NCBI GenBank assembly: GCA_009760855.2
Contig: WPIO01000028.1
Location: 1,798,001 to 1,862,000 of the forward strand
DNA from: Cristatella mucedo
Taxonomy: Eukaryota > Bryozoa > Phylactolaemata > Cristatellidae
Reading direction: 5' to 3'
DNA: 64,000 nt
Of this stretch, positions 1-64,000 are shown one piece after another. The notes beneath the pieces are model-generated. The model was given only the letters and a program-made list of their open reading frames with translations. It was not told the origin of the DNA and searched no databases. The translations under genes were made by a program, and so were the position numbers. Each line of letters begins with the position of its first letter. Position 1 is the stretch's first letter.

Positions 1-2335
1 TCGAATATCGGCAAGGCAAGCATTCAGTTTCTCAGTTGCCACAGCAGATTCCGAAGGTTTGAATGACAAATACAACTGAGTATCGTCAGCATAGAAGTGA
101 TATCCTATTCCATGGGCCTTAATCACTTTTCCCAGAGGTTGTGTATAAATAAAGAACAGCAAGGGACCGAATACAGACCCTTGAGAGACTCCACAGGTGA
201 CCCTTCTCGTGTGTGTAAACTGACCCCCATACGACACGGATTGAAAACGATCAGACAAATATGACTTAAACCACGCCAGTGCTTCGTCTGCCAGACCGAT
301 CGTTGTTCTCAATCGTTCAAGCAGAACTTCGTGATCAATGGTGTCGAAGGCAGCAGACAGATCTATCAGAGCTAGGCAGACATTCCCGTCGTCGTTGCCA
401 CGAAGAATGTCATTGTTGACACGGAGGAGAGCAATTTCAGTAGAGTGCTGCCTCTTGAACCCAGATTGAAATGTTTCTGACATTCTATTATTTTCAATAT
501 GTTCAACCAGCTGCCTAGCAACAATTTTTTCCAGAATATTTGATAACAATGGAAGAAGGGAAACTAGGCGATAGTTTGCTAGGAACTCTGTGTCTAATTC
601 AGGCTTTTTAAGAATCGGTCTAACGATTGCCGATTTGAAGGACTTGGGGACGACCCCCAAAGAAGCATTAAAAATCTTGGTTATGGCAGGGCTAAGTTGG
701 TCTGCCAGTGAAGGCCACAGAGATGAAGGTATAGGGTCTTCTGGAGACAAGCTCTTTTTGCTTGACCTTATAAAGGTAGCCACATCGCATGCAGAAACCT
801 CAGAAAACCTTTTAAGGAAGGTCACAGGTTGTGATACCATAATTGCTTTAGTCGGGGGGGGGGGGCTTTAAGGAGGCACGAATGTGCACAATTGTTTCAG
901 TAAAGAAGACTGAAAACTTTTCGTCTGAGCCCTTATACCTGGGAAATCAGACCTCTCAGCATTGGCCGGCAAAATGTGTGCTGTCTTATAAATCTGTTTA
1001 GGGTCCAACTAGCAGGAATTCAGCTTTCGGATGAAAGAAGAATCACTGGCTTTTTTAAGCTTCCGGGTGTAAACTCGAAGGAAGTCTTTGAAATTGACTA
1101 GATCTGCATCTGATCCAGATTTCTTGAAACGACGTGCAAGCCTACGCTTAATCCGACGCATCTTTTGAAGCTTTTTTGTAAATTGAAAGGAATCTCTACG
1201 ACTTTGAACACGGATAGAATGAACGGGAGCATCCTTGTCAAGAGCACTCCTGAGTGTCATGTTCACTGCATCAGTGAGGGTATCGAGGCTTCCGGTCGAG
1301 TCTGAATGCAGATCAAGGAGACCTGTACGACTAATTTAAACAGATTTAAAAAAATGTTTCTATGTCAAAGCTTTGTAAGCTACGGCGCTTGACAAGTTCG
1401 ACACTACCCTGTACGTACAAGGGAGCAGGATCAGTAAACGGACCGAACAATGATCTGAGGGGGTCAGTGGGTACACCTCAAGGTCAGTGGGGAGGACATC
1501 CTTAGTGAACGCGAGATCTAGAATATGGCCACCGACGTGGGTGGTGGGATTAACGTGCTGGACCTAACCAAAATTTTCCAGACAGTCAAGAAATGAGCGG
1601 ACCTGGCTGTTGATAGGGTTGTCAACGTGAATATTTAAGTCTCCAGCCATCAGTAATGGCCTGTCACATACCAACATTTTTGCGAGGAACTCTGAAAACT
1701 CTTTTATATACAAGTTTAGACAGCCAGAAGGAGGCCGGTATATCACAACAGTGAGAGGCATTGTCTTTGACGAAGACCTGATTGCAATCAATTCAAGCGA
1801 TGGCCCATGTAAACAACTGAAATCTTATAGCCAAACGACTCGCGAACAATTGCAACCTCGCCACTAACCTTGTCAGAACGCATGGACTGATAGAATGAGG
1901 ACCCGGGTTGAGTGGTCTCAGATATATAGCTACTGGAACAAAGCGTCATCCAAGTTTCAGTAACCAGAAATGCATCCAGCTTCTGCTGGCCCACCTGATC
2001 GTGGATAAGTAACCCCTTAGTTTTTAACGAGCGGACATTCAGTAGGCAGAATTTAAGAGGCTGTCCAACAACTGGGCGACGGCTATGAAGATGCTTGGAT
2101 TTGCGCCGGCGTGTATCCGGCCCGACGGACGCAGGCCCTTCAAATTTTAATTGAACCTTAGTAACGGCCGCCGGTCGACGTTTCACAACATGCTGGGCTA
2201 CGGCAGGTGGGCTACTACCGCAACGAGTACTATTCAGCGCTTTAAACTTTACGGGTAGTAGGTTTGATAGCCGAGTTGTTGAGACATGAAATAATACCCC
2301 TTTAGTCACCATTACACTCGCATTACCCAATAGTT
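1..2335 (-). mobile_element. LINE family B (L2/CR1-like) copy, cut by the window edge
   Basis: Read on the minus strand this is a non-LTR retrotransposon second ORF in broken frames. From high to low coordinates come the endonuclease start (LLNVRS, TETW), YRPP, GDLNIH and a SDH triad near 1,450, then a basic linker (1,009-1,266), then reverse transcriptase. The RT shows catalytic motif A (DLSAAFDTIDH, about 330-365), motif B (QGSVLGP, about 160-190) and YADD (82-93). Motif B reads GVSQG where GVPQG is usual. The C-terminal thumb and 3' end lie outside the window. Frameshifts, stops and an 11-G run near 854 mean it is dead. A second copy of this family lies at 43.8-44.6 kb. Confidence 0.85.
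1564..2330 (-). pseudogene. Endonuclease domain of LINE family B (broken)
   Basis: Two abutting minus-strand open frames, 1,788-2,330 and 1,564-1,791, together hold most of an APE-type endonuclease. The first has a basic N-terminal extension followed by LLNVRSLKTK and VTETWMT. The second has VVIYRPPSG and AGDLNIHVDN. The two overlap by four bases in different frames, so a frameshift splits the domain. Such endonucleases nick target DNA to prime LINE reverse transcription. There is no sign of host use. Confidence 0.75.
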
Positions 2336-3221
2336 AGACAAAATAAGAGAAAATATGACATATTAGACGTTGCAAATATTATATAATTTTTATTGTACAT
2401 TTAATTGTACATTTAGAGGATAGGATAGCCAATCAGCGTACAGCACGCTCTGTATGACCTGGTTCCACCACACCCAATCTTTTGGAAAAAATCTTGCCTA
2501 CACACAAGGAGTAGTCGAGCGGCTCCACCTGCGGTTGGATTTTTGGGGTTTATCGAATACACAGTCCTCCAGTCCATACGCACGGTAATTTTAATTTTAA
2601 TTGTAATCCATGGGCGTATAATTGACTAAGTCAACCGAGCGCTCGCTGTATCATTTTCACAATCTCGATCAACCTTTTAATGAATATATTTAAAAAAGCC
2701 GAGATATAACTAAGCCGCGAAAGTGCGCAAGGTAGCGAGGGATGACTTTATTTCCGAACGGACGCTGGCCCGCACGCCACCGCCCCGCCCCGCCAGGTGT
2801 CTTAATCGCAACTGTCTATGTTTCTGCAGGCCGTGACTGACCCTCATTAAGCTATCACCGCCATTAATCGCATTGGCCAATAGACCGGCAGCAGCACCGT
2901 TATCTCCACTAGGCTATTAGCTTGCCTCACCAAGAATAAAAAGGCCATAAATACCTCTGGGCCATAAACTAGCCGTAGCGGAGTGATAAGGCCATAAACG
3001 CCATTGGCCCATGGACTGCGAATACCGTAAATCAGCCACATCCTTTGCGTGGTTGGCTTCCGGGTGACCCATGTCTTATGTGTCAAACTTGCACGAACTT
3101 CTGACAGGAGGCAAATCGCATGTAAATTCAAGATAAGTTGCTCGGTAGGTACTTCGAGCGTCTAGTGCTAAGCGGTTAGGTGTCCTACATGCATCGAGAC
3201 TATAAATAAATGAATAATAAA
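2336..3221. other. Stretch without recognisable gene or repeat
   Basis: AT-rich at first, then a GC-richer patch at 2,750-2,800. The short open frames carry no recognisable domain. It may include the untranslated 5' part of the neighbouring LINE. Confidence 0.4.
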
Positions 3222-3388
3222 TCCTAGCTGATTAAAAGCCTCCTTTTGTATAGCGAAAGAAGAGTCTTTACGGCTATCACCACCGCTTGCAGTGGCGATA
3301 AAGAATCGCCACCGCAGGAATCGAACCCACGACCTCAGGACCGACGTCACAAAAGCAACTGCCCTACACAGTGCGCCATTTCTTAGGC
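3222..3388 (-). mobile_element. SINE-1, tRNA-derived, copy a
   Basis: Read on the minus strand it has a tRNA-like head with a B box (gggttcgattcc) near 3,315-3,330, followed by a body ending in the family 3' end (tacaaaaggaggc...aatcagct). Other copies lie at 15.99, 29.94, 30.74, 48.96 and 63.15 kb. Box A is degenerate. Confidence 0.75.
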
Positions 3389-3652
3389 AACGACAACTAC
3401 TCTCCAACTGCCGACTATGGCTCATCCTTTTCAGCGGTCCTGAGCTGCTACTTCCATGGTACTCACTACCTCAACTGCTCTCCTGACTCTGCTATGCTTC
3501 CCACTTTCTCTTTGTTGCGTGAGACGAAGTCTGTTGTCTACCGAATGCGTACCGAAAACCGCTTAGGCTGTGAGTGCGCTATACAAAACTCTCCTGCATA
3601 ACACCCACATGGTATTTTTGACTTTGTGGAGTTACAGGCGGAGATACATACA
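3389..3652 (+). repeat. Repeat R-C, copy 1 (about 265 bp, unclassified)
   Basis: Very similar to 20,786-21,050 and, inverted, to 38,236-38,532. It begins near acaactactctccaactg and ends with a tail reading ctttgtggagttac then gagatacat, which in other copies runs into attac repeats. No protein is conserved. It could be a SINE or the 3' end of a LINE. Confidence 0.75.
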
Positions 3653-3954
3653 CATCACGGCCTTTTGATGTAAGCGGTTCGCCCAAGAGGTGCGAGTCTA
3701 GGTTAGCCAGAATTCTAACCGACAAGATTTCACTAAACCGAGCTGTTCTCACTTTGATGCAATGTAAGAACATACCTCAATAAAGATGTAGGATTTTCTT
3801 CAATTCAAGCCTTGTCTAAGTAGCTTAATTAAAACATTCTAAGTATTTGCTGTTCATTTTAAGCCAAATTTAGATAGCTTCAAGTTGTTTTCTGCCTCTG
3901 CTGATAATTATAGGAATAAAAATAATATAATGGATATATCACATTCAGGGAACT

Positions 3955-4840
3955 CAATCTCTTTTTAGGCACTTTACCCTTCTTTCAAAGAAAGCACGGT
4001 AGAATCGTTAGTGGTAGCACGCTCAATAGCTACAAGAACAAGATGGTTAGGGGTGATAAGTACAGGGTCAGCATGCAAGTATGGTTAGTGGCAGCATGCT
4101 CAGTGTCAGCAAGCATAAGCATACAAAGGACGATTCACGTGGACCCACTAAATGCTGCGATAAATAAGCAGGTTTTTAGTTTCTTTTTAAATGCGGGCAA
4201 ATCAGGGGATGTCGAGTTGCAAGTCGGGAGTGAGATTCAGGCTTTGGGAGCATATGAACTAATGGCACGGTCTCCAAAGGACTTGAGGTTTGTACGAGGT
4301 ATGGGTAATCTGTTAGATTCCGAAAAGTGGGTGGTACGATGCTTAGCCTGGTGGGGCAGTAGATCTGATAGGTAGGCTAGAGCCAAAGAATGATGTTACC
4401 GAAAAGTGAGCGACAAAACCTTGAAGTCAATCCGTTGCTTGACAGGTAGCCAGTGCAGGTCGGCGAGAAGTGGAGTAATGTGGCAAATGCGACGCTCACG
4501 ACAGACATGCCTAGCTGCGGAGTTTTGCACCAGCTGCAATCGCCTGATCGCACATGCTGGTAGGCCAGTAAGCAGTGAGTTGCAGAAGTCGAGACGGGAT
4601 GTCACGAATGCATGGACCAACTTGGACGTGGTATCCTTTTCTAAACAAGCCCGAATTTTAGCAATGTCATGTAGCTGAGAGTAGGCAGACTTGACTGTGG
4701 AGCTGATATGGTCACCTAAAAAATGTCACTTTGGAACATAACACCTAGATTTCGTGCAGATTCAACAGGAGATATGCTGGCAAAGCCAATTTTGAGCGTT
4801 AGCCTTTCTTACTTCTGAATCGCACTTGGTTTTCCCATAA
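3955..4840 (-). mobile_element. LINE-A 3' fragment
   Basis: An antisense copy of the LINE-A 3' end. On the minus strand it encodes the C-terminal region ([20 protein letters not shown] at 4,560-4,620) and ends with the LINE-A tail near 3,955. It is 5'-truncated, as is usual for LINEs. Confidence 0.85.
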
Positions 4841-6169
4841 CTAGTAATGTGGGCGTGGCCACGCCTGCAATTCTGTTCAACCCCAGCCGGACTCACACCA
4901 CTCCACCCGGCCAACGGGCGCGCTGAGTACCACCTCATAAGCCTCTGCAGTTCTGGACAGTATCGGCTGACTAAGCTGGATATAATTGCAACGGGTCAGC
5001 TGTGGTCACCTGACCCGCTAGTCCAGTAGCAAAGTACTTCCTGCCTTTGCGTCAGCCCGTAAGCACGCTATCCACTCTCTCTCTCTGTCTGCCTCTCACT
5101 CTCTTCTCTCCGCGCGTTCCGGAGCTGCTTCCACGACGGCTACTGCATTCGTATGTACGCTCGCACGCTTGCGTTGCCTGCGTATAATGCAATACAGCCG
5201 TCGTCATCAGTACCGCAACTCACTTGATGGGGCGACGTTCATTTTCGTCGCGCCGCCACCGCGAGCCCGAGCCCCTACAGTAAGTTGGTTTTATCATAAT
5301 TTAATTTAAGAAAACTTGCTGCCATCCATTTGTGCTATAGGCTGCGGCGACCATCTACATAGTTGGTTTCTGGTCTATAGTAGTGTACGAGTTGGCGTCG
5401 GTATCGTCTGCCTGCGGAGGGACTGCCCATACCGGACGTCAGTCTAATAAAAATCATTAACGTGGGTTTAGGGCGCAGCACGTTCGTAGTAGGCCAGCCT
5501 ACCGCCTGACCAGCCGCGCCAGCCAGCCGCGGAAAACCCGCGTAGAGTCTTCCAGCGGCTGCGACTTGTCCCCAACGGACAACGCGTTACTATCGCGAAT
5601 GCTATTTCTCACCGCGCGATTAACACTATTGCGTGAGCGAGGACGCCAAAATTCGGTCTCGGCATTCATAATCTGGCTGATCTATCAGTAAAAATAATAA
5701 TATTAGTAACAATAATAAAACGTACGTATAGCGCCCGAGCACACCGTCGTTTCACTATCACGCACTACGCGCCTCTAATTGCGAAATTGTACAAATAGAA
5801 TGCTTCCGGCGAGTCGCTAAATTCGGGTATCTCATCGTGAGAATTTTGCCGGCTCGTCGTGGCGATTCCTCCTAGAAGCTAAGCCTGGGCTTACGTTACG
5901 CCGCGGGTCTGCGATTCTAGGAAGCACCGCGAACTCCCTCGGACGTCCGGTGTTCTCTGTAGGAGCGCTACCGGGCGCGAGCGAGCCGGACACGCCCGAC
6001 CCGTGCGTCGAAGTGATCCGCCACCAACCGGGACTACTTCTAGCTCGACAGGTTCTCGCCCGCCCATTGCCATCTGTGGAGCTGTGGTGCTTCTGGGGCT
6101 CCGGCGGCGGCCGCCGCAGTCCTAGTCTCGCGGAGACGCAGTGCGGACGTGAGCGATAGCGAGACTCAA

Positions 6170-6312
6170 ATCTCGAGCCGAGCTGGTTTGTTCCGGCGGT
6201 TAAGGTGCTCGCCCCGACCAAGTTCTGGCCGAGGTCGTCGGCTCAAGCCGTGAGGCATATGTGAAGCGCCTGAATAGAGATTAAGTTCTCTTGGGGTGCT
6301 TTACAAATGAAT
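6170..6312 (+). mobile_element. SINE-2 (tRNA-like head, LINE-A tail), copy 1
   Basis: A degenerate tRNA-like 5' part (ggttaaggtgctcgcc, ctcaagcc) is followed from about 6,258 by tgaagcgcctgaatagag and gttctcttggggtgcttta, the same 3' tail as LINE-A. Related copies: 25.48, 33.38 and 50.6 kb. Confidence 0.65.
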
Positions 6313-7393
6313 CATAAATCTTTATTTCTCTTAACGCGTACATAAATGAGAGCTCGAAAAATCCCGGCAGCTACGTCGGGAAATGTAGCATACATTAGTG
6401 GCCTGACGCTGCGTCAACGGTTCAACTATTGGCCACAGATGAGGAGTACGCTGCGCTCTGTCAATGGCGTAACCATTGGCCGCAGATGAGGCGTACATTA
6501 ATGACCGGGCGCTGCGCCAATTACAAAGCGGGTGCAGCAGACGCACACTGACGAGCCCAGCATCCTCCGACTTACCGACCGAGTGCGGCCACTCGGCCGA
6601 CTTCAGAAGGAAAGCCCTTTGTCCTCTGCGTGAGGCGTGGCCGGACACGTCGGAGCCAATCCTTTGGCGACCAGCCACTGGCGTCATTGCTGCGTCCGGC
6701 TGGCCCGGTCGCCGTGCGCGCCTCCAGCGGAGAGCGTCCTCAAGTTTCGGGTGCTCACTAGTTCGCCTGTCCGCGGGTCCGCGAAGGCTCTACCGAAGCC
6801 CGCCGCCGCCGTAAGTGGCCGACTACCGGCGCTCCGCCATCCCGGCACGAAGGAGCGCTCTCATTTCGTGACGCTCGCGCAGACGCGTCGTCGTCTGCCG
6901 CGGGCCGACGTACGCGCCCCGTTTGGCCGCAGCCGGTAAGCTAGCCGTTCCATCGGTCGCCTCGCCTCACCGCGTCGCGCTGAGTCGCGTCGACTCGCTC
7001 GCCGCTAGTCGCAGACGTCCAGCGGTCGGATCAAACGAAGCTGTCCCCATTTTAGCCCGCCCGAGTTTCGCGCTCGCGAATGGAGCGGCCCGAACCGGCC
7101 GCTCGCGGAGCTGGGCTCGGCCGCACGCTCCGCTCGCGCAGCAGCTCTTGAGATAAGGGGGGGGGGGGCTCTTAGCGTAACAGCTTAAGATAAGACGACG
7201 CCAGAGAAGTCGGCCTCCTTGCGTCATGTTCTTTGCGTCCAAGCAGCTTGCCGCGTGCCCGGCCTCACGCGTCTCAGCGCCGCGCTGGACGGTCGCCGCC
7301 GCCGCGAGCATTCGTGCAAGCGTTCGCCTGTGGGGTCAGCTTGGCCGAGTGTAAGAGCGAGAGCGAGGCGGCAGACGGACGGCTGGTAGGCGC

Positions 7394-7395
<2 letters not shown>

Positions 7396-7438
<43 letters not shown>
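7396..7438. repeat. (GA)n microsatellite
   Basis: Uninterrupted GA dinucleotide repeat of about 43 bp inside the CpG-rich domain. Confidence 0.97.
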
Positions 7439-7439
<1 letters not shown>

Positions 7440-8037
7440 ATAATCGCATAATCGAGCCAACGCATGCTGCCCACTGTAGGCGCCAATCCAACCGAGACCC
7501 ACAAAGCGCTTGACGGCGGACTAGCCAGCTTCGCTCGCCTCGCCGGGCCCACGTTGACCAGACGAGACAGCAGGCCGGCTCGACGGGGCTGCAGCAGACT
7601 AGCTAGGCGCTAGATCGCACCTGCCGCCGCCGCCGCGTAGGCTCGTCGGTGCCTACGGGCAACGGCACGCCTTTTTCTCTCTTTCTCCTTCACGTGTCGC
7701 CTGCCGGTGAACGTGTGGCGGAGGAAGCTAAGCTGCTCAGGTCGAGCAGGCAGAGGCCGCGAAATGAATGCCGGTGTTCGCTCCAGGCGGAGAAGGGTGC
7801 TGTGCTCAAGCCAGCGAAGAGCTTGCCTTCTCATTTGGTGGCAATGTGTGCTCAGCTCTTGTTCAAATGCTGAGCTCGAAATCCTCGAGGCTGCCTGTTC
7901 GGCTGGCCTACCTGCTACCTGCTTTACAGAACAGACCGATAGCCTCAGTCAAGCAATAGAGACTTTTGTCAGCGACTGTGTATAGGCTGCAAGCAAAGTG
8001 TCCAGGCTTCTCGCTCTGTCGTCGAGGCTGTCTGCAC

Positions 8038-8062
8038 GGGGGGGGGGGGGGGGGGGGGGGGG
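8038..8062. repeat. Poly-G tract (25 G)
   Basis: Twenty-five consecutive G on the plus strand. This could form quadruplex structures and is also a likely place for length error in the assembly. Confidence 0.95.
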
Positions 8063-8315
8063 AGGGAGCATAGCCATCGTGCAGGGTGTCGGCTTAGAGA
8101 TGGGCCACTTCCTGGACGCTGGCCAGCTGAGCTGTACTGGCAGCCTCCAGGATACTGCGATGACATATGGGTCACCGTTGGGCTCTCGGATAACTTGACC
8201 TAAATCATTGTCACGGCGACAGCTGCGGTTGTTATCGCGGTTGACGTGGCGATAGTCTTTCATTGTTACTGCTTCCTTACGCTTCAGCATTTGTCCACGG
8301 TTTCCAGAGCTCCAT

Positions 8316-8389
8316 CCAACTATCGCCCGAACGTCCAACTATAGCCCGAACGTTCAACTATAGCCCGAACGTCCAACTATAGCCTAGAC
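8316..8389. repeat. 19-bp minisatellite, about four units
   Basis: The unit ccaactatagcccgaacgt is repeated nearly exactly at 8,316, 8,335, 8,354 and 8,373. The last unit is interrupted by the SPIN-like element that starts at 8,390. Confidence 0.9.
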
Positions 8390-8579
8390 CAGCGGCTCTC
8401 AACCTGTGGGTCGTGACCTTTTTTTGGGGGTCGAACGTTCCTTTCACAGGGGTCGCCTAAGACCATCTGAAAACCGGCATCTCCCGCTTTTCGCGAACAA
8501 TAATTCTATGGTTGGGGTTCGCGGCAGTATGAGGAACTGTATTAAAGGGTCGCGGCATTAGGAAGGTTGAGAGCCACTA
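8390..8579. mobile_element. SPIN-like non-autonomous hAT element, copy 1
   Basis: A 190-bp element with terminal inverted repeats: cagcggctctcaacc at the left end, and ggttgagagccacta as its near complement at the right. It is flanked by an 8-bp target duplication, gcctagac / gcctagcc (7 of 8 match), as hAT transposases make. The interior (gggtcgaacg, ggggtcgcctaagaccatc, gaggaactgtattaaagggt) matches my memory of SPACE INVADERS (SPIN) miniature elements. It has no coding capacity. A second, oppositely oriented copy lies at 47,895. Confidence 0.85.
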
Positions 8580-8587
8580 GCCTAGCC

Positions 8588-9300
8588 ACGGTCGTAGCTC
8601 CGACTACTCATCTGTAGCCCGTCCACTCGGCTGTGCTCTTTTAGCAGCTTTATGTATGGTGTGCTGTGACTCACGAGAGCTGGATCGCTAGCTGAGTGAG
8701 CCCTCAATTTTCAGTGGCTGCCTCCAGGCGTAGTCTCGGTCTCGGTCGCGTTCAGCTGGATCTGTTTTACATGAGGCACCCTATCCCCCTTTCTTGTCGG
8801 TCCAGCCGCTCCCCCGTAGCAGCTACCTGCTCCAGCTACTGCTGCGAGAGCAGCTGGCATGTGGGAAAAGAAAGCTCAGCTGTGGCGCTACTAGCGAAGG
8901 GAAGAGCTGCTGCTTCGCAGCAGCCCTGACTATCATCCTCCACCTTGCTGCTGGACGTCTTATCAAGACAATCTTGACTTTGCGGAGCACTTTTTGAGAT
9001 TTTGGCTGGGCCGTTTGCATGCCCATTTAAAATTGGCTCTCAAGGCTAGCTGCTGGTATATGTAATCTTGATCACTCTGTCCATGTCATCCTTATTCCAT
9101 AGCGTGCTCATCAATTCCTTGCCACCCGGTTTTCTCTGGATCGATTTGACTTTATTTTGGAACGTGTTTGCTAGTCATCGGGCAAGCATCCGGTTGCCTT
9201 GGCACTACTACAATAGACTAGGTGTTCATTCGGCCATCTTCTCATTTATATTCCAATGTGTCAATTGAGTTCTTAGTCCCCATTTCCAAGTATCGTTACA
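8588..9300. other. Stretch without recognisable feature
   Basis: Short overlapping open frames on both strands, none with a recognisable domain or splice context. Confidence 0.4.
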
Positions 9301-9304
9301 TCTA

Positions 9305-9905
9305 TTATGCTTGTCTGTCGTAAGTGGCGAAGTTACCACAGCACACCTCTTATAGTCGACCTGCAGTGGCTCTCAGTCAAGCAGCACAACATGAACTTTA
9401 AGGTTCGGTCACTCACTTTTAGGTCCCTTCATTCTTTGACTCCGGCCTACCTATCAAATCTACTCCTTCACCAGGCTAAGCTGTGTACCATCGCTTTTCT
9501 GAATCTAATCGTCTAGCTACACCTCATATATACCTCAAAACCTTTGGAGACCATGGCTTTGGTTTGTATGCTCCCGAAGCCTGGAACTCACTCGCGACTG
9601 GTATCATGACATCCCCACACTTGGACCACATTTAAGAACGAGCTTAAAACCCACATGTTTATCAAAGCATTTATGGGGTCCATGTGATTCTTCCTTGTTC
9701 GTTCATTCGTGCTGACACTGTGCATACTGCCTCTAACCATATTTGCATGCTGACCCTGTGCATGTCACCTCTAACTATGTTATACTTGTTGTCATTGAAC
9801 ATGCTACCACTAACCATACGACCATGCTTCCTAAGTAGCATAAGTAAAGTGCCTAGAAAGAGACCAGTTCTCTGAGGGTGCTATACACATATATTTTTAT
9901 TATTT
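9305..9905 (+). mobile_element. LINE-A 3' fragment
   Basis: Encodes a degenerate LINE-A C-terminus ([17 protein letters not shown]) from about 9,355, then the 3' region with repeated ctaaccata / ctgaccctgtgcatg motifs and the tail near 9,850-9,890, followed by a T-rich end. Confidence 0.8.
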
Positions 9906-9999
9906 TTAACTGCACGACGTTCTCTGAATCGAATCGTAGTTAATCTCATGGCTCTGTTGTTTCAAGTAAATGCCTAGGTAATAGTGATTATAATAATAA

Positions 10000-10610
10000 G
10001 AAATTTGCGTATCACCTTAAGAGAGCTAAATCTCATCCTGGGCACTTTACGTTGCTGGAAAGGAAGCGTGTCAATTTGTTACTGATAATTTTTTTAACAT
10101 GCAGTGTCAGTACTATAAGCAGCTATCTACGGTCAATATATACTATATGCTATCAGCAGTATGAGAACTCGAAGAAAAATTCACACTGACTGAGCAAATA
10201 CTTTGAGGTATGGTTGGGAGTCTAGCTTCTTTTTAATTGTCATCAGATTAGAAGTTGTCGTGACGTCAGTCGAAGTGAGTTCTAGAGTTCGCGAGCTTAT
10301 TAAAGAAAGCTGGGTTCATCAAGAGCGCTCCGGGCTGGTTAATGCACAGCTAACGACTTAAGGCAGACCAGCAGAATGTACGACTTAAAGCCTGGTTAGG
10401 AAGTATTTCGGATGGGCATGCCGAAGCTAAAGAATGGAGGATCATCTGCTCGATGGGCACTCAGTGCAGGCTGGTAATAAGTGGTGCAATGTAGCAGTTG
10501 CTACGTCAACGACAGAGAAAAGCATGGCTTCAGAGTTTTGCACCAACTGTAAGTGTCTTATCGCAACGACAAGAGAATGTCTGAACAGGCACCAGGTAGA
10601 GCCTGCAGGT
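10000..10610 (-). mobile_element. LINE-A 3' fragment, strongly diverged
   Basis: The antisense LINE-A tail (ctaaatctcatcctgggc, 10,028) and C-terminal region (antisense of HLQLVQNS near 10,535-10,560) are recognisable in order. Many small deletions mark it as an old copy. Confidence 0.65.
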
Positions 10611-10984
10611 AGGACCGACCATCGGCAGCAACCACTGCCTTCTTGTTGGTTTGTTTTAGCTGCTTTCACGGTGTGCAAGAGTGCATCCTGCTCAGCGGCA
10701 TGACTGGGTCAACCGGGTGGGCTGATGCAAGTGAATCAAAGAGGGTCCAGTGGGTCCTGCACCTTTGGACTAACCAAATCGGGCATTTGGCCGATCTGCC
10801 AAAGGACATGTGACTTCTGCCTTCCTTTGATTGGTTGCTTCTAGGTCTGGCTTCTCCTAGGCCTAATCATGGCAATGCTCATGGCTGCCTATTGTATTGA
10901 TGCAGTATTATTTTGCAACTATTCGTAAAAACTGCTTGTAATTTCGATCGTCTTGGTAGCCTCTGGTGATAATAAGTGCAAAAC

Positions 10985-11215
10985 TGCGACTCACTCACTC
11001 AGGCACATTTACTCTAACCACATTTGCATACTGACCCTGTGCATGTCACCCCTAACCATGTCATTCATTTTGTTTATTTATCAAGCACGATATTACTCAC
11101 CATTCAATTGCATTTCCCTTTGCAGCAAATGTAAAGCGCCTAGAGAGAGATTGAGTTCTCTGAGGGCGCGTTATCAATTGCATTATTATTATTGTTATTA
11201 TTATTATTACTCTGA
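10985..11215 (+). mobile_element. LINE-A 3' tail
   Basis: The untranslated 3' end of LINE-A (ctgaccctgtgcatgtcacc, then aaagcgcctagagagagatt) ends in an ATT-rich microsatellite at 11,180-11,212. Confidence 0.85.
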
Positions 11216-11585
11216 AAGTAGGTTGTTAAAAGCCACTGCTCGAGTGTCTCCATCGGTGAGTGCTGAATAGGTCAGGTCACCACCTCTGTATACCTTTATG
11301 TAAATCAATGGAATTCTAGTTGACCCTTGCTTTACTCTAAGTAGAACCGCCATGAACCTAGAGTATTACCTATGAGTTGCTATTGTCGTGCGCTCGAAAT
11401 TCAACTTCAAGCCATTTGCGGTACCCTCGAAGCAGTCTTTTGAATCAATTGTCTTGGTCTCACCCGAAAACAAGCTACCGATAGTGGCAGTAGTCTATCG
11501 CCCACCAGGTACCAAATCCTCCTTTATCTGAGATTTCTCCGATCTCATTTCGATTCTGTGTGCAAGAAATCGATCCTTCCTCGTA

Positions 11586-12056
11586 ATGGGTGATTTCAAC
11601 GTTCACTTTGATAACTTATCTGACGCTTTCAGCACCGAATTTCGTGCATTGACTGACTCATTGTCTCTTGTGGCTCATGTGCATGGCCCTACCCACATCA
11701 AGGGTCACACACTCGACCAGATCTTCTCATACAACTGCACTTTGTCATCACTAATTATTACCAAATCCTGCTTATCTGACCACATGCAGATCTCATTCAA
11801 TCTACAGTGTGTGCCCACATCCTCCTCTAAAATAACCTGTGAATCGCGAAACCTCAAGACCCCTGACATTGATGCTGTCCATGCGAGAATATCTGCTTCA
11901 CCTCTGCTGCTCAATCCTCCCTCCGATCTGTCATCATTGGTAGATAGCCTCAACACGACACTAGCTGACATGCTAGACGTGTTTGCCCCTCTGACAAAGC
12001 ACACTGTGCGCCCCCCCCCCCCGCCCAGAAGGCCTATGGTTTACCGCAGACATTAA
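11586..12056 (+). pseudogene. LINE-A endonuclease, C-terminal two thirds (broken)
   Basis: An open frame of 156 codons with the metal-binding GDFN motif at its start and the LSDH motif about 60 codons later, both typical of APE-type endonucleases. The N-terminal strand with YRPP lies upstream, separated by a stop (near 11,530). The frame ends shortly after a C homopolymer, whose length may have shifted it. Confidence 0.75.
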
Positions 12057-12283
12057 ACTAGCCTAGTCTACTAAACGAAAGCTTGAAAAAGCATACAACA
12101 GATTCGGACTAACTGTCCATCGACGGGCATATTAAGACTACTGTAGGTCGTACCAATCGATCCTAGCAGAGGCCAAGTCTAGCTTTTGTAAAAACATTGT
12201 TGAATCACAGATGCACAATCCAAAAATGCTGATGTTGACAATAAACCATCTCCTCAACCGTTCCCAGACTAGCTCCTTACCTG

Positions 12284-13846
12284 ATGATCGTAATGATTGA
12301 TGATCTAGCCGATCGCTTCTCTCGATTCTTTGTGCAGAAGATAGACAAGATCAAGGAGTCCATCCCTGCGATGACAACCTCCCCACTAGAATGCTGTTCC
12401 TCGGTTCCTGGCTGCACCTCAATGTCTGCATTTAAGCAGGTCACTAGTGATCTAGTCCTGAAGTTCGTATCTCAATCAAAGAAGACAACAAGTCCTCTGG
12501 ACCCTATTCCCATTGTCATGCTCCTACGTTGCATTGATCTACTGCTGCCATGCATAACTAACATTATTATTATTTCATTAGCCTCAGGTCATGTCCCAGC
12601 ACCTTTCAAAAAATCAGTAGTCAGGCCACTTCTCAAGAAAGCTACACTTGACCAAGAGAACTTGAGCAACTACCGCCCAGTTTCCCTTCAACCATTCCTA
12701 TCAAAGACACTGGAACGGGTCGTGGCGGACCAGCTGAACTCGTATATCGAAACCTCACACCTTGCTAGTAAGTTCCAGTGTGGCTTTAGAGCTAATCACT
12801 CCACAGAGTCAGCATTGCTTAGGGTATACAACGACCTACTTAGGAATGCAGACATGGGTAGAGTGTCTCTGCTTGTTTTGCTCCATCTTTCGGCAGCTTT
12901 TGATACCATCGATCACAAAGTTCTTCTAGAGCGCCTCTCATCTCGCCTGGGCATCACTGGCACTGCTCTGCAGTGGTTCAGGTCCTATCCCAGTGGGAGT
13001 CTCCAGAGTATTGACATGAATGGACAAAGATCATCTGAAGTACCTCTGAAATATGGAGTACCTCAGGGCTCTGTGCTAGGTCCGGTTCTTTTCACGGTTT
13101 ATACTCTCCCTCTTGCTGATGTGATTGCCAAGCACAATCTAGGCTTTCACTTCTACGTGGATGACACTCAGTTGTACCTTTGCTTTGATCCCTCCCAGCC
13201 TTCGAGCACCTCAAATTCTCTAAATTCACTAGCTGCATGCATTGATGACATCCGCACATGGATGGCAGCAAATTTTCTAGAACTTCACGATGATAAAACC
13301 AACTTACTAGTTATGGTCAAACCCATTGTGATCCAGAGATTGGAAAGGCTGACTCTCAAAATTGGCTCTGCCAGCATATCTCCAGTTGAATCAGCTCGAA
13401 ATCTAGGTGTCATATTCCAAAGCGACCTCTCGTTAGACGACCATATCAGCGCCACAGTCAAATGCGCCTATTTTCAGGTTCATAACATTGCTAGAATTCG
13501 GGCTTGTTTAGATAAGGATACCACATCTACGTTGGTCCATGCATTCGTGACATCCCGTCTCGACTTCTGCAACTCACTGCTTACTGGCCTACCAGCATGT
13601 GCGATCAGGCGATTGCAGCTGGTGCAAAACTCTGCAGCTAGACTTGTCTGCCGTGAGCTTCGCAGTTGCCACATTACTCCACTTCTCGCCGACCTGCACT
13701 GGCTACCAGTCACGCAACGGATTGACTTCAAGGTTTTGTCGCTCACCTTTAGGTCCCTTCATTCTATGGCTCCAGCCTATCTGTCAGATATACTCCCCAT
13801 CAGGCCAAGCATCGTACCACCCGCTTTTCGGAATCCAACAGTCTAG
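12284..13846 (+). pseudogene. LINE-A reverse transcriptase (520 codons, catalytically damaged)
   Basis: The longest open frame in the window. Reverse transcriptase motifs run in order: SNYRPVSLQPFLSKTLERV, CGFRANHSTESALL, LVLLHLSAAFDTIDH (motif A), GVPQGSVLGPVLF (motif B), FHFYVDDTQLY (motif C), then the thumb and [12 protein letters not shown]. In motif A the residue at the position of the first catalytic aspartate is His. The other family copies that reach motif C read YADD or YADE, here YVDD. The frame ends early at FRNPTV, and the remaining C-terminus (seen in frame at 23,636-24,127) continues in another frame. It functions in cDNA synthesis in intact elements; here it is a relic. Confidence 0.88.
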
Positions 13847-14282
13847 AAATACCTCGTACAAACCTTAAATCCTTTGGAGACCATGCATTTAGTTCATATG
13901 CTCCCAAAGCCTGGAACTCCCTCCCGACCTGCGTCAGAACATCCCCTGACCTGACCACATTTAAAAGGAACCTAAAAACACACCTATTTAGGACAGCATT
14001 TAGTGGGTCCCTGTGATTCGTCCTTGATGTGCTTGTGCATGCGTGCTGACACTGTGCATGCTGCCACTAACCACATTTGCATGCTGACCCTGTGCATGTC
14101 ACCCCTAACCATATTATTCATTTCGTTTGTTTTTCAAGCATGATTTTACTTACCATTCAATTGCATTTCACTTTCCAGCAAATGTGAAGCGCCTAGAGAG
14201 AGATTGAGTTCTCTGCGGGTGCTTTATCAAGTGAATTAATATTATTATTATTAACCTGTTTTTGGTATATCTAAGCAGTGGA

Positions 14283-14325
14283 CCCTTCTCCCATGTATGT
14301 TCCCATGTATGTTCCCATGTATGTT
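14283..14325. repeat. 12-bp tandem repeat, about three units
   Basis: catgtatgttcc is repeated three times just after the LINE-A tail. Confidence 0.85.
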
Positions 14326-14550
14326 CCCAATGTAGAATTGTTAACCAGGAAGTAATGTTTTCCATGTCATGCCATGTCATTGCACTAACTTTTCTAGGAT
14401 TTCAATGCTTATGAGCATAGTTAAATTGCTAACAATAACATATTGTACCTGTCATGTAGTGATTATGCTAATTTCTACTTGACTTGAGTCCGAGGGCGTA
14501 ATATCGAGAAATCACTGAAATATCGGTCAGCAATAGGATATTTTTGAGGG

Positions 14551-15323
14551 AAACTTTCAAAAGACAAACATGTTAGAAACGGGACGTTGAAAGACTTCCA
14601 CATAAAAGGAAAAATGATTATGCAAACAATGCCTTACCTGAATCTAAACCGGAAGCAACATATTTACGAATAACAAATTTACCATTCTCTGCATAATCTG
14701 CAACGTTTATCCAAACTTGTTCAACCTCTGTCGATCGAGGTACATATTTGCAGGTTGTTGAGGTGCATGCTTATGGCTTTTATAAATTTGCAGAGTATTT
14801 ATGTGCCATGTAAATTCCATAATTTGGTCGATAACTTTCCGTGTAAGCATACAATTTAAAATGTGAGTTTAGCTCATCTGGTACTTCAATGTGCTGGTTA
14901 GTTTCTGACTTCCAAAAGTTCCAGGACGTTAGGTGTCATGTATAGACAAGCCATCAAACCAAAATCAGAAATAAACTATTGCATTGATATGCAAGCGGAG
15001 CTGAACTCACATTTCAAGTTTTATATTTGATCTTGGAAGTATTGGCTAAGTCATGGAATTTATAGGGTGCAAAGCTACAATATAAATAAAGACATTCAAG
15101 TCGTAAGCATGCACCTCAACATGCTTCACGTATGTACCTCGATCCGCCAAAGTTCAGCAAGTCAAATAGGATGCAGAGATTGGGAAATTTATATTTGTTG
15201 ATATATTGCTTCCGATTAATATCCGAGCCCGGACGTGGCTTGCTTTAATCGTTCTTTGCACACGGAAGCGATTCTTCAGAGCTTTTCATCCCGTCGCTGA
15301 CGTGTCGGCCTTTTGAAAGGATA
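14551..15323. repeat. Large diverged inverted repeat (arms of about 350-370 bp)
   Basis: The left half from 14,551 and the reverse complement of the right half ending near 15,323 align over almost their whole length: ctttcaaaag at the outer ends, ccggaagcaa / ttgcttccg, ggatcgaggtacat, tgttgaggtgcatgctta, taaattccat and aatgtgagt-tagctc, towards a small centre near 14,920-14,960. By eye the arms are about 70-75% identical with small gaps. No open frame spans it. It could be a foldback or MITE-type element, or an old inverted duplication. Confidence 0.75.
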
Positions 15324-15987
15324 CCATGACAAATATTGTATTGTTGGAAGCATTGTAACAGATAGCATTGCAACAAAGTAATGTTGATTTGCTATTCACG
15401 CCTTCCTTTTACTGGTCATCTTGGTAAGCGACCAAAAAGGGACAACCGACATTTTTTCCTGCATAGTGATATGGCACTTGGCAACTGCAGGTCAGTCACA
15501 TTATCTTTCAGCCATATTAATCTCTCCCTCCCTCTCTCTCTCTCTCTTGATTTCTGGTAACCTAAGTGGGTCTGCATACTGGCTGACCTGTGTGGGCTTT
15601 TTGAAATTTGGTAGTGCTTCAGGCAGCTTCTGCTCATGCTGTAGCACAGCAGTCTTTATTTTGAGCTGTACTTGAAAGTCCTGGCATGGTCTTGCTATAA
15701 TAGCCAGGATAACTTACTGTTTAAGTACGGCGAACCAAAAAGTGCCTTGGTTGGGCCCTGTTTTGGTCTTGAAATCTTTTGGGCTAGAGGTGCTAGCTCC
15801 GATGCCCACGTGCCCCCACTAGGCATGGCCCAAAGGCCAGTCCAATTTTGGATGGCTGATCTGACAGCTACTCAGTACCTGAATTGATGTCCTCACATGG
15901 TATCTATTTCAAACCAATTGATGCCCTCCTTCCCCTAGTTACACTAGGAAACTTTTTGCTGTCAGTGTCAAATAAGGTTAAAGGTTA
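15324..15987. other. Stretch without recognisable gene
   Basis: Contains a short CT repeat (15,525-15,547). The open frames have no recognisable domain. Confidence 0.4.
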
Positions 15988-16137
15988 GCTGATTCAAAAT
16001 CCTCATTTGTGTGGCAGCAGAAGAGAATTAACCGTTTTCACACCCTTTTGCAGTTGGTAAAAAAAGGATCACCATCTGCAGGACTTGAAGAACACACAAT
16101 CTGGATCGTGAAGAGCAGGCACCTTACCCATGGATAG
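15988..16137 (-). mobile_element. SINE-1, diverged copy f
   Basis: The antisense 3' end (gctgattcaaaatcctcatt) is followed by the body (ttaaccgttttcaca) and the antisense B box and head (gcaggacttgaagaacac, gcaggcaccttaccca). Small insertions indicate age. Confidence 0.55.
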
Positions 16138-17727
16138 CTTAAATTGCTATTGCTTTTGTACATTGAAGCCATCAGGTGTATACAGGCGCCAATCAACAAT
16201 GTGATGCACCTAGTCTGCTCTCGCTTTGGGCTAGTCCATCAGCCCATATTCGTGTCTCGATATGCCTGCATGTGTAAGCACAGAATCTGAATGTATGTGG
16301 TAATATTAGCTACAGGGTTACAGCATTTATGCATATCTAGAGAACATGAAGCTCGGAACAGTCGACCATAGTTATAACGTTGTGCATGGAACAAAAATAG
16401 TGATACCTCTTTTTCTTGGGATCGCCCCAAGCCTTAACTTCTCTCATGAAGTGTGGGTACTGGAACGGAGTGGGTGATGGCTCAAAATTGGAAGCCTATT
16501 TGGCTCTTGGTTGCAGTCGTGGGACACCCAAAAAGAGGGCTCGTGGATGGCACTACCTTTTTATTTTTTTCTAGTGATGCTATAGTTTTCATTTGGTGGC
16601 CGTATAATTTAGCCTCCTGTAGCTTAGTACTTCCTGCGTTGGAGATGCTGTGCAGGTACCTACCAAGCACAGTGCTATCGTGACCGGCCGGCAGTATTGC
16701 CACTTGAGCTTTACCAAGTTGTCACGCCGTGGCATCGAGTAGTCAACAGCAGCAGAGTGTGGCAACAGCAGCAGTGTGCCATGTTGCAGCTTGGCTGTCA
16801 GCACTCAGTCAGCTCTCGTGCCACTTACTCAGAGATGCCCTGCAGTTCTTTCAGTAACAGAAGCTGAATCTTGATTAAACTCTCAGGCTCACAGATTAGT
16901 TTAATGGTCAGCAGTGCCCAAAGCCAATCAGCAATGTCTATTTATAGTAACAATAATACAAGTAATAAGACATTGATGTAGCACCATAAGAGAACTAATT
17001 GCCTGTCTAAGGCAACTATATTGGAAAGGTAATGTAGCAACCACTGTCTGCCAGACTTAATCGCTTGCCCGTCTGTAATGGCAGCCCAGTTTCGGTCAGC
17101 CACAGCCGAACCGGCGTATGTCGTGTTGTGGCAACCAAATGGCAATATCTTCCTTCGGCTCGGCTAAGCCAGTGCTCTCTTCTCTGCCTGCCGTCTACCG
17201 GATCTGACCTTTCTTACCATCTCTTATGGTTGGGAATAAATTAATCAGAACCTGACCACCCTTTCTACTTAACAATGTGCACATGCTCCAGCAGAAGTGT
17301 GTCAAATGTCCCGGCACGCATAATTACACAGAGGACAAATCGCACGGACCGAAGCGAATGCTGTGAGCAACAGATCAGTTTTTCAACATTTCCTTACATG
17401 TCGTCGTGTCTGGAAATGCTGTGATGTCAGTCACACTCACACGTTGTAGTTACGGGCTTTGGAAGGCATAACAAGTAAAGGCATGGTTTCCAAAGGACCT
17501 GAGGTCGATTATATGAGGCACTTCTGATCAGTTTGAGTCAGGAGAGCTTATTTAGAATTGAGCTTCTCATAGCAATGTACTGCAACTAGCCGGTGTAGCT
17601 ATGGTTGCAATTTCTAATTCACACACACCAGCTGCAACTTGTTTGTACTATGCAAATGTGCACGAGCTATTGCTATATTATGCATGCACAAGTGCACATA
17701 GTCAATTCACCTGTGTGGTTGAGCTGT

Positions 17728-17730
<3 letters not shown>
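16138..17730. other. Stretch without recognisable gene or repeat
   Basis: Short open frames on both strands. None shows a known domain or a convincing pair of splice sites in phase with the nearby gene. Confidence 0.4.

Positions 17731-17732
<2 letters not shown>

Positions 17733-17808
<76 letters not shown>
17733..17808. repeat. (CT)n-(TA)n compound microsatellite
   Basis: About 45 bp of CT repeat joins directly to about 30 bp of TA repeat. Confidence 0.97.
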
Positions 17809-17809
<1 letters not shown>

Positions 17810-17865
17810 CATTGACTATGTCAAATGGCAGTAATCATCCAAGGAGCCTCTAAAGTATGAGCTTT

Positions 17866-18045
17866 TCACAATTTACACTCTCTTTCTTACCAGCCTAATC
17901 GCCAAGCACAATCTGGGCTTTCATTTCTTGGTAGTTAGCCCACCTGTGATTTAATCCTTCCCTGCCTTGCAGAATGTCAAACTCTCTCAACTCCCCCACT
18001 GTATGTCTTGCTGAGATTCACACCTGTATGACAATTATCGTCAGG
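17866..18045 (+). mobile_element. LINE-A reverse-transcriptase fragment
   Basis: Matches the segment after motif B of the long copy (ctaatcgccaagcacaatct, gggctttcatttct, caaactctctcaactcccc), with the catalytic YxDD region mutated. Only about 180 bp remain. Confidence 0.7.
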
Positions 18046-18191
18046 CACAGACGGTATAGAGCCGGATGGGACCATAGCACAGACCTTAATTCTAGTGGCC
18101 TCCATTGCTACTTACAGGTGACCAGAGACTATAGCCAAAACTGAGTTAAGGATGACTTAACCTTGACCTTGCCGGGATCAACCAATCATAG

Positions 18192-18602
18192 GTGTCTGGT
18201 GTCGAGCCATCTGATGCGACCTCCCCTCCACACGCACACCCCACCGGGTTGGTCAGTGAGGGAGGGGCATCAGATCTCGAACTTCCTTGTGCCCATGCAG
18301 ATAACAAGGCATCTTGCAGACTTGATCTGATTCAGCATGTGGACCGAACTTCTTTAGGAGGAAGCATGATTTTTTGTGCAGCTAGGCACCAGCTAGGCAA
18401 TCGGGTGGAGGAGGAAATCACTCGGATGAGCTTGCTAATTATTGTTGCACCAAGTGCACCAAGGAGCATTGGTGGCTGTAGGCCAGTTACAGTGCCTGCA
18501 GCGTCTCTCGAATACAGTCGTGGCTGGCCTTCAGGAGGATGGATAGATGGAGGGGAGAGGAAGGATATCCACCAACTTTCTCTTTTCCTTCATTCCAAAT
18601 AA
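18192..18602 (+). other. Unassigned 136-codon open frame
   Basis: Opens with GTG and has no recognisable domain. A splice-acceptor-like tgcccatgcag lies at 18,289-18,299. Composition is ordinary, not a simple repeat. It lies 700 bp upstream of the Rab11-FIP exon on the same strand and could hold an upstream exon, but nothing in the sequence proves this. Confidence 0.2.
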
Positions 18603-18654
18603 ATAGCGCCTCAACATTTGTAATTCAGTACATCAATACACTTTGAATTCGATA

Positions 18655-18760
18655 TAATAATAATGATAATAATAATAATACTAATAACACACTCGATAAA
18701 GCGCCCTCGGAGGACTCTATCTCTTTCTAGGCACTTTACATTTGCTGCTAAGGAAACTTG
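18655..18760 (-). mobile_element. LINE-A 3' tail
   Basis: ATT-type microsatellite followed by the antisense tail (gataaagcgccctcggagga, ctttctaggcactttacatt). Confidence 0.75.
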
Positions 18761-19323
18761 ATCAAATGGTCACGGTGACTTGGTGGAATATTGCATGGCA
18801 AAGTACAGGTGCAGGCAGTAGACCAGGTCTAGCTGTGCCGACCCGCATCCAATTAAAGGTATCAACTTGCAAATTGCCGCTTTTGGAAAAGTTGGGCTGT
18901 AATGTGATGTGGTTTCAGACATACTACAGAATCGTGTGCGTGACCAGTCGGTTTGCTTAAGTCATATCGATGTATTCAAGTATTACTCTGCCAGGTCTAG
19001 TGCTAATAGTAAAATGCATTTGTATAGTACCCATAACAGAATTAAATCTCCTCCATGTGCTTGCATAGGCTGGAAAGCAAGTACACTGGTCTAGAGTACA
19101 GCGAGAACGATAGATTTGTCACACACTTTTCTCGAAATGATTGAAGCCGCTGATCGTCAAGATAATGTGGCAGCAGCATCGGCAGTTTTCAGTAGAGCTC
19201 GCAGCTAGATTGAAGTACCATCTCGTGCCTATATCACACTGTCCCTCGCCAGCTCTCCCCTGGGATGGGTATCAGCTTTATCCTCTAGCCTGCTGACGGC
19301 ACGGCATGCATCTTTGCTTGCAG

Positions 19324-20744
19324 ATAGGTGTCGGACCATGTCGAAGGCTAGCCTGCAAACTTCGGTGGATGAGACAAAGCAGGAAAAGAAAAGGCATAAG
19401 CTCAAAGAGCTGAATTCGGCAACGCTAAAACGGTTGGCCAACTTGCACTCGGCCAAGTCACGAAGCCGCTCGTCTGCCGACGTCTCGGATAGGCGCACGA
19501 TTTTTGACGCCGAACCCATAGTGGAGATGCCAGAGGTGGTCGCTGACAGCCGAGCTTCCGGCGAGCGGCACGACAACACGTGCAGAAGGTCCGGCCCGTG
19601 CCCTGGCAGCAACGGTGGCGCCAACGACGCAGCAACCCAGACACAGTCCAGCGCTGAAGATGACCCATCGCAGCTCATGTTCTGCAGTAAAGAGGTGAGA
19701 TGCTGCCAGAGCAGCCGCGGTGGCCCCGTGGCAATGTATGTAACCAGTGGTTAGTGCATCACAAAGTGCTCGCCCAAGTCGTCAGGGCCACAGCCACTGG
19801 CTGTTCTGCATTCTTCTTGCTGATTAGATGCCCAAGCCGATGGAAAGTGTTACAAACGTGGTGCGCTGCTTTCATGTGAAGTCAGGTCTAGGCTGCAAAC
19901 ATAGCGGTCGTAGCTGCAAATCTCAGCTGACATACAGTGAAGACCGGTGATGCCCGAGCCTTGTAGCATGGCTAGTTGCTTACAGGTGTTGCATCAATGC
20001 ACGCAGGTACGCCGGCAGTAGCAGGAACGCGGCAGTAACGATGAGCGCTCTTACCTTAAAAGATCAAGTCTGTATCCATAATGCAGAAAAGTCTATTTGG
20101 CAGCAGCAGCCAGTTACAGGCATTCAACAGCAGCCATGACATACACCAATGGCTTTGTGGCATAGAGCTCAAATGAGCTCCAATGCTAATGTTCACGAAT
20201 CCTGACTGCCTGCCTGTCTCAGGGCTGACTTTTTTTTATAGGCCTTAGCAATAGCCTGTTGCATAATCGCGAACAATAATGATCTGCCACAATCCGGCTG
20301 GTTTAGCTGGCATTGCCGTTTCAAAATAATTTTAGCAAGTGAAAGACCCTTATAAATCCATAAGCATTTACAGGTACTTAAGTAGCTTAGCTAACGGTCG
20401 GGATGTCCCTCTAGTGGAACTCTTATGTACAGGTAGTCGAGTGAGGAAGCGTTGAAGCTGTAAAGAAGCGGCCAAGGGCCCGCTGGACTTTGTGTGAATG
20501 CATTTATTACCCTCGGTCCGTCTGATCTCTTAAGGTGCTACCCAGAGAGCAAGTAGTTTCGTGAATGAAGTACTAGTTATAATTTCTAGAAGTATTGACA
20601 TCTAGGCGATTTTTGAGAAACTTAAGGCAATTTGGACTACGTGACAATTGATCAAGGCGAGCTAAAAAGACGTTTGGTCGAGTTCGGAGCACTATGCATT
20701 CTAATTTCTGGCAGAAATGTAGTGTTTTTTTGAGTTCCATGATT

Positions 20745-20785
<41 letters not shown>

Positions 20786-23700
20786 CGCAATAACTACTCT
20801 CCAACTGCCGACTATGGCACATCTTTTTCAGCGGTCCTGAACTGCTACTTCTATGCTACTCACTACCTCAACTGCTCTCCTGACTCTGCTATGCTTCCCA
20901 CTTTCTCTTTGTTTCGTGAGACGAAGTCTGTTGGCTACCGAATGCGTACCGAAAGCCGCTTAGGCTGTGAGTGTGCTATACAAAACTCTCCTGCGTAACA
21001 CCCACATGGTCTTTATGACTTTGTGGAGTTACTGACGGAGATACATTACATTACATATATATATATATATATATATATACATACATACATACATACATAC
21101 ATACATACATACATACATACATACATACATACATACATACATACATACATACATAGATACATACATACATACATACATACATGCATACATACATACATAA
21201 ATACACATACACATACACTTACATCTATCATGCATGTAGTTTATCTATGCGTATACATATTGCAGGCACGTGTTACCCGGTGTCTTGATAAGTGACACAA
21301 GACAGGTATAGGTGGATACTTGTACTTCGGAAATTTGTCATTTCTTACGAATCCAGAACACTAGTGCCCATTGTGGATATCCGGGCTACTGGGCACCCTG
21401 CAGCTGCAGTCCCAGCTAGCTGCCAAACAACTGTGACCCTGTGCAGCAGGCATGCATGCTTGCACTTCTGGCATGTGGTCTAACGGTCTATGTTGCCCCA
21501 TACTGGCAGCATGTTCTTCGAGATCTTATTGGAACTAATTTCTGACTAGGCGTATTGCAATGCCTTTATGTGTTGCAATGCCTTAACGTTAATGTTGCCG
21601 GTTTTATGTGTTTCCTGAGGTACAGTGAGCGGCAACACTGGTTTAGAGGATATTTTGAGCCTTTGGGTCTTGGCTAGCGCCAGCAGCAGCAGCAGACATG
21701 AGGCTGCAGTGGCTGCAGGGAGTACTCAGGAGTGAGCGGCCAGGTGTGAAGAGGAGTGAGAAGGAGAACCAGTCCCTTCGTCCCTTTTATCCGGAGACCA
21801 ATGCTGCCCTGAGGAATAAGACAGATGTAAGCAAATGCCCAAGGGATGAAAGTCAGTCTCTCGATCACCGAGTCTTGATCAGTAAGCTTTGCATTCAAGC
21901 TTTAGCTGAGAGTACAGTTCTGTTCGACAGCCAGTGCTATTGCCGGGTGATAAGAAGTTGGTAGATTGAGCTGTGCTTGTGTCGCCGAGTATAGTGACTG
22001 CTTTTAACTGCGACCACAATGATAATAACAATAATACATTTGTATAGCACTCCCAGAGAACTTAACTCTTTTTCTTTATAGTAAAAATAATAATACATTT
22101 GCATAGCGTCCACTGAGAACTGAATCTCTCTATGCACTTTACAGATGCTACATATAAAGCATTACCAAAATGCTACTTGGTAACATCCGCAAGCAGTAGG
22201 CATAGTGTAAGCAGGTACATGCACGCGAAGGACGAATCGCAAAGACTCGCCAAATGCTGTAATAAATAGGTGCTTTTCAAGCACCGCTTCTTGTACTTTA
22301 CATATGCTGCAAAGAAAGTATGATTGAATGGTTAGTGGTAGCATGCATAGTGTGATCATGTAGAACATAGTTAGTGGTAGCTTGCCCAGTGCAAGGACGA
22401 AGAAGCACACAAAGGACGAATCACAGGGACCCACTAAAGGCCGGTATACACTGGTACATTTTAAGCTTCCTTTTAAATGTCGTCTGGTCAGGGGATGTCG
22501 TTACGTCAGTCCTAAGTGAGTTTGGCTTTGGGCTTTGGGAGCGTTGGAACTAAAGGCATGGTCTCCTAAGAATTTGAAGTTCATACGAGGTGTAGTTAAA
22601 CGATCTGAGTCAGAACAGCAGGTGGCACGATGCCTAGCCTAGTGGGGGAGTAGTTATGATAGGTAGGGCAGAGCCAGATAATGAAGGGACCTAAAGGGGA
22701 GTGACAGAACTTTGAAGTCGATGTGTTGCTTGACTAAGAGCTGGTTAAGGTCTGCAAGAAGTGATATGATGTGGCCACTGTGACACTCGCGACAGACATG
22801 CCTAGCTAGAGAGTTTTGCACCAACTGTAAGCACCTGATTGCACAGGCCGGTAGACCAGCAAGCAATTAGTTACAAAAGTCAAGACGGGAAGTCAAAATG
22901 CAAGGACCAATTTAGATGTGGTATCCTGTCTAAACAAGTCCGAATGTTAGCAATGTTACATAGCTGAGAGCAGGGAAACTTGACTGCGGAGCATGTTTAT
23001 TGAGCATGCTACCACTAACGATTCGATCGTGCTTCCTTTGCAGCAAATGTGAAGTGCCTATAAATAGATTGAGTTCTCTTAAAGGGTGCTATATGAAATG
23101 TATTATTATTACTATTATTATATGGTCGTCTAACGAAAGGTCATTTTGGACCATGACACCTATATTTCGTGCACGTGTTTGCCAATAACTAATAATCTAG
23201 TGTTATCGTCATTGAATTTGATAAAGATTGCAGCCATCCATGTAAGGATGTCAGTAATACATGCAGCAAGGGATTTGAGAGAATTCGACTTGCTGGAGAT
23301 CTGGAAGGGATCATAGCAAAGATACAACTGAGTGTCATCAGCATAGAAGTAAAAGCATAGATTGCGGTAATTGGTAATTGCATCAGCTAGAGGTAGATTA
23401 GTGATTAATTCTTCTCTCGGCCTTTCACTCATAAGTTGTCTCTCTGAACTGGCCATTGCAGCTGCACCCTGCTTCTTTGTGGCAATGAATCCTGTATGTC
23501 AGCCGCCTTGACAAATTGATCCATTATGGTTCAGCTTATATTTTCTGTGTAGTAATCCGAAGAATTTGCTTTACCAGTTTGTTTGCCTCCTGACTCTATT
23601 GTAGCAAGTGCTGATGGAAGCTGTCGTCCAACTAGTTGCTCCAATCTTATGAGTTCGTGACATCTCGTCTCGACTTCTGCAACTCACTGCTTACTGGCCT

Positions 23701-26700
23701 ACCAGCATGTGCGATCAGGCGATTGCAGCTGGTGCAAAACTCCGCAGCTAGGCTTGCCTGTCGTGAACGTCGCAGTTGCCACATTACTCCACTTCTCGCC
23801 GATCTGCTCTGGCTACCAGTCAAGCAACGGATTGACTTCAAGGTTTTGTCGCTCACTTTTAGGTCCCTTCATTCTATGGCTCCAGCCTATCTCTCCGACA
23901 TACTCCCCCATCAGGCCAAGCATCGTACCACCCGCTTTTCGGAATCCAACAGCTTACCACTACCTCGTAAACGCCTGAAATCCTTTGGAGACCGTGCATT
24001 TAGCTCGTATGCTCCCACAGCCTGGAACTCCCTCCCGATCTGCGTCAGAACATCCCCTGACCTGACCACATTTAAAAGGAACCTAAAAACAAACCTATTT
24101 AGGACAGCATTTAGTGGGTCCCTGTGATTTGTCCTTCACGTGCCTATGCATGCTGACACTGTGCATGCTGCCACTAACCACATTTGCATGCTGACCCTGT
24201 GCATGTCACCCCTAACCATGTTATTCATTTTGCTTGTTTTTCAAGCATGATTTTACTTACCATTTAATTTAATTTAATTTGCATTTCCCTTTGCAGAAAA
24301 TTTAAAGTGTCTAGAAAGAGATTAAGTTCTCTGAGGGCGCTTTATCAAGTACATTATTATTATTATTATTATTAATATTATTATTATGAGATTGTACTTG
24401 CTTGGCAGATCCACGTGTCGATGGACTCTAGCTGATAAGAGTGGATGCTCTTTTTTATTCTGGGTTCATTATAGACAGCTCTTACACATATGTACCTAAC
24501 AATCAGACTGTGCTGCCGCATGTTTTTTACCCAAGTTGGTCTTTGCCATAAAAGAACTGAGTTGTCTAGCGCAAAAGGATTGCATTGCATTGCATTGTTG
24601 ATTGATGCACTATGTATTAACGAATTACTCGGGCTGTCAGCCCATTTGCCTCAGTTTCCAGTAATGAAAACAGTGAGCTATTCCCAAACAAAGCCAGCAA
24701 TCTGCTTTCGAGACATCTGCAGACTCTCGATCTAAGCTACTCCACTAAAGTGCATCGGACAAACTGTTGCTTGTTCATTCGCAGCTTGCTTCTGTTGCAA
24801 ACGTTGTGTAGCAGCTTTTGCACTCACGTCCTTAGCCACAAAAGCAGTGCTAGTTTTTTCCGACACTAATAAATTCCGGTGAAGCTAGCACCTCCAAGCA
24901 CGGTTAGCAAGTCTCGAATGCTGCCTCGATAATTCAAATGTGCTGACCTTGGCAGATCAGGGGAGCAAAAAAAGAGCACCAATAGCTTATTATAGCAAGT
25001 CCATGTCCTTGCATAGAATGGTGTAATTCCACAGCAAGACTACGCATTCATAGCACCGGCCATAGTGTGAAACAAACTTGAAGCCTAAAGCACAACTGTC
25101 TCATTATGACACGAGTTGGGCTTATTATGCTGCTGACCCTAGATTGTAAGATCGCTGATTCTTAATAATTATAATTCAGTAAGCTCTAACAATCTAGACT
25201 GTGTATTATGCTCATGTTTTTATTTATATTTCTATGCCGGATGTGAAGCTGTGCCATTTAGTTCTTAACCCATCGGTAAAGTGATTGCACTTGAGTATGA
25301 CTTGAGTCGGAGGTGAGTATAACTTGAGTATGACTTCAGTCGGAGTAATGACTTGAGTAGGAGGTGCAAGTCCTTAAGGTAATAGTTCTTTATTGTCCTT
25401 TCTTATTTTTTAATCTCTCCTTTCTTCCTACACTCTCATATTGAATTAGTTAATGTTTTCTGTTTCTTAAAATGTAATTCATTTGTATAGCGCACTAAAA
25501 TAATTTGATCTCTATTAAAGTGCTTCACATATGCCACGGGCTCGAGCCCACTATCTCGGTCATCACCTGCATTCACCTTGAACTTGGCTGGGCGAGTACC
25601 TTGCCCAAGCCATAGGCGAGTTTTTTTACTTTACCCTGTACCTTATCGTCTGATTAAGGTCAGGGTATTCTATTGGCAGCAGCTGTCTGCTTGAGATCAT
25701 CTCATCACTGACTTCTATTTGGGTGTCCACTAGATAACCGAAGAATCTTAATTTTCTCTTCTCACTCAGCCATATCTGACTCACGTCCTCTTCAGTGTTG
25801 ATATCCTTTACTAGTATGTAATTTTGACTTGTCTCTATAATGTGTGCTAGGTGATGCATCTTCTGTTTTTTTGAACAACATTGTAATACCACTGGATAAA
25901 TGTGCCAGCTCATGCATCACAGCTACTATGCAAAGACTAGTTTCCAAATGCTTTTTCAGGTAAGTGACTGAATTACTCTAATAACTAGCAGGTGTAGGCA
26001 AGGTCAGACTGTATCGCGAAGGCATACATCACGACCATATTTGTTAACCCTTTTAAAAAAGCTGACAGTTACAGCGATCGGCTGGATTCTTAATCTAAGA
26101 TTCTCAGTTGAGTAAGCTGATTGGTACACACCATCTTCAAACTTCACTTAGTCAGCCCAAAAGAGTGGTGAAGCCCCGTTGAGTTTTGAATGTTTTGCAG
26201 CCAGTCAGTCCTAACATGCAGCTTCGCTTTCAAATATCTGGCATTTACCAAGAAAAAGTACGAATGCAACAGATATTATGAATTTATTTTTGGTATGCTT
26301 ATCAGTCAGGAAAAATGTGGCAGAGGTGAGCTGCCGTTAGACACGTGTTAGCTGGCAGAGCTCTCTTACCTTTTGTGCGAAGAGTGAAACTCCTAATTGT
26401 TGAATTTGGCTAATGCTGTCTCTGATCAAAGCGGCCTTGTACATATCCATCCAGTGTCATGACCGGACTTTTACGTGACTGCCAGCCTTTTTTGCCTGAT
26501 GATTGTACCTGAAACACTGCTTTTTAATTCGAAAAGTAGCGTAAACAATATTACTTTTTAATTCAAAAAGTAGCGTACCTATTAATCCTGCCTGCTCGAG
26601 AATTTTTTGACATTCTCGTTTGCCTCTTTCTGAAACCTTGCCTTTCGTATGCCAGTAATGCAGTTGAATGGGAGCCAACGAGTCCGAGTAAATAAAAGCC

Positions 26701-27909
26701 TGCTTGGAAGGATGACCCGATGGTGATATTTGTATTGGGTTGTGACACATATGCCAGTTCAGTGTCCCAACTGTTTAATCAGTACCCTTTAATGCTTTTA
26801 GATGTCCCTTTCAATAGTTGTTGGGATGTCTAGCTCTTCAGGTTTGCACCTCACACGACACTTGACCATGTCATGCTCTAACACGCTTGACAAGGTTGCA
26901 CAGCTTCGCGAATGCATTTTAGAACCTCGAACTGCACTGAATAGGTAATTGACATTAATTGGCCACCGTATAATGCATTTGAGGATAACACTACATTTAG
27001 ATATAGCACAAAAACTAATGTCTGATTTTGAAAACCATCACAAGTGCATCGTTGGCTGTTTGATATTTTGTTGAACCGAAGAGTCGTGTTGAAGCCAGGA
27101 CTTGCAGTTTCAGAGCGATTGACGATTGCTTTTTTTGGCCATTGCCAAATGGCCTATTCTTTGGCGTCTGCCGCACGTGATTAAGTTTCTTCAGGTGGCA
27201 ACACACCAGCCCATTATCGTTACTCCCTGTCTTGGATTTGTGACTGCCTACCATCGTGGCTAGCTAGAGACTATCAGGGTCTTTCTTGGTTAGGCTGCTT
27301 AACTCTGAATAGATGCCGATAAATGCCATTGGCAGTTTGCCTGTCTGTTGTTTGCATCTCACTAGCAGTGCGAACAGACACGAGGCCATCAGTGTTGCAA
27401 TATGTCACTAGCTTGTCTGCCATTGTTTGGCATTGGGCCAACTTAGGCCTTGCCAGCTTGTATCTGCCAGATTAGGCAGCTTCTTCTGTGCAAACATGCA
27501 GGGTGGGCACTGAAAGCAGATTATGCTAAATGGTCACTTGATCATTTAGCGGTCAGTTGACCTTTCAGGCCATGCGAAGTTACTCAGTCGCCTAATCTCT
27601 GTTAATGTATCGGTGCTCAACGATTATGTCTTTACTTTTAGAAAATTCAGAAATTATACCGAGTCTTCCCTCGTGTTTAGTTTGCCGCCGCAAACTTGAT
27701 TGGTTTCTCCTACACGATCCGAATGCTTTTCTGTTTAGAGTCTCATTAAAATGCTGGTTGTCACAAAGGCCCAGCTTGAGGAGAAGGACAATGAGGTGTG
27801 TGACTTACATGACTACGTTGAGCGGTTGCTCATCCGAATAATGAAGCTGGACGCCAGCCTGCTGCAGCATTCTACATCAATTGAGAGAGTGAGAAGCCAT
27901 GTTGCATGA
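19324..27909 (+). CDS. Rab11 family-interacting protein-like gene, last two exons
   Basis: Exon 19,324-19,694 follows a good acceptor (tctttgcttgcag) and ends at AAAGAG|GTGAGA in phase 0. The final exon 27,739-27,909 follows ttttctgtttag, starts in phase 0 and ends at TGA. Joined, they read SKE-SLIKML...[13 protein letters not shown]...[10 protein letters not shown], the coiled-coil Rab-binding domain that ends Rab11-FIP proteins. These bind GTP-Rab11 and guide recycling-endosome traffic. From the ATG at 19,338 the product would be 175 residues, but the frame is open to the acceptor, so upstream exons, including a C2 domain if class I, may exist; I could not find one. Residues 1-119 are charged, low-complexity linker. 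The 8,044-bp intron is packed with repeats. The RBD match is by recalled family pattern. Confidence 0.72.
19875..20100 (+). repeat. Repeat E, copy 1
   Basis: Shares order and sequence with 32,160-32,360 (ctgcaaacatag-ggtc, aatgcacg, tccataa/tagca). No coding capacity seen. Lies in the Rab11-FIP intron. Confidence 0.65.
20750..20782. repeat. (TA)n microsatellite
   Basis: About 33 bp of TA repeat directly before repeat R-C. Confidence 0.97.
20786..21050 (+). repeat. Repeat R-C, copy 2
   Basis: Over 90% similar by eye to 3,389-3,652. It ends with gagatacattacattacat, an ATTAC-type tail that merges into the TA/TACA microsatellite. Confidence 0.85.
21052..21220. repeat. (TA)n-(CATA)n compound microsatellite
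   Basis: A TA repeat to about 21,079, then about 130 bp of CATA tetranucleotides with few interruptions. The YMHTYIHT-type open frames on both strands are artefacts of it. Confidence 0.97.
22020..22200 (-). mobile_element. LINE-A / SINE-2 type 3' tails, two in tandem
   Basis: Two antisense tails follow one another (catttgtatagcactcccag, then catttgcatagcgtccactg), each starting at an aataatacattt end. Confidence 0.6.
22288..22984 (-). mobile_element. LINE-A 3' fragment (interrupted copy, distal part)
   Basis: The antisense 3' region and C-terminal coding part ([18 protein letters not shown] at about 22,810-22,866). Continues at 23,113 beyond a nested plus-strand tail. Confidence 0.8.
22985..23112 (+). 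mobile_element. LINE-A 3' tail nested in an antisense LINE-A
   Basis: A plus-strand tail (cagcaaatgtgaagtgccta, then ATT repeats) splits the minus-strand copy, whose sequence resumes at tggtcgtctaacgaaaggtc. Confidence 0.75.
23113..23460 (-). mobile_element. LINE-A reverse-transcriptase fragment (proximal part of the interrupted copy)
   Basis: The minus-strand frame carries [15 protein letters not shown], the intact motif C form of this family, then [14 protein letters not shown]. This gives the family reading YADD at the site that is YVDD in the long copy. Confidence 0.8.
23636..24385 (+). mobile_element. LINE-A 3' fragment with intact C-terminal frame
   Basis: An open frame at 23,636-24,127 ([20 protein letters not shown] to FRTAFSGSL then stop) gives the undamaged C-terminus of the LINE-A ORF. 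The 3' region, tail and ATT microsatellite follow to 24,385. Confidence 0.88.
24386..25284. other. Intronic stretch without recognisable repeat
   Basis: Part of the large Rab11-FIP intron. No domain or clear repeat family seen. Confidence 0.4.
25285..25370. repeat. Short irregular tandem repeat
   Basis: gagtatgacttgagtcggagg-like units recur four times with variation. Confidence 0.7.
25475..25625 (-). mobile_element. SINE-2, copy 2
   Basis: Antisense tail (gtatagcgcactaaaataat, aaagtgcttcacatatgcc) followed by the antisense tRNA-like part with the B-box region (gggctcgagccc) and gcgagtaccttgcc. Confidence 0.6.
25626..25913 (-). other. Unassigned 95-codon open frame
   Basis: It starts at ATG and runs into the SINE-2 boundary. 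Composition is normal and charged ([20 protein letters not shown]) without simple repeats. I do not recognise the family. It is antisense in the Rab11-FIP intron and may be a fragment of a mobile-element ORF or chance. Confidence 0.25.
25926..27200. other. Intronic stretch without recognisable feature
   Basis: Contains a local direct repeat of about 25 bp (aattcgaaaagtagcgta / aattcaaaaagtagcgta, 26,526-26,580). Otherwise nothing identified. Confidence 0.4.
27205..27315 (+). repeat. Repeat F, copy 1
   Basis: About 100 bp shared with 29,840-29,940 (tgactgcctaccatc, cggctagctaa/gagact, tagg-tgct). Class unknown. Confidence 0.7.
27739..27909 (+). other. Terminal exon: Rab11-binding (FIP-RBD) domain
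   Basis: Fifty-six codons then TGA. An amphipathic coiled coil ([16 protein letters not shown]) leads into [20 protein letters not shown], which lines up with the consensus ELExYIDxLLxRVMExxPxxL of FIP proteins. Tyr, the LL pair and the RIM triplet occupy the Rab11-contacting and hinge positions. The last 13 residues ([13 protein letters not shown]) are not conserved as far as I know. The exon is too short to stand out among chance frames. Its frame differs from the longer overlapping open frame at 27,605-27,841. Confidence 0.75.
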
Positions 27910-29130
27910 CCTGTCTACTGCTGAGAGCCAGTAGCTGTTGTCACGCACAGCTGCGATGCCATGTGAACGGTCATCCCTCGAATTTGCTGCAAACAGCTTT
28001 TTGTCTATGCAAATGAGCAGGCTGCTTGAACATAATTTATGCAAACATCGTTGCAACGGATGCCCGGATTTCAGTCCTTTTCTTTTCACTGAGCTGGGGT
28101 CGTCTGCTTGCAGAGTTGACTTGGTTACAGCAGACTGGCGATTGTGGTGGTCTTTCATGAGCCCTGGGCATTAGTGTGCTGACAGTTGAATCGTTGTCTC
28201 ACTCTGTTCTGGCTGCTGCTTATTGCGTGACAGCAGACAGCATGCACGAAGGAACGCCATGTCTGCCATAACCGTGGCATCACTCATCACTGCTGGTGCC
28301 CTACCGAGCTTTGTTGGTAAGAGCTTGGTAAGAATTGGCATCGCACTTGAAAAGGCATTGGATACTTGCAAACACAGGCCAAATCACGAGAGTACTGCAA
28401 GCATTTTTACCAGTAAGGCTGTGCCTATGCTGTGCATTTCACACTGGTTGCTCAGAGTGCCGTAGAAAAAAGTGCATGTTTATTATTACTTGTACATAAA
28501 CTGTTCTGATTTCAACCTTGTAATTTTTACGATATATCTTTGGTTCGCCATAGGTGTCTGAATAAGCTTATTTGGCAAAGTTTGTTTAGCAGTTGAGGTT
28601 GCAGGTTTTACGGTTTGTTTGACAATAATAATCAAAATAAGGCGTTTCTGTTAGCGCCCTGAGATAACTTTATCACTTTGTCGGTGCTTTAAGACTAGCT
28701 GCAAGAGAATCAATATCTGCAGGGTTACTGACATGCAGGGTGACAAGTATTCCAAAGCAAATAAGTTTCACACTTAGGTCAGCATGCTAAAGCAAACTTG
28801 AAGACGCTCATACCAACCAGCTAGTATGACCTCTGGCTGGTTGCAAGCATTGGATCATGTACTGGTACACTGGAACAAAAAAGGCAAGTACATTGAGGCA
28901 AAGCGAAAGTTGACCGGAACAGAAGCTTCACAAGAGGAGACTTAAAATATGCAAGGTCATCTCAGGCAAAGACCATAGCCTGGAGAAAGTTCCAGACTTT
29001 CAGTGGGGGCAAGCTGTAGGATTGCCATAAGATTTCGATTTATTGCGAAGAATGGCAGGAAGAGAGACGACACGAAGCAGAGTGGTTCGAAAGCGCTCTG
29101 GAGCAGCAAGGAGATCTGATGGGTAAGCTG
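27910..29130. other. Probable 3' untranslated / downstream region of the Rab11-FIP gene
   Basis: Follows the TGA at 27,907. I see no canonical AATAAA close to the stop, so the transcript end is unresolved. The short open frames carry no domain. Confidence 0.35.
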
Positions 29131-29133
29131 GTG

Positions 29134-29138
<5 letters not shown>

Positions 29139-29211
<73 letters not shown>

Positions 29212-29227
29212 GAGCGAGCAAGGGAGG

Positions 29228-29270
<43 letters not shown>
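29139..29270. repeat. Two (GA)n microsatellites
   Basis: GA repeats at 29,139-29,207 and 29,229-29,270, with a purine spacer between. Confidence 0.97.
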
Positions 29271-29839
29271 GGAGGTAACCCACAAGCCAGACCTAACGGC
29301 TTGAAATTAATTCCATGCTTGATTGGGTATGGCTGGGTGGGCCTCAACCTCCTACATTCTAAGCACCGAGCACTGGAACCCTGGAATGTTTGGGTAGCTG
29401 CTGCCTCTCAAGCCAGTCGATTTGCTAATGCAAAAACCAAAGTGACTGGCAGCATTAGCAACGTGCACCAATATTTGACCCGGATGCACGGTTGCATTGG
29501 AATAGTCAGAATGCAGTCAATCGACTAAAGATGAGACGACTAACAGCATTGTACACATGCTGAGGAGTTTCTCCGGAGCATATTGTCGGTCCTTGCAATA
29601 CTCTGTATAGCCCCGTGCCAAGCCGCAGTGTGCTACTGTCAAATGCCCTCTAGCATAATCCACAGCTGTTGATACACTGAGCTCACTTAGTGCAGGAAGG
29701 CACTGAAACTCCACCAACTAATATCAATTCAATGAGTGAAAAACGGAGCTCCTCAGAGTGAGACTCACGGCCTGAGCTCATAGCTTACGCTTATTTTTTG
29801 GCAACCGTCGTACGTTGAAAAGTATATTCATGGGCAGCC

Positions 29840-29940
29840 AATTATTGTTACTCTCTATCCAAGATTCGTGACTGCCTACCATCACGGCTAGCTAAAGACT
29901 ATCCAAGTCTTTCTAGATTAGGCCGCTATAACTCTCAATT
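29840..29940 (+). repeat. Repeat F, copy 2
   Basis: Matches 27,205-27,315. A SINE-1 begins directly after it. Confidence 0.7.
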
Positions 29941-30035
29941 GGTGAGCCGTGATGACACACTAGGTAAGACGGTTGCTTTTCACGACCTCGGACCCGAGGT
30001 CGTGGGTTCGAATCCTGTGGTGGGCAAACTAAGAA
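29940..30035 (+). mobile_element. SINE-1, copy b (head only)
   Basis: The tRNA-like head is clear: A box region tgacacactaggtaag and B box gggttcgaatcc. The usual body is replaced after ggtgggcaaa. The proline-rich antisense frame across it (CPPQDSNPRP) is a SINE artefact, not a gene. Confidence 0.8.
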
Positions 30036-30743
30036 ATCAGCTTTTCTGCTACCAGCGCATTCCGGCAGTGCGTTCTGCCACATCGCTCGACCGACGAGGC
30101 AGAACGGTTGTATCAGCAGTTGACCTACGAGCAACCGGATGTGCGTCTGGCGAGCCCTCTGGAGTTCCACGCTTATGATCCTGCTGTATGCTCCACAGGG
30201 CTTCCCACTCTTAGTGAGTGCCGTTCGGTCGAGAAACTACAGGCAACAAAATCGAGCAGAAACCGATAAGAAAATCATCTTGAATACTGGCTATACGTAA
30301 CGTGTCGAAGCACTAGATCAATTCACTTCGTTCACTCATTCAATTAGAACTATGTAAAATTAAATTAGAAATACTTTAAATAAACCGAGAGCCGCTTCTT
30401 GTTCATTTAGCTTATTCTGCACTCTCCGCGGTTGGCAGCTGCTATGGACTCTGCACTCTACTTCCTCTTTACTTTTAGCTAGAAGATGGCTGTGACTTTT
30501 TAGTGTGGATGACGCGGAGGCAAACAGCATAGGCCAGGTCGTCGCACGAAGTAAGCACATTCAGAGTGCTTAAAATTATTACCAGCTACGAACAAAAACG
30601 TTAATTCAAGAGAATGCAAAAGGAAACCACGGTGCAATCCACTGTAATTCTACAGCATTAAGCACCACTCCAATAGATATATTAGAGCTGGATATAAAGA
30701 AGCGTATTTCTCGTCCTTGGAGAAATGAATCAATATTAAACAT

Positions 30744-30925
30744 TAGCTGATTTTACAGCCTCTTTTGTGTAGCAGTAGTTTTTTTGGAGGTGAAAACCGT
30801 TAAGGCTCCTGACTTAACGGTTTTCACCTCCAAAAAAATTTGGCAAAACATGATCGCAAACTGCAGAATTTGAACTTCGAACTCAGTTTTAAACAGTGAG
30901 CACCTTACTTCCGAGGCTATAAACT
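30744..30925 (-). mobile_element. SINE-1, copy e, with internal inverted duplication
   Basis: The antisense family 3' end (tagctgattttacagcctct) is followed by a perfect hairpin (30,779-30,838) made from a SINE body segment and its inverted copy, then a degenerate head. Confidence 0.6.
30779..30838. repeat. Perfect inverted repeat, 26-bp arms, 8-bp loop
   Basis: The arm 30,779-30,804 (T7 then ggaggtgaaaaccgttaag) is the exact reverse complement of 30,813-30,838. The loop is gctcctga. Confidence 0.97.
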
Positions 30926-31428
30926 ATAATATCTCTGACGTTTCAACAGACCTGCTGCAGTACATCTGCTGGAGCGATTTGTCCAGAAATTTGATATGAC
31001 TACCATCATTTAATTAATTGCACTAGGGCTCCTACGGATCGGTACAAATCGGCTCCTAGGTGCAAAGTGGAGAGATCACTTTAAAAAGATGTATGACATC
31101 GCATTAATATTTTCAGAGATACCAGTCACAAATATGATTTAGTACTTATCCTGAAGTACAACCTCATTCATTGTATCAGTCAGTCACTTTAAGAGAAGGG
31201 GCAGTATTCTGCTAGTTATGTGGACGCTTTATTTAAAACGATACTCGTAATGGAATGAGCACGGTGCCTCCACTTTCGAACTTTTCTCAGCAGAGGAGTT
31301 GTTCCAACATTATGGCTGGCTTGAATTCGAGTGCAACAGATAAACTAATTCACCGGTTAGTGCCGTTGCATCTAAGTTACTTCAGTTGCCTTTATTTCTG
31401 GCCTGTCTGACTAACCCTCTGCAACTGA
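30926..31428. other. Stretch without recognisable feature
   Basis: No gene or repeat identified. Confidence 0.4.
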
Positions 31429-31990
31429 TTGAACGATTGGCAGCTTGTCAGATCTGTCATCGACGGTGTAGCCACCAAATCACACTCCCTTCTGTCTAAT
31501 TTTCAATGGCTTATTATCAACTCATTAAATCGACCTCGACGTCCTCTCTATGGCCTAAAGGTTGGTCTACTCACTTGCTACCTTCCACCTAACTCTGCTG
31601 CCTCGTTCCGGTGTGCCCTCGCACTAACCACTTCTAGGCTTCTTGTCACTCATTGCCGTTCTTGCGATAAATTGAAATTGATTGACGGTCAGGATTACAG
31701 CTCCCATGCGCCTACAGTACGAATCTGGATCCTCGTTTCTGAAGCGTCCTCCAATGACTTAAATTCATTTAAATTCTAGCTGAAGATGTACCTGTTTCGC
31801 TCCACCTTCCCAGCGCCCCGTGCAGGCAATCATTTCTCTGTTCGTACGTGCTTTCAAGTTTACCCGTGCAACATTCAGTGCATGTAGCTAATCAAGGGTC
31901 CTGCTTGGTGCAGTTGCTCCGAGTGTGTTCAAATGCGCTACTGTGCATGCATGCGACATCGTGAATGCCACTTTAGCGGGGCTCTAAAAA
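31429..31990 (+). mobile_element. Degenerate LINE C-terminus and 3' region
   Basis: The frame reads SSHAPTVRIW...NDLNSFKF, then after a stop LKMYLFRSTF. This is the pattern of LINE C-termini (APxxWNSLP...LxxFKxxLKxxLFRxxF) but distinct from LINE-A, so it is probably a third family. Confidence 0.55.
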
Positions 31991-32159
31991 TCCACCTGTA
32001 TGGATTTCAAGGGGATTTACGGTGGTTTACATAAAAAGTACTTGCTTTAATTAAAAATAGCTAAAAAAATGTCGCCAGAAAGTCTCTAGGTGCAAAGGAT
32101 GGGAAAGCGCAGCAAACTATTCCTACAATAGGGATATAACGATTTCCGCATCCAGGCAG

Positions 32160-32360
32160 AGCTAAGCTGCAAACATAGTGGTCATAATGTTGTCAGTCTC
32201 AGTTGATACGTGAAACGTATCGGTGAAGACCTGAGCCGCGGAATCAGGAAGATCGAGTTGCAGATGCGGCATTAATGCACGATGGTAGGGCAACAGTAGC
32301 ACGAAAAGTACTCCTGCTTCAAGATAGCAAGTCCAAATCCATAGCACAGAGAAGCCTATT
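32160..32360 (+). repeat. Repeat E, copy 2
   Basis: Matches 19,875-20,100 and abuts the LTR-like element at 32,362. Confidence 0.65.
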
Positions 32361-32361
32361 C

Positions 32362-32596
32362 TGTGGTTTCATTTAATTGATGACACTGCCCCTGATCGCT
32401 GTATGAGTGGGCTGTGACACTCGATGTGGTAAGTAGCCGGGACGTGGTACTAGCGATTGTTATGAGAAGGGAGTCGGGACTCCGGTGGGCAAGAGAGGCG
32501 AGAAGAGTTGTGCTTCGCCCTGCTCCGTGTGTAGGTGAAATAAACCTGGTGGTGTTGCTCGTCGGCTAGCGTTCTGTGCCGTTCGCAACGATAACA
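32362..32596 (+). mobile_element. Solo-LTR-like element, copy 1
   Basis: About 235 bp beginning tgtggtttcatttaattgat and ending acgataaca, similar throughout to 33,579-33,824. It carries an AATAAA signal (gtgaaataaacc) two thirds in, as LTRs do. There is no clear target duplication and no internal retroviral-type gene nearby, so 'solo LTR' is an inference. Confidence 0.5.
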
Positions 32597-33379
32597 CAAG
32601 CTACATATTCGATAACGACAGAGGGTTGCAGGCGTCTAACAGGGAAGACGTACAACAACCCTCTCGCACGTCTCCAAGCCTAGAGAAACGCTCAGTTCAC
32701 TGCACAGGGGCTACCGACTGCTTATTGTATGGCTTGGGGTTTTATGCTGCCTAAGGTGGAGTGTCGCAATACCGGTTCTTGAGAATAATAAATATATCGT
32801 TAGTCATAAATTGGATGATTTACCACGTCGCCGTTTCAGAAATAGGACGCGGAATCCAAGTGTTATAATAACTTGTAGTGAGGAGTTTGAAATATTTGAC
32901 GAATCATCGTTGACCTAAATAAATAACTTTAGCAAGTTGAGATGGTTTGATTCTTTTTGATTTATGTTTTGATTGATTCGTTTACCTCGCTGCATTATAA
33001 CATATTTTACTCTTTAAGGGACCTACTTGTATCAAGATATAAAAATGGACGTATAGCGTTCAACTCGCAGTGCCGTGGGAAAAAAGAACTCATGATTGCA
33101 CAAATACGGAGCCGACTTACACTCCACGTATGCTGCCGAGAGGGTACCATCGTCCGCCACGACTCAGGTTGAGCCCATCAGTAAAGTGATTCGCTTCGCT
33201 CAAACGACATTAAATGTTAACACAAAATTACACACGTTAGCATTGAAAATTCATTGGGCCAACTCATATAAGAAATGTTCATTGAACATGCACTGTAGCA
33301 GAGATGTATGTTGCTCGCAATAGTGTGTGCCCGCTAGCTTGTAATCAGGGCGTCCTCAGTGCCATGCAGCTAATATAAA
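32597..33379. other. Stretch without recognisable feature
   Basis: No gene or repeat identified. Confidence 0.4.
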
Positions 33380-33520
33380 AATATGTCTAATTTGTATATC
33401 GCCCCAAGAGAACTAAATCTCTATTCAGGCGCTTCACATATGCCCCGGGGCTCGGCCCCCCACCGACCTCAGCCAGGCCATTGTTGAGGCGAGCGGATTA
33501 ACCGATCGACCGAACCAGTT
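33380..33520 (-). mobile_element. SINE-2, copy 3
   Basis: Antisense tail (tatatcgccccaagagaact, caggcgcttcacatatg), then the tRNA-like part including gcgagcggattaaccgatcg. Confidence 0.7.
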
Positions 33521-34140
33521 TGGCACAGCCACTCCCTCCTTCTACCGTCACCCTGATCCTAGCCTTAATCTTGCTCTCTGTGGTTTTATTTAATTGATGA
33601 CACTGCCCACTGATCGCTGTACGAGTGGGCCGTGGCACTCGATGTGGTAAGCAGCCGGGACGTGCTATTAGTTGTTGTTTTGACAAGGGAGTCGAGGGGG
33701 GGGGACTCCGGTGGGCGTGAGGGGCGAGAGAGCCGTGCTTGGCCCTGCTCCGTGTGTGTAGGGGAAATAAACTGGTGGTGTTGCTCGTCGGCTAGCGTTC
33801 TTTGCCGTTCGCGACGATAATTCAGACCACACTCCCACCAGACTCTCTATAAAGTAACGCAATTCTGTTATGGCTGCGAACGAAAGGCTGGCTGATGTTG
33901 TGGTCAGCTACTCATTGCTAGCGGAAAATAGTTCCCAGAATGGCAGACGAGGTATCTGTGGGAGGGGTCTCGCGTCATTTACAAAATACAACCCGGATCG
34001 GTGGGTGGATTGCATAACCTATTTCTGTCAGCGAACCTCGATTCCAACGATAAAACTGACGGCTGAGGCTGTGTTTATAGTGCACGTCGTTGCTGCCTGC
34101 TGAGGAGAGTTCTTTACTGGGATCGTTCCCTATCTGATCC
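33521..34140 (+). repeat. Repeat D, copy 1, split by the LTR-like element
   Basis: The flanks (ccctgatcctagcc before, cacactcccaccag to ctgggatcgttcc after) match the uninterrupted copy at 46,985-47,335. The region after the insertion gives parallel frames in both copies (NGRRGICGRGLASF-KYNPD), so repeat D may be a degenerate coding segment of a mobile element. Confidence 0.7.
33579..33824 (+). mobile_element. Solo-LTR-like element, copy 2, inside repeat D
   Basis: About 246 bp, 85% or more similar by eye to 32,362-32,596, with the same AATAAA and the same tgtggtttt start. Its absence from the second repeat D copy shows that it inserted later. Confidence 0.6.
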
Positions 34141-35606
34141 TTTACTGTATGTGTATTGCTGGTATTTGCACAATGGTGGCAGCAAACTGTATCAAATCGA
34201 ATGGCGCGTGCGGCCACGGCTAGCGAAATTACACATCGATTACACGTGCAGCCGAGACACGTGCAGCAATGCTGAAAGAGACGGAATGCGGCAGCGATGA
34301 AGCTCACCCTCAGGAGAGTTACGTAACCGCAAGTCTATTCGACAGCCTTGGTGGGTTGCCGAGTTCCAGCTTTAGCGATTTTGACGCTCGGACGGAGCCA
34401 CCGCCGCAGCTGCCTGCAGTGGTCTCCGTGGTCTCGAGTGCTTAGTTCTTGCTCGGGTCAAAGCCTCGAGCAAAACTCGCTGAATGTTAAAAGACTTGGA
34501 CATTTGTGTCCTATAGCCACAGGTCAAACCCTACTATAAACCAGGTTACTTTAATAGTTCGTACGTTAGCTAACTAGTCCGTTCACGACATCGAGTTCTA
34601 CATGGTTTTTTCCAATTCTCTCCAGCAACGACGCACCTTGAGACCTAGTAAGACACAGAAGCAGCAGACAATGTCCCGCGAATTTTCATGCGCCAAAGGC
34701 TAGTTAATTAGGACACAAAACCCGGTTCCAAACCATTGTAATTAAGAACCATGAATAAGATCCCATCCGCCATAACCTGGCACTAGCAGAATGCCGGTGT
34801 GTCAGCTATAAGCATGCACAAGGGAATCATGTTCAGTCCAACACTGCAGCTTGATATTGGGGACTTGTTTTCTGTTCCGGTCACACTAGCCAAAATAAGC
34901 ACACGTCTAAGGAGTCTCAACTATCGCACAGAGTGCGCCCCCTGACGGGCGGGACTCTGGATGTTTTCAATGAAAATTATCGTAGGCACGAATTACTGAA
35001 AGGCACAGCTTGCCGATAACGCGGTGACTTAGCGTGACTCTCTTCGGGCCATGCAAAAAATCTGCTCGCGCCCACTTATGTTTTCACTGATACCCTGGCA
35101 TTTGTATTTCCTTGTCCGTTGGATTTTTTATTTGTCAGCCTCACGAGCTAGGAAATTTTAGATTTATCCCATTAATAGTTACAAGTCGTTCTTATAGTGA
35201 CCTTCCAGGCGCAGTAAAGGACACTGCTCATTGCATTCTGTAGCACACACTCAAAAGTTTGCATTCCTGAAACTTGATAAATATCGTAAGATTGCGAGTA
35301 ACCTTGCACACGTTTTTTTAGTTGCATTCTTCAAGCACTGGCTGCGCCGCATTTTTCTACTTATTATCGCAAAGCGAGATATACAGGTAAGCTCTTATCA
35401 TGTAGCGGAATACGCGGGCAACATCTTACCGCAGAGCGAGATACGCAGCTAGTGTATTATCATAGAGCGAGACGCATAGGCAATATATCTTACATGAACT
35501 TGCGGCAGCCAGATGAGGCCGATGACGAGGTGGCGTACACGGGTAACAAGGAGAAGAAGATGGAGGACGACGAGGAACAGGCTGAAGCAGAGAGGAAAAG
35601 AGGAAA
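34141..35606. other. Stretch without recognisable gene
   Basis: A segment at about 34,560-34,600 (gttagctaactagtccgt) recurs near 48,600-48,630. A purine-rich stretch lies at 35,540-35,605. Nothing else identified. Confidence 0.4.
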
Positions 35607-35993
35607 GTTAAATGGCTGTGAATAATGGCAGACTCTAGATTCCCAGCCAGTACATTTCTTGAATAAATTCAAATCAAGAAACAGAATAAACAACAAAATT
35701 TTGAACCTGAACTTCCCTTAACGAGGGAATGAGCTGGAGTCCGAACGTGTCAGGTCGAACGTGCCGAGCCCGACGAATTACTTCGGCTCGGAAGCGGATG
35801 CTGTCCTGCCATGCATGTAATCGGTCACTGCTGGCAGACAGTAATCTCCGGCAAGCTCTAGATGTTCTTATAATTGGAGGGCAGGTTGACCAATGGGAAT
35901 GCCTAAGGATGCCACGGCCGTGCCGAAGGTGGTTGCATTTAAGATTTAAGCTTCCACGTATGATGTCAGTCGAGAAGCAACTAGAGTGCGACC
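35607..35993 (+). promoter_or_regulatory. Promoter region of cysteine-rich gene 1
   Basis: About 93% identical by eye to the region before gene 2 (49,176-49,564), while more distal flanks are unrelated. It holds a CCAAT box (35,890-35,894), a palindrome cacggccgtg just downstream, a TATA-like tttaagatttaag (35,938) and an initiator-like tcagtc (35,966-35,971) 28 bp after it, giving a short 5' leader of about 25 bases. A further stem (ccgagcc...ggctcgg) lies near 35,765-35,795. Confidence 0.5.
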
Positions 35994-37440
35994 ATGTCTA
36001 CGAAGCTGATCGTCCTGTGCGTTGCCTGTATCATATGCGTCACATCTGTCCTCTGTGAAAACCCGTTCGTGCGACTATCTGAAGGTGAGACATTCTCTTG
36101 CTGCTATTTTCAGATGCCTTCAAGCTTAGTGGATGTACGTAGAGCTCGACTTTTCTCCTCCTAGGGATCGCTCAGGTGCCAGCTGTTGACCGACTTTGGG
36201 ATGCATCGTCGCCTGCGGCACCGCCGACACCTCTAAAGAGAAGATGCGCACGCGTGTGCATACTATCTATCTGTCCAAACGGCGAACCGAGGGATCCGTG
36301 CACTTGCCGTTGCAAAAAGATATGTGCTGACGCATGCATACAGTCACTCTGTCCATGTGGTGTACCGAGGGATCCGTGCACTTGCGGGTGCCCGCCTGGA
36401 TGTGAAGGTATTATTCATATGTACCTGTATATTGGACCGTTCCGAGCAGACTTCAGTCAAGCGGCGATTAAAACAGTGCTCAGAGCCAGTGGCTGCACTG
36501 CTGGCTTGTTCATATTTCTCCCACTTGACTGTGAATTTTTATAGATTGAGGCATTACCCTTCATGGTAGCTATAAGCTCTAAAATAGCTGCTACCATTTC
36601 TCAGTGCTATGGAAAGTGTTCAAACCACGCTTTGTAGCGAGTGGATGGATTCTTTAATCAAATTATCCTTAGGAAAGGCTGAGCAAGTTTGAAGGGCGAC
36701 TGGAGTGGTAAGGGCTTAGCAGTGCATGAGTCAGGCTGTAGCAGTCGGTTCAGGCTCCCGCATCTGAAGTTGCAGACACCGAAACAGCTCTCCGTTTGGC
36801 GATATTACTTCCCCCATTAGACCGCACATATAGCGCGTTAGCTCCTACCGGGTAGACAGAGGAGGCCCCCTTGGGGGGGGGCATACAAGTCCATAAGATC
36901 GGCCTAGCAGGTGAATTCTAGTTATTTATCAGGAGTGCTGCTACTGGCCAGTGATTAGGCATCCGGTTCCTTCTTATAAGGTATTGCTCCAACAGCATAT
37001 CCGACAGCTGTCTCGATATTGTCTACCTCGTAATAAGTAGTTTTGAGGCAGCGGTCCGGGTCACGCAGCTATTTCTAACCACGACTATCCAATCAAATGT
37101 ACGCATTATTTGTACGTGCATGATTTCAGGCTAGCAATATTATAAAGCAGTCTGCTTCGCCTGTGGGCATTTTACCAAGTCTGCTACTACTCATGAACGC
37201 CTTACCAAGGACGAGGTCGGGCATCTCCTAACACACTTCAGGGTAGAAAAAAGGCGTGGTAGATTATTTTACAATATACAGTTACGTGAACAATGAGCTG
37301 TCTGACTAGCATTTAATATTGATATTTTGGCGCTATAAAGTGATTACGAAATTGCTTCTGTTCTGCGTTTTATGAAGTCTCTCTAAACGCTTGCTTTCAT
37401 TTTAGACTTAAAGGAAAAACGGAACGAGTTAGAAGTTTGA
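35994..37440 (+). CDS. Secreted two-domain cysteine-rich protein, gene 1 (three exons)
   Basis: Exons 35,994-36,084, 36,165-36,407 and 37,406-37,440 (stop TGA) have donors AAG|GTGAGA and GAAG|GTATTA and acceptors cctcctag and tcattttag. Both introns are phase 1 and the 369 coding bases close in frame (122 residues). Exon 1 encodes a signal peptide (MSTKLIVLCVACIICVTSVL), cleavage likely after VLC. Exon 2 encodes a Pro/Ala linker, a dibasic KRR, then two domains: CARVCILSICPNGEPRDPCT with CRC, and CADACIQSLCPCGVPRDPCT with CGCPPGC. Exon 3 adds a charged tail (DLKEKRNELEV). The ATG lies in acc-ATG context. Domain spacing resembles a shortened antistasin half-domain, so a secreted protease inhibitor or defence peptide is possible; this is inference. 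Paralogues: 49.6 kb and, reversed, 58 kb. Confidence 0.8.
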
Positions 37441-37488
37441 AATCTCGGAAGAGAAATTTTCGCAATTGAAAATGCTTTCCTGGATAAG

Positions 37489-37494
37489 AATAAA
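37489..37494 (+). terminator. Polyadenylation signal of cysteine-rich gene 1
   Basis: AATAAA 49 bp after the stop codon. The equivalent signal follows gene 2 (51,903). Confidence 0.7.
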
Positions 37495-38225
37495 TGATCA
37501 TGGCAGTGCAAGGTCGTGTATCTTTACGATTGGCGCAGATGTATCCGAACAATGTTATCCTTTATTGTTTTATTCCTAGCATGGCGACATTGGGTATCCA
37601 TGCAAGTTCTGCTTAGAGCAGCTCACCAAGTATTCCAGCCATTAAACTTCTTAGGATTTCAGGTAACTCATAAATGAACTAACTTCTTATAGGTGGATTT
37701 GTCCCACATACTCTTTAAATTTCTAAAGATACCCAACAGCAAATTTCATTTGCTTTGATGAAAAATTTTATTGAAGATTCTGAGAAGCTTTCGTTGGCAT
37801 CGATGCCAATGCTATGTATCTCGCACTCTTGAAGAAAACAAAATCACTAACCCTACGTAACAAAAAATCTCAGCGAGATTCACTAACTTGAGCCCGCCTG
37901 TTTCCTAACTCACCGTTGAATTCCAAATTAGCTTTTAAGTGCACACTTTTAGAGTGGCTTCGCAGTGCAGCAAAGTTTGAGCAGAAACGATATGATCGTT
38001 TCTTCATTTCTAGTTGCAAAGGTACGACTCGAAGTCGTACCCAGAATGTTTGACCTTAAGCCACACTAAAAGTTGAATATGAAAAACTATCTCAAAAAAT
38101 TTTTTAACACCGCAAAAAATATTTCGCTAGTAATATTTGTCTTAAAGACATTAAATCATAACATTTTTTCACATTTTTAGCTGTATAAGTTATTTATGAA
38201 GCACTTCTGAAAAGTGCTGAAGTAT
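37495..38225 (+). repeat. Downstream flank of duplication unit 1, first block
   Basis: From about 37,780 it matches 53,290-53,720 at roughly 65-75% by eye (agcgagattcactaact, tttatgaagcactt). It contains a hairpin ggtacgact-cga-agtcgtacc at about 38,020-38,040. Not coding. Confidence 0.65.
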
Positions 38226-38235
38226 GGTCTATATC

Positions 38236-38532
38236 TATGTCTATTTATCTCCGACTTTAACTCCATAAAACCACAAAGACTATATGGATGTTAACTTGGA
38301 GAGTTTTATAAAGTGAACTAACAGCCTTAGCGGCTTTCAGTTCGCATTCGATAGCCAAAAGACGTCATCTCGAGCAACATAGAGAAAGGGAGAACAATAG
38401 CTGAGTCAGGAAAGCAGTTGACATAGTAAGTAACTTGAACGTAGCAGCTCAGGATGGGTGGAAAGGATGTGCCATAGTCGGCAGCAAAAGAGCAGCTGTC
38501 GCTGCGTAAAAATAGTGGAGGTGAGTTACACA
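38236..38532 (-). repeat. Repeat R-C, copy 3
   Basis: An antisense relative of 3,389-3,652 (ggaaagcagttgacatagta, ggatgtgccatagtcggcag), ending at the 5' boundary gctgcgtaa. Confidence 0.7.
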
Positions 38533-38694
38533 GTTTAATACCTGCAGAGCAAAGGCTTCTGCAGCCAGTGGTCTGTAAGCTGAGAAATGCTAATTTATTA
38601 CCAATTCATGACCTGAGCTCATGAAAAGGCAAAGACTGGTACAGGAGTTCACGTAGATATGTAGGAGCCAATGAAATAATAACAATAATAATAG

Positions 38695-40060
38695 GGATTT
38701 CGATACAGTACCCTCTGAAAACTTAATCTCTTTCTAAGCACTTTAAATTTTCTGCAAAGAAAGTACAATCAAAATGTTAGTGGCAGCATGCTCAATAAAC
38801 AGCAAAAATAACATGGTTAGGGGTGCCATGCACAGGGTAAGCATGCAAGTATGGTTGGTGGCAGCATGCACTGTGTCAGCACGCAAAATCACTTAAACGA
38901 GGACTCACATGTAAGCACTAAATGCTGGTATAAATAGATGCTTTATTAGTTTTTAATAAATGTGGTCAAATCAGGAGACGTCGTGATGGAAGTCGGACGT
39001 GAGTTCCATGCTTTGGGAGCATGCGAACTAAAGGCACGGTCCCCAAAGAATGGGAGTTTCGTAAGAGGTATAAGTAAACGATTATATTCCAAAAAGCTGA
39101 GCTGGTTGTAGGATGCTTCGGCCGGTAAGGAAGTCAATCTGATTAATGAGCTGTAGCCAGCGAATGAAGAGACCTAAAAGTGAGTGACGAAACCTTGAAC
39201 TCGATGAGTTTCTTGACTGGGAGCCAGTACAGGCTGGCGAGAAGTGGTGTGATGTGGCAACTGCGACTCTCACGACAGATAAGCCTAGCTGCAGAGCTTT
39301 GCACCAGCTGTAAGTGTTTGATTGCACACACCGGTTGACCAGCTAGAATTGAGTTACAAGTCAAGGCTTGGATGTCACAAATGCACGTACCAACTTAGAT
39401 GTGATATCCCTCTCTAAACAAACCCGAATTTAACTAATGTTATGTAGCTGAAACTAGGCTGATTTGGCTGTGGAGCTGATGTGGTCGTCTAACGAAAGAT
39501 CCTTTTGGAAAATGACACCCACATTTTGTGAAGATTTAATAGGAAATATGCTAGCAGAGCAGATTGTGAGCGTTGACCTTTCCAATATCTGAATCGCACT
39601 GGGCTAGCCCTTAACTAGTAAGTCTGTTTTATCAGCATTCCATTCAAGAAAGTTTGCTATCATCCACGTGTGAATGTCATCAATGCATGCGACAGGGGAG
39701 TTGAGATAATTTCACGTGCTGAAGGACTGGAGGGAATTAAAGTAAAGGTACACCTATCTGTAATCTGCATTGAAGTAAAAACCTAGCTCGTGCGTGGCAA
39801 TCACATCAGCTAGAGAGGGAGGGCATATATCCTGAAAAGAACGGGACCAAGCATAGAGCCGTGAGGCACGCAGTATTTCAGAAGCGTCTGGAATGATCTT
39901 TGTGCATTTACATCAATACTCTGTAGTCTTACATTGAGATGGTACCCGAATCAGTGCAATGCAAGCCAGTGATGTGCAGGCAAAATGTAAGGAGCTCTGG
40001 AAGGACTTATTGATCGATAGTATCAAAAGCTGCCTAAAGACATATTAAAACAAGCAGATA
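38695..40060 (-). mobile_element. LINE-A 3' half, diverged
   Basis: Antisense tail at 38,695, C-terminal coding region (LAGQPVCAIKHLQLVQSS at about 39,300-39,360), and RT segments up to about 40,050 (antisense of a degraded motif C near 39,760). Many indels. Confidence 0.8.
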
Positions 40061-40074
40061 TACTCTACCTGAAT

Positions 40075-40615
40075 AATAATAATAATAGTGTACTTGATAA
40101 AGCGACCTCAGAGAACTCAATCTCTTCTAGGCGCTTTACATTTGCTGCAAAGGGAAACGCGATTGAATCGTGAGCATTATCATGCTTGATAAACAGCATG
40201 AACAACGTGGTTAGGGGTGACATGCACCGGGTCAGCATGCAAATGTGGTTAGTGGCAGCATGCACAGTGTCAGCACGAATAAGCACACGAAGGACGAATC
40301 ACAGGGACCCACTAAATGCTGTCCTAAATAGGTGTGTTTTTAAGTTCCTTTTAAATGTTGTCAAGTCAGGGGATGTTCTGACGCAAGTTGGGAGGGAGTT
40401 CCAGGCTTTGGGAGCATACGAACTAAATGCACGGTCTCCAAAGGATTTCAGGCGTTTACGAGGTAGTGGTAAGCTGTTGGATTCCGAAAAGCGGGTGGTA
40501 CGATGCTTGGCCTGGTGGGGGAGCCAAAGAATGAAGTGACCTAAAAGTGAGCGACAAAACCTCGAAGTCAATCCGTTGCTTGACTGGTAGCCAGTGCAGG
40601 TCGGCGAGAAGTATC
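40075..40615 (-). mobile_element. LINE-A 3' fragment
   Basis: Antisense tail next to an ATA microsatellite. The minus frame at 40,299-40,571 reads [20 protein letters not shown] to FRTAFSGSL. Truncated at about 40,615. Confidence 0.88.
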
Positions 40616-41510
40616 TACATTCTTAACGCTGTATCGTCTAAACATTTTATAGAATTAATCAAAAGTGTTAATTTTTACTGAAATTGGCATATTAAAAGAT
40701 AAACTACTTGTAAATGCAATCACAAATTTTGGTGGTTGTGAGATGACTTAATATGGTCATTAAAGTTATTATGTAAGACCTTTTAAAACCGGAATTAGTA
40801 CATCGACCTCAACAATATAATCTTCTTTGAAAAATAACCGAGCCGGAACTGCGGTTTTCTGGTGAACTCTGAGAATATAAACTACTCAGCACTAAACGGA
40901 CCCTCGGAAAATAAATTTGGAAAATGTTAAAACGTTAAGTTTTCCCAAAAACGACATGTCCCTCTAGATCAAACGTCCTACTGGTAGTATAACAAGATCA
41001 TAAAAGCATAAACCCTATCGGCCGGGGCCTAGTCCCACCGCTTACCCACCCGCCCATAGTAACCGGCTGCAAACGGAATTCTAAGACCCACTCGCTATTT
41101 AATAGGCATGAACATGTTTACATTGATATTTTTTACATCGGATCAAACCGAAAGGGACTGTCGCGGCCAGTAGACTACCATTAGGGATAATGTAGTGAGA
41201 ATTTACTGCTTCTGGAGCCGCCGTAACTAAGGAGTCCATTACCTAGGCACTTCATGAATTCTGGGACAGCTTATCCGGTTGTAGCAGCCAAAGCGCACGA
41301 GGCGACTGCCGTGAGTGCTGCCTTGCTCTGCGGCCGGTCAGCGTGGTGACTTGGATTGAACAAGTTTGCCGTTTACTGGAAGTCAGTCTGAAAATGTTGA
41401 TTCATTTCTATTCAAGGAAATTGAGGTGATTTCACGTTTATCATTTATTTGGTTTATAGTTGGATATTTGTATTGGCGAATGCGGGTGAGCCTCCCGGCT
41501 GTAGCGTGAT
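40616..41510. other. Stretch without recognisable feature
   Basis: AT-rich. No gene or repeat identified. Confidence 0.4.
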
Positions 41511-41516
41511 TTGACA

Positions 41517-42345
41517 TAATAATAATAATAATAATAATAATATTGCACTTGATAAAGCGCCCTCAGAGAACTTAATCTCTTTCTAGGCGCTTTACATTTG
41601 CTGCAAAGTGATATGCAATAGAATAGTAAGTAAAATCATGCTTGAAAAACAAGCAAAATGAATAATATGGTTAGGGGTGACATGCACAGGGTCAGCATGC
41701 AAATGTGGTTAGTGGCAGCATGCACAGTGTCAGCACGCATAAGCACATCAAGGACGAATCACAGGGACCCACTAAATGCTGTCCTAAATAGGTGTGTTTT
41801 TAAGTTTCTTTTAAATGTGGTCAGGTCAGGGGATGTTCTGACGCAGGTCGGGAGGGAGTTCCAGGCTTTGGGAGCATGTGAACTAAACGCACGGTCTCCA
41901 AAGGATTTAAGGTTTATACAAGGTATTTGTAGACTGTTGGATTCCGAAAAGCGAGTGGTACGATGCTTGGCCTGATGGGGTAGTATATCTGAAAGATAGG
42001 CTGGAGCCATAGAATGAAGAGACCTAAAAGTGAGCGACAAAACCTTGAAGTCAATCCGTTGCCTCACTGGTAGCCAGTGCAAGTCGGCGAGAAGTGGAGT
42101 AATGTGGCAACTGCGACGCTCACGACAGACAAGCCTAGCTGCAGAGTTTTGCACCAACTGCAATCGCCTGATCGCACATGCTGGTAGGCCAGTAAGCAGT
42201 GAGTTGCAGAAGTCGAGACGGGATGTCACGAATGCATGGACCAACTTGGACGTGGTATCCTTATCTAAACATGCCCGAATTTTAGCAATGTTATGAAGCT
42301 GAAAATAGGCAGATTTGACTGTGGAGCTGATGTGGTCGTCTAACG
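41517..42345 (-). mobile_element. LINE-A 3' fragment, well preserved
   Basis: The minus frame at 41,759-42,244 is the intact LINE-A C-terminus (161 codons, from [20 protein letters not shown] to FRTAFSGSL). The antisense tail and ATA repeat lie at 41,517-41,620. Confidence 0.9.
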
Positions 42346-42559
42346 GCCTGCGATGAGATCGATCGTGGTTATGTTCTGCTTACGTTATATAAAGGTCTTG
42401 TTAGGTTGACCTATTCCTAAGATCCATATTAAGACTCTGGAATATATGATTGTATCTACCCATCCCAGCCTTCTCGCGTGCATATTGGACCTAAGTAGAT
42501 AAGACTTATTTTGATCAAAGCTGGCTGTGTCTACTACTTGAACCTACATTCTTAAGTAG

Positions 42560-43005
42560 GGCGTTATAAACCGTGAGGGAACATGACTCTGCAGCCTGCG
42601 AGCACTGGGAGGAGACCGTACGAGGGTTCAGAGTGCCTAAGCAGCCGCAGGCTCTTAAGCGCTAGAAGGGTAGAAAGGCAGACGATAACTCGGTGGATAA
42701 CTCAGCAGTCCTGCCCAAATGCATGCATTGGCGGTGCATCTGTGGGGACATCCACCTACCACAAACTGCCGCCAGCTGTCGGGCGTGTTGGGAACGAACA
42801 ATGGCTCGACAGTGCAAAAACAACGCATACGTGGAATATAAAGGCTGCCGAAGGAATACGAGGGAGGGCTAGATCTCTCGACCCCGGCAGCCTTCTAGAG
42901 TGAGTAGGCTGGGCTTGGCCGGCGTGGTTTGGAATAAAGTGTTTGGTGTTGGGAGCCAGCAGGCTCGTTCGGTCACTCTACCCAGCCCAACGACAGGTCG
43001 TGCGG
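42560..43005 (+). repeat. LTR-like repeat G, copy 1
   Basis: Part of it (42,590-42,790) matches 50,690-50,935 in antisense (actcagcagtcctgccc, ggggacatccacctaccaca). An AATAAA (ggaataaagtg) lies at about 42,932. The class is uncertain, perhaps a solo LTR. Confidence 0.5.
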
Positions 43006-43009
43006 AGGG

Positions 43010-43790
43010 CTGTCACATACACCCGTAGCAATGCCGATTCTTCTGAGGAGTGGTTAGTTCTACAGCCAGACTTGAACTTGGAGGCAAGGTTTGAAAATTC
43101 AATATATGAGTCTAGCTGGTCTGCATCGACTCGTTCCAGCGTCTTTGATAGAAACGGCTGAAAGGAGACTGGGCGGAAGTTGCTCAAGTTCTCTTGGACT
43201 AGTGTTGCATTAGAGTAGTGCCTGACTATTGCCTTTTTTAGGTGCTGAGACATGACCTGAGGCTAATGATATGTTTATGATGTTAGTTATAAATGACAGC
43301 GGCAGATCTATGCATCATAAAAGCAGGAAAGTGGGAATAATGTCCGAATGAATAGTTATCTGATTTGATTGGTATATGAACTTTAGGACGAAGTCACTGG
43401 TGACCTTGAATATAGGCATTGAGCTGCTGCATGGAATTGAGGGACATGATTTCGGGAAGGTTGACTAGTCCTCGTATGCCTGTCGGTAGACAGTTGGTCA
43501 TGATCTTTTTTTTTTCAAGCTTAAGCTTAGTAGACTTAGCTAGTTTATAATCTGTGGTAAATCAAAGGCCGTCTGGGCGAGGGTGCACAGTGTGCTTAGA
43601 GGTAGAAACTCATTTATCACGTCAGCTAGCCTCGTGTTTTAGCTACCAATCTGCATGGCGGAAGTGGGAGTGAGCAGTAGAGGCAAAGCAGATATTCACG
43701 CACGAATAACATCGATGCCAAGGCTCTTGAGGTTTCGTGATTCACAGGTGATTTAACAAGAAGACGAGGAGGAGGGCACACATTGTAGAC
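43010..43790 (-). mobile_element. LINE-A middle fragment (endonuclease end to RT start)
   Basis: The minus strand encodes ENLSNFRPVSFQPFLSKTLE (RT start, about 43,100-43,190). At the far end it has the antisense of the endonuclease C-terminus (equivalent to KTPDIDAVHARISAS). The 3' part is missing. Confidence 0.8.
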
Positions 43791-44645
43791 TGAAAGAGCC
43801 AAGCCTTACCGGGCTTTGTAGGTCAGCATAAGAACCTTGCTCTGCATCCGCAGATCAAACGGCAGCCATCCTAGATCTTTCAGTGGATACAAATGGTCAA
43901 ATCTCTGGGATAACTAAACTAGCCTTGCAGCCATATTCATTGCCAGCTTCTGAGGTGTAGTGACTTTTCACTAGCTCAGCCAAAACGGAGTTGTGAAAAT
44001 CTAGCTAAGACAGAACGAAGGAACTAACATAGTTACATTTTTTTGCAAGCCACATCAGAACACAGTTCCTAATCTCATATAAGAAACGGACGTAGTGGAG
44101 AGCCGTGTAAGCAGTCTTCTTGACGATGCTTTAAAAATATAGGCAGCTGTCGAAGACGACACATAAATTTGGAGCAAATGGTAATGGTCGTAGAACCACA
44201 TCACCTACTTGAATTGCGAAGCCTTTTAGTCCAGCCACACGCTCGGGCAGTCCGATGAGCAGCATTCCTTTTGATCGTCGTTTAGTGTAAGGAAATTTTC
44301 CGACCTCCATGATCGAACGTCTGCAAGGCAAGCATTCAGTTTATCAGTCGTTGCAGCATATTCTGATGGGTTAAATGAGAAATACAGCTGCGTTTCGTCA
44401 GCATAAAAATGATATCCTATACCACGGGCCTGAATCACTTTTTTTCCGGATGTTGAGTATAAGCGGACAACAGAAAATGACCGAAGACAAACTTTGGGGG
44501 ACTCCACAGGTGACTGGTCTGGTGGATGAGACCTGACCCCCACACGGCAGGCAATGACCACGATCAAACAAGTACGATTTAAACCACGTCAGTGCCTTGT
44601 CTTTCAGACCGATCGCTGTTCTCAATCGTTGAAGTGTGACATGGC
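43791..44645 (-). mobile_element. LINE family B, second copy (RT to C-terminus)
   Basis: The minus strand carries ALTWFKSYL, a damaged GVPQS motif B, YHFYADETQLYFSFNPSE (motif C with DE for DD), LNACLADVRSW, and near 43,850 GWLPFDLRMQSKVLMLTYKA. It supplies the C-terminal half missing from the copy at 1-2,335. Confidence 0.78.
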
Positions 44646-46050
44646 TGTGACTGAGTAGCTCTAAGCCCATGACAGATATTTTCTCAAAATTTGATAATTT
44701 TACGAATCATTTAGAAGTGCGACCTTAATTAGCACTATTGGTATGTCGATATAGCATTGGCAAAATAGCAGTTAAGGATTTCGAATTTCTTTGCCATCGG
44801 TAGTCCTATGAAAGGTGGCTATCATCTGTCATTTCTTTGTGCAATAATTTTTAATTAAAACATTAGTCTTAAAGCTTGCCAATCGTACTTCATGAATGGA
44901 AAGTCTAGAATAAATGTCAGATGAAGCTGAAAAAGTCTACTTTCCCAGTTTCTATACTACTGGAATATAATGAGTGGCACTACAAAATACAGAGTGGCCT
45001 AGTCACGTCCACTCACCTTATCCTGAAGTACTATAAAACGTTGCGAATCAGTCGCACGGGGGAATTCTAACGACACTAATTTTGCCGACAGACTCCGTCA
45101 CTTACGAGTTGACGATACTTGTATCACAGTGATCAATTGTATGTTGCTCCTAAACAGCGAAATATGAGAGCAATCTTTCCGTAAGTATCAGACAGAGAGA
45201 CTGGACAGAACAAGCACAACGCGCCGTCCCGTAGTTGGCTTCAGTGTGAGAATCTATAGGTCTGCTTTCTACGTCCCTCTCAAAGTAAATTCCTTATCTT
45301 AAACTGCATCCCCAACCTAGCACCGACAAGCATTCACGATGAGCCGACTGAGCGCAGAAGACAATTAGCATGATGATCAGCACGATGATCAGCATGGGGC
45401 CGCTTTTGCGCTACATTAAACATGTCTATACAGCCAATATAATCGTAAATAGTTTCCGTTGGATTGGCGCTCTCGGATGGCATAGCTCCAGCGTAATACG
45501 TACGCTTTTAAATTAAATTCCGTCGAAGTAACAGCAAGTCAGCAGTAAGTCACTGCTGGAACATATCTGAAACTGCAGTGAACCAATATCATAGATTAAA
45601 TGGAATTCTTATGCAAATATCTGGGACACTGCAAGTAAGCTTAGCTGCATTTTAGCAAAGCCGTTTACAGCCGATATATAGATATCCACTACTCAGGTAG
45701 AACTTTCTATTATTAAGTGTATCTTTCACGTTGTACTGGATCAGAGCCTCAAGTAACATCGGCTTCGTTTTTTAAATAAATCTCGCTTCTAAGTTATGCC
45801 TATCCCGAAACAAAGAAATTGGTAGTGTCAAGACTCTTAATATTGTAGAATATATGCGATGCAGTACAAACGGAACTAGACAAATTAATAAGAATTAAGC
45901 TAAAGTTTCAAATCTGTGTAACTGGTTTATTGCAGTGAGAAAGAAAGTCTATAAAAATACTTAAACACATGTTCATTAAGCACAATGTTTCCATAATGAG
46001 TTCATGGAAACGGATCTCTCTATTCTAGCGTGATAATTTGATTTTTTGGA
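44646..46050 (+). repeat. Downstream flank of duplication unit 1, second block
   Basis: Matches 53,725-54,985 in order (gacagatatttt, actgcatcccc, gcatgatgatcagcatgg, gtgtaactggtttatt). About 6.4 kb of repeats (38.23-44.64 kb) now separate it from the first block. No gene seen. Confidence 0.65.
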
Positions 46051-46890
46051 TGACTGGTTGGTCCCGGCCATTGAAGGCAATAGCATGAGAATGCAAATCG
46101 AATGCAAAACTTCATGATCTTTTCAGAGTAAATCCATAACACAGTGGCTATAATCCGGAATCCAAACCGCAGTTGCACATTGTCTTCTATGGAAATGGCT
46201 GCAGTATCGTTTTTTGTAATAATACTGTGCCTTTGTTCATTGGAGGCTATATCGTGAGAACGGACACGTGCAAGAGCATGAGATTTTGCGGGTAAACTCG
46301 GAACACTCGTGTCTAAAATGTTAAATTAATACTTTAGTTTTAGAACAATTATTGTGGAAATAACAGCCGTATCACAGTTTTATTATAAAGGAAAGCTGAA
46401 TTTCCGGGCCATCGTAGGCCACAGCAAGAGAACGGGCGAGCAAACTATATTCTTTATAATTTAAAATGAAAATTCCCAGTTTCTAGAACCTCTTGCAGAA
46501 ATGGCACCTGTGTTGCAGTTTAATTATTTAGGGTTGATAGCTGGGTCGTTCAACTGGAAGCCATAGCATGAGAGCTCGTTAGAAAGATTACCAGAAACCT
46601 ATTGGGTTAGCGTGCAATTCTGTTTCGTAAAATTACAAATCAAAATCGCATTTTCGTGAAGCTGTTTATGCAAACGGCAGCTTTATTGCAGTTCAAAAGT
46701 TTTGGGCTGTGGCTTTCAGTAGGCCATCTGAGAGGCTGTACTATGAGAACACCGTAGTGTAAACGCATGAACATTTCTTGGGTAAACCAGTAACGTCACT
46801 CCGTACAACTTGAAATAAAACCTCTTTTTCGGAAGTTTATAATGGACATGGCAGCTATATTGCAGTGTGTCACTGAGGATCAATGTGTAT
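46051..46890. repeat. Diverged tandem array, five units of about 165 bp
   Basis: Two landmarks recur in register. The first is atggcagct-tattgcag-like words at 46,194, 46,361, 46,501, 46,673 and 46,849. The second is catagcatgagaac-like words at about 46,080, 46,247, 46,424, 46,562 and 46,740. No coding frame is maintained. Confidence 0.65.
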
Positions 46891-46984
46891 AGCAGTCATT
46901 CGTGTGACCCGAATGTGTTTGCTAGCATCTTACCACGGCGACGTGCCGTCGGGTAGCCAATCATCTGTCAGTGCCGTGTAGCTA

Positions 46985-47335
46985 CATCGCCCTGATTCTA
47001 GCCTCGATTTGGCTCCCACCACACTCCCTTTAACTAACGTCATTCTCTGGTTCTCTGGCTGCGAACTACCGGCTTGCAAACATAGCGGTCAACTTCTCAG
47101 CAACAGTGGTTAATCGTTCCAAGAATGGCAGACCGGGGGTCTGTGGGAGGGGGCTTGCGTCATTTAAAAAATACAACCCAGATAAGTGGGTGGATGGCAT
47201 TAAATATATTTCCATTGGTGAACCTACCCTTCAATCATAAAGCCGATTGCAAAAGCTGTCCAGCCGAGTTGATAGTGTACGTCATTTCTGTGAACCGAGT
47301 ACAGTTCTTTGCTGGGATCGTTCGGTGGGGTTGAT
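46985..47335 (+). repeat. Repeat D, copy 2 (uninterrupted)
   Basis: Matches the two halves of the split copy at 33.5-34.1 kb, passing smoothly over the point where the LTR-like element sits there. Confidence 0.75.
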
Positions 47336-47484
47336 CCTATTGATGGCCAGGTTCTTCTTAAATCATCTCGCCTAAGGGTCACCATACTCATTCTGTGTGT
47401 GTTTTCTAGATTGTTATCAATGTGACGTATTCCGGCTAGCCGGTCAGTGTAGTGCAGGCGCATTCTAGTTAAGTCGTTTGCTTG

Positions 47485-47720
47485 TGCTTTGAACTAACCT
47501 CAAATTCTTTCGGGACCGTGCATGTGGTTCGTTTGCTCTCGAAGCCTGGAACAGACTATTGGCTGACGTCAGGTCTTTGCCTGACATTGAAAGAGAAGCT
47601 AAAAATACACCTGTTACATGCAGCATTTTCTTGTTCCGTGTGAGTTATTTTTTTTGCGTGTTAATGCCTACAGATGCTGTACAAGTTATCACTAACGAAA
47701 TGGCAAGCTTTCTTAGCAGC
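47485..47720 (+). mobile_element. LINE-A-like C-terminal fragment
   Basis: Sequence reads as LKFFRDRACGSFALEAWNRL...DIEREAKNTP, a degraded form of [20 protein letters not shown]...FKRNLKTHLF, with frameshifts. Confidence 0.65.
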
Positions 47721-47894
47721 ATATGTAAAGTGATAAACAAGATATTTAGCTATACTAATGTGCTATATATTTGTTAGTGTTACTAATATTACTCTGTCAC
47801 TGCACTGCAATGATTCAGGTCGACGACACTCAGTAGCTTAGGCAGTAGGTTGGATTACGTCATCCGGTAGTGGTAAGACAATGAGCCTCAAAAG

Positions 47895-48081
47895 CAGTGG
47901 TTCTCAATCTTCCTAATGCGGCCACCCTTTAGTACAGCTCCTCATGTTGTGGCGACCCCCAGCCATACAATTATTGTGTGCGAAACATGGAAATGCATGT
48001 TTTCCGACGGTCTAAGGCTACCCATATGAAAGGGTCGTTCGAGCCCCAAAGGGGTAGCGAGCCACAGTTTGAGAACCGCTG
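47895..48081. mobile_element. SPIN-like non-autonomous hAT element, copy 2
   Basis: A 187-bp element with termini cagtggttctcaa and ttgagaaccgctg, interior gtacagctcctcatgttgtg and gaaagggtcgttcga. It is flanked by ctcaaaag / ctctatag (6 of 8), a plausible worn hAT target duplication. Orientation is opposite to copy 1. Confidence 0.85.
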
Positions 48082-48099
48082 CTCTATAGCACGGGCTGG

Positions 48100-48530
48100 G
48101 GGTTCTACAGGCTTTATCCACTTATTATCAAAATTTATACTCTCAATCTAGCCGATTCAATTGCCATGCAGAATTTATGCTTTCATTTTTGTTGTAGATG
48201 ATACGTATTTGGACCTATGCTTAGATCTCTAGTTGACGTGCAGCTCGGAAAACTCTATCAGCTCCCTAGCTATATGCAGTGTGGACATTCGCACTGGGAT
48301 GGCAGCAGACATTATCAAATCAATTGGCCATACAAACAAAATAATAATGATGGTCAAAATAATGCTGCTCGGAAATCGGTTAACAATTTAACCCTCGATG
48401 AGCGCATCTCCATTAGTATCTGCCATTAATTTGGGTGTTCTACTCCAAATTGGCCTTTCACTAGCAGACCGCATCCGTTCCATAGTAATGCCTTCCTACT
48501 TTCAGCTACAAGACATTCCAAAAATGTGGG
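48100..48530 (+). mobile_element. LINE-A reverse-transcriptase fragment, strongly diverged
   Basis: Follows the LINE-A order: atgcagaatttatgctttca then VVDDTYLDLCLD (motif C region), then a segment matching LGVLLQ. Many stops. Confidence 0.6.
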
Positions 48531-48963
48531 CCTGATTACAAAAGAATAACCCATCCTTGGTAGCTAAACGTAAGGTACATCGCTAGTTAGTTACATAGTC
48601 CGTAAGTTAGCTAGTCCGTCCGTGACGTCATATTAACATAAAGTCCTCCATGGTGTATTCATAGTCAGGCAGCGAGGGTGCACTGACGATAAATGGCAAA
48701 AAACACGGTGTCAAAGGAAAAATAATTCTATTTTATATGTAGGTTCAAATTGCAATCTTGAATTTAAAATTGAAAGTGATATACTAGAAATTCAAACCAT
48801 TAAAACGGGTTTAAACTTAAAAAGGTTTTATAGAGGTCAGTCGCGGCAGTCCAGCTGCTTGCCCTTACAAAGCTATGTCCGAAGTGACGACTGACGCTTC
48901 CGGTGCTCTCCAGATTCCGCTTGGCGTAATTGAGTTGTCGTGTTGAAAAGCAGCCCGAAATAT

Positions 48964-49138
48964 GGTGAGCCGTAATAGCACACTAGGTAAGATGGCTGCT
49001 TTTCACGACCTCGGTTCCGAGATCATGGGTTCGAACCCTGCAGTGGGCAGCCCTTAATTGCCACTGAAAGCGGTGGAGATTGCTGTAAAAGCTCTTCTGT
49101 TGCTATATAAAAGAGGCTGTTAAATCAGCTGGTATTAA
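48964..49138 (+). mobile_element. SINE-1, copy c (full length)
   Basis: A box region tagcacactaggtaag, B box gggttcgaaccc, body gctgtaaaagctcttc, and 3' end aaaagaggctgttaaatcag. Forty bp separate it from the start of duplication unit 2. Confidence 0.85.
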
Positions 49139-49175
49139 TGTATTTTATTTCTAAAGTGAGAGTTCTACCAATTTG

Positions 49176-49564
49176 GTTAAATGGCTGTGAATTAATGGCA
49201 GACTCTAGATTCCCAGCCAGTACATTTCTTGAATGAATTCCAATCAAGAAACAGAATAAGCAACGAAATTTTGAACCTGAACTTCCCTTAACGAGGGAAT
49301 GAGCTGGAGCCCGAACGTGTCAGGTCGAACGTGCCGAGCCCGACGAATTACTTCGGCTCGGACGCGAATGCTGCCCTACTATGCATTTATTCAGTCGCTG
49401 CTAGCAGACAAGTGGTCTCCAGCCCACTCAAGCCGTTCTTATAATTGGAGGGCAGGTTGACCAATGGGAATGCCTAATAATGCCACGGCCGTGCCGAAGG
49501 TGCTTGCATTTAAGATTTAAGCTTCCGGGTATGATGTCAGTCGAGAAGCAACTAGAGTGCGACC
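49176..49564 (+). promoter_or_regulatory. Promoter region of cysteine-rich gene 2
   Basis: Shares the CCAAT box, cacggccgtg palindrome, TATA-like tttaagatttaag, tcagtc initiator and upstream stem with gene 1 at the same spacing. Homology starts abruptly at gttaaatggctgtgaat. Confidence 0.5.
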
Positions 49565-51829
49565 ATGTCTACGAAGCTGATCGTCCTGTGCGTTGCCTGT
49601 ATCATATGCGTCACATCTGTCCTCTGTGAAAACCCGTTCGTGCGACTATCTGAAGGTGAGACATTCTCTTGCTGCTATTTTCAGATGCCTTCAAGCTAAG
49701 CGGATGTACGTAGAGCTCGACTTTTCTCCTCCCAGGGATCGCTCAGGTGCCAGCTGTTGACGGACTTTGGGATGCATCATCGCCTGCGGCACCGCCGACG
49801 CCTCTAAAGAGAAGATGCGCACGCGTGTGCATACTATCTATCTGTCCAAACGGCGGACGGAGGGATCCGTGCACTTGCCGTTGCCGAAAGAGAATATGTG
49901 CTGACGCATGCATACAATCGCTCTGTCCATGTGGTGTACCGAGGGATCCGTGCACTTGCGGGTGCCCGCCTGGATGTGAAGGTATGGTCTACAGGTTATA
50001 TACCTGTCTAGTGCGAGTAGACCTCAGCCAAGCGACCATAAAAAATGTGCTCAGCACCGTGACGAAAGTGGCAGTACTGCTGGCTTGGTCATAGATCTTC
50101 TACCTCACTGCAAATATTTGCATTACCCATCACGGTAGCAATCAGCTCGCCAATAGCCGCTTCTGTCTGTCAGTGCTTTGCAAAGGGTTCACACCACTAG
50201 TATATCCTCATAACTACTTTCTAGTGCGTGAATCCACTGTTCTTTCAAACTATCCTTATGACGCATTGTGCAAGTTTGAAGGTAAGCCGACGTGAAGTGG
50301 ACTTAGCGGTGCTTGAATCACGCTGTAGCAGTCAGTTTGGTCTGCTGTAACCGAAGATGCAAGCATTGAAGCAGCTCTCTCTATGTCAATACAATATTAC
50401 CCACAGTAGACCACCTAGATAGCTCGTAAACCCTTGCGAGAGACAAAGGTCCAACACCAAGCACTTTATTTAGAGACCGAGCCGGCCAAACTGGCCCAGA
50501 CTTCTGCCAGCGTCGAGGGATGTAGCCCTCTTCCCTTATGTACTCATGCGAAAGCCCTTACATTCCAAACATGCATTGTCGCTGCACTGTTGAGTCATCG
50601 TGCCCCGAGGCATGTGTGAAGCGCCTGAAGAGAGATCAAGTTCTCTTATTGCGCTATACAAGTGAATTATATGTATATATAATTGTACATGTCGTTCCTT
50701 CTAAGACCGCCGGCAGAAGGCGGCAGTTTGTGGTAGATGGATGTCCCCCGCAGATGCTGCCAATGCATTAATTCAGGCAGGACTGCTGAGTCATCCGCCG
50801 ATAGCCACAGCCAGACCCTCGACCGCTCGCGAGCCTACGGCTGCTGCGGCAGTCTGAGCCCTCGTAGGGCCTCTGGCCAGCTCTCGCATGCTCCTGAGTC
50901 ATATTCTCTCACACCACTCTTCAGAAGTGTAGTCGCATGTAACTGGTGCTATAAAGTTTAGCTCTACATGAAGCAAGGGTGAACTTTTAGCTTTGGACTT
51001 CAACTACGGCATTGTTTAGTTTAAAAAACATCGTCCGCACGGGCTGCACTATGAACAGAGTTGACCCAGCCTGTCTTCAACAAACTTTTATTAAGCCTGG
51101 GACAAAATCCAATGCAGTTACGGCTAGTAGGAATTTCGCTAAGCAATCATTATGAATTGAAGTCTCTAGCTCTATTTGCCATGAAACCTGGCTCGAGGAA
51201 AGCGCCAGCCAATCAACGAGACAAGCAGGGACGGCCGCGTGACATTGCCAGCCGCGGTCTGGTAAGCGCATGGCGCGGTCGTACTCGAATCCGTCAACAA
51301 ATCCGTCGTCTCTCAGTCTGCAGTATGCCTAATCTTTAGAATAGGTCTCTGCACGCATCTGCATGCAGACACGATGATTTCTCAGGTAGTTTACTTTATA
51401 CATTGCAGCCCTTGCTGTTTGTTACTTCATATACCAAAACGTTATAAGTTACGTGCTTCTTTCTTGCTATGCAATAAAGATAGGCTTACAAATATTCTTA
51501 GATGTGACTGCCGTTGTGTACGCATGATATGACGGTAGTAAAGTTGCAATACCTTCTCTTTTGTCTGCTGGCATGCTACCATGTCTGCTACTGGACATTT
51601 AGCATTACCTAGGACGCGGTCCGGCGTATCCTCGAAGAGTTATGGCTAGTAAAAAGAAGACGCGGTAATTTATTTTGTACTATATTGTGACCCAAAAAAC
51701 GTGCTGTATATTTTGGCATTTAGTTTTGATATTTTGACGCTGTCAAGTGATGACGAAAGTGCTTCTACTCTGCATGTTTTTGGAAGTCAGTCTAAAACGC
51801 TTCTTTTCATTTTAGGCTTACTGGAATAA
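49565..51829 (+). CDS. Secreted two-domain cysteine-rich protein, gene 2 (three exons)
   Basis: Exons 49,565-49,655, 49,736-49,981 and 51,816-51,829 (stop TAA) are phase 1 at both junctions. The 351 coding bases close in frame (116 residues). Exon 1 is identical to that of gene 1, so the signal peptide is the same. Exon 2 differs at a few sites: Arg to Gly in the linker, Glu-Pro to Gly-Arg in domain 1 (CPNGGRRDPCTC), and one added codon (RKRIC for KKIC). The second domain again has two extra cysteines (CPCG and CPPGC). Exon 3 is shorter than in gene 1 and adds only GLLE. Intron 2 (1,834 bp against 998 bp) has gained a SINE-2 tail and an antisense repeat G. Function as proposed for gene 1; both copies look intact. 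Confidence 0.8.
50595..50672 (+). mobile_element. SINE-2, copy 4 (3' part), in intron 2 of gene 2
   Basis: ggcatgtgtgaagcgcctga and gttctcttattgcgctatac, the shared LINE-A/SINE-2 tail. Absent from intron 2 of gene 1. Confidence 0.65.
50690..50935 (-). repeat. Repeat G, copy 2, in intron 2 of gene 2
   Basis: Antisense match to 42,590-42,790 (tgtggtagatggatgtcccc, gcaggactgctgagt). Confidence 0.6.
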
Positions 51830-51902
51830 GAGACAAGTTTAAGATCCTGAAAATCTGAAAAAGGAATTTCGCAATCTCTAAAATTACGCTTTATTGGCTA
51901 AG

Positions 51903-51908
51903 AATAAA
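51903..51908 (+). terminator. Polyadenylation signal of cysteine-rich gene 2
   Basis: AATAAA 74 bp after the stop, in the same local context (taagaataaat) as in gene 1. Confidence 0.7.
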
Positions 51909-52041
51909 TAAGCATTTAACTTCCTTCACTTACCTTATCAATGAGTTAATTAGTCGACGTCAGGCTACTGGGACTGAGTATCATCAGTGAGTTAACCAAC
52001 CACTTTAGTTCCTCGAATATGAAAATATTGATACATTTTGT

Positions 52042-52356
52042 GTGCATTTACTTCATGTAGGTATTCATTTTTATTACTTATTGCTAAGAAGAAGCTTGCG
52101 AATTAAATTGGTTGGCCACCATATCCATACTCTCTGGCCGATATATATGGAACTCTGCAAGCTGTACCAAGGCGACGTCGTTGAATCAAAGGCGTATCAT
52201 CTATCCGCCATTATTTTTCTGCTAATATTCATGTTGTCAGCGAAAGTATTCTGGAATACCACGAAGCCAGATACAGAGACCAAAAAGTGTGATGGCAAGT
52301 CCAAAATCACATATCTCAACTATCGGTGCAGGTATCTTAAAATCAAGTTATTCTGA
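52042..52356 (+). other. Unassigned 104-codon open frame
   Basis: It has a hydrophobic segment (AIIFLLIFMLSAKVF) and a charged C-terminus. No family recognised and no counterpart in duplication unit 1. It may be chance. Confidence 0.2.
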
Positions 52357-52436
52357 AATGTTTCTTAATCATCGAAGTGATGTGGGGTGAGTATCCACTT
52401 CATTCCTCTTTATAGTAGATCATAAAGTATGCCAGC

Positions 52437-53115
52437 CATAATAATAATAATAATAATAATAATTCACTTGATAAAGCGCCCTCAGAGAACTCAATCTCTC
52501 TCTAGGCGCTTTACATTTGCTGTAAAGTGGAATGCAATTGAATGGTAAGTAAAATCATGCTTGAAAAAACAAACGAAATGAATAATATGGTTAGGGGTGA
52601 AATGCACAGGGTAGCATGCAAATGTGGTTAGTGGCAGCGTGCACAGTGTCAGCACGCATGCACAAGCACACCAAGGACGAATCACAGGGACCCACTAAAT
52701 GCTGTCCTAAATAGGTGTGTTTTTAGGTTCCTTTTAAATGTGGTCAGGTCAGGGGATGTTCTGACGCAGGTCGGGAGGGAGTTCCAGGTTTTGGGAGCAT
52801 ATGAACTAAATGCACGGTCTCCAAAGGATTTCAGGTTTGTATGAGGTATTTCTAGACTGTTGGATTCCGAAAAGCGGGTGGTACAATGCTTAGCCTGATG
52901 GGGTAGTATATCTGACGGATAGGCTGGAGCCATAGAATGAAGGGACCTAAAAGTGGGGGACAAAACCTTGAAGTCAATCCGTTGCTTGACTGGTAGCCAG
53001 TGCAGGTCGGCGAGAAGTGAAGTAATGTGGCAACTGCGACGCTCACGACAGACAAGCCTAGCTGCAGAGTTTTGCACCAGCTGCAATCGCCTGATCGCAC
53101 ATGCTGGTAAGCCAG
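52437..53115 (-). mobile_element. LINE-A 3' fragment inserted in duplication unit 2
   Basis: ATA repeat, antisense tail, and a minus frame (52,682-53,100) from [20 protein letters not shown] to FRTAFSGSL, truncated at the 5' side. Confidence 0.9.
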
Positions 53116-53289
53116 TAAGCAATTGAAATAATTTGTATCGCATGGAGCTTGAAACTGAATTAATTGTGGATAGGTGGATCTGTGCCACGTAATGAGTAAA
53201 CGTCTAAAAATCCCTGACCACAAACAGCATTTTCCATGACGGACTACCTCGTTAAAGATTCCAAGAGTATTTTGGTATGGTATGCGGGA

Positions 53290-54985
53290 TGTAAAAGCTG
53301 AGTATCTCACACACTTAGAAAAAGAGAGCTGCTGATCCTATTTTAATAAAATTTTTAGCGAGATTCACTAACTTTATATGGTTATGCTTCTTAACGCTTC
53401 ACTGGATATAAAAGTTAGCTTTTCAGTGAAAGTTATTACAGTGGTTTGGCAATGCGTCATGGGTAGAAACCAAAATCGTAACATATTTTATTAATTCACT
53501 TTAAAATTCAAAGAACGAGTCAAAAGTTATGCCCAGACCGTTTGTTGTTATGCCTTGCTAAAAGTTGATCGTGTGAAAAATTTTCTAAAAAATTTACCAA
53601 ATAGCAAAGAGAAAGTATTTTATTGTAAATGTGTTTCTGGAAAACAAATCCCTATACAACTATTATACATTTTAGCTGTCTAATGTATTTATGAAGCACT
53701 TGTCAATAATTTTGGAGGCTGTTATGTCAGTGAGTGAGTAGTATTCAAGTCCTTGACAGATATTTCGTTGAACATTACTAATTTTTATGAATGCTTTGGA
53801 TATGTAGCATTAATTAGTACTCTGGGTCTATCAATACTGCAGTGGAAAAAAAATCGCATTAAAGGATTTCGTATTTCTAAGCGTTTGTTAGTCAAATGCA
53901 AGGTGTTAATAATCTTTATTTTTCTTGATGAAATAATTTTTGTAAAATAGTCAGGGATTTTCCAAAAGGCTGATTTACTTGTTAGAAATAGCTGAAAGCT
54001 AACAAATACATTTAAAAATCTGCAGTGACTGATCGTAGCAAAAATTAGGTGCCAGATCTTCACGGCAATCTCATATTCTCTGCGGAAATGTCTAAAATCT
54101 TGCCACGAGTACTTTTATTATGGAAAGCGTCACTAATGTTGATGGCTTTAGTTCAAGAATCTGCTGCTGTGCTCTCTCAAATTCAATTTCAAGCTAAATT
54201 GCTTATCATAAACTGCATCCCCGCCATAGCACAGATAACTTATGCCCAGTGTATTTATAAATGAGCCGACGTAACACAGAAGACGATTTGCGTGGTGATT
54301 AGCATGATGATCAGCATGGGCCTGCTTTCGGGCTGCATTAAACAGTTTTTAAGGAGCACAAATCGTCGTGAATAATTAATTTCTATTGGATAAAGGCTCT
54401 CCAATTGCATTGCTCCAGCTCAGCAAGTACGCTTTTACAGTTTGCATTTGTTTCCGTCGATGTATCAGCAAATCGGCAGTAAGTCACTGCTGGTACCTTG
54501 TCCGGGACTGCAGAGAACCAATATTGCAGATGAAATTTAACCTCTATATAACCATATCTGGGACTCTGCGAGAAAGCTTAGTGTTTTCTCTAAAAGCTGA
54601 TTATAGACAATATTTATATATACTACACAGAGAGAACTTTCCATTACTGATTGCATCTAGCACGTTGTACGTGAGCAAAGCCTTAAGTAATGTCGGCTTC
54701 ATCTTTCTATAAATCTCACTTCTTAATTTTGCAAAACCCGAAAAAAATTAGTAGTGTCATGACCCTTGATACCTGTAGAATATATGCAATAAAGTACAGA
54801 CGGAACTATACAAATTAAAAAGAATTCAGCTACAGCTTCAAATATGTGTAACTGGTTTATTTACAGTGAGCAAGCAAGTTTGAGACTAATGTTCGTCCAG
54901 CACAGTTTTCCAATCATAGATACTTCATAAAAGCTGGTCTTCCATTCTAGTGAGTGACAGCTGAACTATTTTTCTCCAAGTAAAG
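53290..54985 (+). repeat. Downstream flank of duplication unit 2
   Basis: Continuous counterpart of the two unit 1 blocks (about 37,780-38,225 and 44,646-46,050). The open frames here (for example 54,049-54,264) are not kept in unit 1. Confidence 0.65.
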
Positions 54986-57900
54986 CATTATTGAAGTCGA
55001 ATATAACTAACACTGCCTAAGCATCACTTCTAAAGCCATATTATGCCGTCCGGATTACTTTCTATATTCATGAAGAGTTTTTCTAATTAAATACCGGCTA
55101 ATTTGAAATCTTACCGCTCCGAAAATCTCTAATACAGGACCAAAGAAAAAGGTTTGCAATGAGCAAAGGTATTTTTTTCTCCCTCTTGGATCAGCAAAAG
55201 GTCTCCGATAGTTGTCAAAAGTGCAAGGGTAAACTACAGTCAGAAAGAAATATAAAAGTGCTCTGTGAGGAGATGACACAAAGCCCAATCAAAGAGCACG
55301 TATAGGTTTCGTCGGACCACTTTTTTGAAATAAAGAAGGAATTGCATTAACAATGCTTTTTAGGCAACGCGTCCAACGCTAATGTTTCCTATTTCTAAAT
55401 CGCAGACACACGATTGATAGTAAGCTAGCAGCTGATTTCAATGATTTATAGTTCACGCGGCGCATACAAGTATGTCTATTTCCACGAACATGGCCGAGAA
55501 GACGAGAACAGCTGAATCCATTTGGCATACTTTTTCTCAATTTTCTGTAACAGATTAAATTTTGGATTTTCTTCTACTCATACTACTTTGATTTGCGTTG
55601 CCATTATGTTAGGAGAGGGCGGCAAGCTAAGACGCTTCTTTCACAAATGATTTATAAGAACAATTCAGCCACCAATGTGCCCCGTGCTATTATAAAAGTG
55701 TCTCTGCTTGTCTTTTATAAACGCCCGCGGAGCTCGTGCAGCGAGCTAAAAACGCCGAGGTCGCTCAATTTGAACCTGCTACATGCGATGCGGTCAACTT
55801 AATGTGTCTTCAGCTGCGGGAGGGAGTGCATATTTTCATTGATGACGCTCGAATAGAACAAATAGCCTCTCAACGGATTTTTACAATAAAATCGTATCCG
55901 CAAGAAAAGAATTTCATATAAATATCGAGTCTTCCTCCCATCGTGAAGAATGACTGCTGTAAGTAGTTTCGACGTGGCAAACCTTTGGTGGGATAGACTA
56001 ACTTTTGGTGCGATGGATTACTGCTCGGATCCTGAACAAGCTGTTATACTGGTCTTCGATTCTGCTAGCTACTTCCATGTTATCTGCACGGCTATTCGTG
56101 CCGCAGTTTATAGACCTCGATATTTGCGTCACAAGGAATGGTCCATGTGGGGATAATTCTACATGCAACGTGCTCCCATGCTAGATGATCGCTGAAAAGC
56201 CTACCACGTCGAATTCTTACTCTTGCGTTTCGATGACTCCACTTGGAATGCTAAATCATTCAGATTAAGATAGTCTAAGCGGTAGTTATCAGTGCTTGAA
56301 TTACCAGCTATAGGAACAGATATTTCATTGTTAATAAATGGATGGCTGTGCTGTGGGCTTCGAATCCGTTGTCGGGTCTTCAGACTAGACTGTTGCACGC
56401 ACTAGCTGGTGATGTGCACCTTGCTAATCAGCCGATATTTACTCAGGTATGCGAAGCAAGAGCTGCCCACCAACCCAGCGTACGTTACTGTGTAGTACGT
56501 GGCGACGATGTGAGTGCAAGTGCAAGCAACCGCTGCCGGGCCCAACGATTCTGTTTGTGTTTCTAAATTGGCTGCACCTTGGTATGACCGCCGTATAGCT
56601 CCACTAATGGCACTAGGAAAATATCGGTAACTTACCTGAGAGCTTGGATATGACTTCATTATAACTTATTTAGATGTAGACCAAATTTATAGTATGATGT
56701 ACATCGAATAATAGCCATTTAGCGTGATCGTGGCATAGAAACAGCAGGTGATATATTCACTTTATTGCTCTATTTGGAATTAAGAAAGCCGATGAGAACA
56801 GTCATTGCTTTGTGAAAATTAGTTTGTTGTATGTTTCTCAAGAGCCGATAACTGAAACCAGACAAAAGCATTGAGGCTATTGCAATGCCTACTAGAGCAA
56901 AACTCGGGCGATAACTGATGCCCAAGCTCTACATATCAGGTAAGCAGATCTCAATAATACAAATAACAAACACTGCTCATGCAAACTGTGCGGTATTACT
57001 GAAAATATAATCATAAGTTTAATGACTCTCCCAGAATTATTACACCTGTGTAAATTTTCTTAAAATCAATTTTTAAGCGTCGAGAGAAGTTATATAGACT
57101 TTTACCCTATAACTAGCTTATTAATCCTTAGCAGTCTATTTAATATGTCTGGAAGATTTAGTCCTCATCGGGTGCTTTTAATATGCTTTGATTAATTATT
57201 ATTGCTGTAATTACTTTTCTTATTTATTTTGCAAAAAATTTATTCATAGATAGAATAGCGTGATGCTCTCGCAATGCAGGTTCGTTATCCGTTTTCTTCC
57301 TGGCTCGTCTTTCGGTCGTTCGTTATGCATATTTACATCAAAGTCCCCAACATTCTAAAGGCATGCGGCGTAAAAGCGCAATGCAAAACAACGTGTGTTC
57401 GCGGTTAATGAATTCCCTTCCATTTGATTGCCAAATTGCCTTTTCAAAAGACGGGAACAAGTAAAATTGCCAAAAACTGGAGCGAGATGAACAAATGGTA
57501 AGCCGGGGATGTTACAACTGATAACCAAGTAGCTGCATACGATTTAGAAGCGGTTTCAAATTTTGCTCCGTCTATTAAAAAGTGGATTTTTCTGTGGCGT
57601 AATACGCTCAAACTTTCCGCTGAAAACGCGCCCCCCGAAAAGGCTCTTGATTGCTCTCTGCGCTCGGTCGCCCCTCGCTGGGTGCCTGGCAGGCCACGTG
57701 GATGTGGACACCGGGTCTCCTTCGAGGAGGAACTTACGGGAAAACTTTAGCGCCAGGGTCTTTACCAGCGTAATATTAGGCGGCGGGGCAGGCACACCTG
57801 TCACTTTAGCCAGACTTATGGGACGCTGTAGCCCCAATGCGTCCTCTTTTGACGCTCTACCTAGCCTTTGTTGAAGCAGGCAGCAAATGAGATCATAATG

Positions 57901-58028
57901 ACAACTGATGACAATCAGAGCCACACGCAGACAAGTACCATCGGCGAGATGGAAGGAGACAGGCAGCAGTAGAGCACACGAAGAAAAGGTCACGTCTGAG
58001 CTGATTCGGGCGTTGCGTTGGTACCTAC
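54986..58028. other. Stretch without recognisable gene or repeat family
   Basis: Open frames of 60-100 codons at 55,593-55,802, 55,950-56,156 and elsewhere show no domain. The minus-strand frame covering 57,556-58,028 continues from exon 3 of cysteine-rich gene 3 and probably includes intron or 3' untranslated sequence. A GC-richer patch lies at 57,600-57,850. Confidence 0.35.
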
Positions 58029-58581
58029 TCTGAAAAATGGGCAAGCTGTCACAGGCGCACGTGCATGGATTTCTTCGGCCCCCATTCGAGCACATTGACT
58101 GGATGCACATAACTGGCGGACAGTGCGTGGCAATTTGTTGAACGGTCGGTCGCGTAAAGGTTTCAGACGCAGTCACTGTTGAGAAGAAAGAATCCACTGA
58201 GCAGGCATACGGAAATCAGAGCAGCTGTTGCTATTGTAAATCGCCATAGATAATAACACTGACGCTAAGCATGGATTTTTCCAAGCCGTTCCTGCCTTTA
58301 GTTTTGCCTTACCCGAATTGCAGCTGCACGTGCAGGGATCTCGTGCCTTTCCGTTCGGGCACATCGATTGTATGCACATTACGGGAATGCAGCCTGGTCT
58401 TAAAGTTGGCGGGAAGATTATGGCTGCCAATGCTACATCTACAAAGAGCCGACGGTTGCAGATTTCCTCATCTCGAAACAATGCCAGCTGCATTGGAATC
58501 AAGCCGACGTCAAAGTACCGAAGTCCACTCACCGGTGATGAGAAGTACGAAGACACTGACCGAGATGAATCTAGCAGCCAT
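58029..58581 (-). CDS. Secreted two-domain cysteine-rich protein, gene 3 (minus strand, 3' end unresolved)
   Basis: Exon 1 (58,533-58,581) starts at cgccATGG and encodes the signal peptide MAARFISVSVFVLLIT, ending at ACCG|GTGAGT. Exon 2 (58,313-58,438) follows ctctttgtag and holds domain 1, CIPVMCIQSMCPNGKARDPC with TCSC, ending at TTCGG|GTAAGG. Exon 3 (58,029-58,175) follows a strong acceptor (ttctttcttctcaacag) and holds domain 2, CPPVMCIQSMCSNGGRRNPC with TCAC, with a candidate donor CAGA|GTAGGT. All junctions are phase 1, as in genes 1 and 2. Here each domain has its own exon, whereas genes 1 and 2 carry both in one. Domain 2 has Asn for the usual Asp before PCTC. The last exon and poly(A) site were not identified. 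A CCAAT box lies about 110 bp upstream (58,690-58,694). Confidence 0.72.
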
Positions 58582-58841
58582 GGCGGACAGTAGCGTATGC
58601 TTTCACGTAGCAGAGGAAATTCATCCGTCAGCTGCCGATGCTCCCACCAGAACTAATCATCCGTTCAAACATGCTGTGCCTATCTACGGATTGGCGCAGT
58701 AAGATTAACCTATGCAGCTTGTGTCTGTTATTTCATGGGAATTACGGACGACGATGCTGGTTCAGATCTAAAACCTTCTCAGCTTCGTGAAATTACATAG
58801 TACTTGTAATGCTTGAAGAAGACCATAATGACGAGTAGATG

Positions 58842-59166
58842 GGGAGGAGGAGGAGGAGGAGGAGGAGAAGAAGGAGGAGGAGGAGGAGGAGGAGGAGGAG
58901 GAGGAGGAGGAGGAGGAGGAGGAGGAGGAGGAGGAGGAGGAGGAGGAGGAGGAGGAGGAGGAGGAGGAGGAGGAGGAGGAGGAGGAGGAGGAGGAGGAGG
59001 AGGAGGAGGAGGAGGAGGAGGAGGAGGAGGAGGAGGAGGAGGAGGAGGAGGAGGAGGAGGAGGAGGAGGAGGAGGAGGAGGAGGAGGAGGAGGAGGAGGA
59101 GGAGGAGGAGGAGGAGGAGGAGGAGGAGGAGGAGGAGGAGGAGGAGGAGGAAGAGGAGGAGGAGGG
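58842..59166. repeat. (GGA)n microsatellite, about 325 bp
   Basis: Nearly pure GGA triplets, with one GAA break near 58,870 and another near 59,152. Purine-rich sequence continues to 59,335. Very long single-residue open frames (Arg, Gly, Ser, Pro, Leu runs) on both strands come from it. Confidence 0.98.
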
Positions 59167-59629
59167 TAAGGACGAGTACGAGGAGAAAGAGCAGCAGCAG
59201 GAGCAGGACAAAGAATAGCATGTGCAGGATGAAGAGAAGGAGGGAGAGCAGCCGAAGGAGGAAGTGGAGGAACAGGAACAGAAGAAGTAAGGAGACGCAA
59301 GGAGAAGGAGGAGGAGGAGGAACAAGGGAAGAGCACAATAAAGAGGATGCCGCTAATATTCGGGCTCTGACATTAAGCCCTTTCCAGTCGAGTGATAAAG
59401 CTAGTACAACCTATTTGATTTCCAGATATGATACGACAGTCTGACTGATGCGCTTAGGAGTTAATGAATCAGAGCACCGCCGTAAGTATTAGTCAGACGC
59501 CTGCACCCGCCGTCTATAGAATATGTTTAAACCGTAAGGTAATGCTAGCCGCATGTTTCTCCCGTATTCGTAGGCAAAATTAGCCAGGAATGTGACTCTA
59601 CAAAATCTTGTACTGTCACGAAAGAAGGG

Positions 59630-60013
59630 ATTGACGCGGATAGCAAAGGGTAAAAGAAAACCGCGCCCCGCGTGCGTTAAATCGTTGACGTTCCTGCAAC
59701 AGGGAGTTCCGCTTGGAAGAGCATGCACGCCTCTTTTCAGAGGCAGAGAAAAGTCAAGCTGACTTGGCTCGCGATTACAACTCTCCGGGCGTCAGCAGAC
59801 TGTCGGCTGCAGGCAACTCCCAGGCTTGGGAGCTGGCGAATGGCCGCAGCCGGTGGCAGCGTCCCTCGGCCAGAGCAGGCTGGCGCAGCGGAGCCGTCAG
59901 TCGGCCTAGTAAGGCTCGCTGTGGTGGCTCACCCGAGTGTCGCGCGTCTTTACTCTCCTTTAGACGCGGAAGGCGGGAAATGGGTCCTGTCATTCAGTGC
60001 ACGGCCGCTGTTG
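59630..60013. promoter_or_regulatory. CpG-rich patch around a probable first exon
   Basis: GC content and CG density rise sharply compared with both flanks and fall again after the splice donor at 60,014. This is the usual look of a promoter and first exon. Confidence 0.4.
59840..60013 (+). CDS. Probable first coding exon of an unidentified gene
   Basis: ATG at 59,840 (gcgaATGG) opens 58 codons ending in phase 0 at CTGTTG|GTGAGTAAG, an almost ideal donor. The product starts with an Ala/Gly/Pro-rich leader (MAAAGGSVPRPEQAGAAE), followed by VRLAVVAHPSVARLYSPLDA and EGGKWVLSFSARPLL. The pattern A-x-V-x(2)-Y...KWV recalls the first two strands of EVH1/WH1-type domains, but this is weak and I would not name the gene. 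The frame is also open upstream to 59,723. No second exon was found before the window ends. Confidence 0.4.
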
Positions 60014-60019
60014 GTGAGT

Positions 60020-60560
60020 AAGCTGGAGAGCGACCGCTGCGGCTTTGGAGGATATTTTTCTGCCTGCTTTTATCAAATGCTTTCAGCAGGTTCAGTTTCT
60101 AAAGGGGGAAATGAGCCTCCGCTTGCGCAACTCCGCAGCAAGACCTGGTGGGGGAGCCGTCAAATCTACGCCGAAGTTCGTAGCTGGAATGCGAACTTGA
60201 AAGTTGGTGCGTTGTCGGTGTAGATTGTATGATGTACGCGAAAGGCGGACGCTGTCCGAATGCATGTGGTCTCCACTAAGACTAGTTAGAAAGTATTTGT
60301 AGTTCAGTAGGAGCCAAGCCGCGTTGCACCAGCTTGTCGCTATCAATTTCGCAGATGTCAATACTCCACCGTTATCAATCAGGCGTTAAGGCCATCGGTA
60401 ATTATCAGACTTTAAAATAGATAAGAGCGGATTTAGGTTTTAAGTTGGGAGCATTTCCTAAAACGGCTGCCGTTTTCTGTTACCGACAGTAAGAGCAGCA
60501 TTGATCGCTATTCCTTTCACTGTGACTATTAGTTTTTAGGCTGTAAAGAAAACGCCTCAT
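60020..60560. other. Stretch without recognisable feature
   Basis: Probably first-intron sequence if the exon at 59,840 is real. Nothing else identified. Confidence 0.35.
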
Positions 60561-60564
60561 AGAG

Positions 60565-60735
60565 ACTGCTGACCCTGTACATGTAACCCTTAACCGTGTT
60601 ATTCATGTTGTTTATCAAGCATGATATTACTCACCATTCAATCGAGTTTCCCTTTGCAGCAAATGTAAAGCACCTAGAAAGAGATAGTGTTCTCTGTGGG
60701 CGATTTATCAAGTGCATTATTATTATTAGCACGCC
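60565..60735 (+). mobile_element. LINE-A 3' tail
   Basis: ctgaccctgtacatgtaacc, then gcaaatgtaaagcacctaga and an ATT repeat at the end. Confidence 0.85.
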
Positions 60736-61900
60736 GAATAAAATTGAGGTGCACAAAAATTGGATTAAGGCATCACTCGGAAGGCTAGAGATTTTATTTT
60801 TTATTTTTGTCAACCTAAATAGCTGCTCTCATCACGAAGGAATGCACGTCCATGTGAAGGAATTGAAAATGCCGTTTAGCAGCATTGCTTTCGGGAGCAT
60901 GCCCGTAGTAGCCATATACGCTCACAGCAGTCAGTAGGACTGCTTGTGATTAGACAAATCGCTCCTGTGCATGCTGCAGCCTGCCGCTTGTTGAGCCGAC
61001 AGTTGCACAATCAGCTTCTTTCGGGCGACCAATCGCTCTCTACAGCTCTCAACTCGTTGGCTTAAAAGCATCCTAGCTTTAACGAGTCACTCTCGCATGT
61101 CTGGGTCTCAAACTTCGTCGTGGTGTGGAATTCTAGCGGATCTCAGCCAAGCGAGGAAGTTAAAGCGCATCACAGCCTGTCGGGTCATTGGTTTGAGTCG
61201 CCACGCGGCAGTGGTCGCTCTGAAATGCCCGCTGCTGCTGATGCTGCTGCGAGCGGGTTGAAAGCCGCTCTAAGATCTTTTGTACTGCTTAAACGAGGCT
61301 GTAGAATTATCCCGCATATTTTCCCTTCAATGCTTACTGCTCGAATTCGCGCGCCTACGCTTTTATAATGGCAAGCGAGCGCCGAGCAGCAATCCGTAGC
61401 TTTGGCGTTGTCGGCCACCATTGGCAGCGCTTCGCTTAAGGCAATGATCCGTAGAGTTCTTGAAGATTGACTCTGCTCAAACACACGGTGCAGCGCAGCA
61501 CTAGCTCGGTGACACGGAATGGTTGATAGGCATGTGTTGCCTAAGCTGACAGGTGCATTTGAGGTCGTACGACTGTGGCACTAATTATAATTGTAATTAT
61601 GCAGAAGTTATTATAGAACAGTACTAATACTTTGCCACGCTGCAGCAGGCACGCCGTCTAATGGTGGTCGTAGATGACGGTACTATGATTGCAAAAGAGT
61701 CTTATATCGTGCTCCGCCTAAATTTGCAAGTGGAATTGTATATTTAAAAATATCAGAAAACTACTATAATAGATTGGAGCTCCTGATGCCAACAAGGTCT
61801 CATGCTGGAGGGAGTCTACAGTAACGCTGCAAAGAATGTAGCCACACCGTCCGTGCAAGTCTGCTGCAAGCTCTGTCTTCCTGTCAGCCTAAACTCTCAG
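60736..61900. other. Stretch without recognisable feature
   Basis: Short open frames without domains. Confidence 0.4.
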
Positions 61901-61903
61901 CCA

Positions 61904-61914
61904 CTCTCTCTCTC

Positions 61915-61993
<79 letters not shown>
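61904..61993. repeat. (CT)n microsatellite
   Basis: About 90 bp of CT repeat with two single-base interruptions. Confidence 0.97.
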
Positions 61994-62324
61994 GCCAGTA
62001 ACCTTTGATGGTGGCGCACAATTACCTCCACGTCTACGGAGAGAGATATTCAATACGCAATCTAATACAAATATGTCATATTGAGTCACCGGTCTTTCAG
62101 CATACGCAGAAAAGGAAAGCAAAAAGCAGTTGGTGGATGATGACTAACGACGAATCAAGTGGCAGATACGTAGCAGCCGAGAATGCGGCTGAAAATAAAG
62201 TTGCAAAGTTTGCAACAGAACTGCGAATACCTTGAAGTATTCACCTTGAAATCCCCAGTGATCTTTTTACTTGAATTTTATGCGCTTTTTCTGTTTAATT
62301 ATTAACATGCATGATTTTATTTTC

Positions 62325-62372
62325 ATGGCTTTGTGGAGTTACAGAGGGAGATACATTACATTACATTATTTG
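62325..62372 (+). repeat. Repeat R-C 3' tail only
   Basis: atggctttgtggagttacag then gagatacattacattacatt, the same 3' end as repeat R-C, with a clear ATTAC-type terminal repeat. Confidence 0.75.
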
Positions 62373-62537
62373 ATGGGAAATAAAAAATTCGTGGCATTGG
62401 AATATATTAGAGATTGCATCTATTGCATGAATTTAATTATTAGTAAATGAATGTCACGGCGAAAATTCCCACAAGAGTTACTTTGGAAAGGTTATTAAAG
62501 GTTTTTCGCAGGTTCTTGCCTTGTTTGTTCATATTTT

Positions 62538-62592
62538 GGCCTTTTTAAGTATATTTTGGCTTTGGCTTTGGCTTAGGCTTTTGGCTTTCGTT
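62538..62592. repeat. Short GGCTTT-type tandem repeat
   Basis: Five to six irregular copies of ttggct. Confidence 0.75.
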
Positions 62593-63150
62593 AGAGGATT
62601 CTGACTGGTGTGGGGCAGCTAGTACTGCTAAAATGAGACGTTATGATACACACGATTTCACTCTCACGACAGACATGCTACCCAGTTTTAGCGAGCTGCA
62701 AGTATTTTGAAGCACCGATGAGTCGTCTCAGGTTCAGGTTAAATAAGCAGTGCTACCCTTATCCTTAGCGCGCCCAAACGTTTGCAGTGTCATACAGCTT
62801 AAATAGCTAGAAAATCGCAATTTAAAATATTGAAATTAGATAGCCTTAGCTGCTGAGGCGATGCTGTCATCTACAGAAACGTCATATTGGAGCAGCGTTC
62901 AATCTTCAAAGCTTGTAAGGTATTTCAAGCATGTAAGGTACTGAGACTTGGTCGACTCGAAGCCTTTGAGGTAATGAGAGCTTATATATTTTATATAGAA
63001 AAAAAATCATCAGTACTTTGATTGTAATGAAGGAATTTTGGAAAGGAATAAAAAATTATATCTTTCATCTAGCGTTGTTTTCGTTGACCATTGCTGGTAG
63101 TCGCACAATTAGCAAAGTGTTTTACTTCTTCGCTTCGGCATACGTTTGGA

Positions 63151-63330
63151 TAGTGAGACGTGATGGCACACTAAGTAAGGCAGTTGTTGTTCACGATCAC
63201 TGTCCCGAGATTGTGGGTTCGAATCTTGTGGTGGGTAATTTTGTATCGCCGCTGCAAGTGGTGACGTTAGCCGTAAAAGCTCACCTGTCACTATACAAAA
63301 GAGGCTGTTAAATCAGCTAGTATTTTTTGG
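63151..63330 (+). mobile_element. SINE-1, copy d (full length)
   Basis: A box region tggcacactaagtaag, B box gggttcgaatct, body gccgtaaaagctcacc, and 3' end aaaagaggctgttaaatcag. Confidence 0.85.
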
Positions 63331-64000
63331 ATGATACTACACGATTTAATAAATCTAAGCAATATAATCTGTTGATTTAGATTATCAGATACATTTATTT
63401 TCTCAAGCAGTTTGCTTAGAAAATAAATACGTCTCACGAAATGGACAGCGAGTTTTCGTGAAGAAAACTATAGATAATGTGATCGTGTGAAAATGACTCG
63501 TGCCCACATGAGGTCACCATTAAATATGCACCATGCGTCGTGAGCCACACGTTATGGATAGATTTTCAAATAAATAGATGCAAAACTATAAGCGAACAGA
63601 AATATTAATTGAATTGGTTTTGGCCAGTTGTGGCATTTGACAGCGGCGTACACGGCGACAAGCTCAAATTCCCGCATTGAAAAGACAAATGTATGGTAGC
63701 CTGCTATTTTTAATTTGTGTTTGCTAGTACTAAATAAGTCTCAGATAGCTGAGGCTACATATAGGTACAGCTTAGTTAAATCAGTATTTCAGAATTGAGA
63801 ATTAATTTCCAGCCGATAACGGCAATACGAACCTCGAAACAATTTCAATTAAAATTACGCTTCTTAGTGTTATGTAAAATGAAAAAGAGTTTTAGCGAAA
63901 TAGAAATTTCAGCAATAGTTAATTAAACTGTAACTTTAATTTAGAAAAAGTTGCCCATAAAGTCATGACTTTTCGGTAATTTAAAGTCTCCATCACTTTA
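63331..64000. other. Stretch without recognisable feature
   Basis: AT-rich. A short inverted segment (tttattttctcaagcag / gcttagaaaataaata) lies at 63,395-63,430. No gene seen. Confidence 0.4.

Follow-up and report, generated by a model that had tools for sequence, protein, structure and literature searches.

Gene structures and the six-cysteine motif

The window, a stretch of 64,000 nucleotides from Cristatella mucedo which was analyzed as a whole, contains three spliced genes for small cysteine-rich proteins. Each of them comprises a signal-peptide exon and two six-cysteine domains, and their introns have GT-AG borders and lie in phase 1, as had been proposed in a reading of the sequence alone. 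Two further members were found when the window coordinates were continued past its end.

Gene 1, exon 1: 35994..36084, plus strand; signal peptide (MSTKLIVLCVACIICVTSVLC, assigned by eye) and start of the pro-region, phase-1 donor GAAG/GTGAGA
Gene 1, exon 2: 36165..36407, plus strand; pro-region ending in KRR, domains (Cys to Cys) at 36245-36313 and 36323-36391
Gene 1, exon 3: 37406..37440, plus strand; short C-terminal tail, TGA stop, AATAAA at 37489
Gene 2, exon 1: 49565..49655, plus strand; same as exon 1 of gene 1, no differences
Gene 2, exon 2: 49736..49981, plus strand; domains at 49816-49884 and 49897-49965, separated by RKR
Gene 2, exon 3: 51816..51829, plus strand; short tail, TAA stop, AATAAA at 51903
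Gene 3, exon 1: 58533..58581, minus strand; first part of the signal peptide
Gene 3, exon 2: 58313..58438, minus strand; remainder of the signal peptide and domain 1 (58391-58320), phase 1-1
Gene 3, exon 3: 58029..58175, minus strand; domain 2 (58122-58051), 3′ limit set at a candidate phase-1 donor
Gene 4: 72900-73227, beyond the window; predicted junction 72987/73073, one six-cysteine domain
Decayed copy of gene 3: approximately 82150-82960, beyond the window

The spliced coding sequences of genes 1 and 2 have lengths of 369 and 351 nt, each forming a single open frame which is terminated by a stop, and the AATAAA signals are located 3′ of the stops in homologous places; in these points the earlier gene models were reproduced. 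Gene 3 also shows an open frame after splicing. Its 3′ end is open, since neither a stop near the second domain nor a terminal exon was found, and the candidate donor CAGA/GTAGGT at 58029/58028 was assigned by eye. In genes 1 and 2 both domains are located inside one phase 1-1 exon, and the second domain has an extra cysteine inside (CPCG) and is followed by another one (PPGC). Basic sites adjoin the first cysteine in genes 1, 2, and 4 and are also present between the domains of genes 1 and 2.

The motif C-x(3,4)-C-x4-C-[PS]-x-G-x3-[DN]-P-C-T-C-x-C occurs six times in the window, each time within genes 1 to 3, and was matched in none of 60 first-order Markov shuffles. A domain profile detected nothing else in the window above the inclusion threshold, the next best match having an E-value of 0.22. 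The general framework is C-x3/4-C-x4-C-x8-C-x-C-x-C, with the x8 loop between C3 and C4 and the single residue between C4 and C5 in all six distinct domains of the cluster which were compared. All domains contain C-T-C-x-C, and the residues I, S, G, R, P, and T between the cysteines are invariant. The earlier description of a cluster of small secreted cysteine-rich proteins is supported. The agreement between genes 1 and 2 is not independent support, because they are recent duplicates.

Duplication, decay and constraint

Exon 1 is identical in genes 1 and 2, and in exons 1 and 2 together 10 of 334 aligned bases differ, in addition to one 3-base indel (dN 0.016, dS 0.075). A conversion-like tract was also observed. 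The recent duplication had not been mentioned in the sequence-only reading, and gene 4 and the decayed copy lay outside its view. Including these two, the cluster is larger than first described, with four genes that look intact and a decayed one spread over approximately 47 kb. In gene 4 the phase of exon 1 is the same as in the other cluster genes, and the stop follows directly after the last cysteine. The decayed copy has lost the start, the reading frame and cysteine codons; its divergence from gene 3 in exons 2 and 3 (0.36 and 0.32) is at the level of non-coding DNA (0.32), with a lower value of 0.20 in exon 1.

Five domains were compared in 10 pairs, giving dN values of 0.17-0.33, whereas dS was above 0.8 or too high for computing in nine pairs and 0.56 in the remaining one. 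Synonymous changes exceed protein changes, which shows constraint on the domains across copies whose synonymous sites are saturated. Between genes 1 and 4, dN/dS is about 0.81 in the pro-region (57 codons) vs. 0.46 in the domain (23 codons). Gene 4, the decayed copy and the domain constraint are better support for the cluster than the agreement of genes 1 and 2.

Database searches and antistasin domains of the genome

The search against Pfam which had been suggested earlier gave no family at E ≤ 10 for the proteins of genes 1 to 4 or for the two gene 3 domains alone, and no NCBIfam family matches the exon pieces of genes 1 to 3. Among PDB sequences nothing significant was found for gene 1 or the domain profile; the metalloproteinase inhibitor IMPI was rejected, its E-value of 0.17 not being significant. 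A protein database, which is suspected to be poor in animals so that absence is not implied, yielded four candidates, none of them at E ≤ 1, and none of 43 pattern matches in viral contigs was confirmed. A first pattern scan of the genome was too loose for use, with 321 matches vs. 218 in the reversed control. In a literature text search PCTCRC had no match, and among 18 papers matched by DPCTC or NPCTC, two on conotoxins are listed with one NPCTC each (PMC6266589, PMC7281422).

Structure models are weak (pLDDT 62 and 76, pTM 0.31 and 0.33). Fold searches with a 30-residue model returned one Foldseek match in the PDB (E 8.9), none by VIA on that chain, and 10 in viruses with a lowest E-value of 6.1, none of which is significant. 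A cystine-stabilised alpha/beta fold was considered for the short helix over C-x3-C in the first model, but was rejected, as the spacing in gene 3 is C-x4-C and no helix is present in the model of a single domain. Base composition and gene style had prompted a comparison with tick salivary cysteine-rich families, which are likewise small and secreted. It was dropped, since neither PF02098 (tick His_binding) nor PF00379 (arthropod Chitin_bind_4) matched the 572 Mb genome, an absence which is not firm as the 14 control genomes were also unmatched; the accessible main text of a tick family catalogue contains no PCTC (PMC9779611).

That animal families are detectable in the genome by this profile search follows from the Pfam family Antistasin (PF02822), which gave 60 matches at E ≤ 1, 40 of these at E ≤ 0.001. 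The cut-off of 21.2 bits was exceeded by 59 of the 60, by one of them only together with its neighbours, while the control genomes gave one match, below the cut-off (Bacillus subtilis). The count of 60 may be inflated, as equal scores and mirrored spacing occur on different contigs (C165/C308 and C63/C255), and these places could represent haplotypes of a single locus. Several matches are neighbours on shared contigs, and none is located on the contig of the cluster. Two of the genomic domains score 42.5 and 40.2 bits against Pfam. In 12 genomic antistasin domains which were read, a phase-1 donor is the nearest one after the last cysteine in 11, and a phase-1 acceptor with at least 9 of 15 pyrimidines is present in 10.

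These domains resemble those of the cluster in several respects. Both are six-cysteine units of about 25 residues which have CxPV(L/M)C, CPNG, an acidic residue D and TCxC/CSC in common, as in CIPVMC...CPNGKARD...TCSC of gene 3 and CEPVLC...CPNGFKKD...FCSC of a genomic antistasin. Both groups include C-x3-C and C-x4-C versions, and the genomic domains are mostly encoded singly in phase 1-1 exons, like domain 1 of gene 3. However, the distances differ in three places: C2-C3 is 4 in the cluster instead of 3, C3-C4 is 8 instead of 10, and C4-C5 is 1 instead of 2.

Against a profile of 10 genomic antistasin domains, domain 1 of gene 3 reached 8.3 bits (E 1.7e-4 in a one-sequence search), and none of 500 shuffles that keep the cysteines scored as high. 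For the other five domains 4, 4, 7, 22, and 48 of 500 shuffles did so, domain 2 of gene 1 (48) and gene 4 (22) not beating them well. Profile-profile alignment by hhalign gave E-values of 5.2e-4 to 7.4e-4 at a probability of only 26-31% over 17 columns. The similarity seen in these profile tests is modest and uneven.

In the accessible text of the literature, the second half of the antistasin unit is given as C-x4,5-C-x3,4-C-x9,10-C-x2,3-C-x-C (PMC12838937). The cluster domains agree in cysteine order and are near in the first two spacings, but x8 and x1 are off. The same order is found in the second half of the ten-cysteine unit of the leech inhibitors poecistasin, hirustasin, antistasin, and CRA, and poecistasin ends in YPCTCA (PMC6265900). 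In contrast to the cluster proteins, these inhibitors have an additional four-cysteine half and x9-10 and x2-3 loops (PMC12838937).

Origin and possible function

While formal membership in PF02822 fails, the shared residues and exon phases suggest a relationship to antistasins, and the antistasin six-cysteine domain is the most likely ancestor of the family. The earlier designation as an apparently undescribed family is upheld in part: no Pfam or NCBIfam family matches, but antistasins are abundant in the same genome, and the cluster would represent a novel modification of a domain type already described. We favor, with moderate confidence, secreted antistasin-derived mini-domains with changed loops, which are likely protease-inhibitor-like and form a small tandem birth-and-death cluster. 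An antistasin-type ancestor would have gained one residue between C2 and C3 and lost two between C3 and C4 and one between C4 and C5. The proteins, if expressed, would be secreted via the signal peptide, and the pro-region of genes 1, 2, and 4, which is rich in proline and alanine, would be cleaved at KRR or GKRK adjoining the first cysteine, with a possible second cleavage at KK or RKR between the two domains in genes 1 and 2. Three disulfides would form in each unit, probably 1-4, 2-5, and 3-6, by analogy with bonds 5-8, 6-9, and 7-10 reported for antistasin in the accessible parts of two papers (PMC6265900, PMC12838937). An exposed loop is predicted to act as the blocking element, with a serine protease as the most likely target.

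It is possible, but rather doubtful, that the genes encode unrelated lineage-specific peptides for defence, venom or secretion, or signalling, which reached a similar cysteine order independently and from which cleavage at basic sites would free peptides of about 23-30 residues acting on a receptor, channel or microbe. The lack of a relative in Pfam, NCBIfam, PDB, and the protein database is consistent with this, as are the three spacings unlike antistasin and the basic sites before the first cysteine and between domains. The pro-region also evolves faster than the domain, as is the case in many peptide precursors. However, gene 3 has no basic site immediately before a cysteine, the exon phases are similar to those of the genomic antistasins, CxPV(L/M)C, CPNG, D, TCxC/CSC, and the x3/x4 variation are common to both, and four of the six domains outscore nearly all shuffles that keep the cysteines. 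In a wider form, to be regarded as tentative, a new six-cysteine framework, so far in one cluster of the genome, would be freed at basic sites and act on a new target, whether it originated de novo or departed from the antistasin fold by way of the three loop changes. If unrelated to antistasin, it would be a new disulfide framework.

Two further explanations are much less probable. A secreted metallothionein-like peptide binding metal by its CxCxC end is very improbable: C-T-C-x-C is indeed present in all domains, but the invariant residues together with the signal peptide point to an extracellular domain folded by disulfides, and metallothioneins are cytosolic. It is hardly more credible that the genes are non-functional chance frames or decayed copies. 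Gene 2 differs little from gene 1, decay is evident in one relative, and gene 3 lacks a recognized terminal exon, but four intact-looking genes with GT-AG sites, the absence of the motif from the shuffles and domain constraint between copies with saturated synonymous sites argue against it.

If the cluster domains are derived from antistasin, three small loop changes would have made an inhibitor domain of about 25 residues unrecognizable to profiles, although its exon phases and a few residues were retained, and families of this kind would be filed as orphans. With two-domain, one-domain, and decayed copies in one cluster, the evolution of the domain can be tested.

Structure and extent of the cluster

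The sequence-only reading had proposed three spliced phase-1 genes (window 35994..58581), and these could be reproduced. When joined at the proposed junctions, gene 1 comprises 369 nt coding for 122 amino acids and gene 2 comprises 351 nt coding for 116 amino acids, while gene 3, on the minus strand, forms a spliced reading frame with an open 3′ end. All introns are GT-AG and in phase 1. The proposed protein layout was also recovered, as each of the three proteins carries a signal-peptide-like stretch at its N-terminus and two copies of the six-cysteine domain motif C-x(3,4)-C-x4-C-[PS]-x-G-x3-[DN]-P-C-T-C-x-C. The motif occurs six times in the window and in none of 60 first-order Markov shuffles, and a domain profile gave no further match over the inclusion threshold in the window. 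The second domain of genes 1 and 2 includes one additional cysteine and is followed by another; in gene 3, 12 of 12 cysteines are present. Upstream of gene 3, some 260 bases from its start, lies a GGA array of 122 copies (window 58843-59208).

The cluster exceeds these three genes. Further members lie beyond the window end, on stretches L026 and L027 of the same contig (window numbering continued):

72900-73227 (L026:8900-9227): gene 4, two coding exons (72900-72987 and 73073-73227), phase 1
~82150-82960 (L027:8150-8960), minus strand: decayed copy of gene 3

Gene 4 encodes 80 amino acids with a single domain and a stop immediately past the last cysteine; its signal exon, phase and pro-region are similar. 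The decayed copy is without start codon, frame and several cysteine codons. When the 572 Mb genome was searched at the protein level with the domains of genes 1 and 3, matches at E<0.1 fell only in this cluster (4 of the 7 and 4 of the 10 matches listed, respectively, each on this contig). A 264-kb region around the cluster, scanned with a profile, yielded the same four genes and no additional domain over threshold.

Duplication and coding constraint

The sequences of genes 1 and 2 mark them as recent duplicates: they share an identical exon 1, and across exons 1-2 only 10 of 334 aligned bases differ, plus one 3-base indel (dN 0.016, dS 0.075). The high similarity spans one tract, resolved in 60-base divergence steps:

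35620-36400 and 49190-49981: low-divergence tract of genes 1 and 2

Divergence is 0-8% over 35620-36400, except for 25% at 35800-35859, and 20-40% over 36400-36879, beyond which the alignment is unreliable; the shift coincides with the exon 2/intron 2 border. Since intron 1 (3 of 80 bases differing) is as similar as the exons, the tract looks like gene conversion, with selection not the sole cause. Therefore, genes 1 and 2 do not support each other independently.

Dead genes would be a rival explanation. Independent coding support comes from gene 4, from low dN against high dS among the domains, and from the decayed copy, in which exons 2 and 3 diverge like non-coding DNA. In 10 pairs of five domains, dN is 0.17-0.33, whereas dS either exceeds 0.8 or is too large to be computed in nine and is 0.56 in one. 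Exons 2 and 3 of the decayed copy diverge from gene 3 by 0.36 and 0.32, compared with 0.32 for non-coding DNA and only 0.20 for exon 1. A rough dN/dS between genes 1 and 4 is about 0.81 in the pre-pro part (57 codons) and 0.46 in the domain (23 codons). The cluster genes look real.

Probable relation to antistasin domains

The proteins of genes 1-4 matched no Pfam family at E<=10, the exon pieces of genes 1-3 no NCBIfam family, and neither PDB sequences nor fold searches gave a significant match. Arthropod cuticle and tick lipocalin families had no genome matches, which speaks against a tick as the source, though the search controls leave this absence infirm. To the extent of the family searches, the domain family appears undescribed, as had been claimed, but a likely, unproven link to Antistasin (PF02822) qualifies the claim.

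The Pfam Antistasin model covers 26 positions and the same six-cysteine unit. It has 60 matches at E<=1 in this genome, some of which may be haplotype copies, with 40 at E<=0.001 and all on other contigs; 59 of the 60 are marked over the cut-off, one of these only with its neighbours. Twelve of the 60 domains, in 11 loci, were read, including two identical pairs. The nearest donor past the last cysteine is in phase 1 in 11 of the 12, and in 10 the acceptor is in phase 1 with a pyrimidine tract of fair quality; the exon that carries domain 1 of gene 3 has this same arrangement. As in the cluster domains, the first cysteine pair is spaced by x3 or x4, and residues agree with gene 3 (CIPVMCIQSMCPNGKARDPCTCSC; a 26-letter antistasin of the genome compared). 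Canonical domains (L046-L056 and other places) are grouped on contigs C681, C79, C255, C308, C63 and others. Several form pairs with equal scores, reflecting either recent tandem duplication or assembly haplotype copies.

A profile of 10 distinct antistasin domains matched gene 3 domain 1 with E 1.7e-4, above 500 of 500 cysteine-keeping shuffles. The real score was reached by 4/500 shuffles each for gene 3 domain 2 and gene 2 domain 1, 7/500 for gene 1 domain 1, 22/500 for gene 4 and 48/500 for gene 1 domain 2. The second domain of gene 2 was left out because, from first to last cysteine, it is identical to its gene 1 counterpart. Profile-profile comparison gave E 7.4e-4 and a probability of 26%. 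Membership in Antistasin itself failed on Pfam score and on cysteine spacing. The domains are likely linked to antistasin, and the cluster is most likely a divergent antistasin-type family. Because leech poecistasin ends in YPCTCA (PMC6265900), another register is possible, in which the cluster PCTC would correspond to its last two cysteines, with one cysteine lost and one gained.

Proposed function and surroundings

The proteins are predicted to be secreted. In genes 1, 2 and 4 the pro-region would be removed by cleavage at KRR or GKRK, and the proteins of genes 1 and 2 may be cut again between their domains. Each unit would form three disulfides, and a loop would block a target; by analogy with antistasins, this is most likely a serine protease (PMC6265900 and PMC12838937). 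Isoleucine and serine are invariant after the second cysteine and, speculatively, may mark this loop. Rival explanations are a metal binder and a peptide that arose separately and acts in defence or signalling.

Self-matches revealed many related LINE copies (window 3900-4850, 9306-9908, 12245-14253, 22328-24380, 38675-42345 and 52438-53126), one with an RVT_1 match (12245-13846). Neighbouring open frames are:

L037:8150-8758, minus strand: open frame
L029:5042-5767: open frame
L035:7961-9880: open frame

By eye, we take these to resemble NAA30, a leucine-rich-repeat protein and a hAT/ZBED transposase, respectively.
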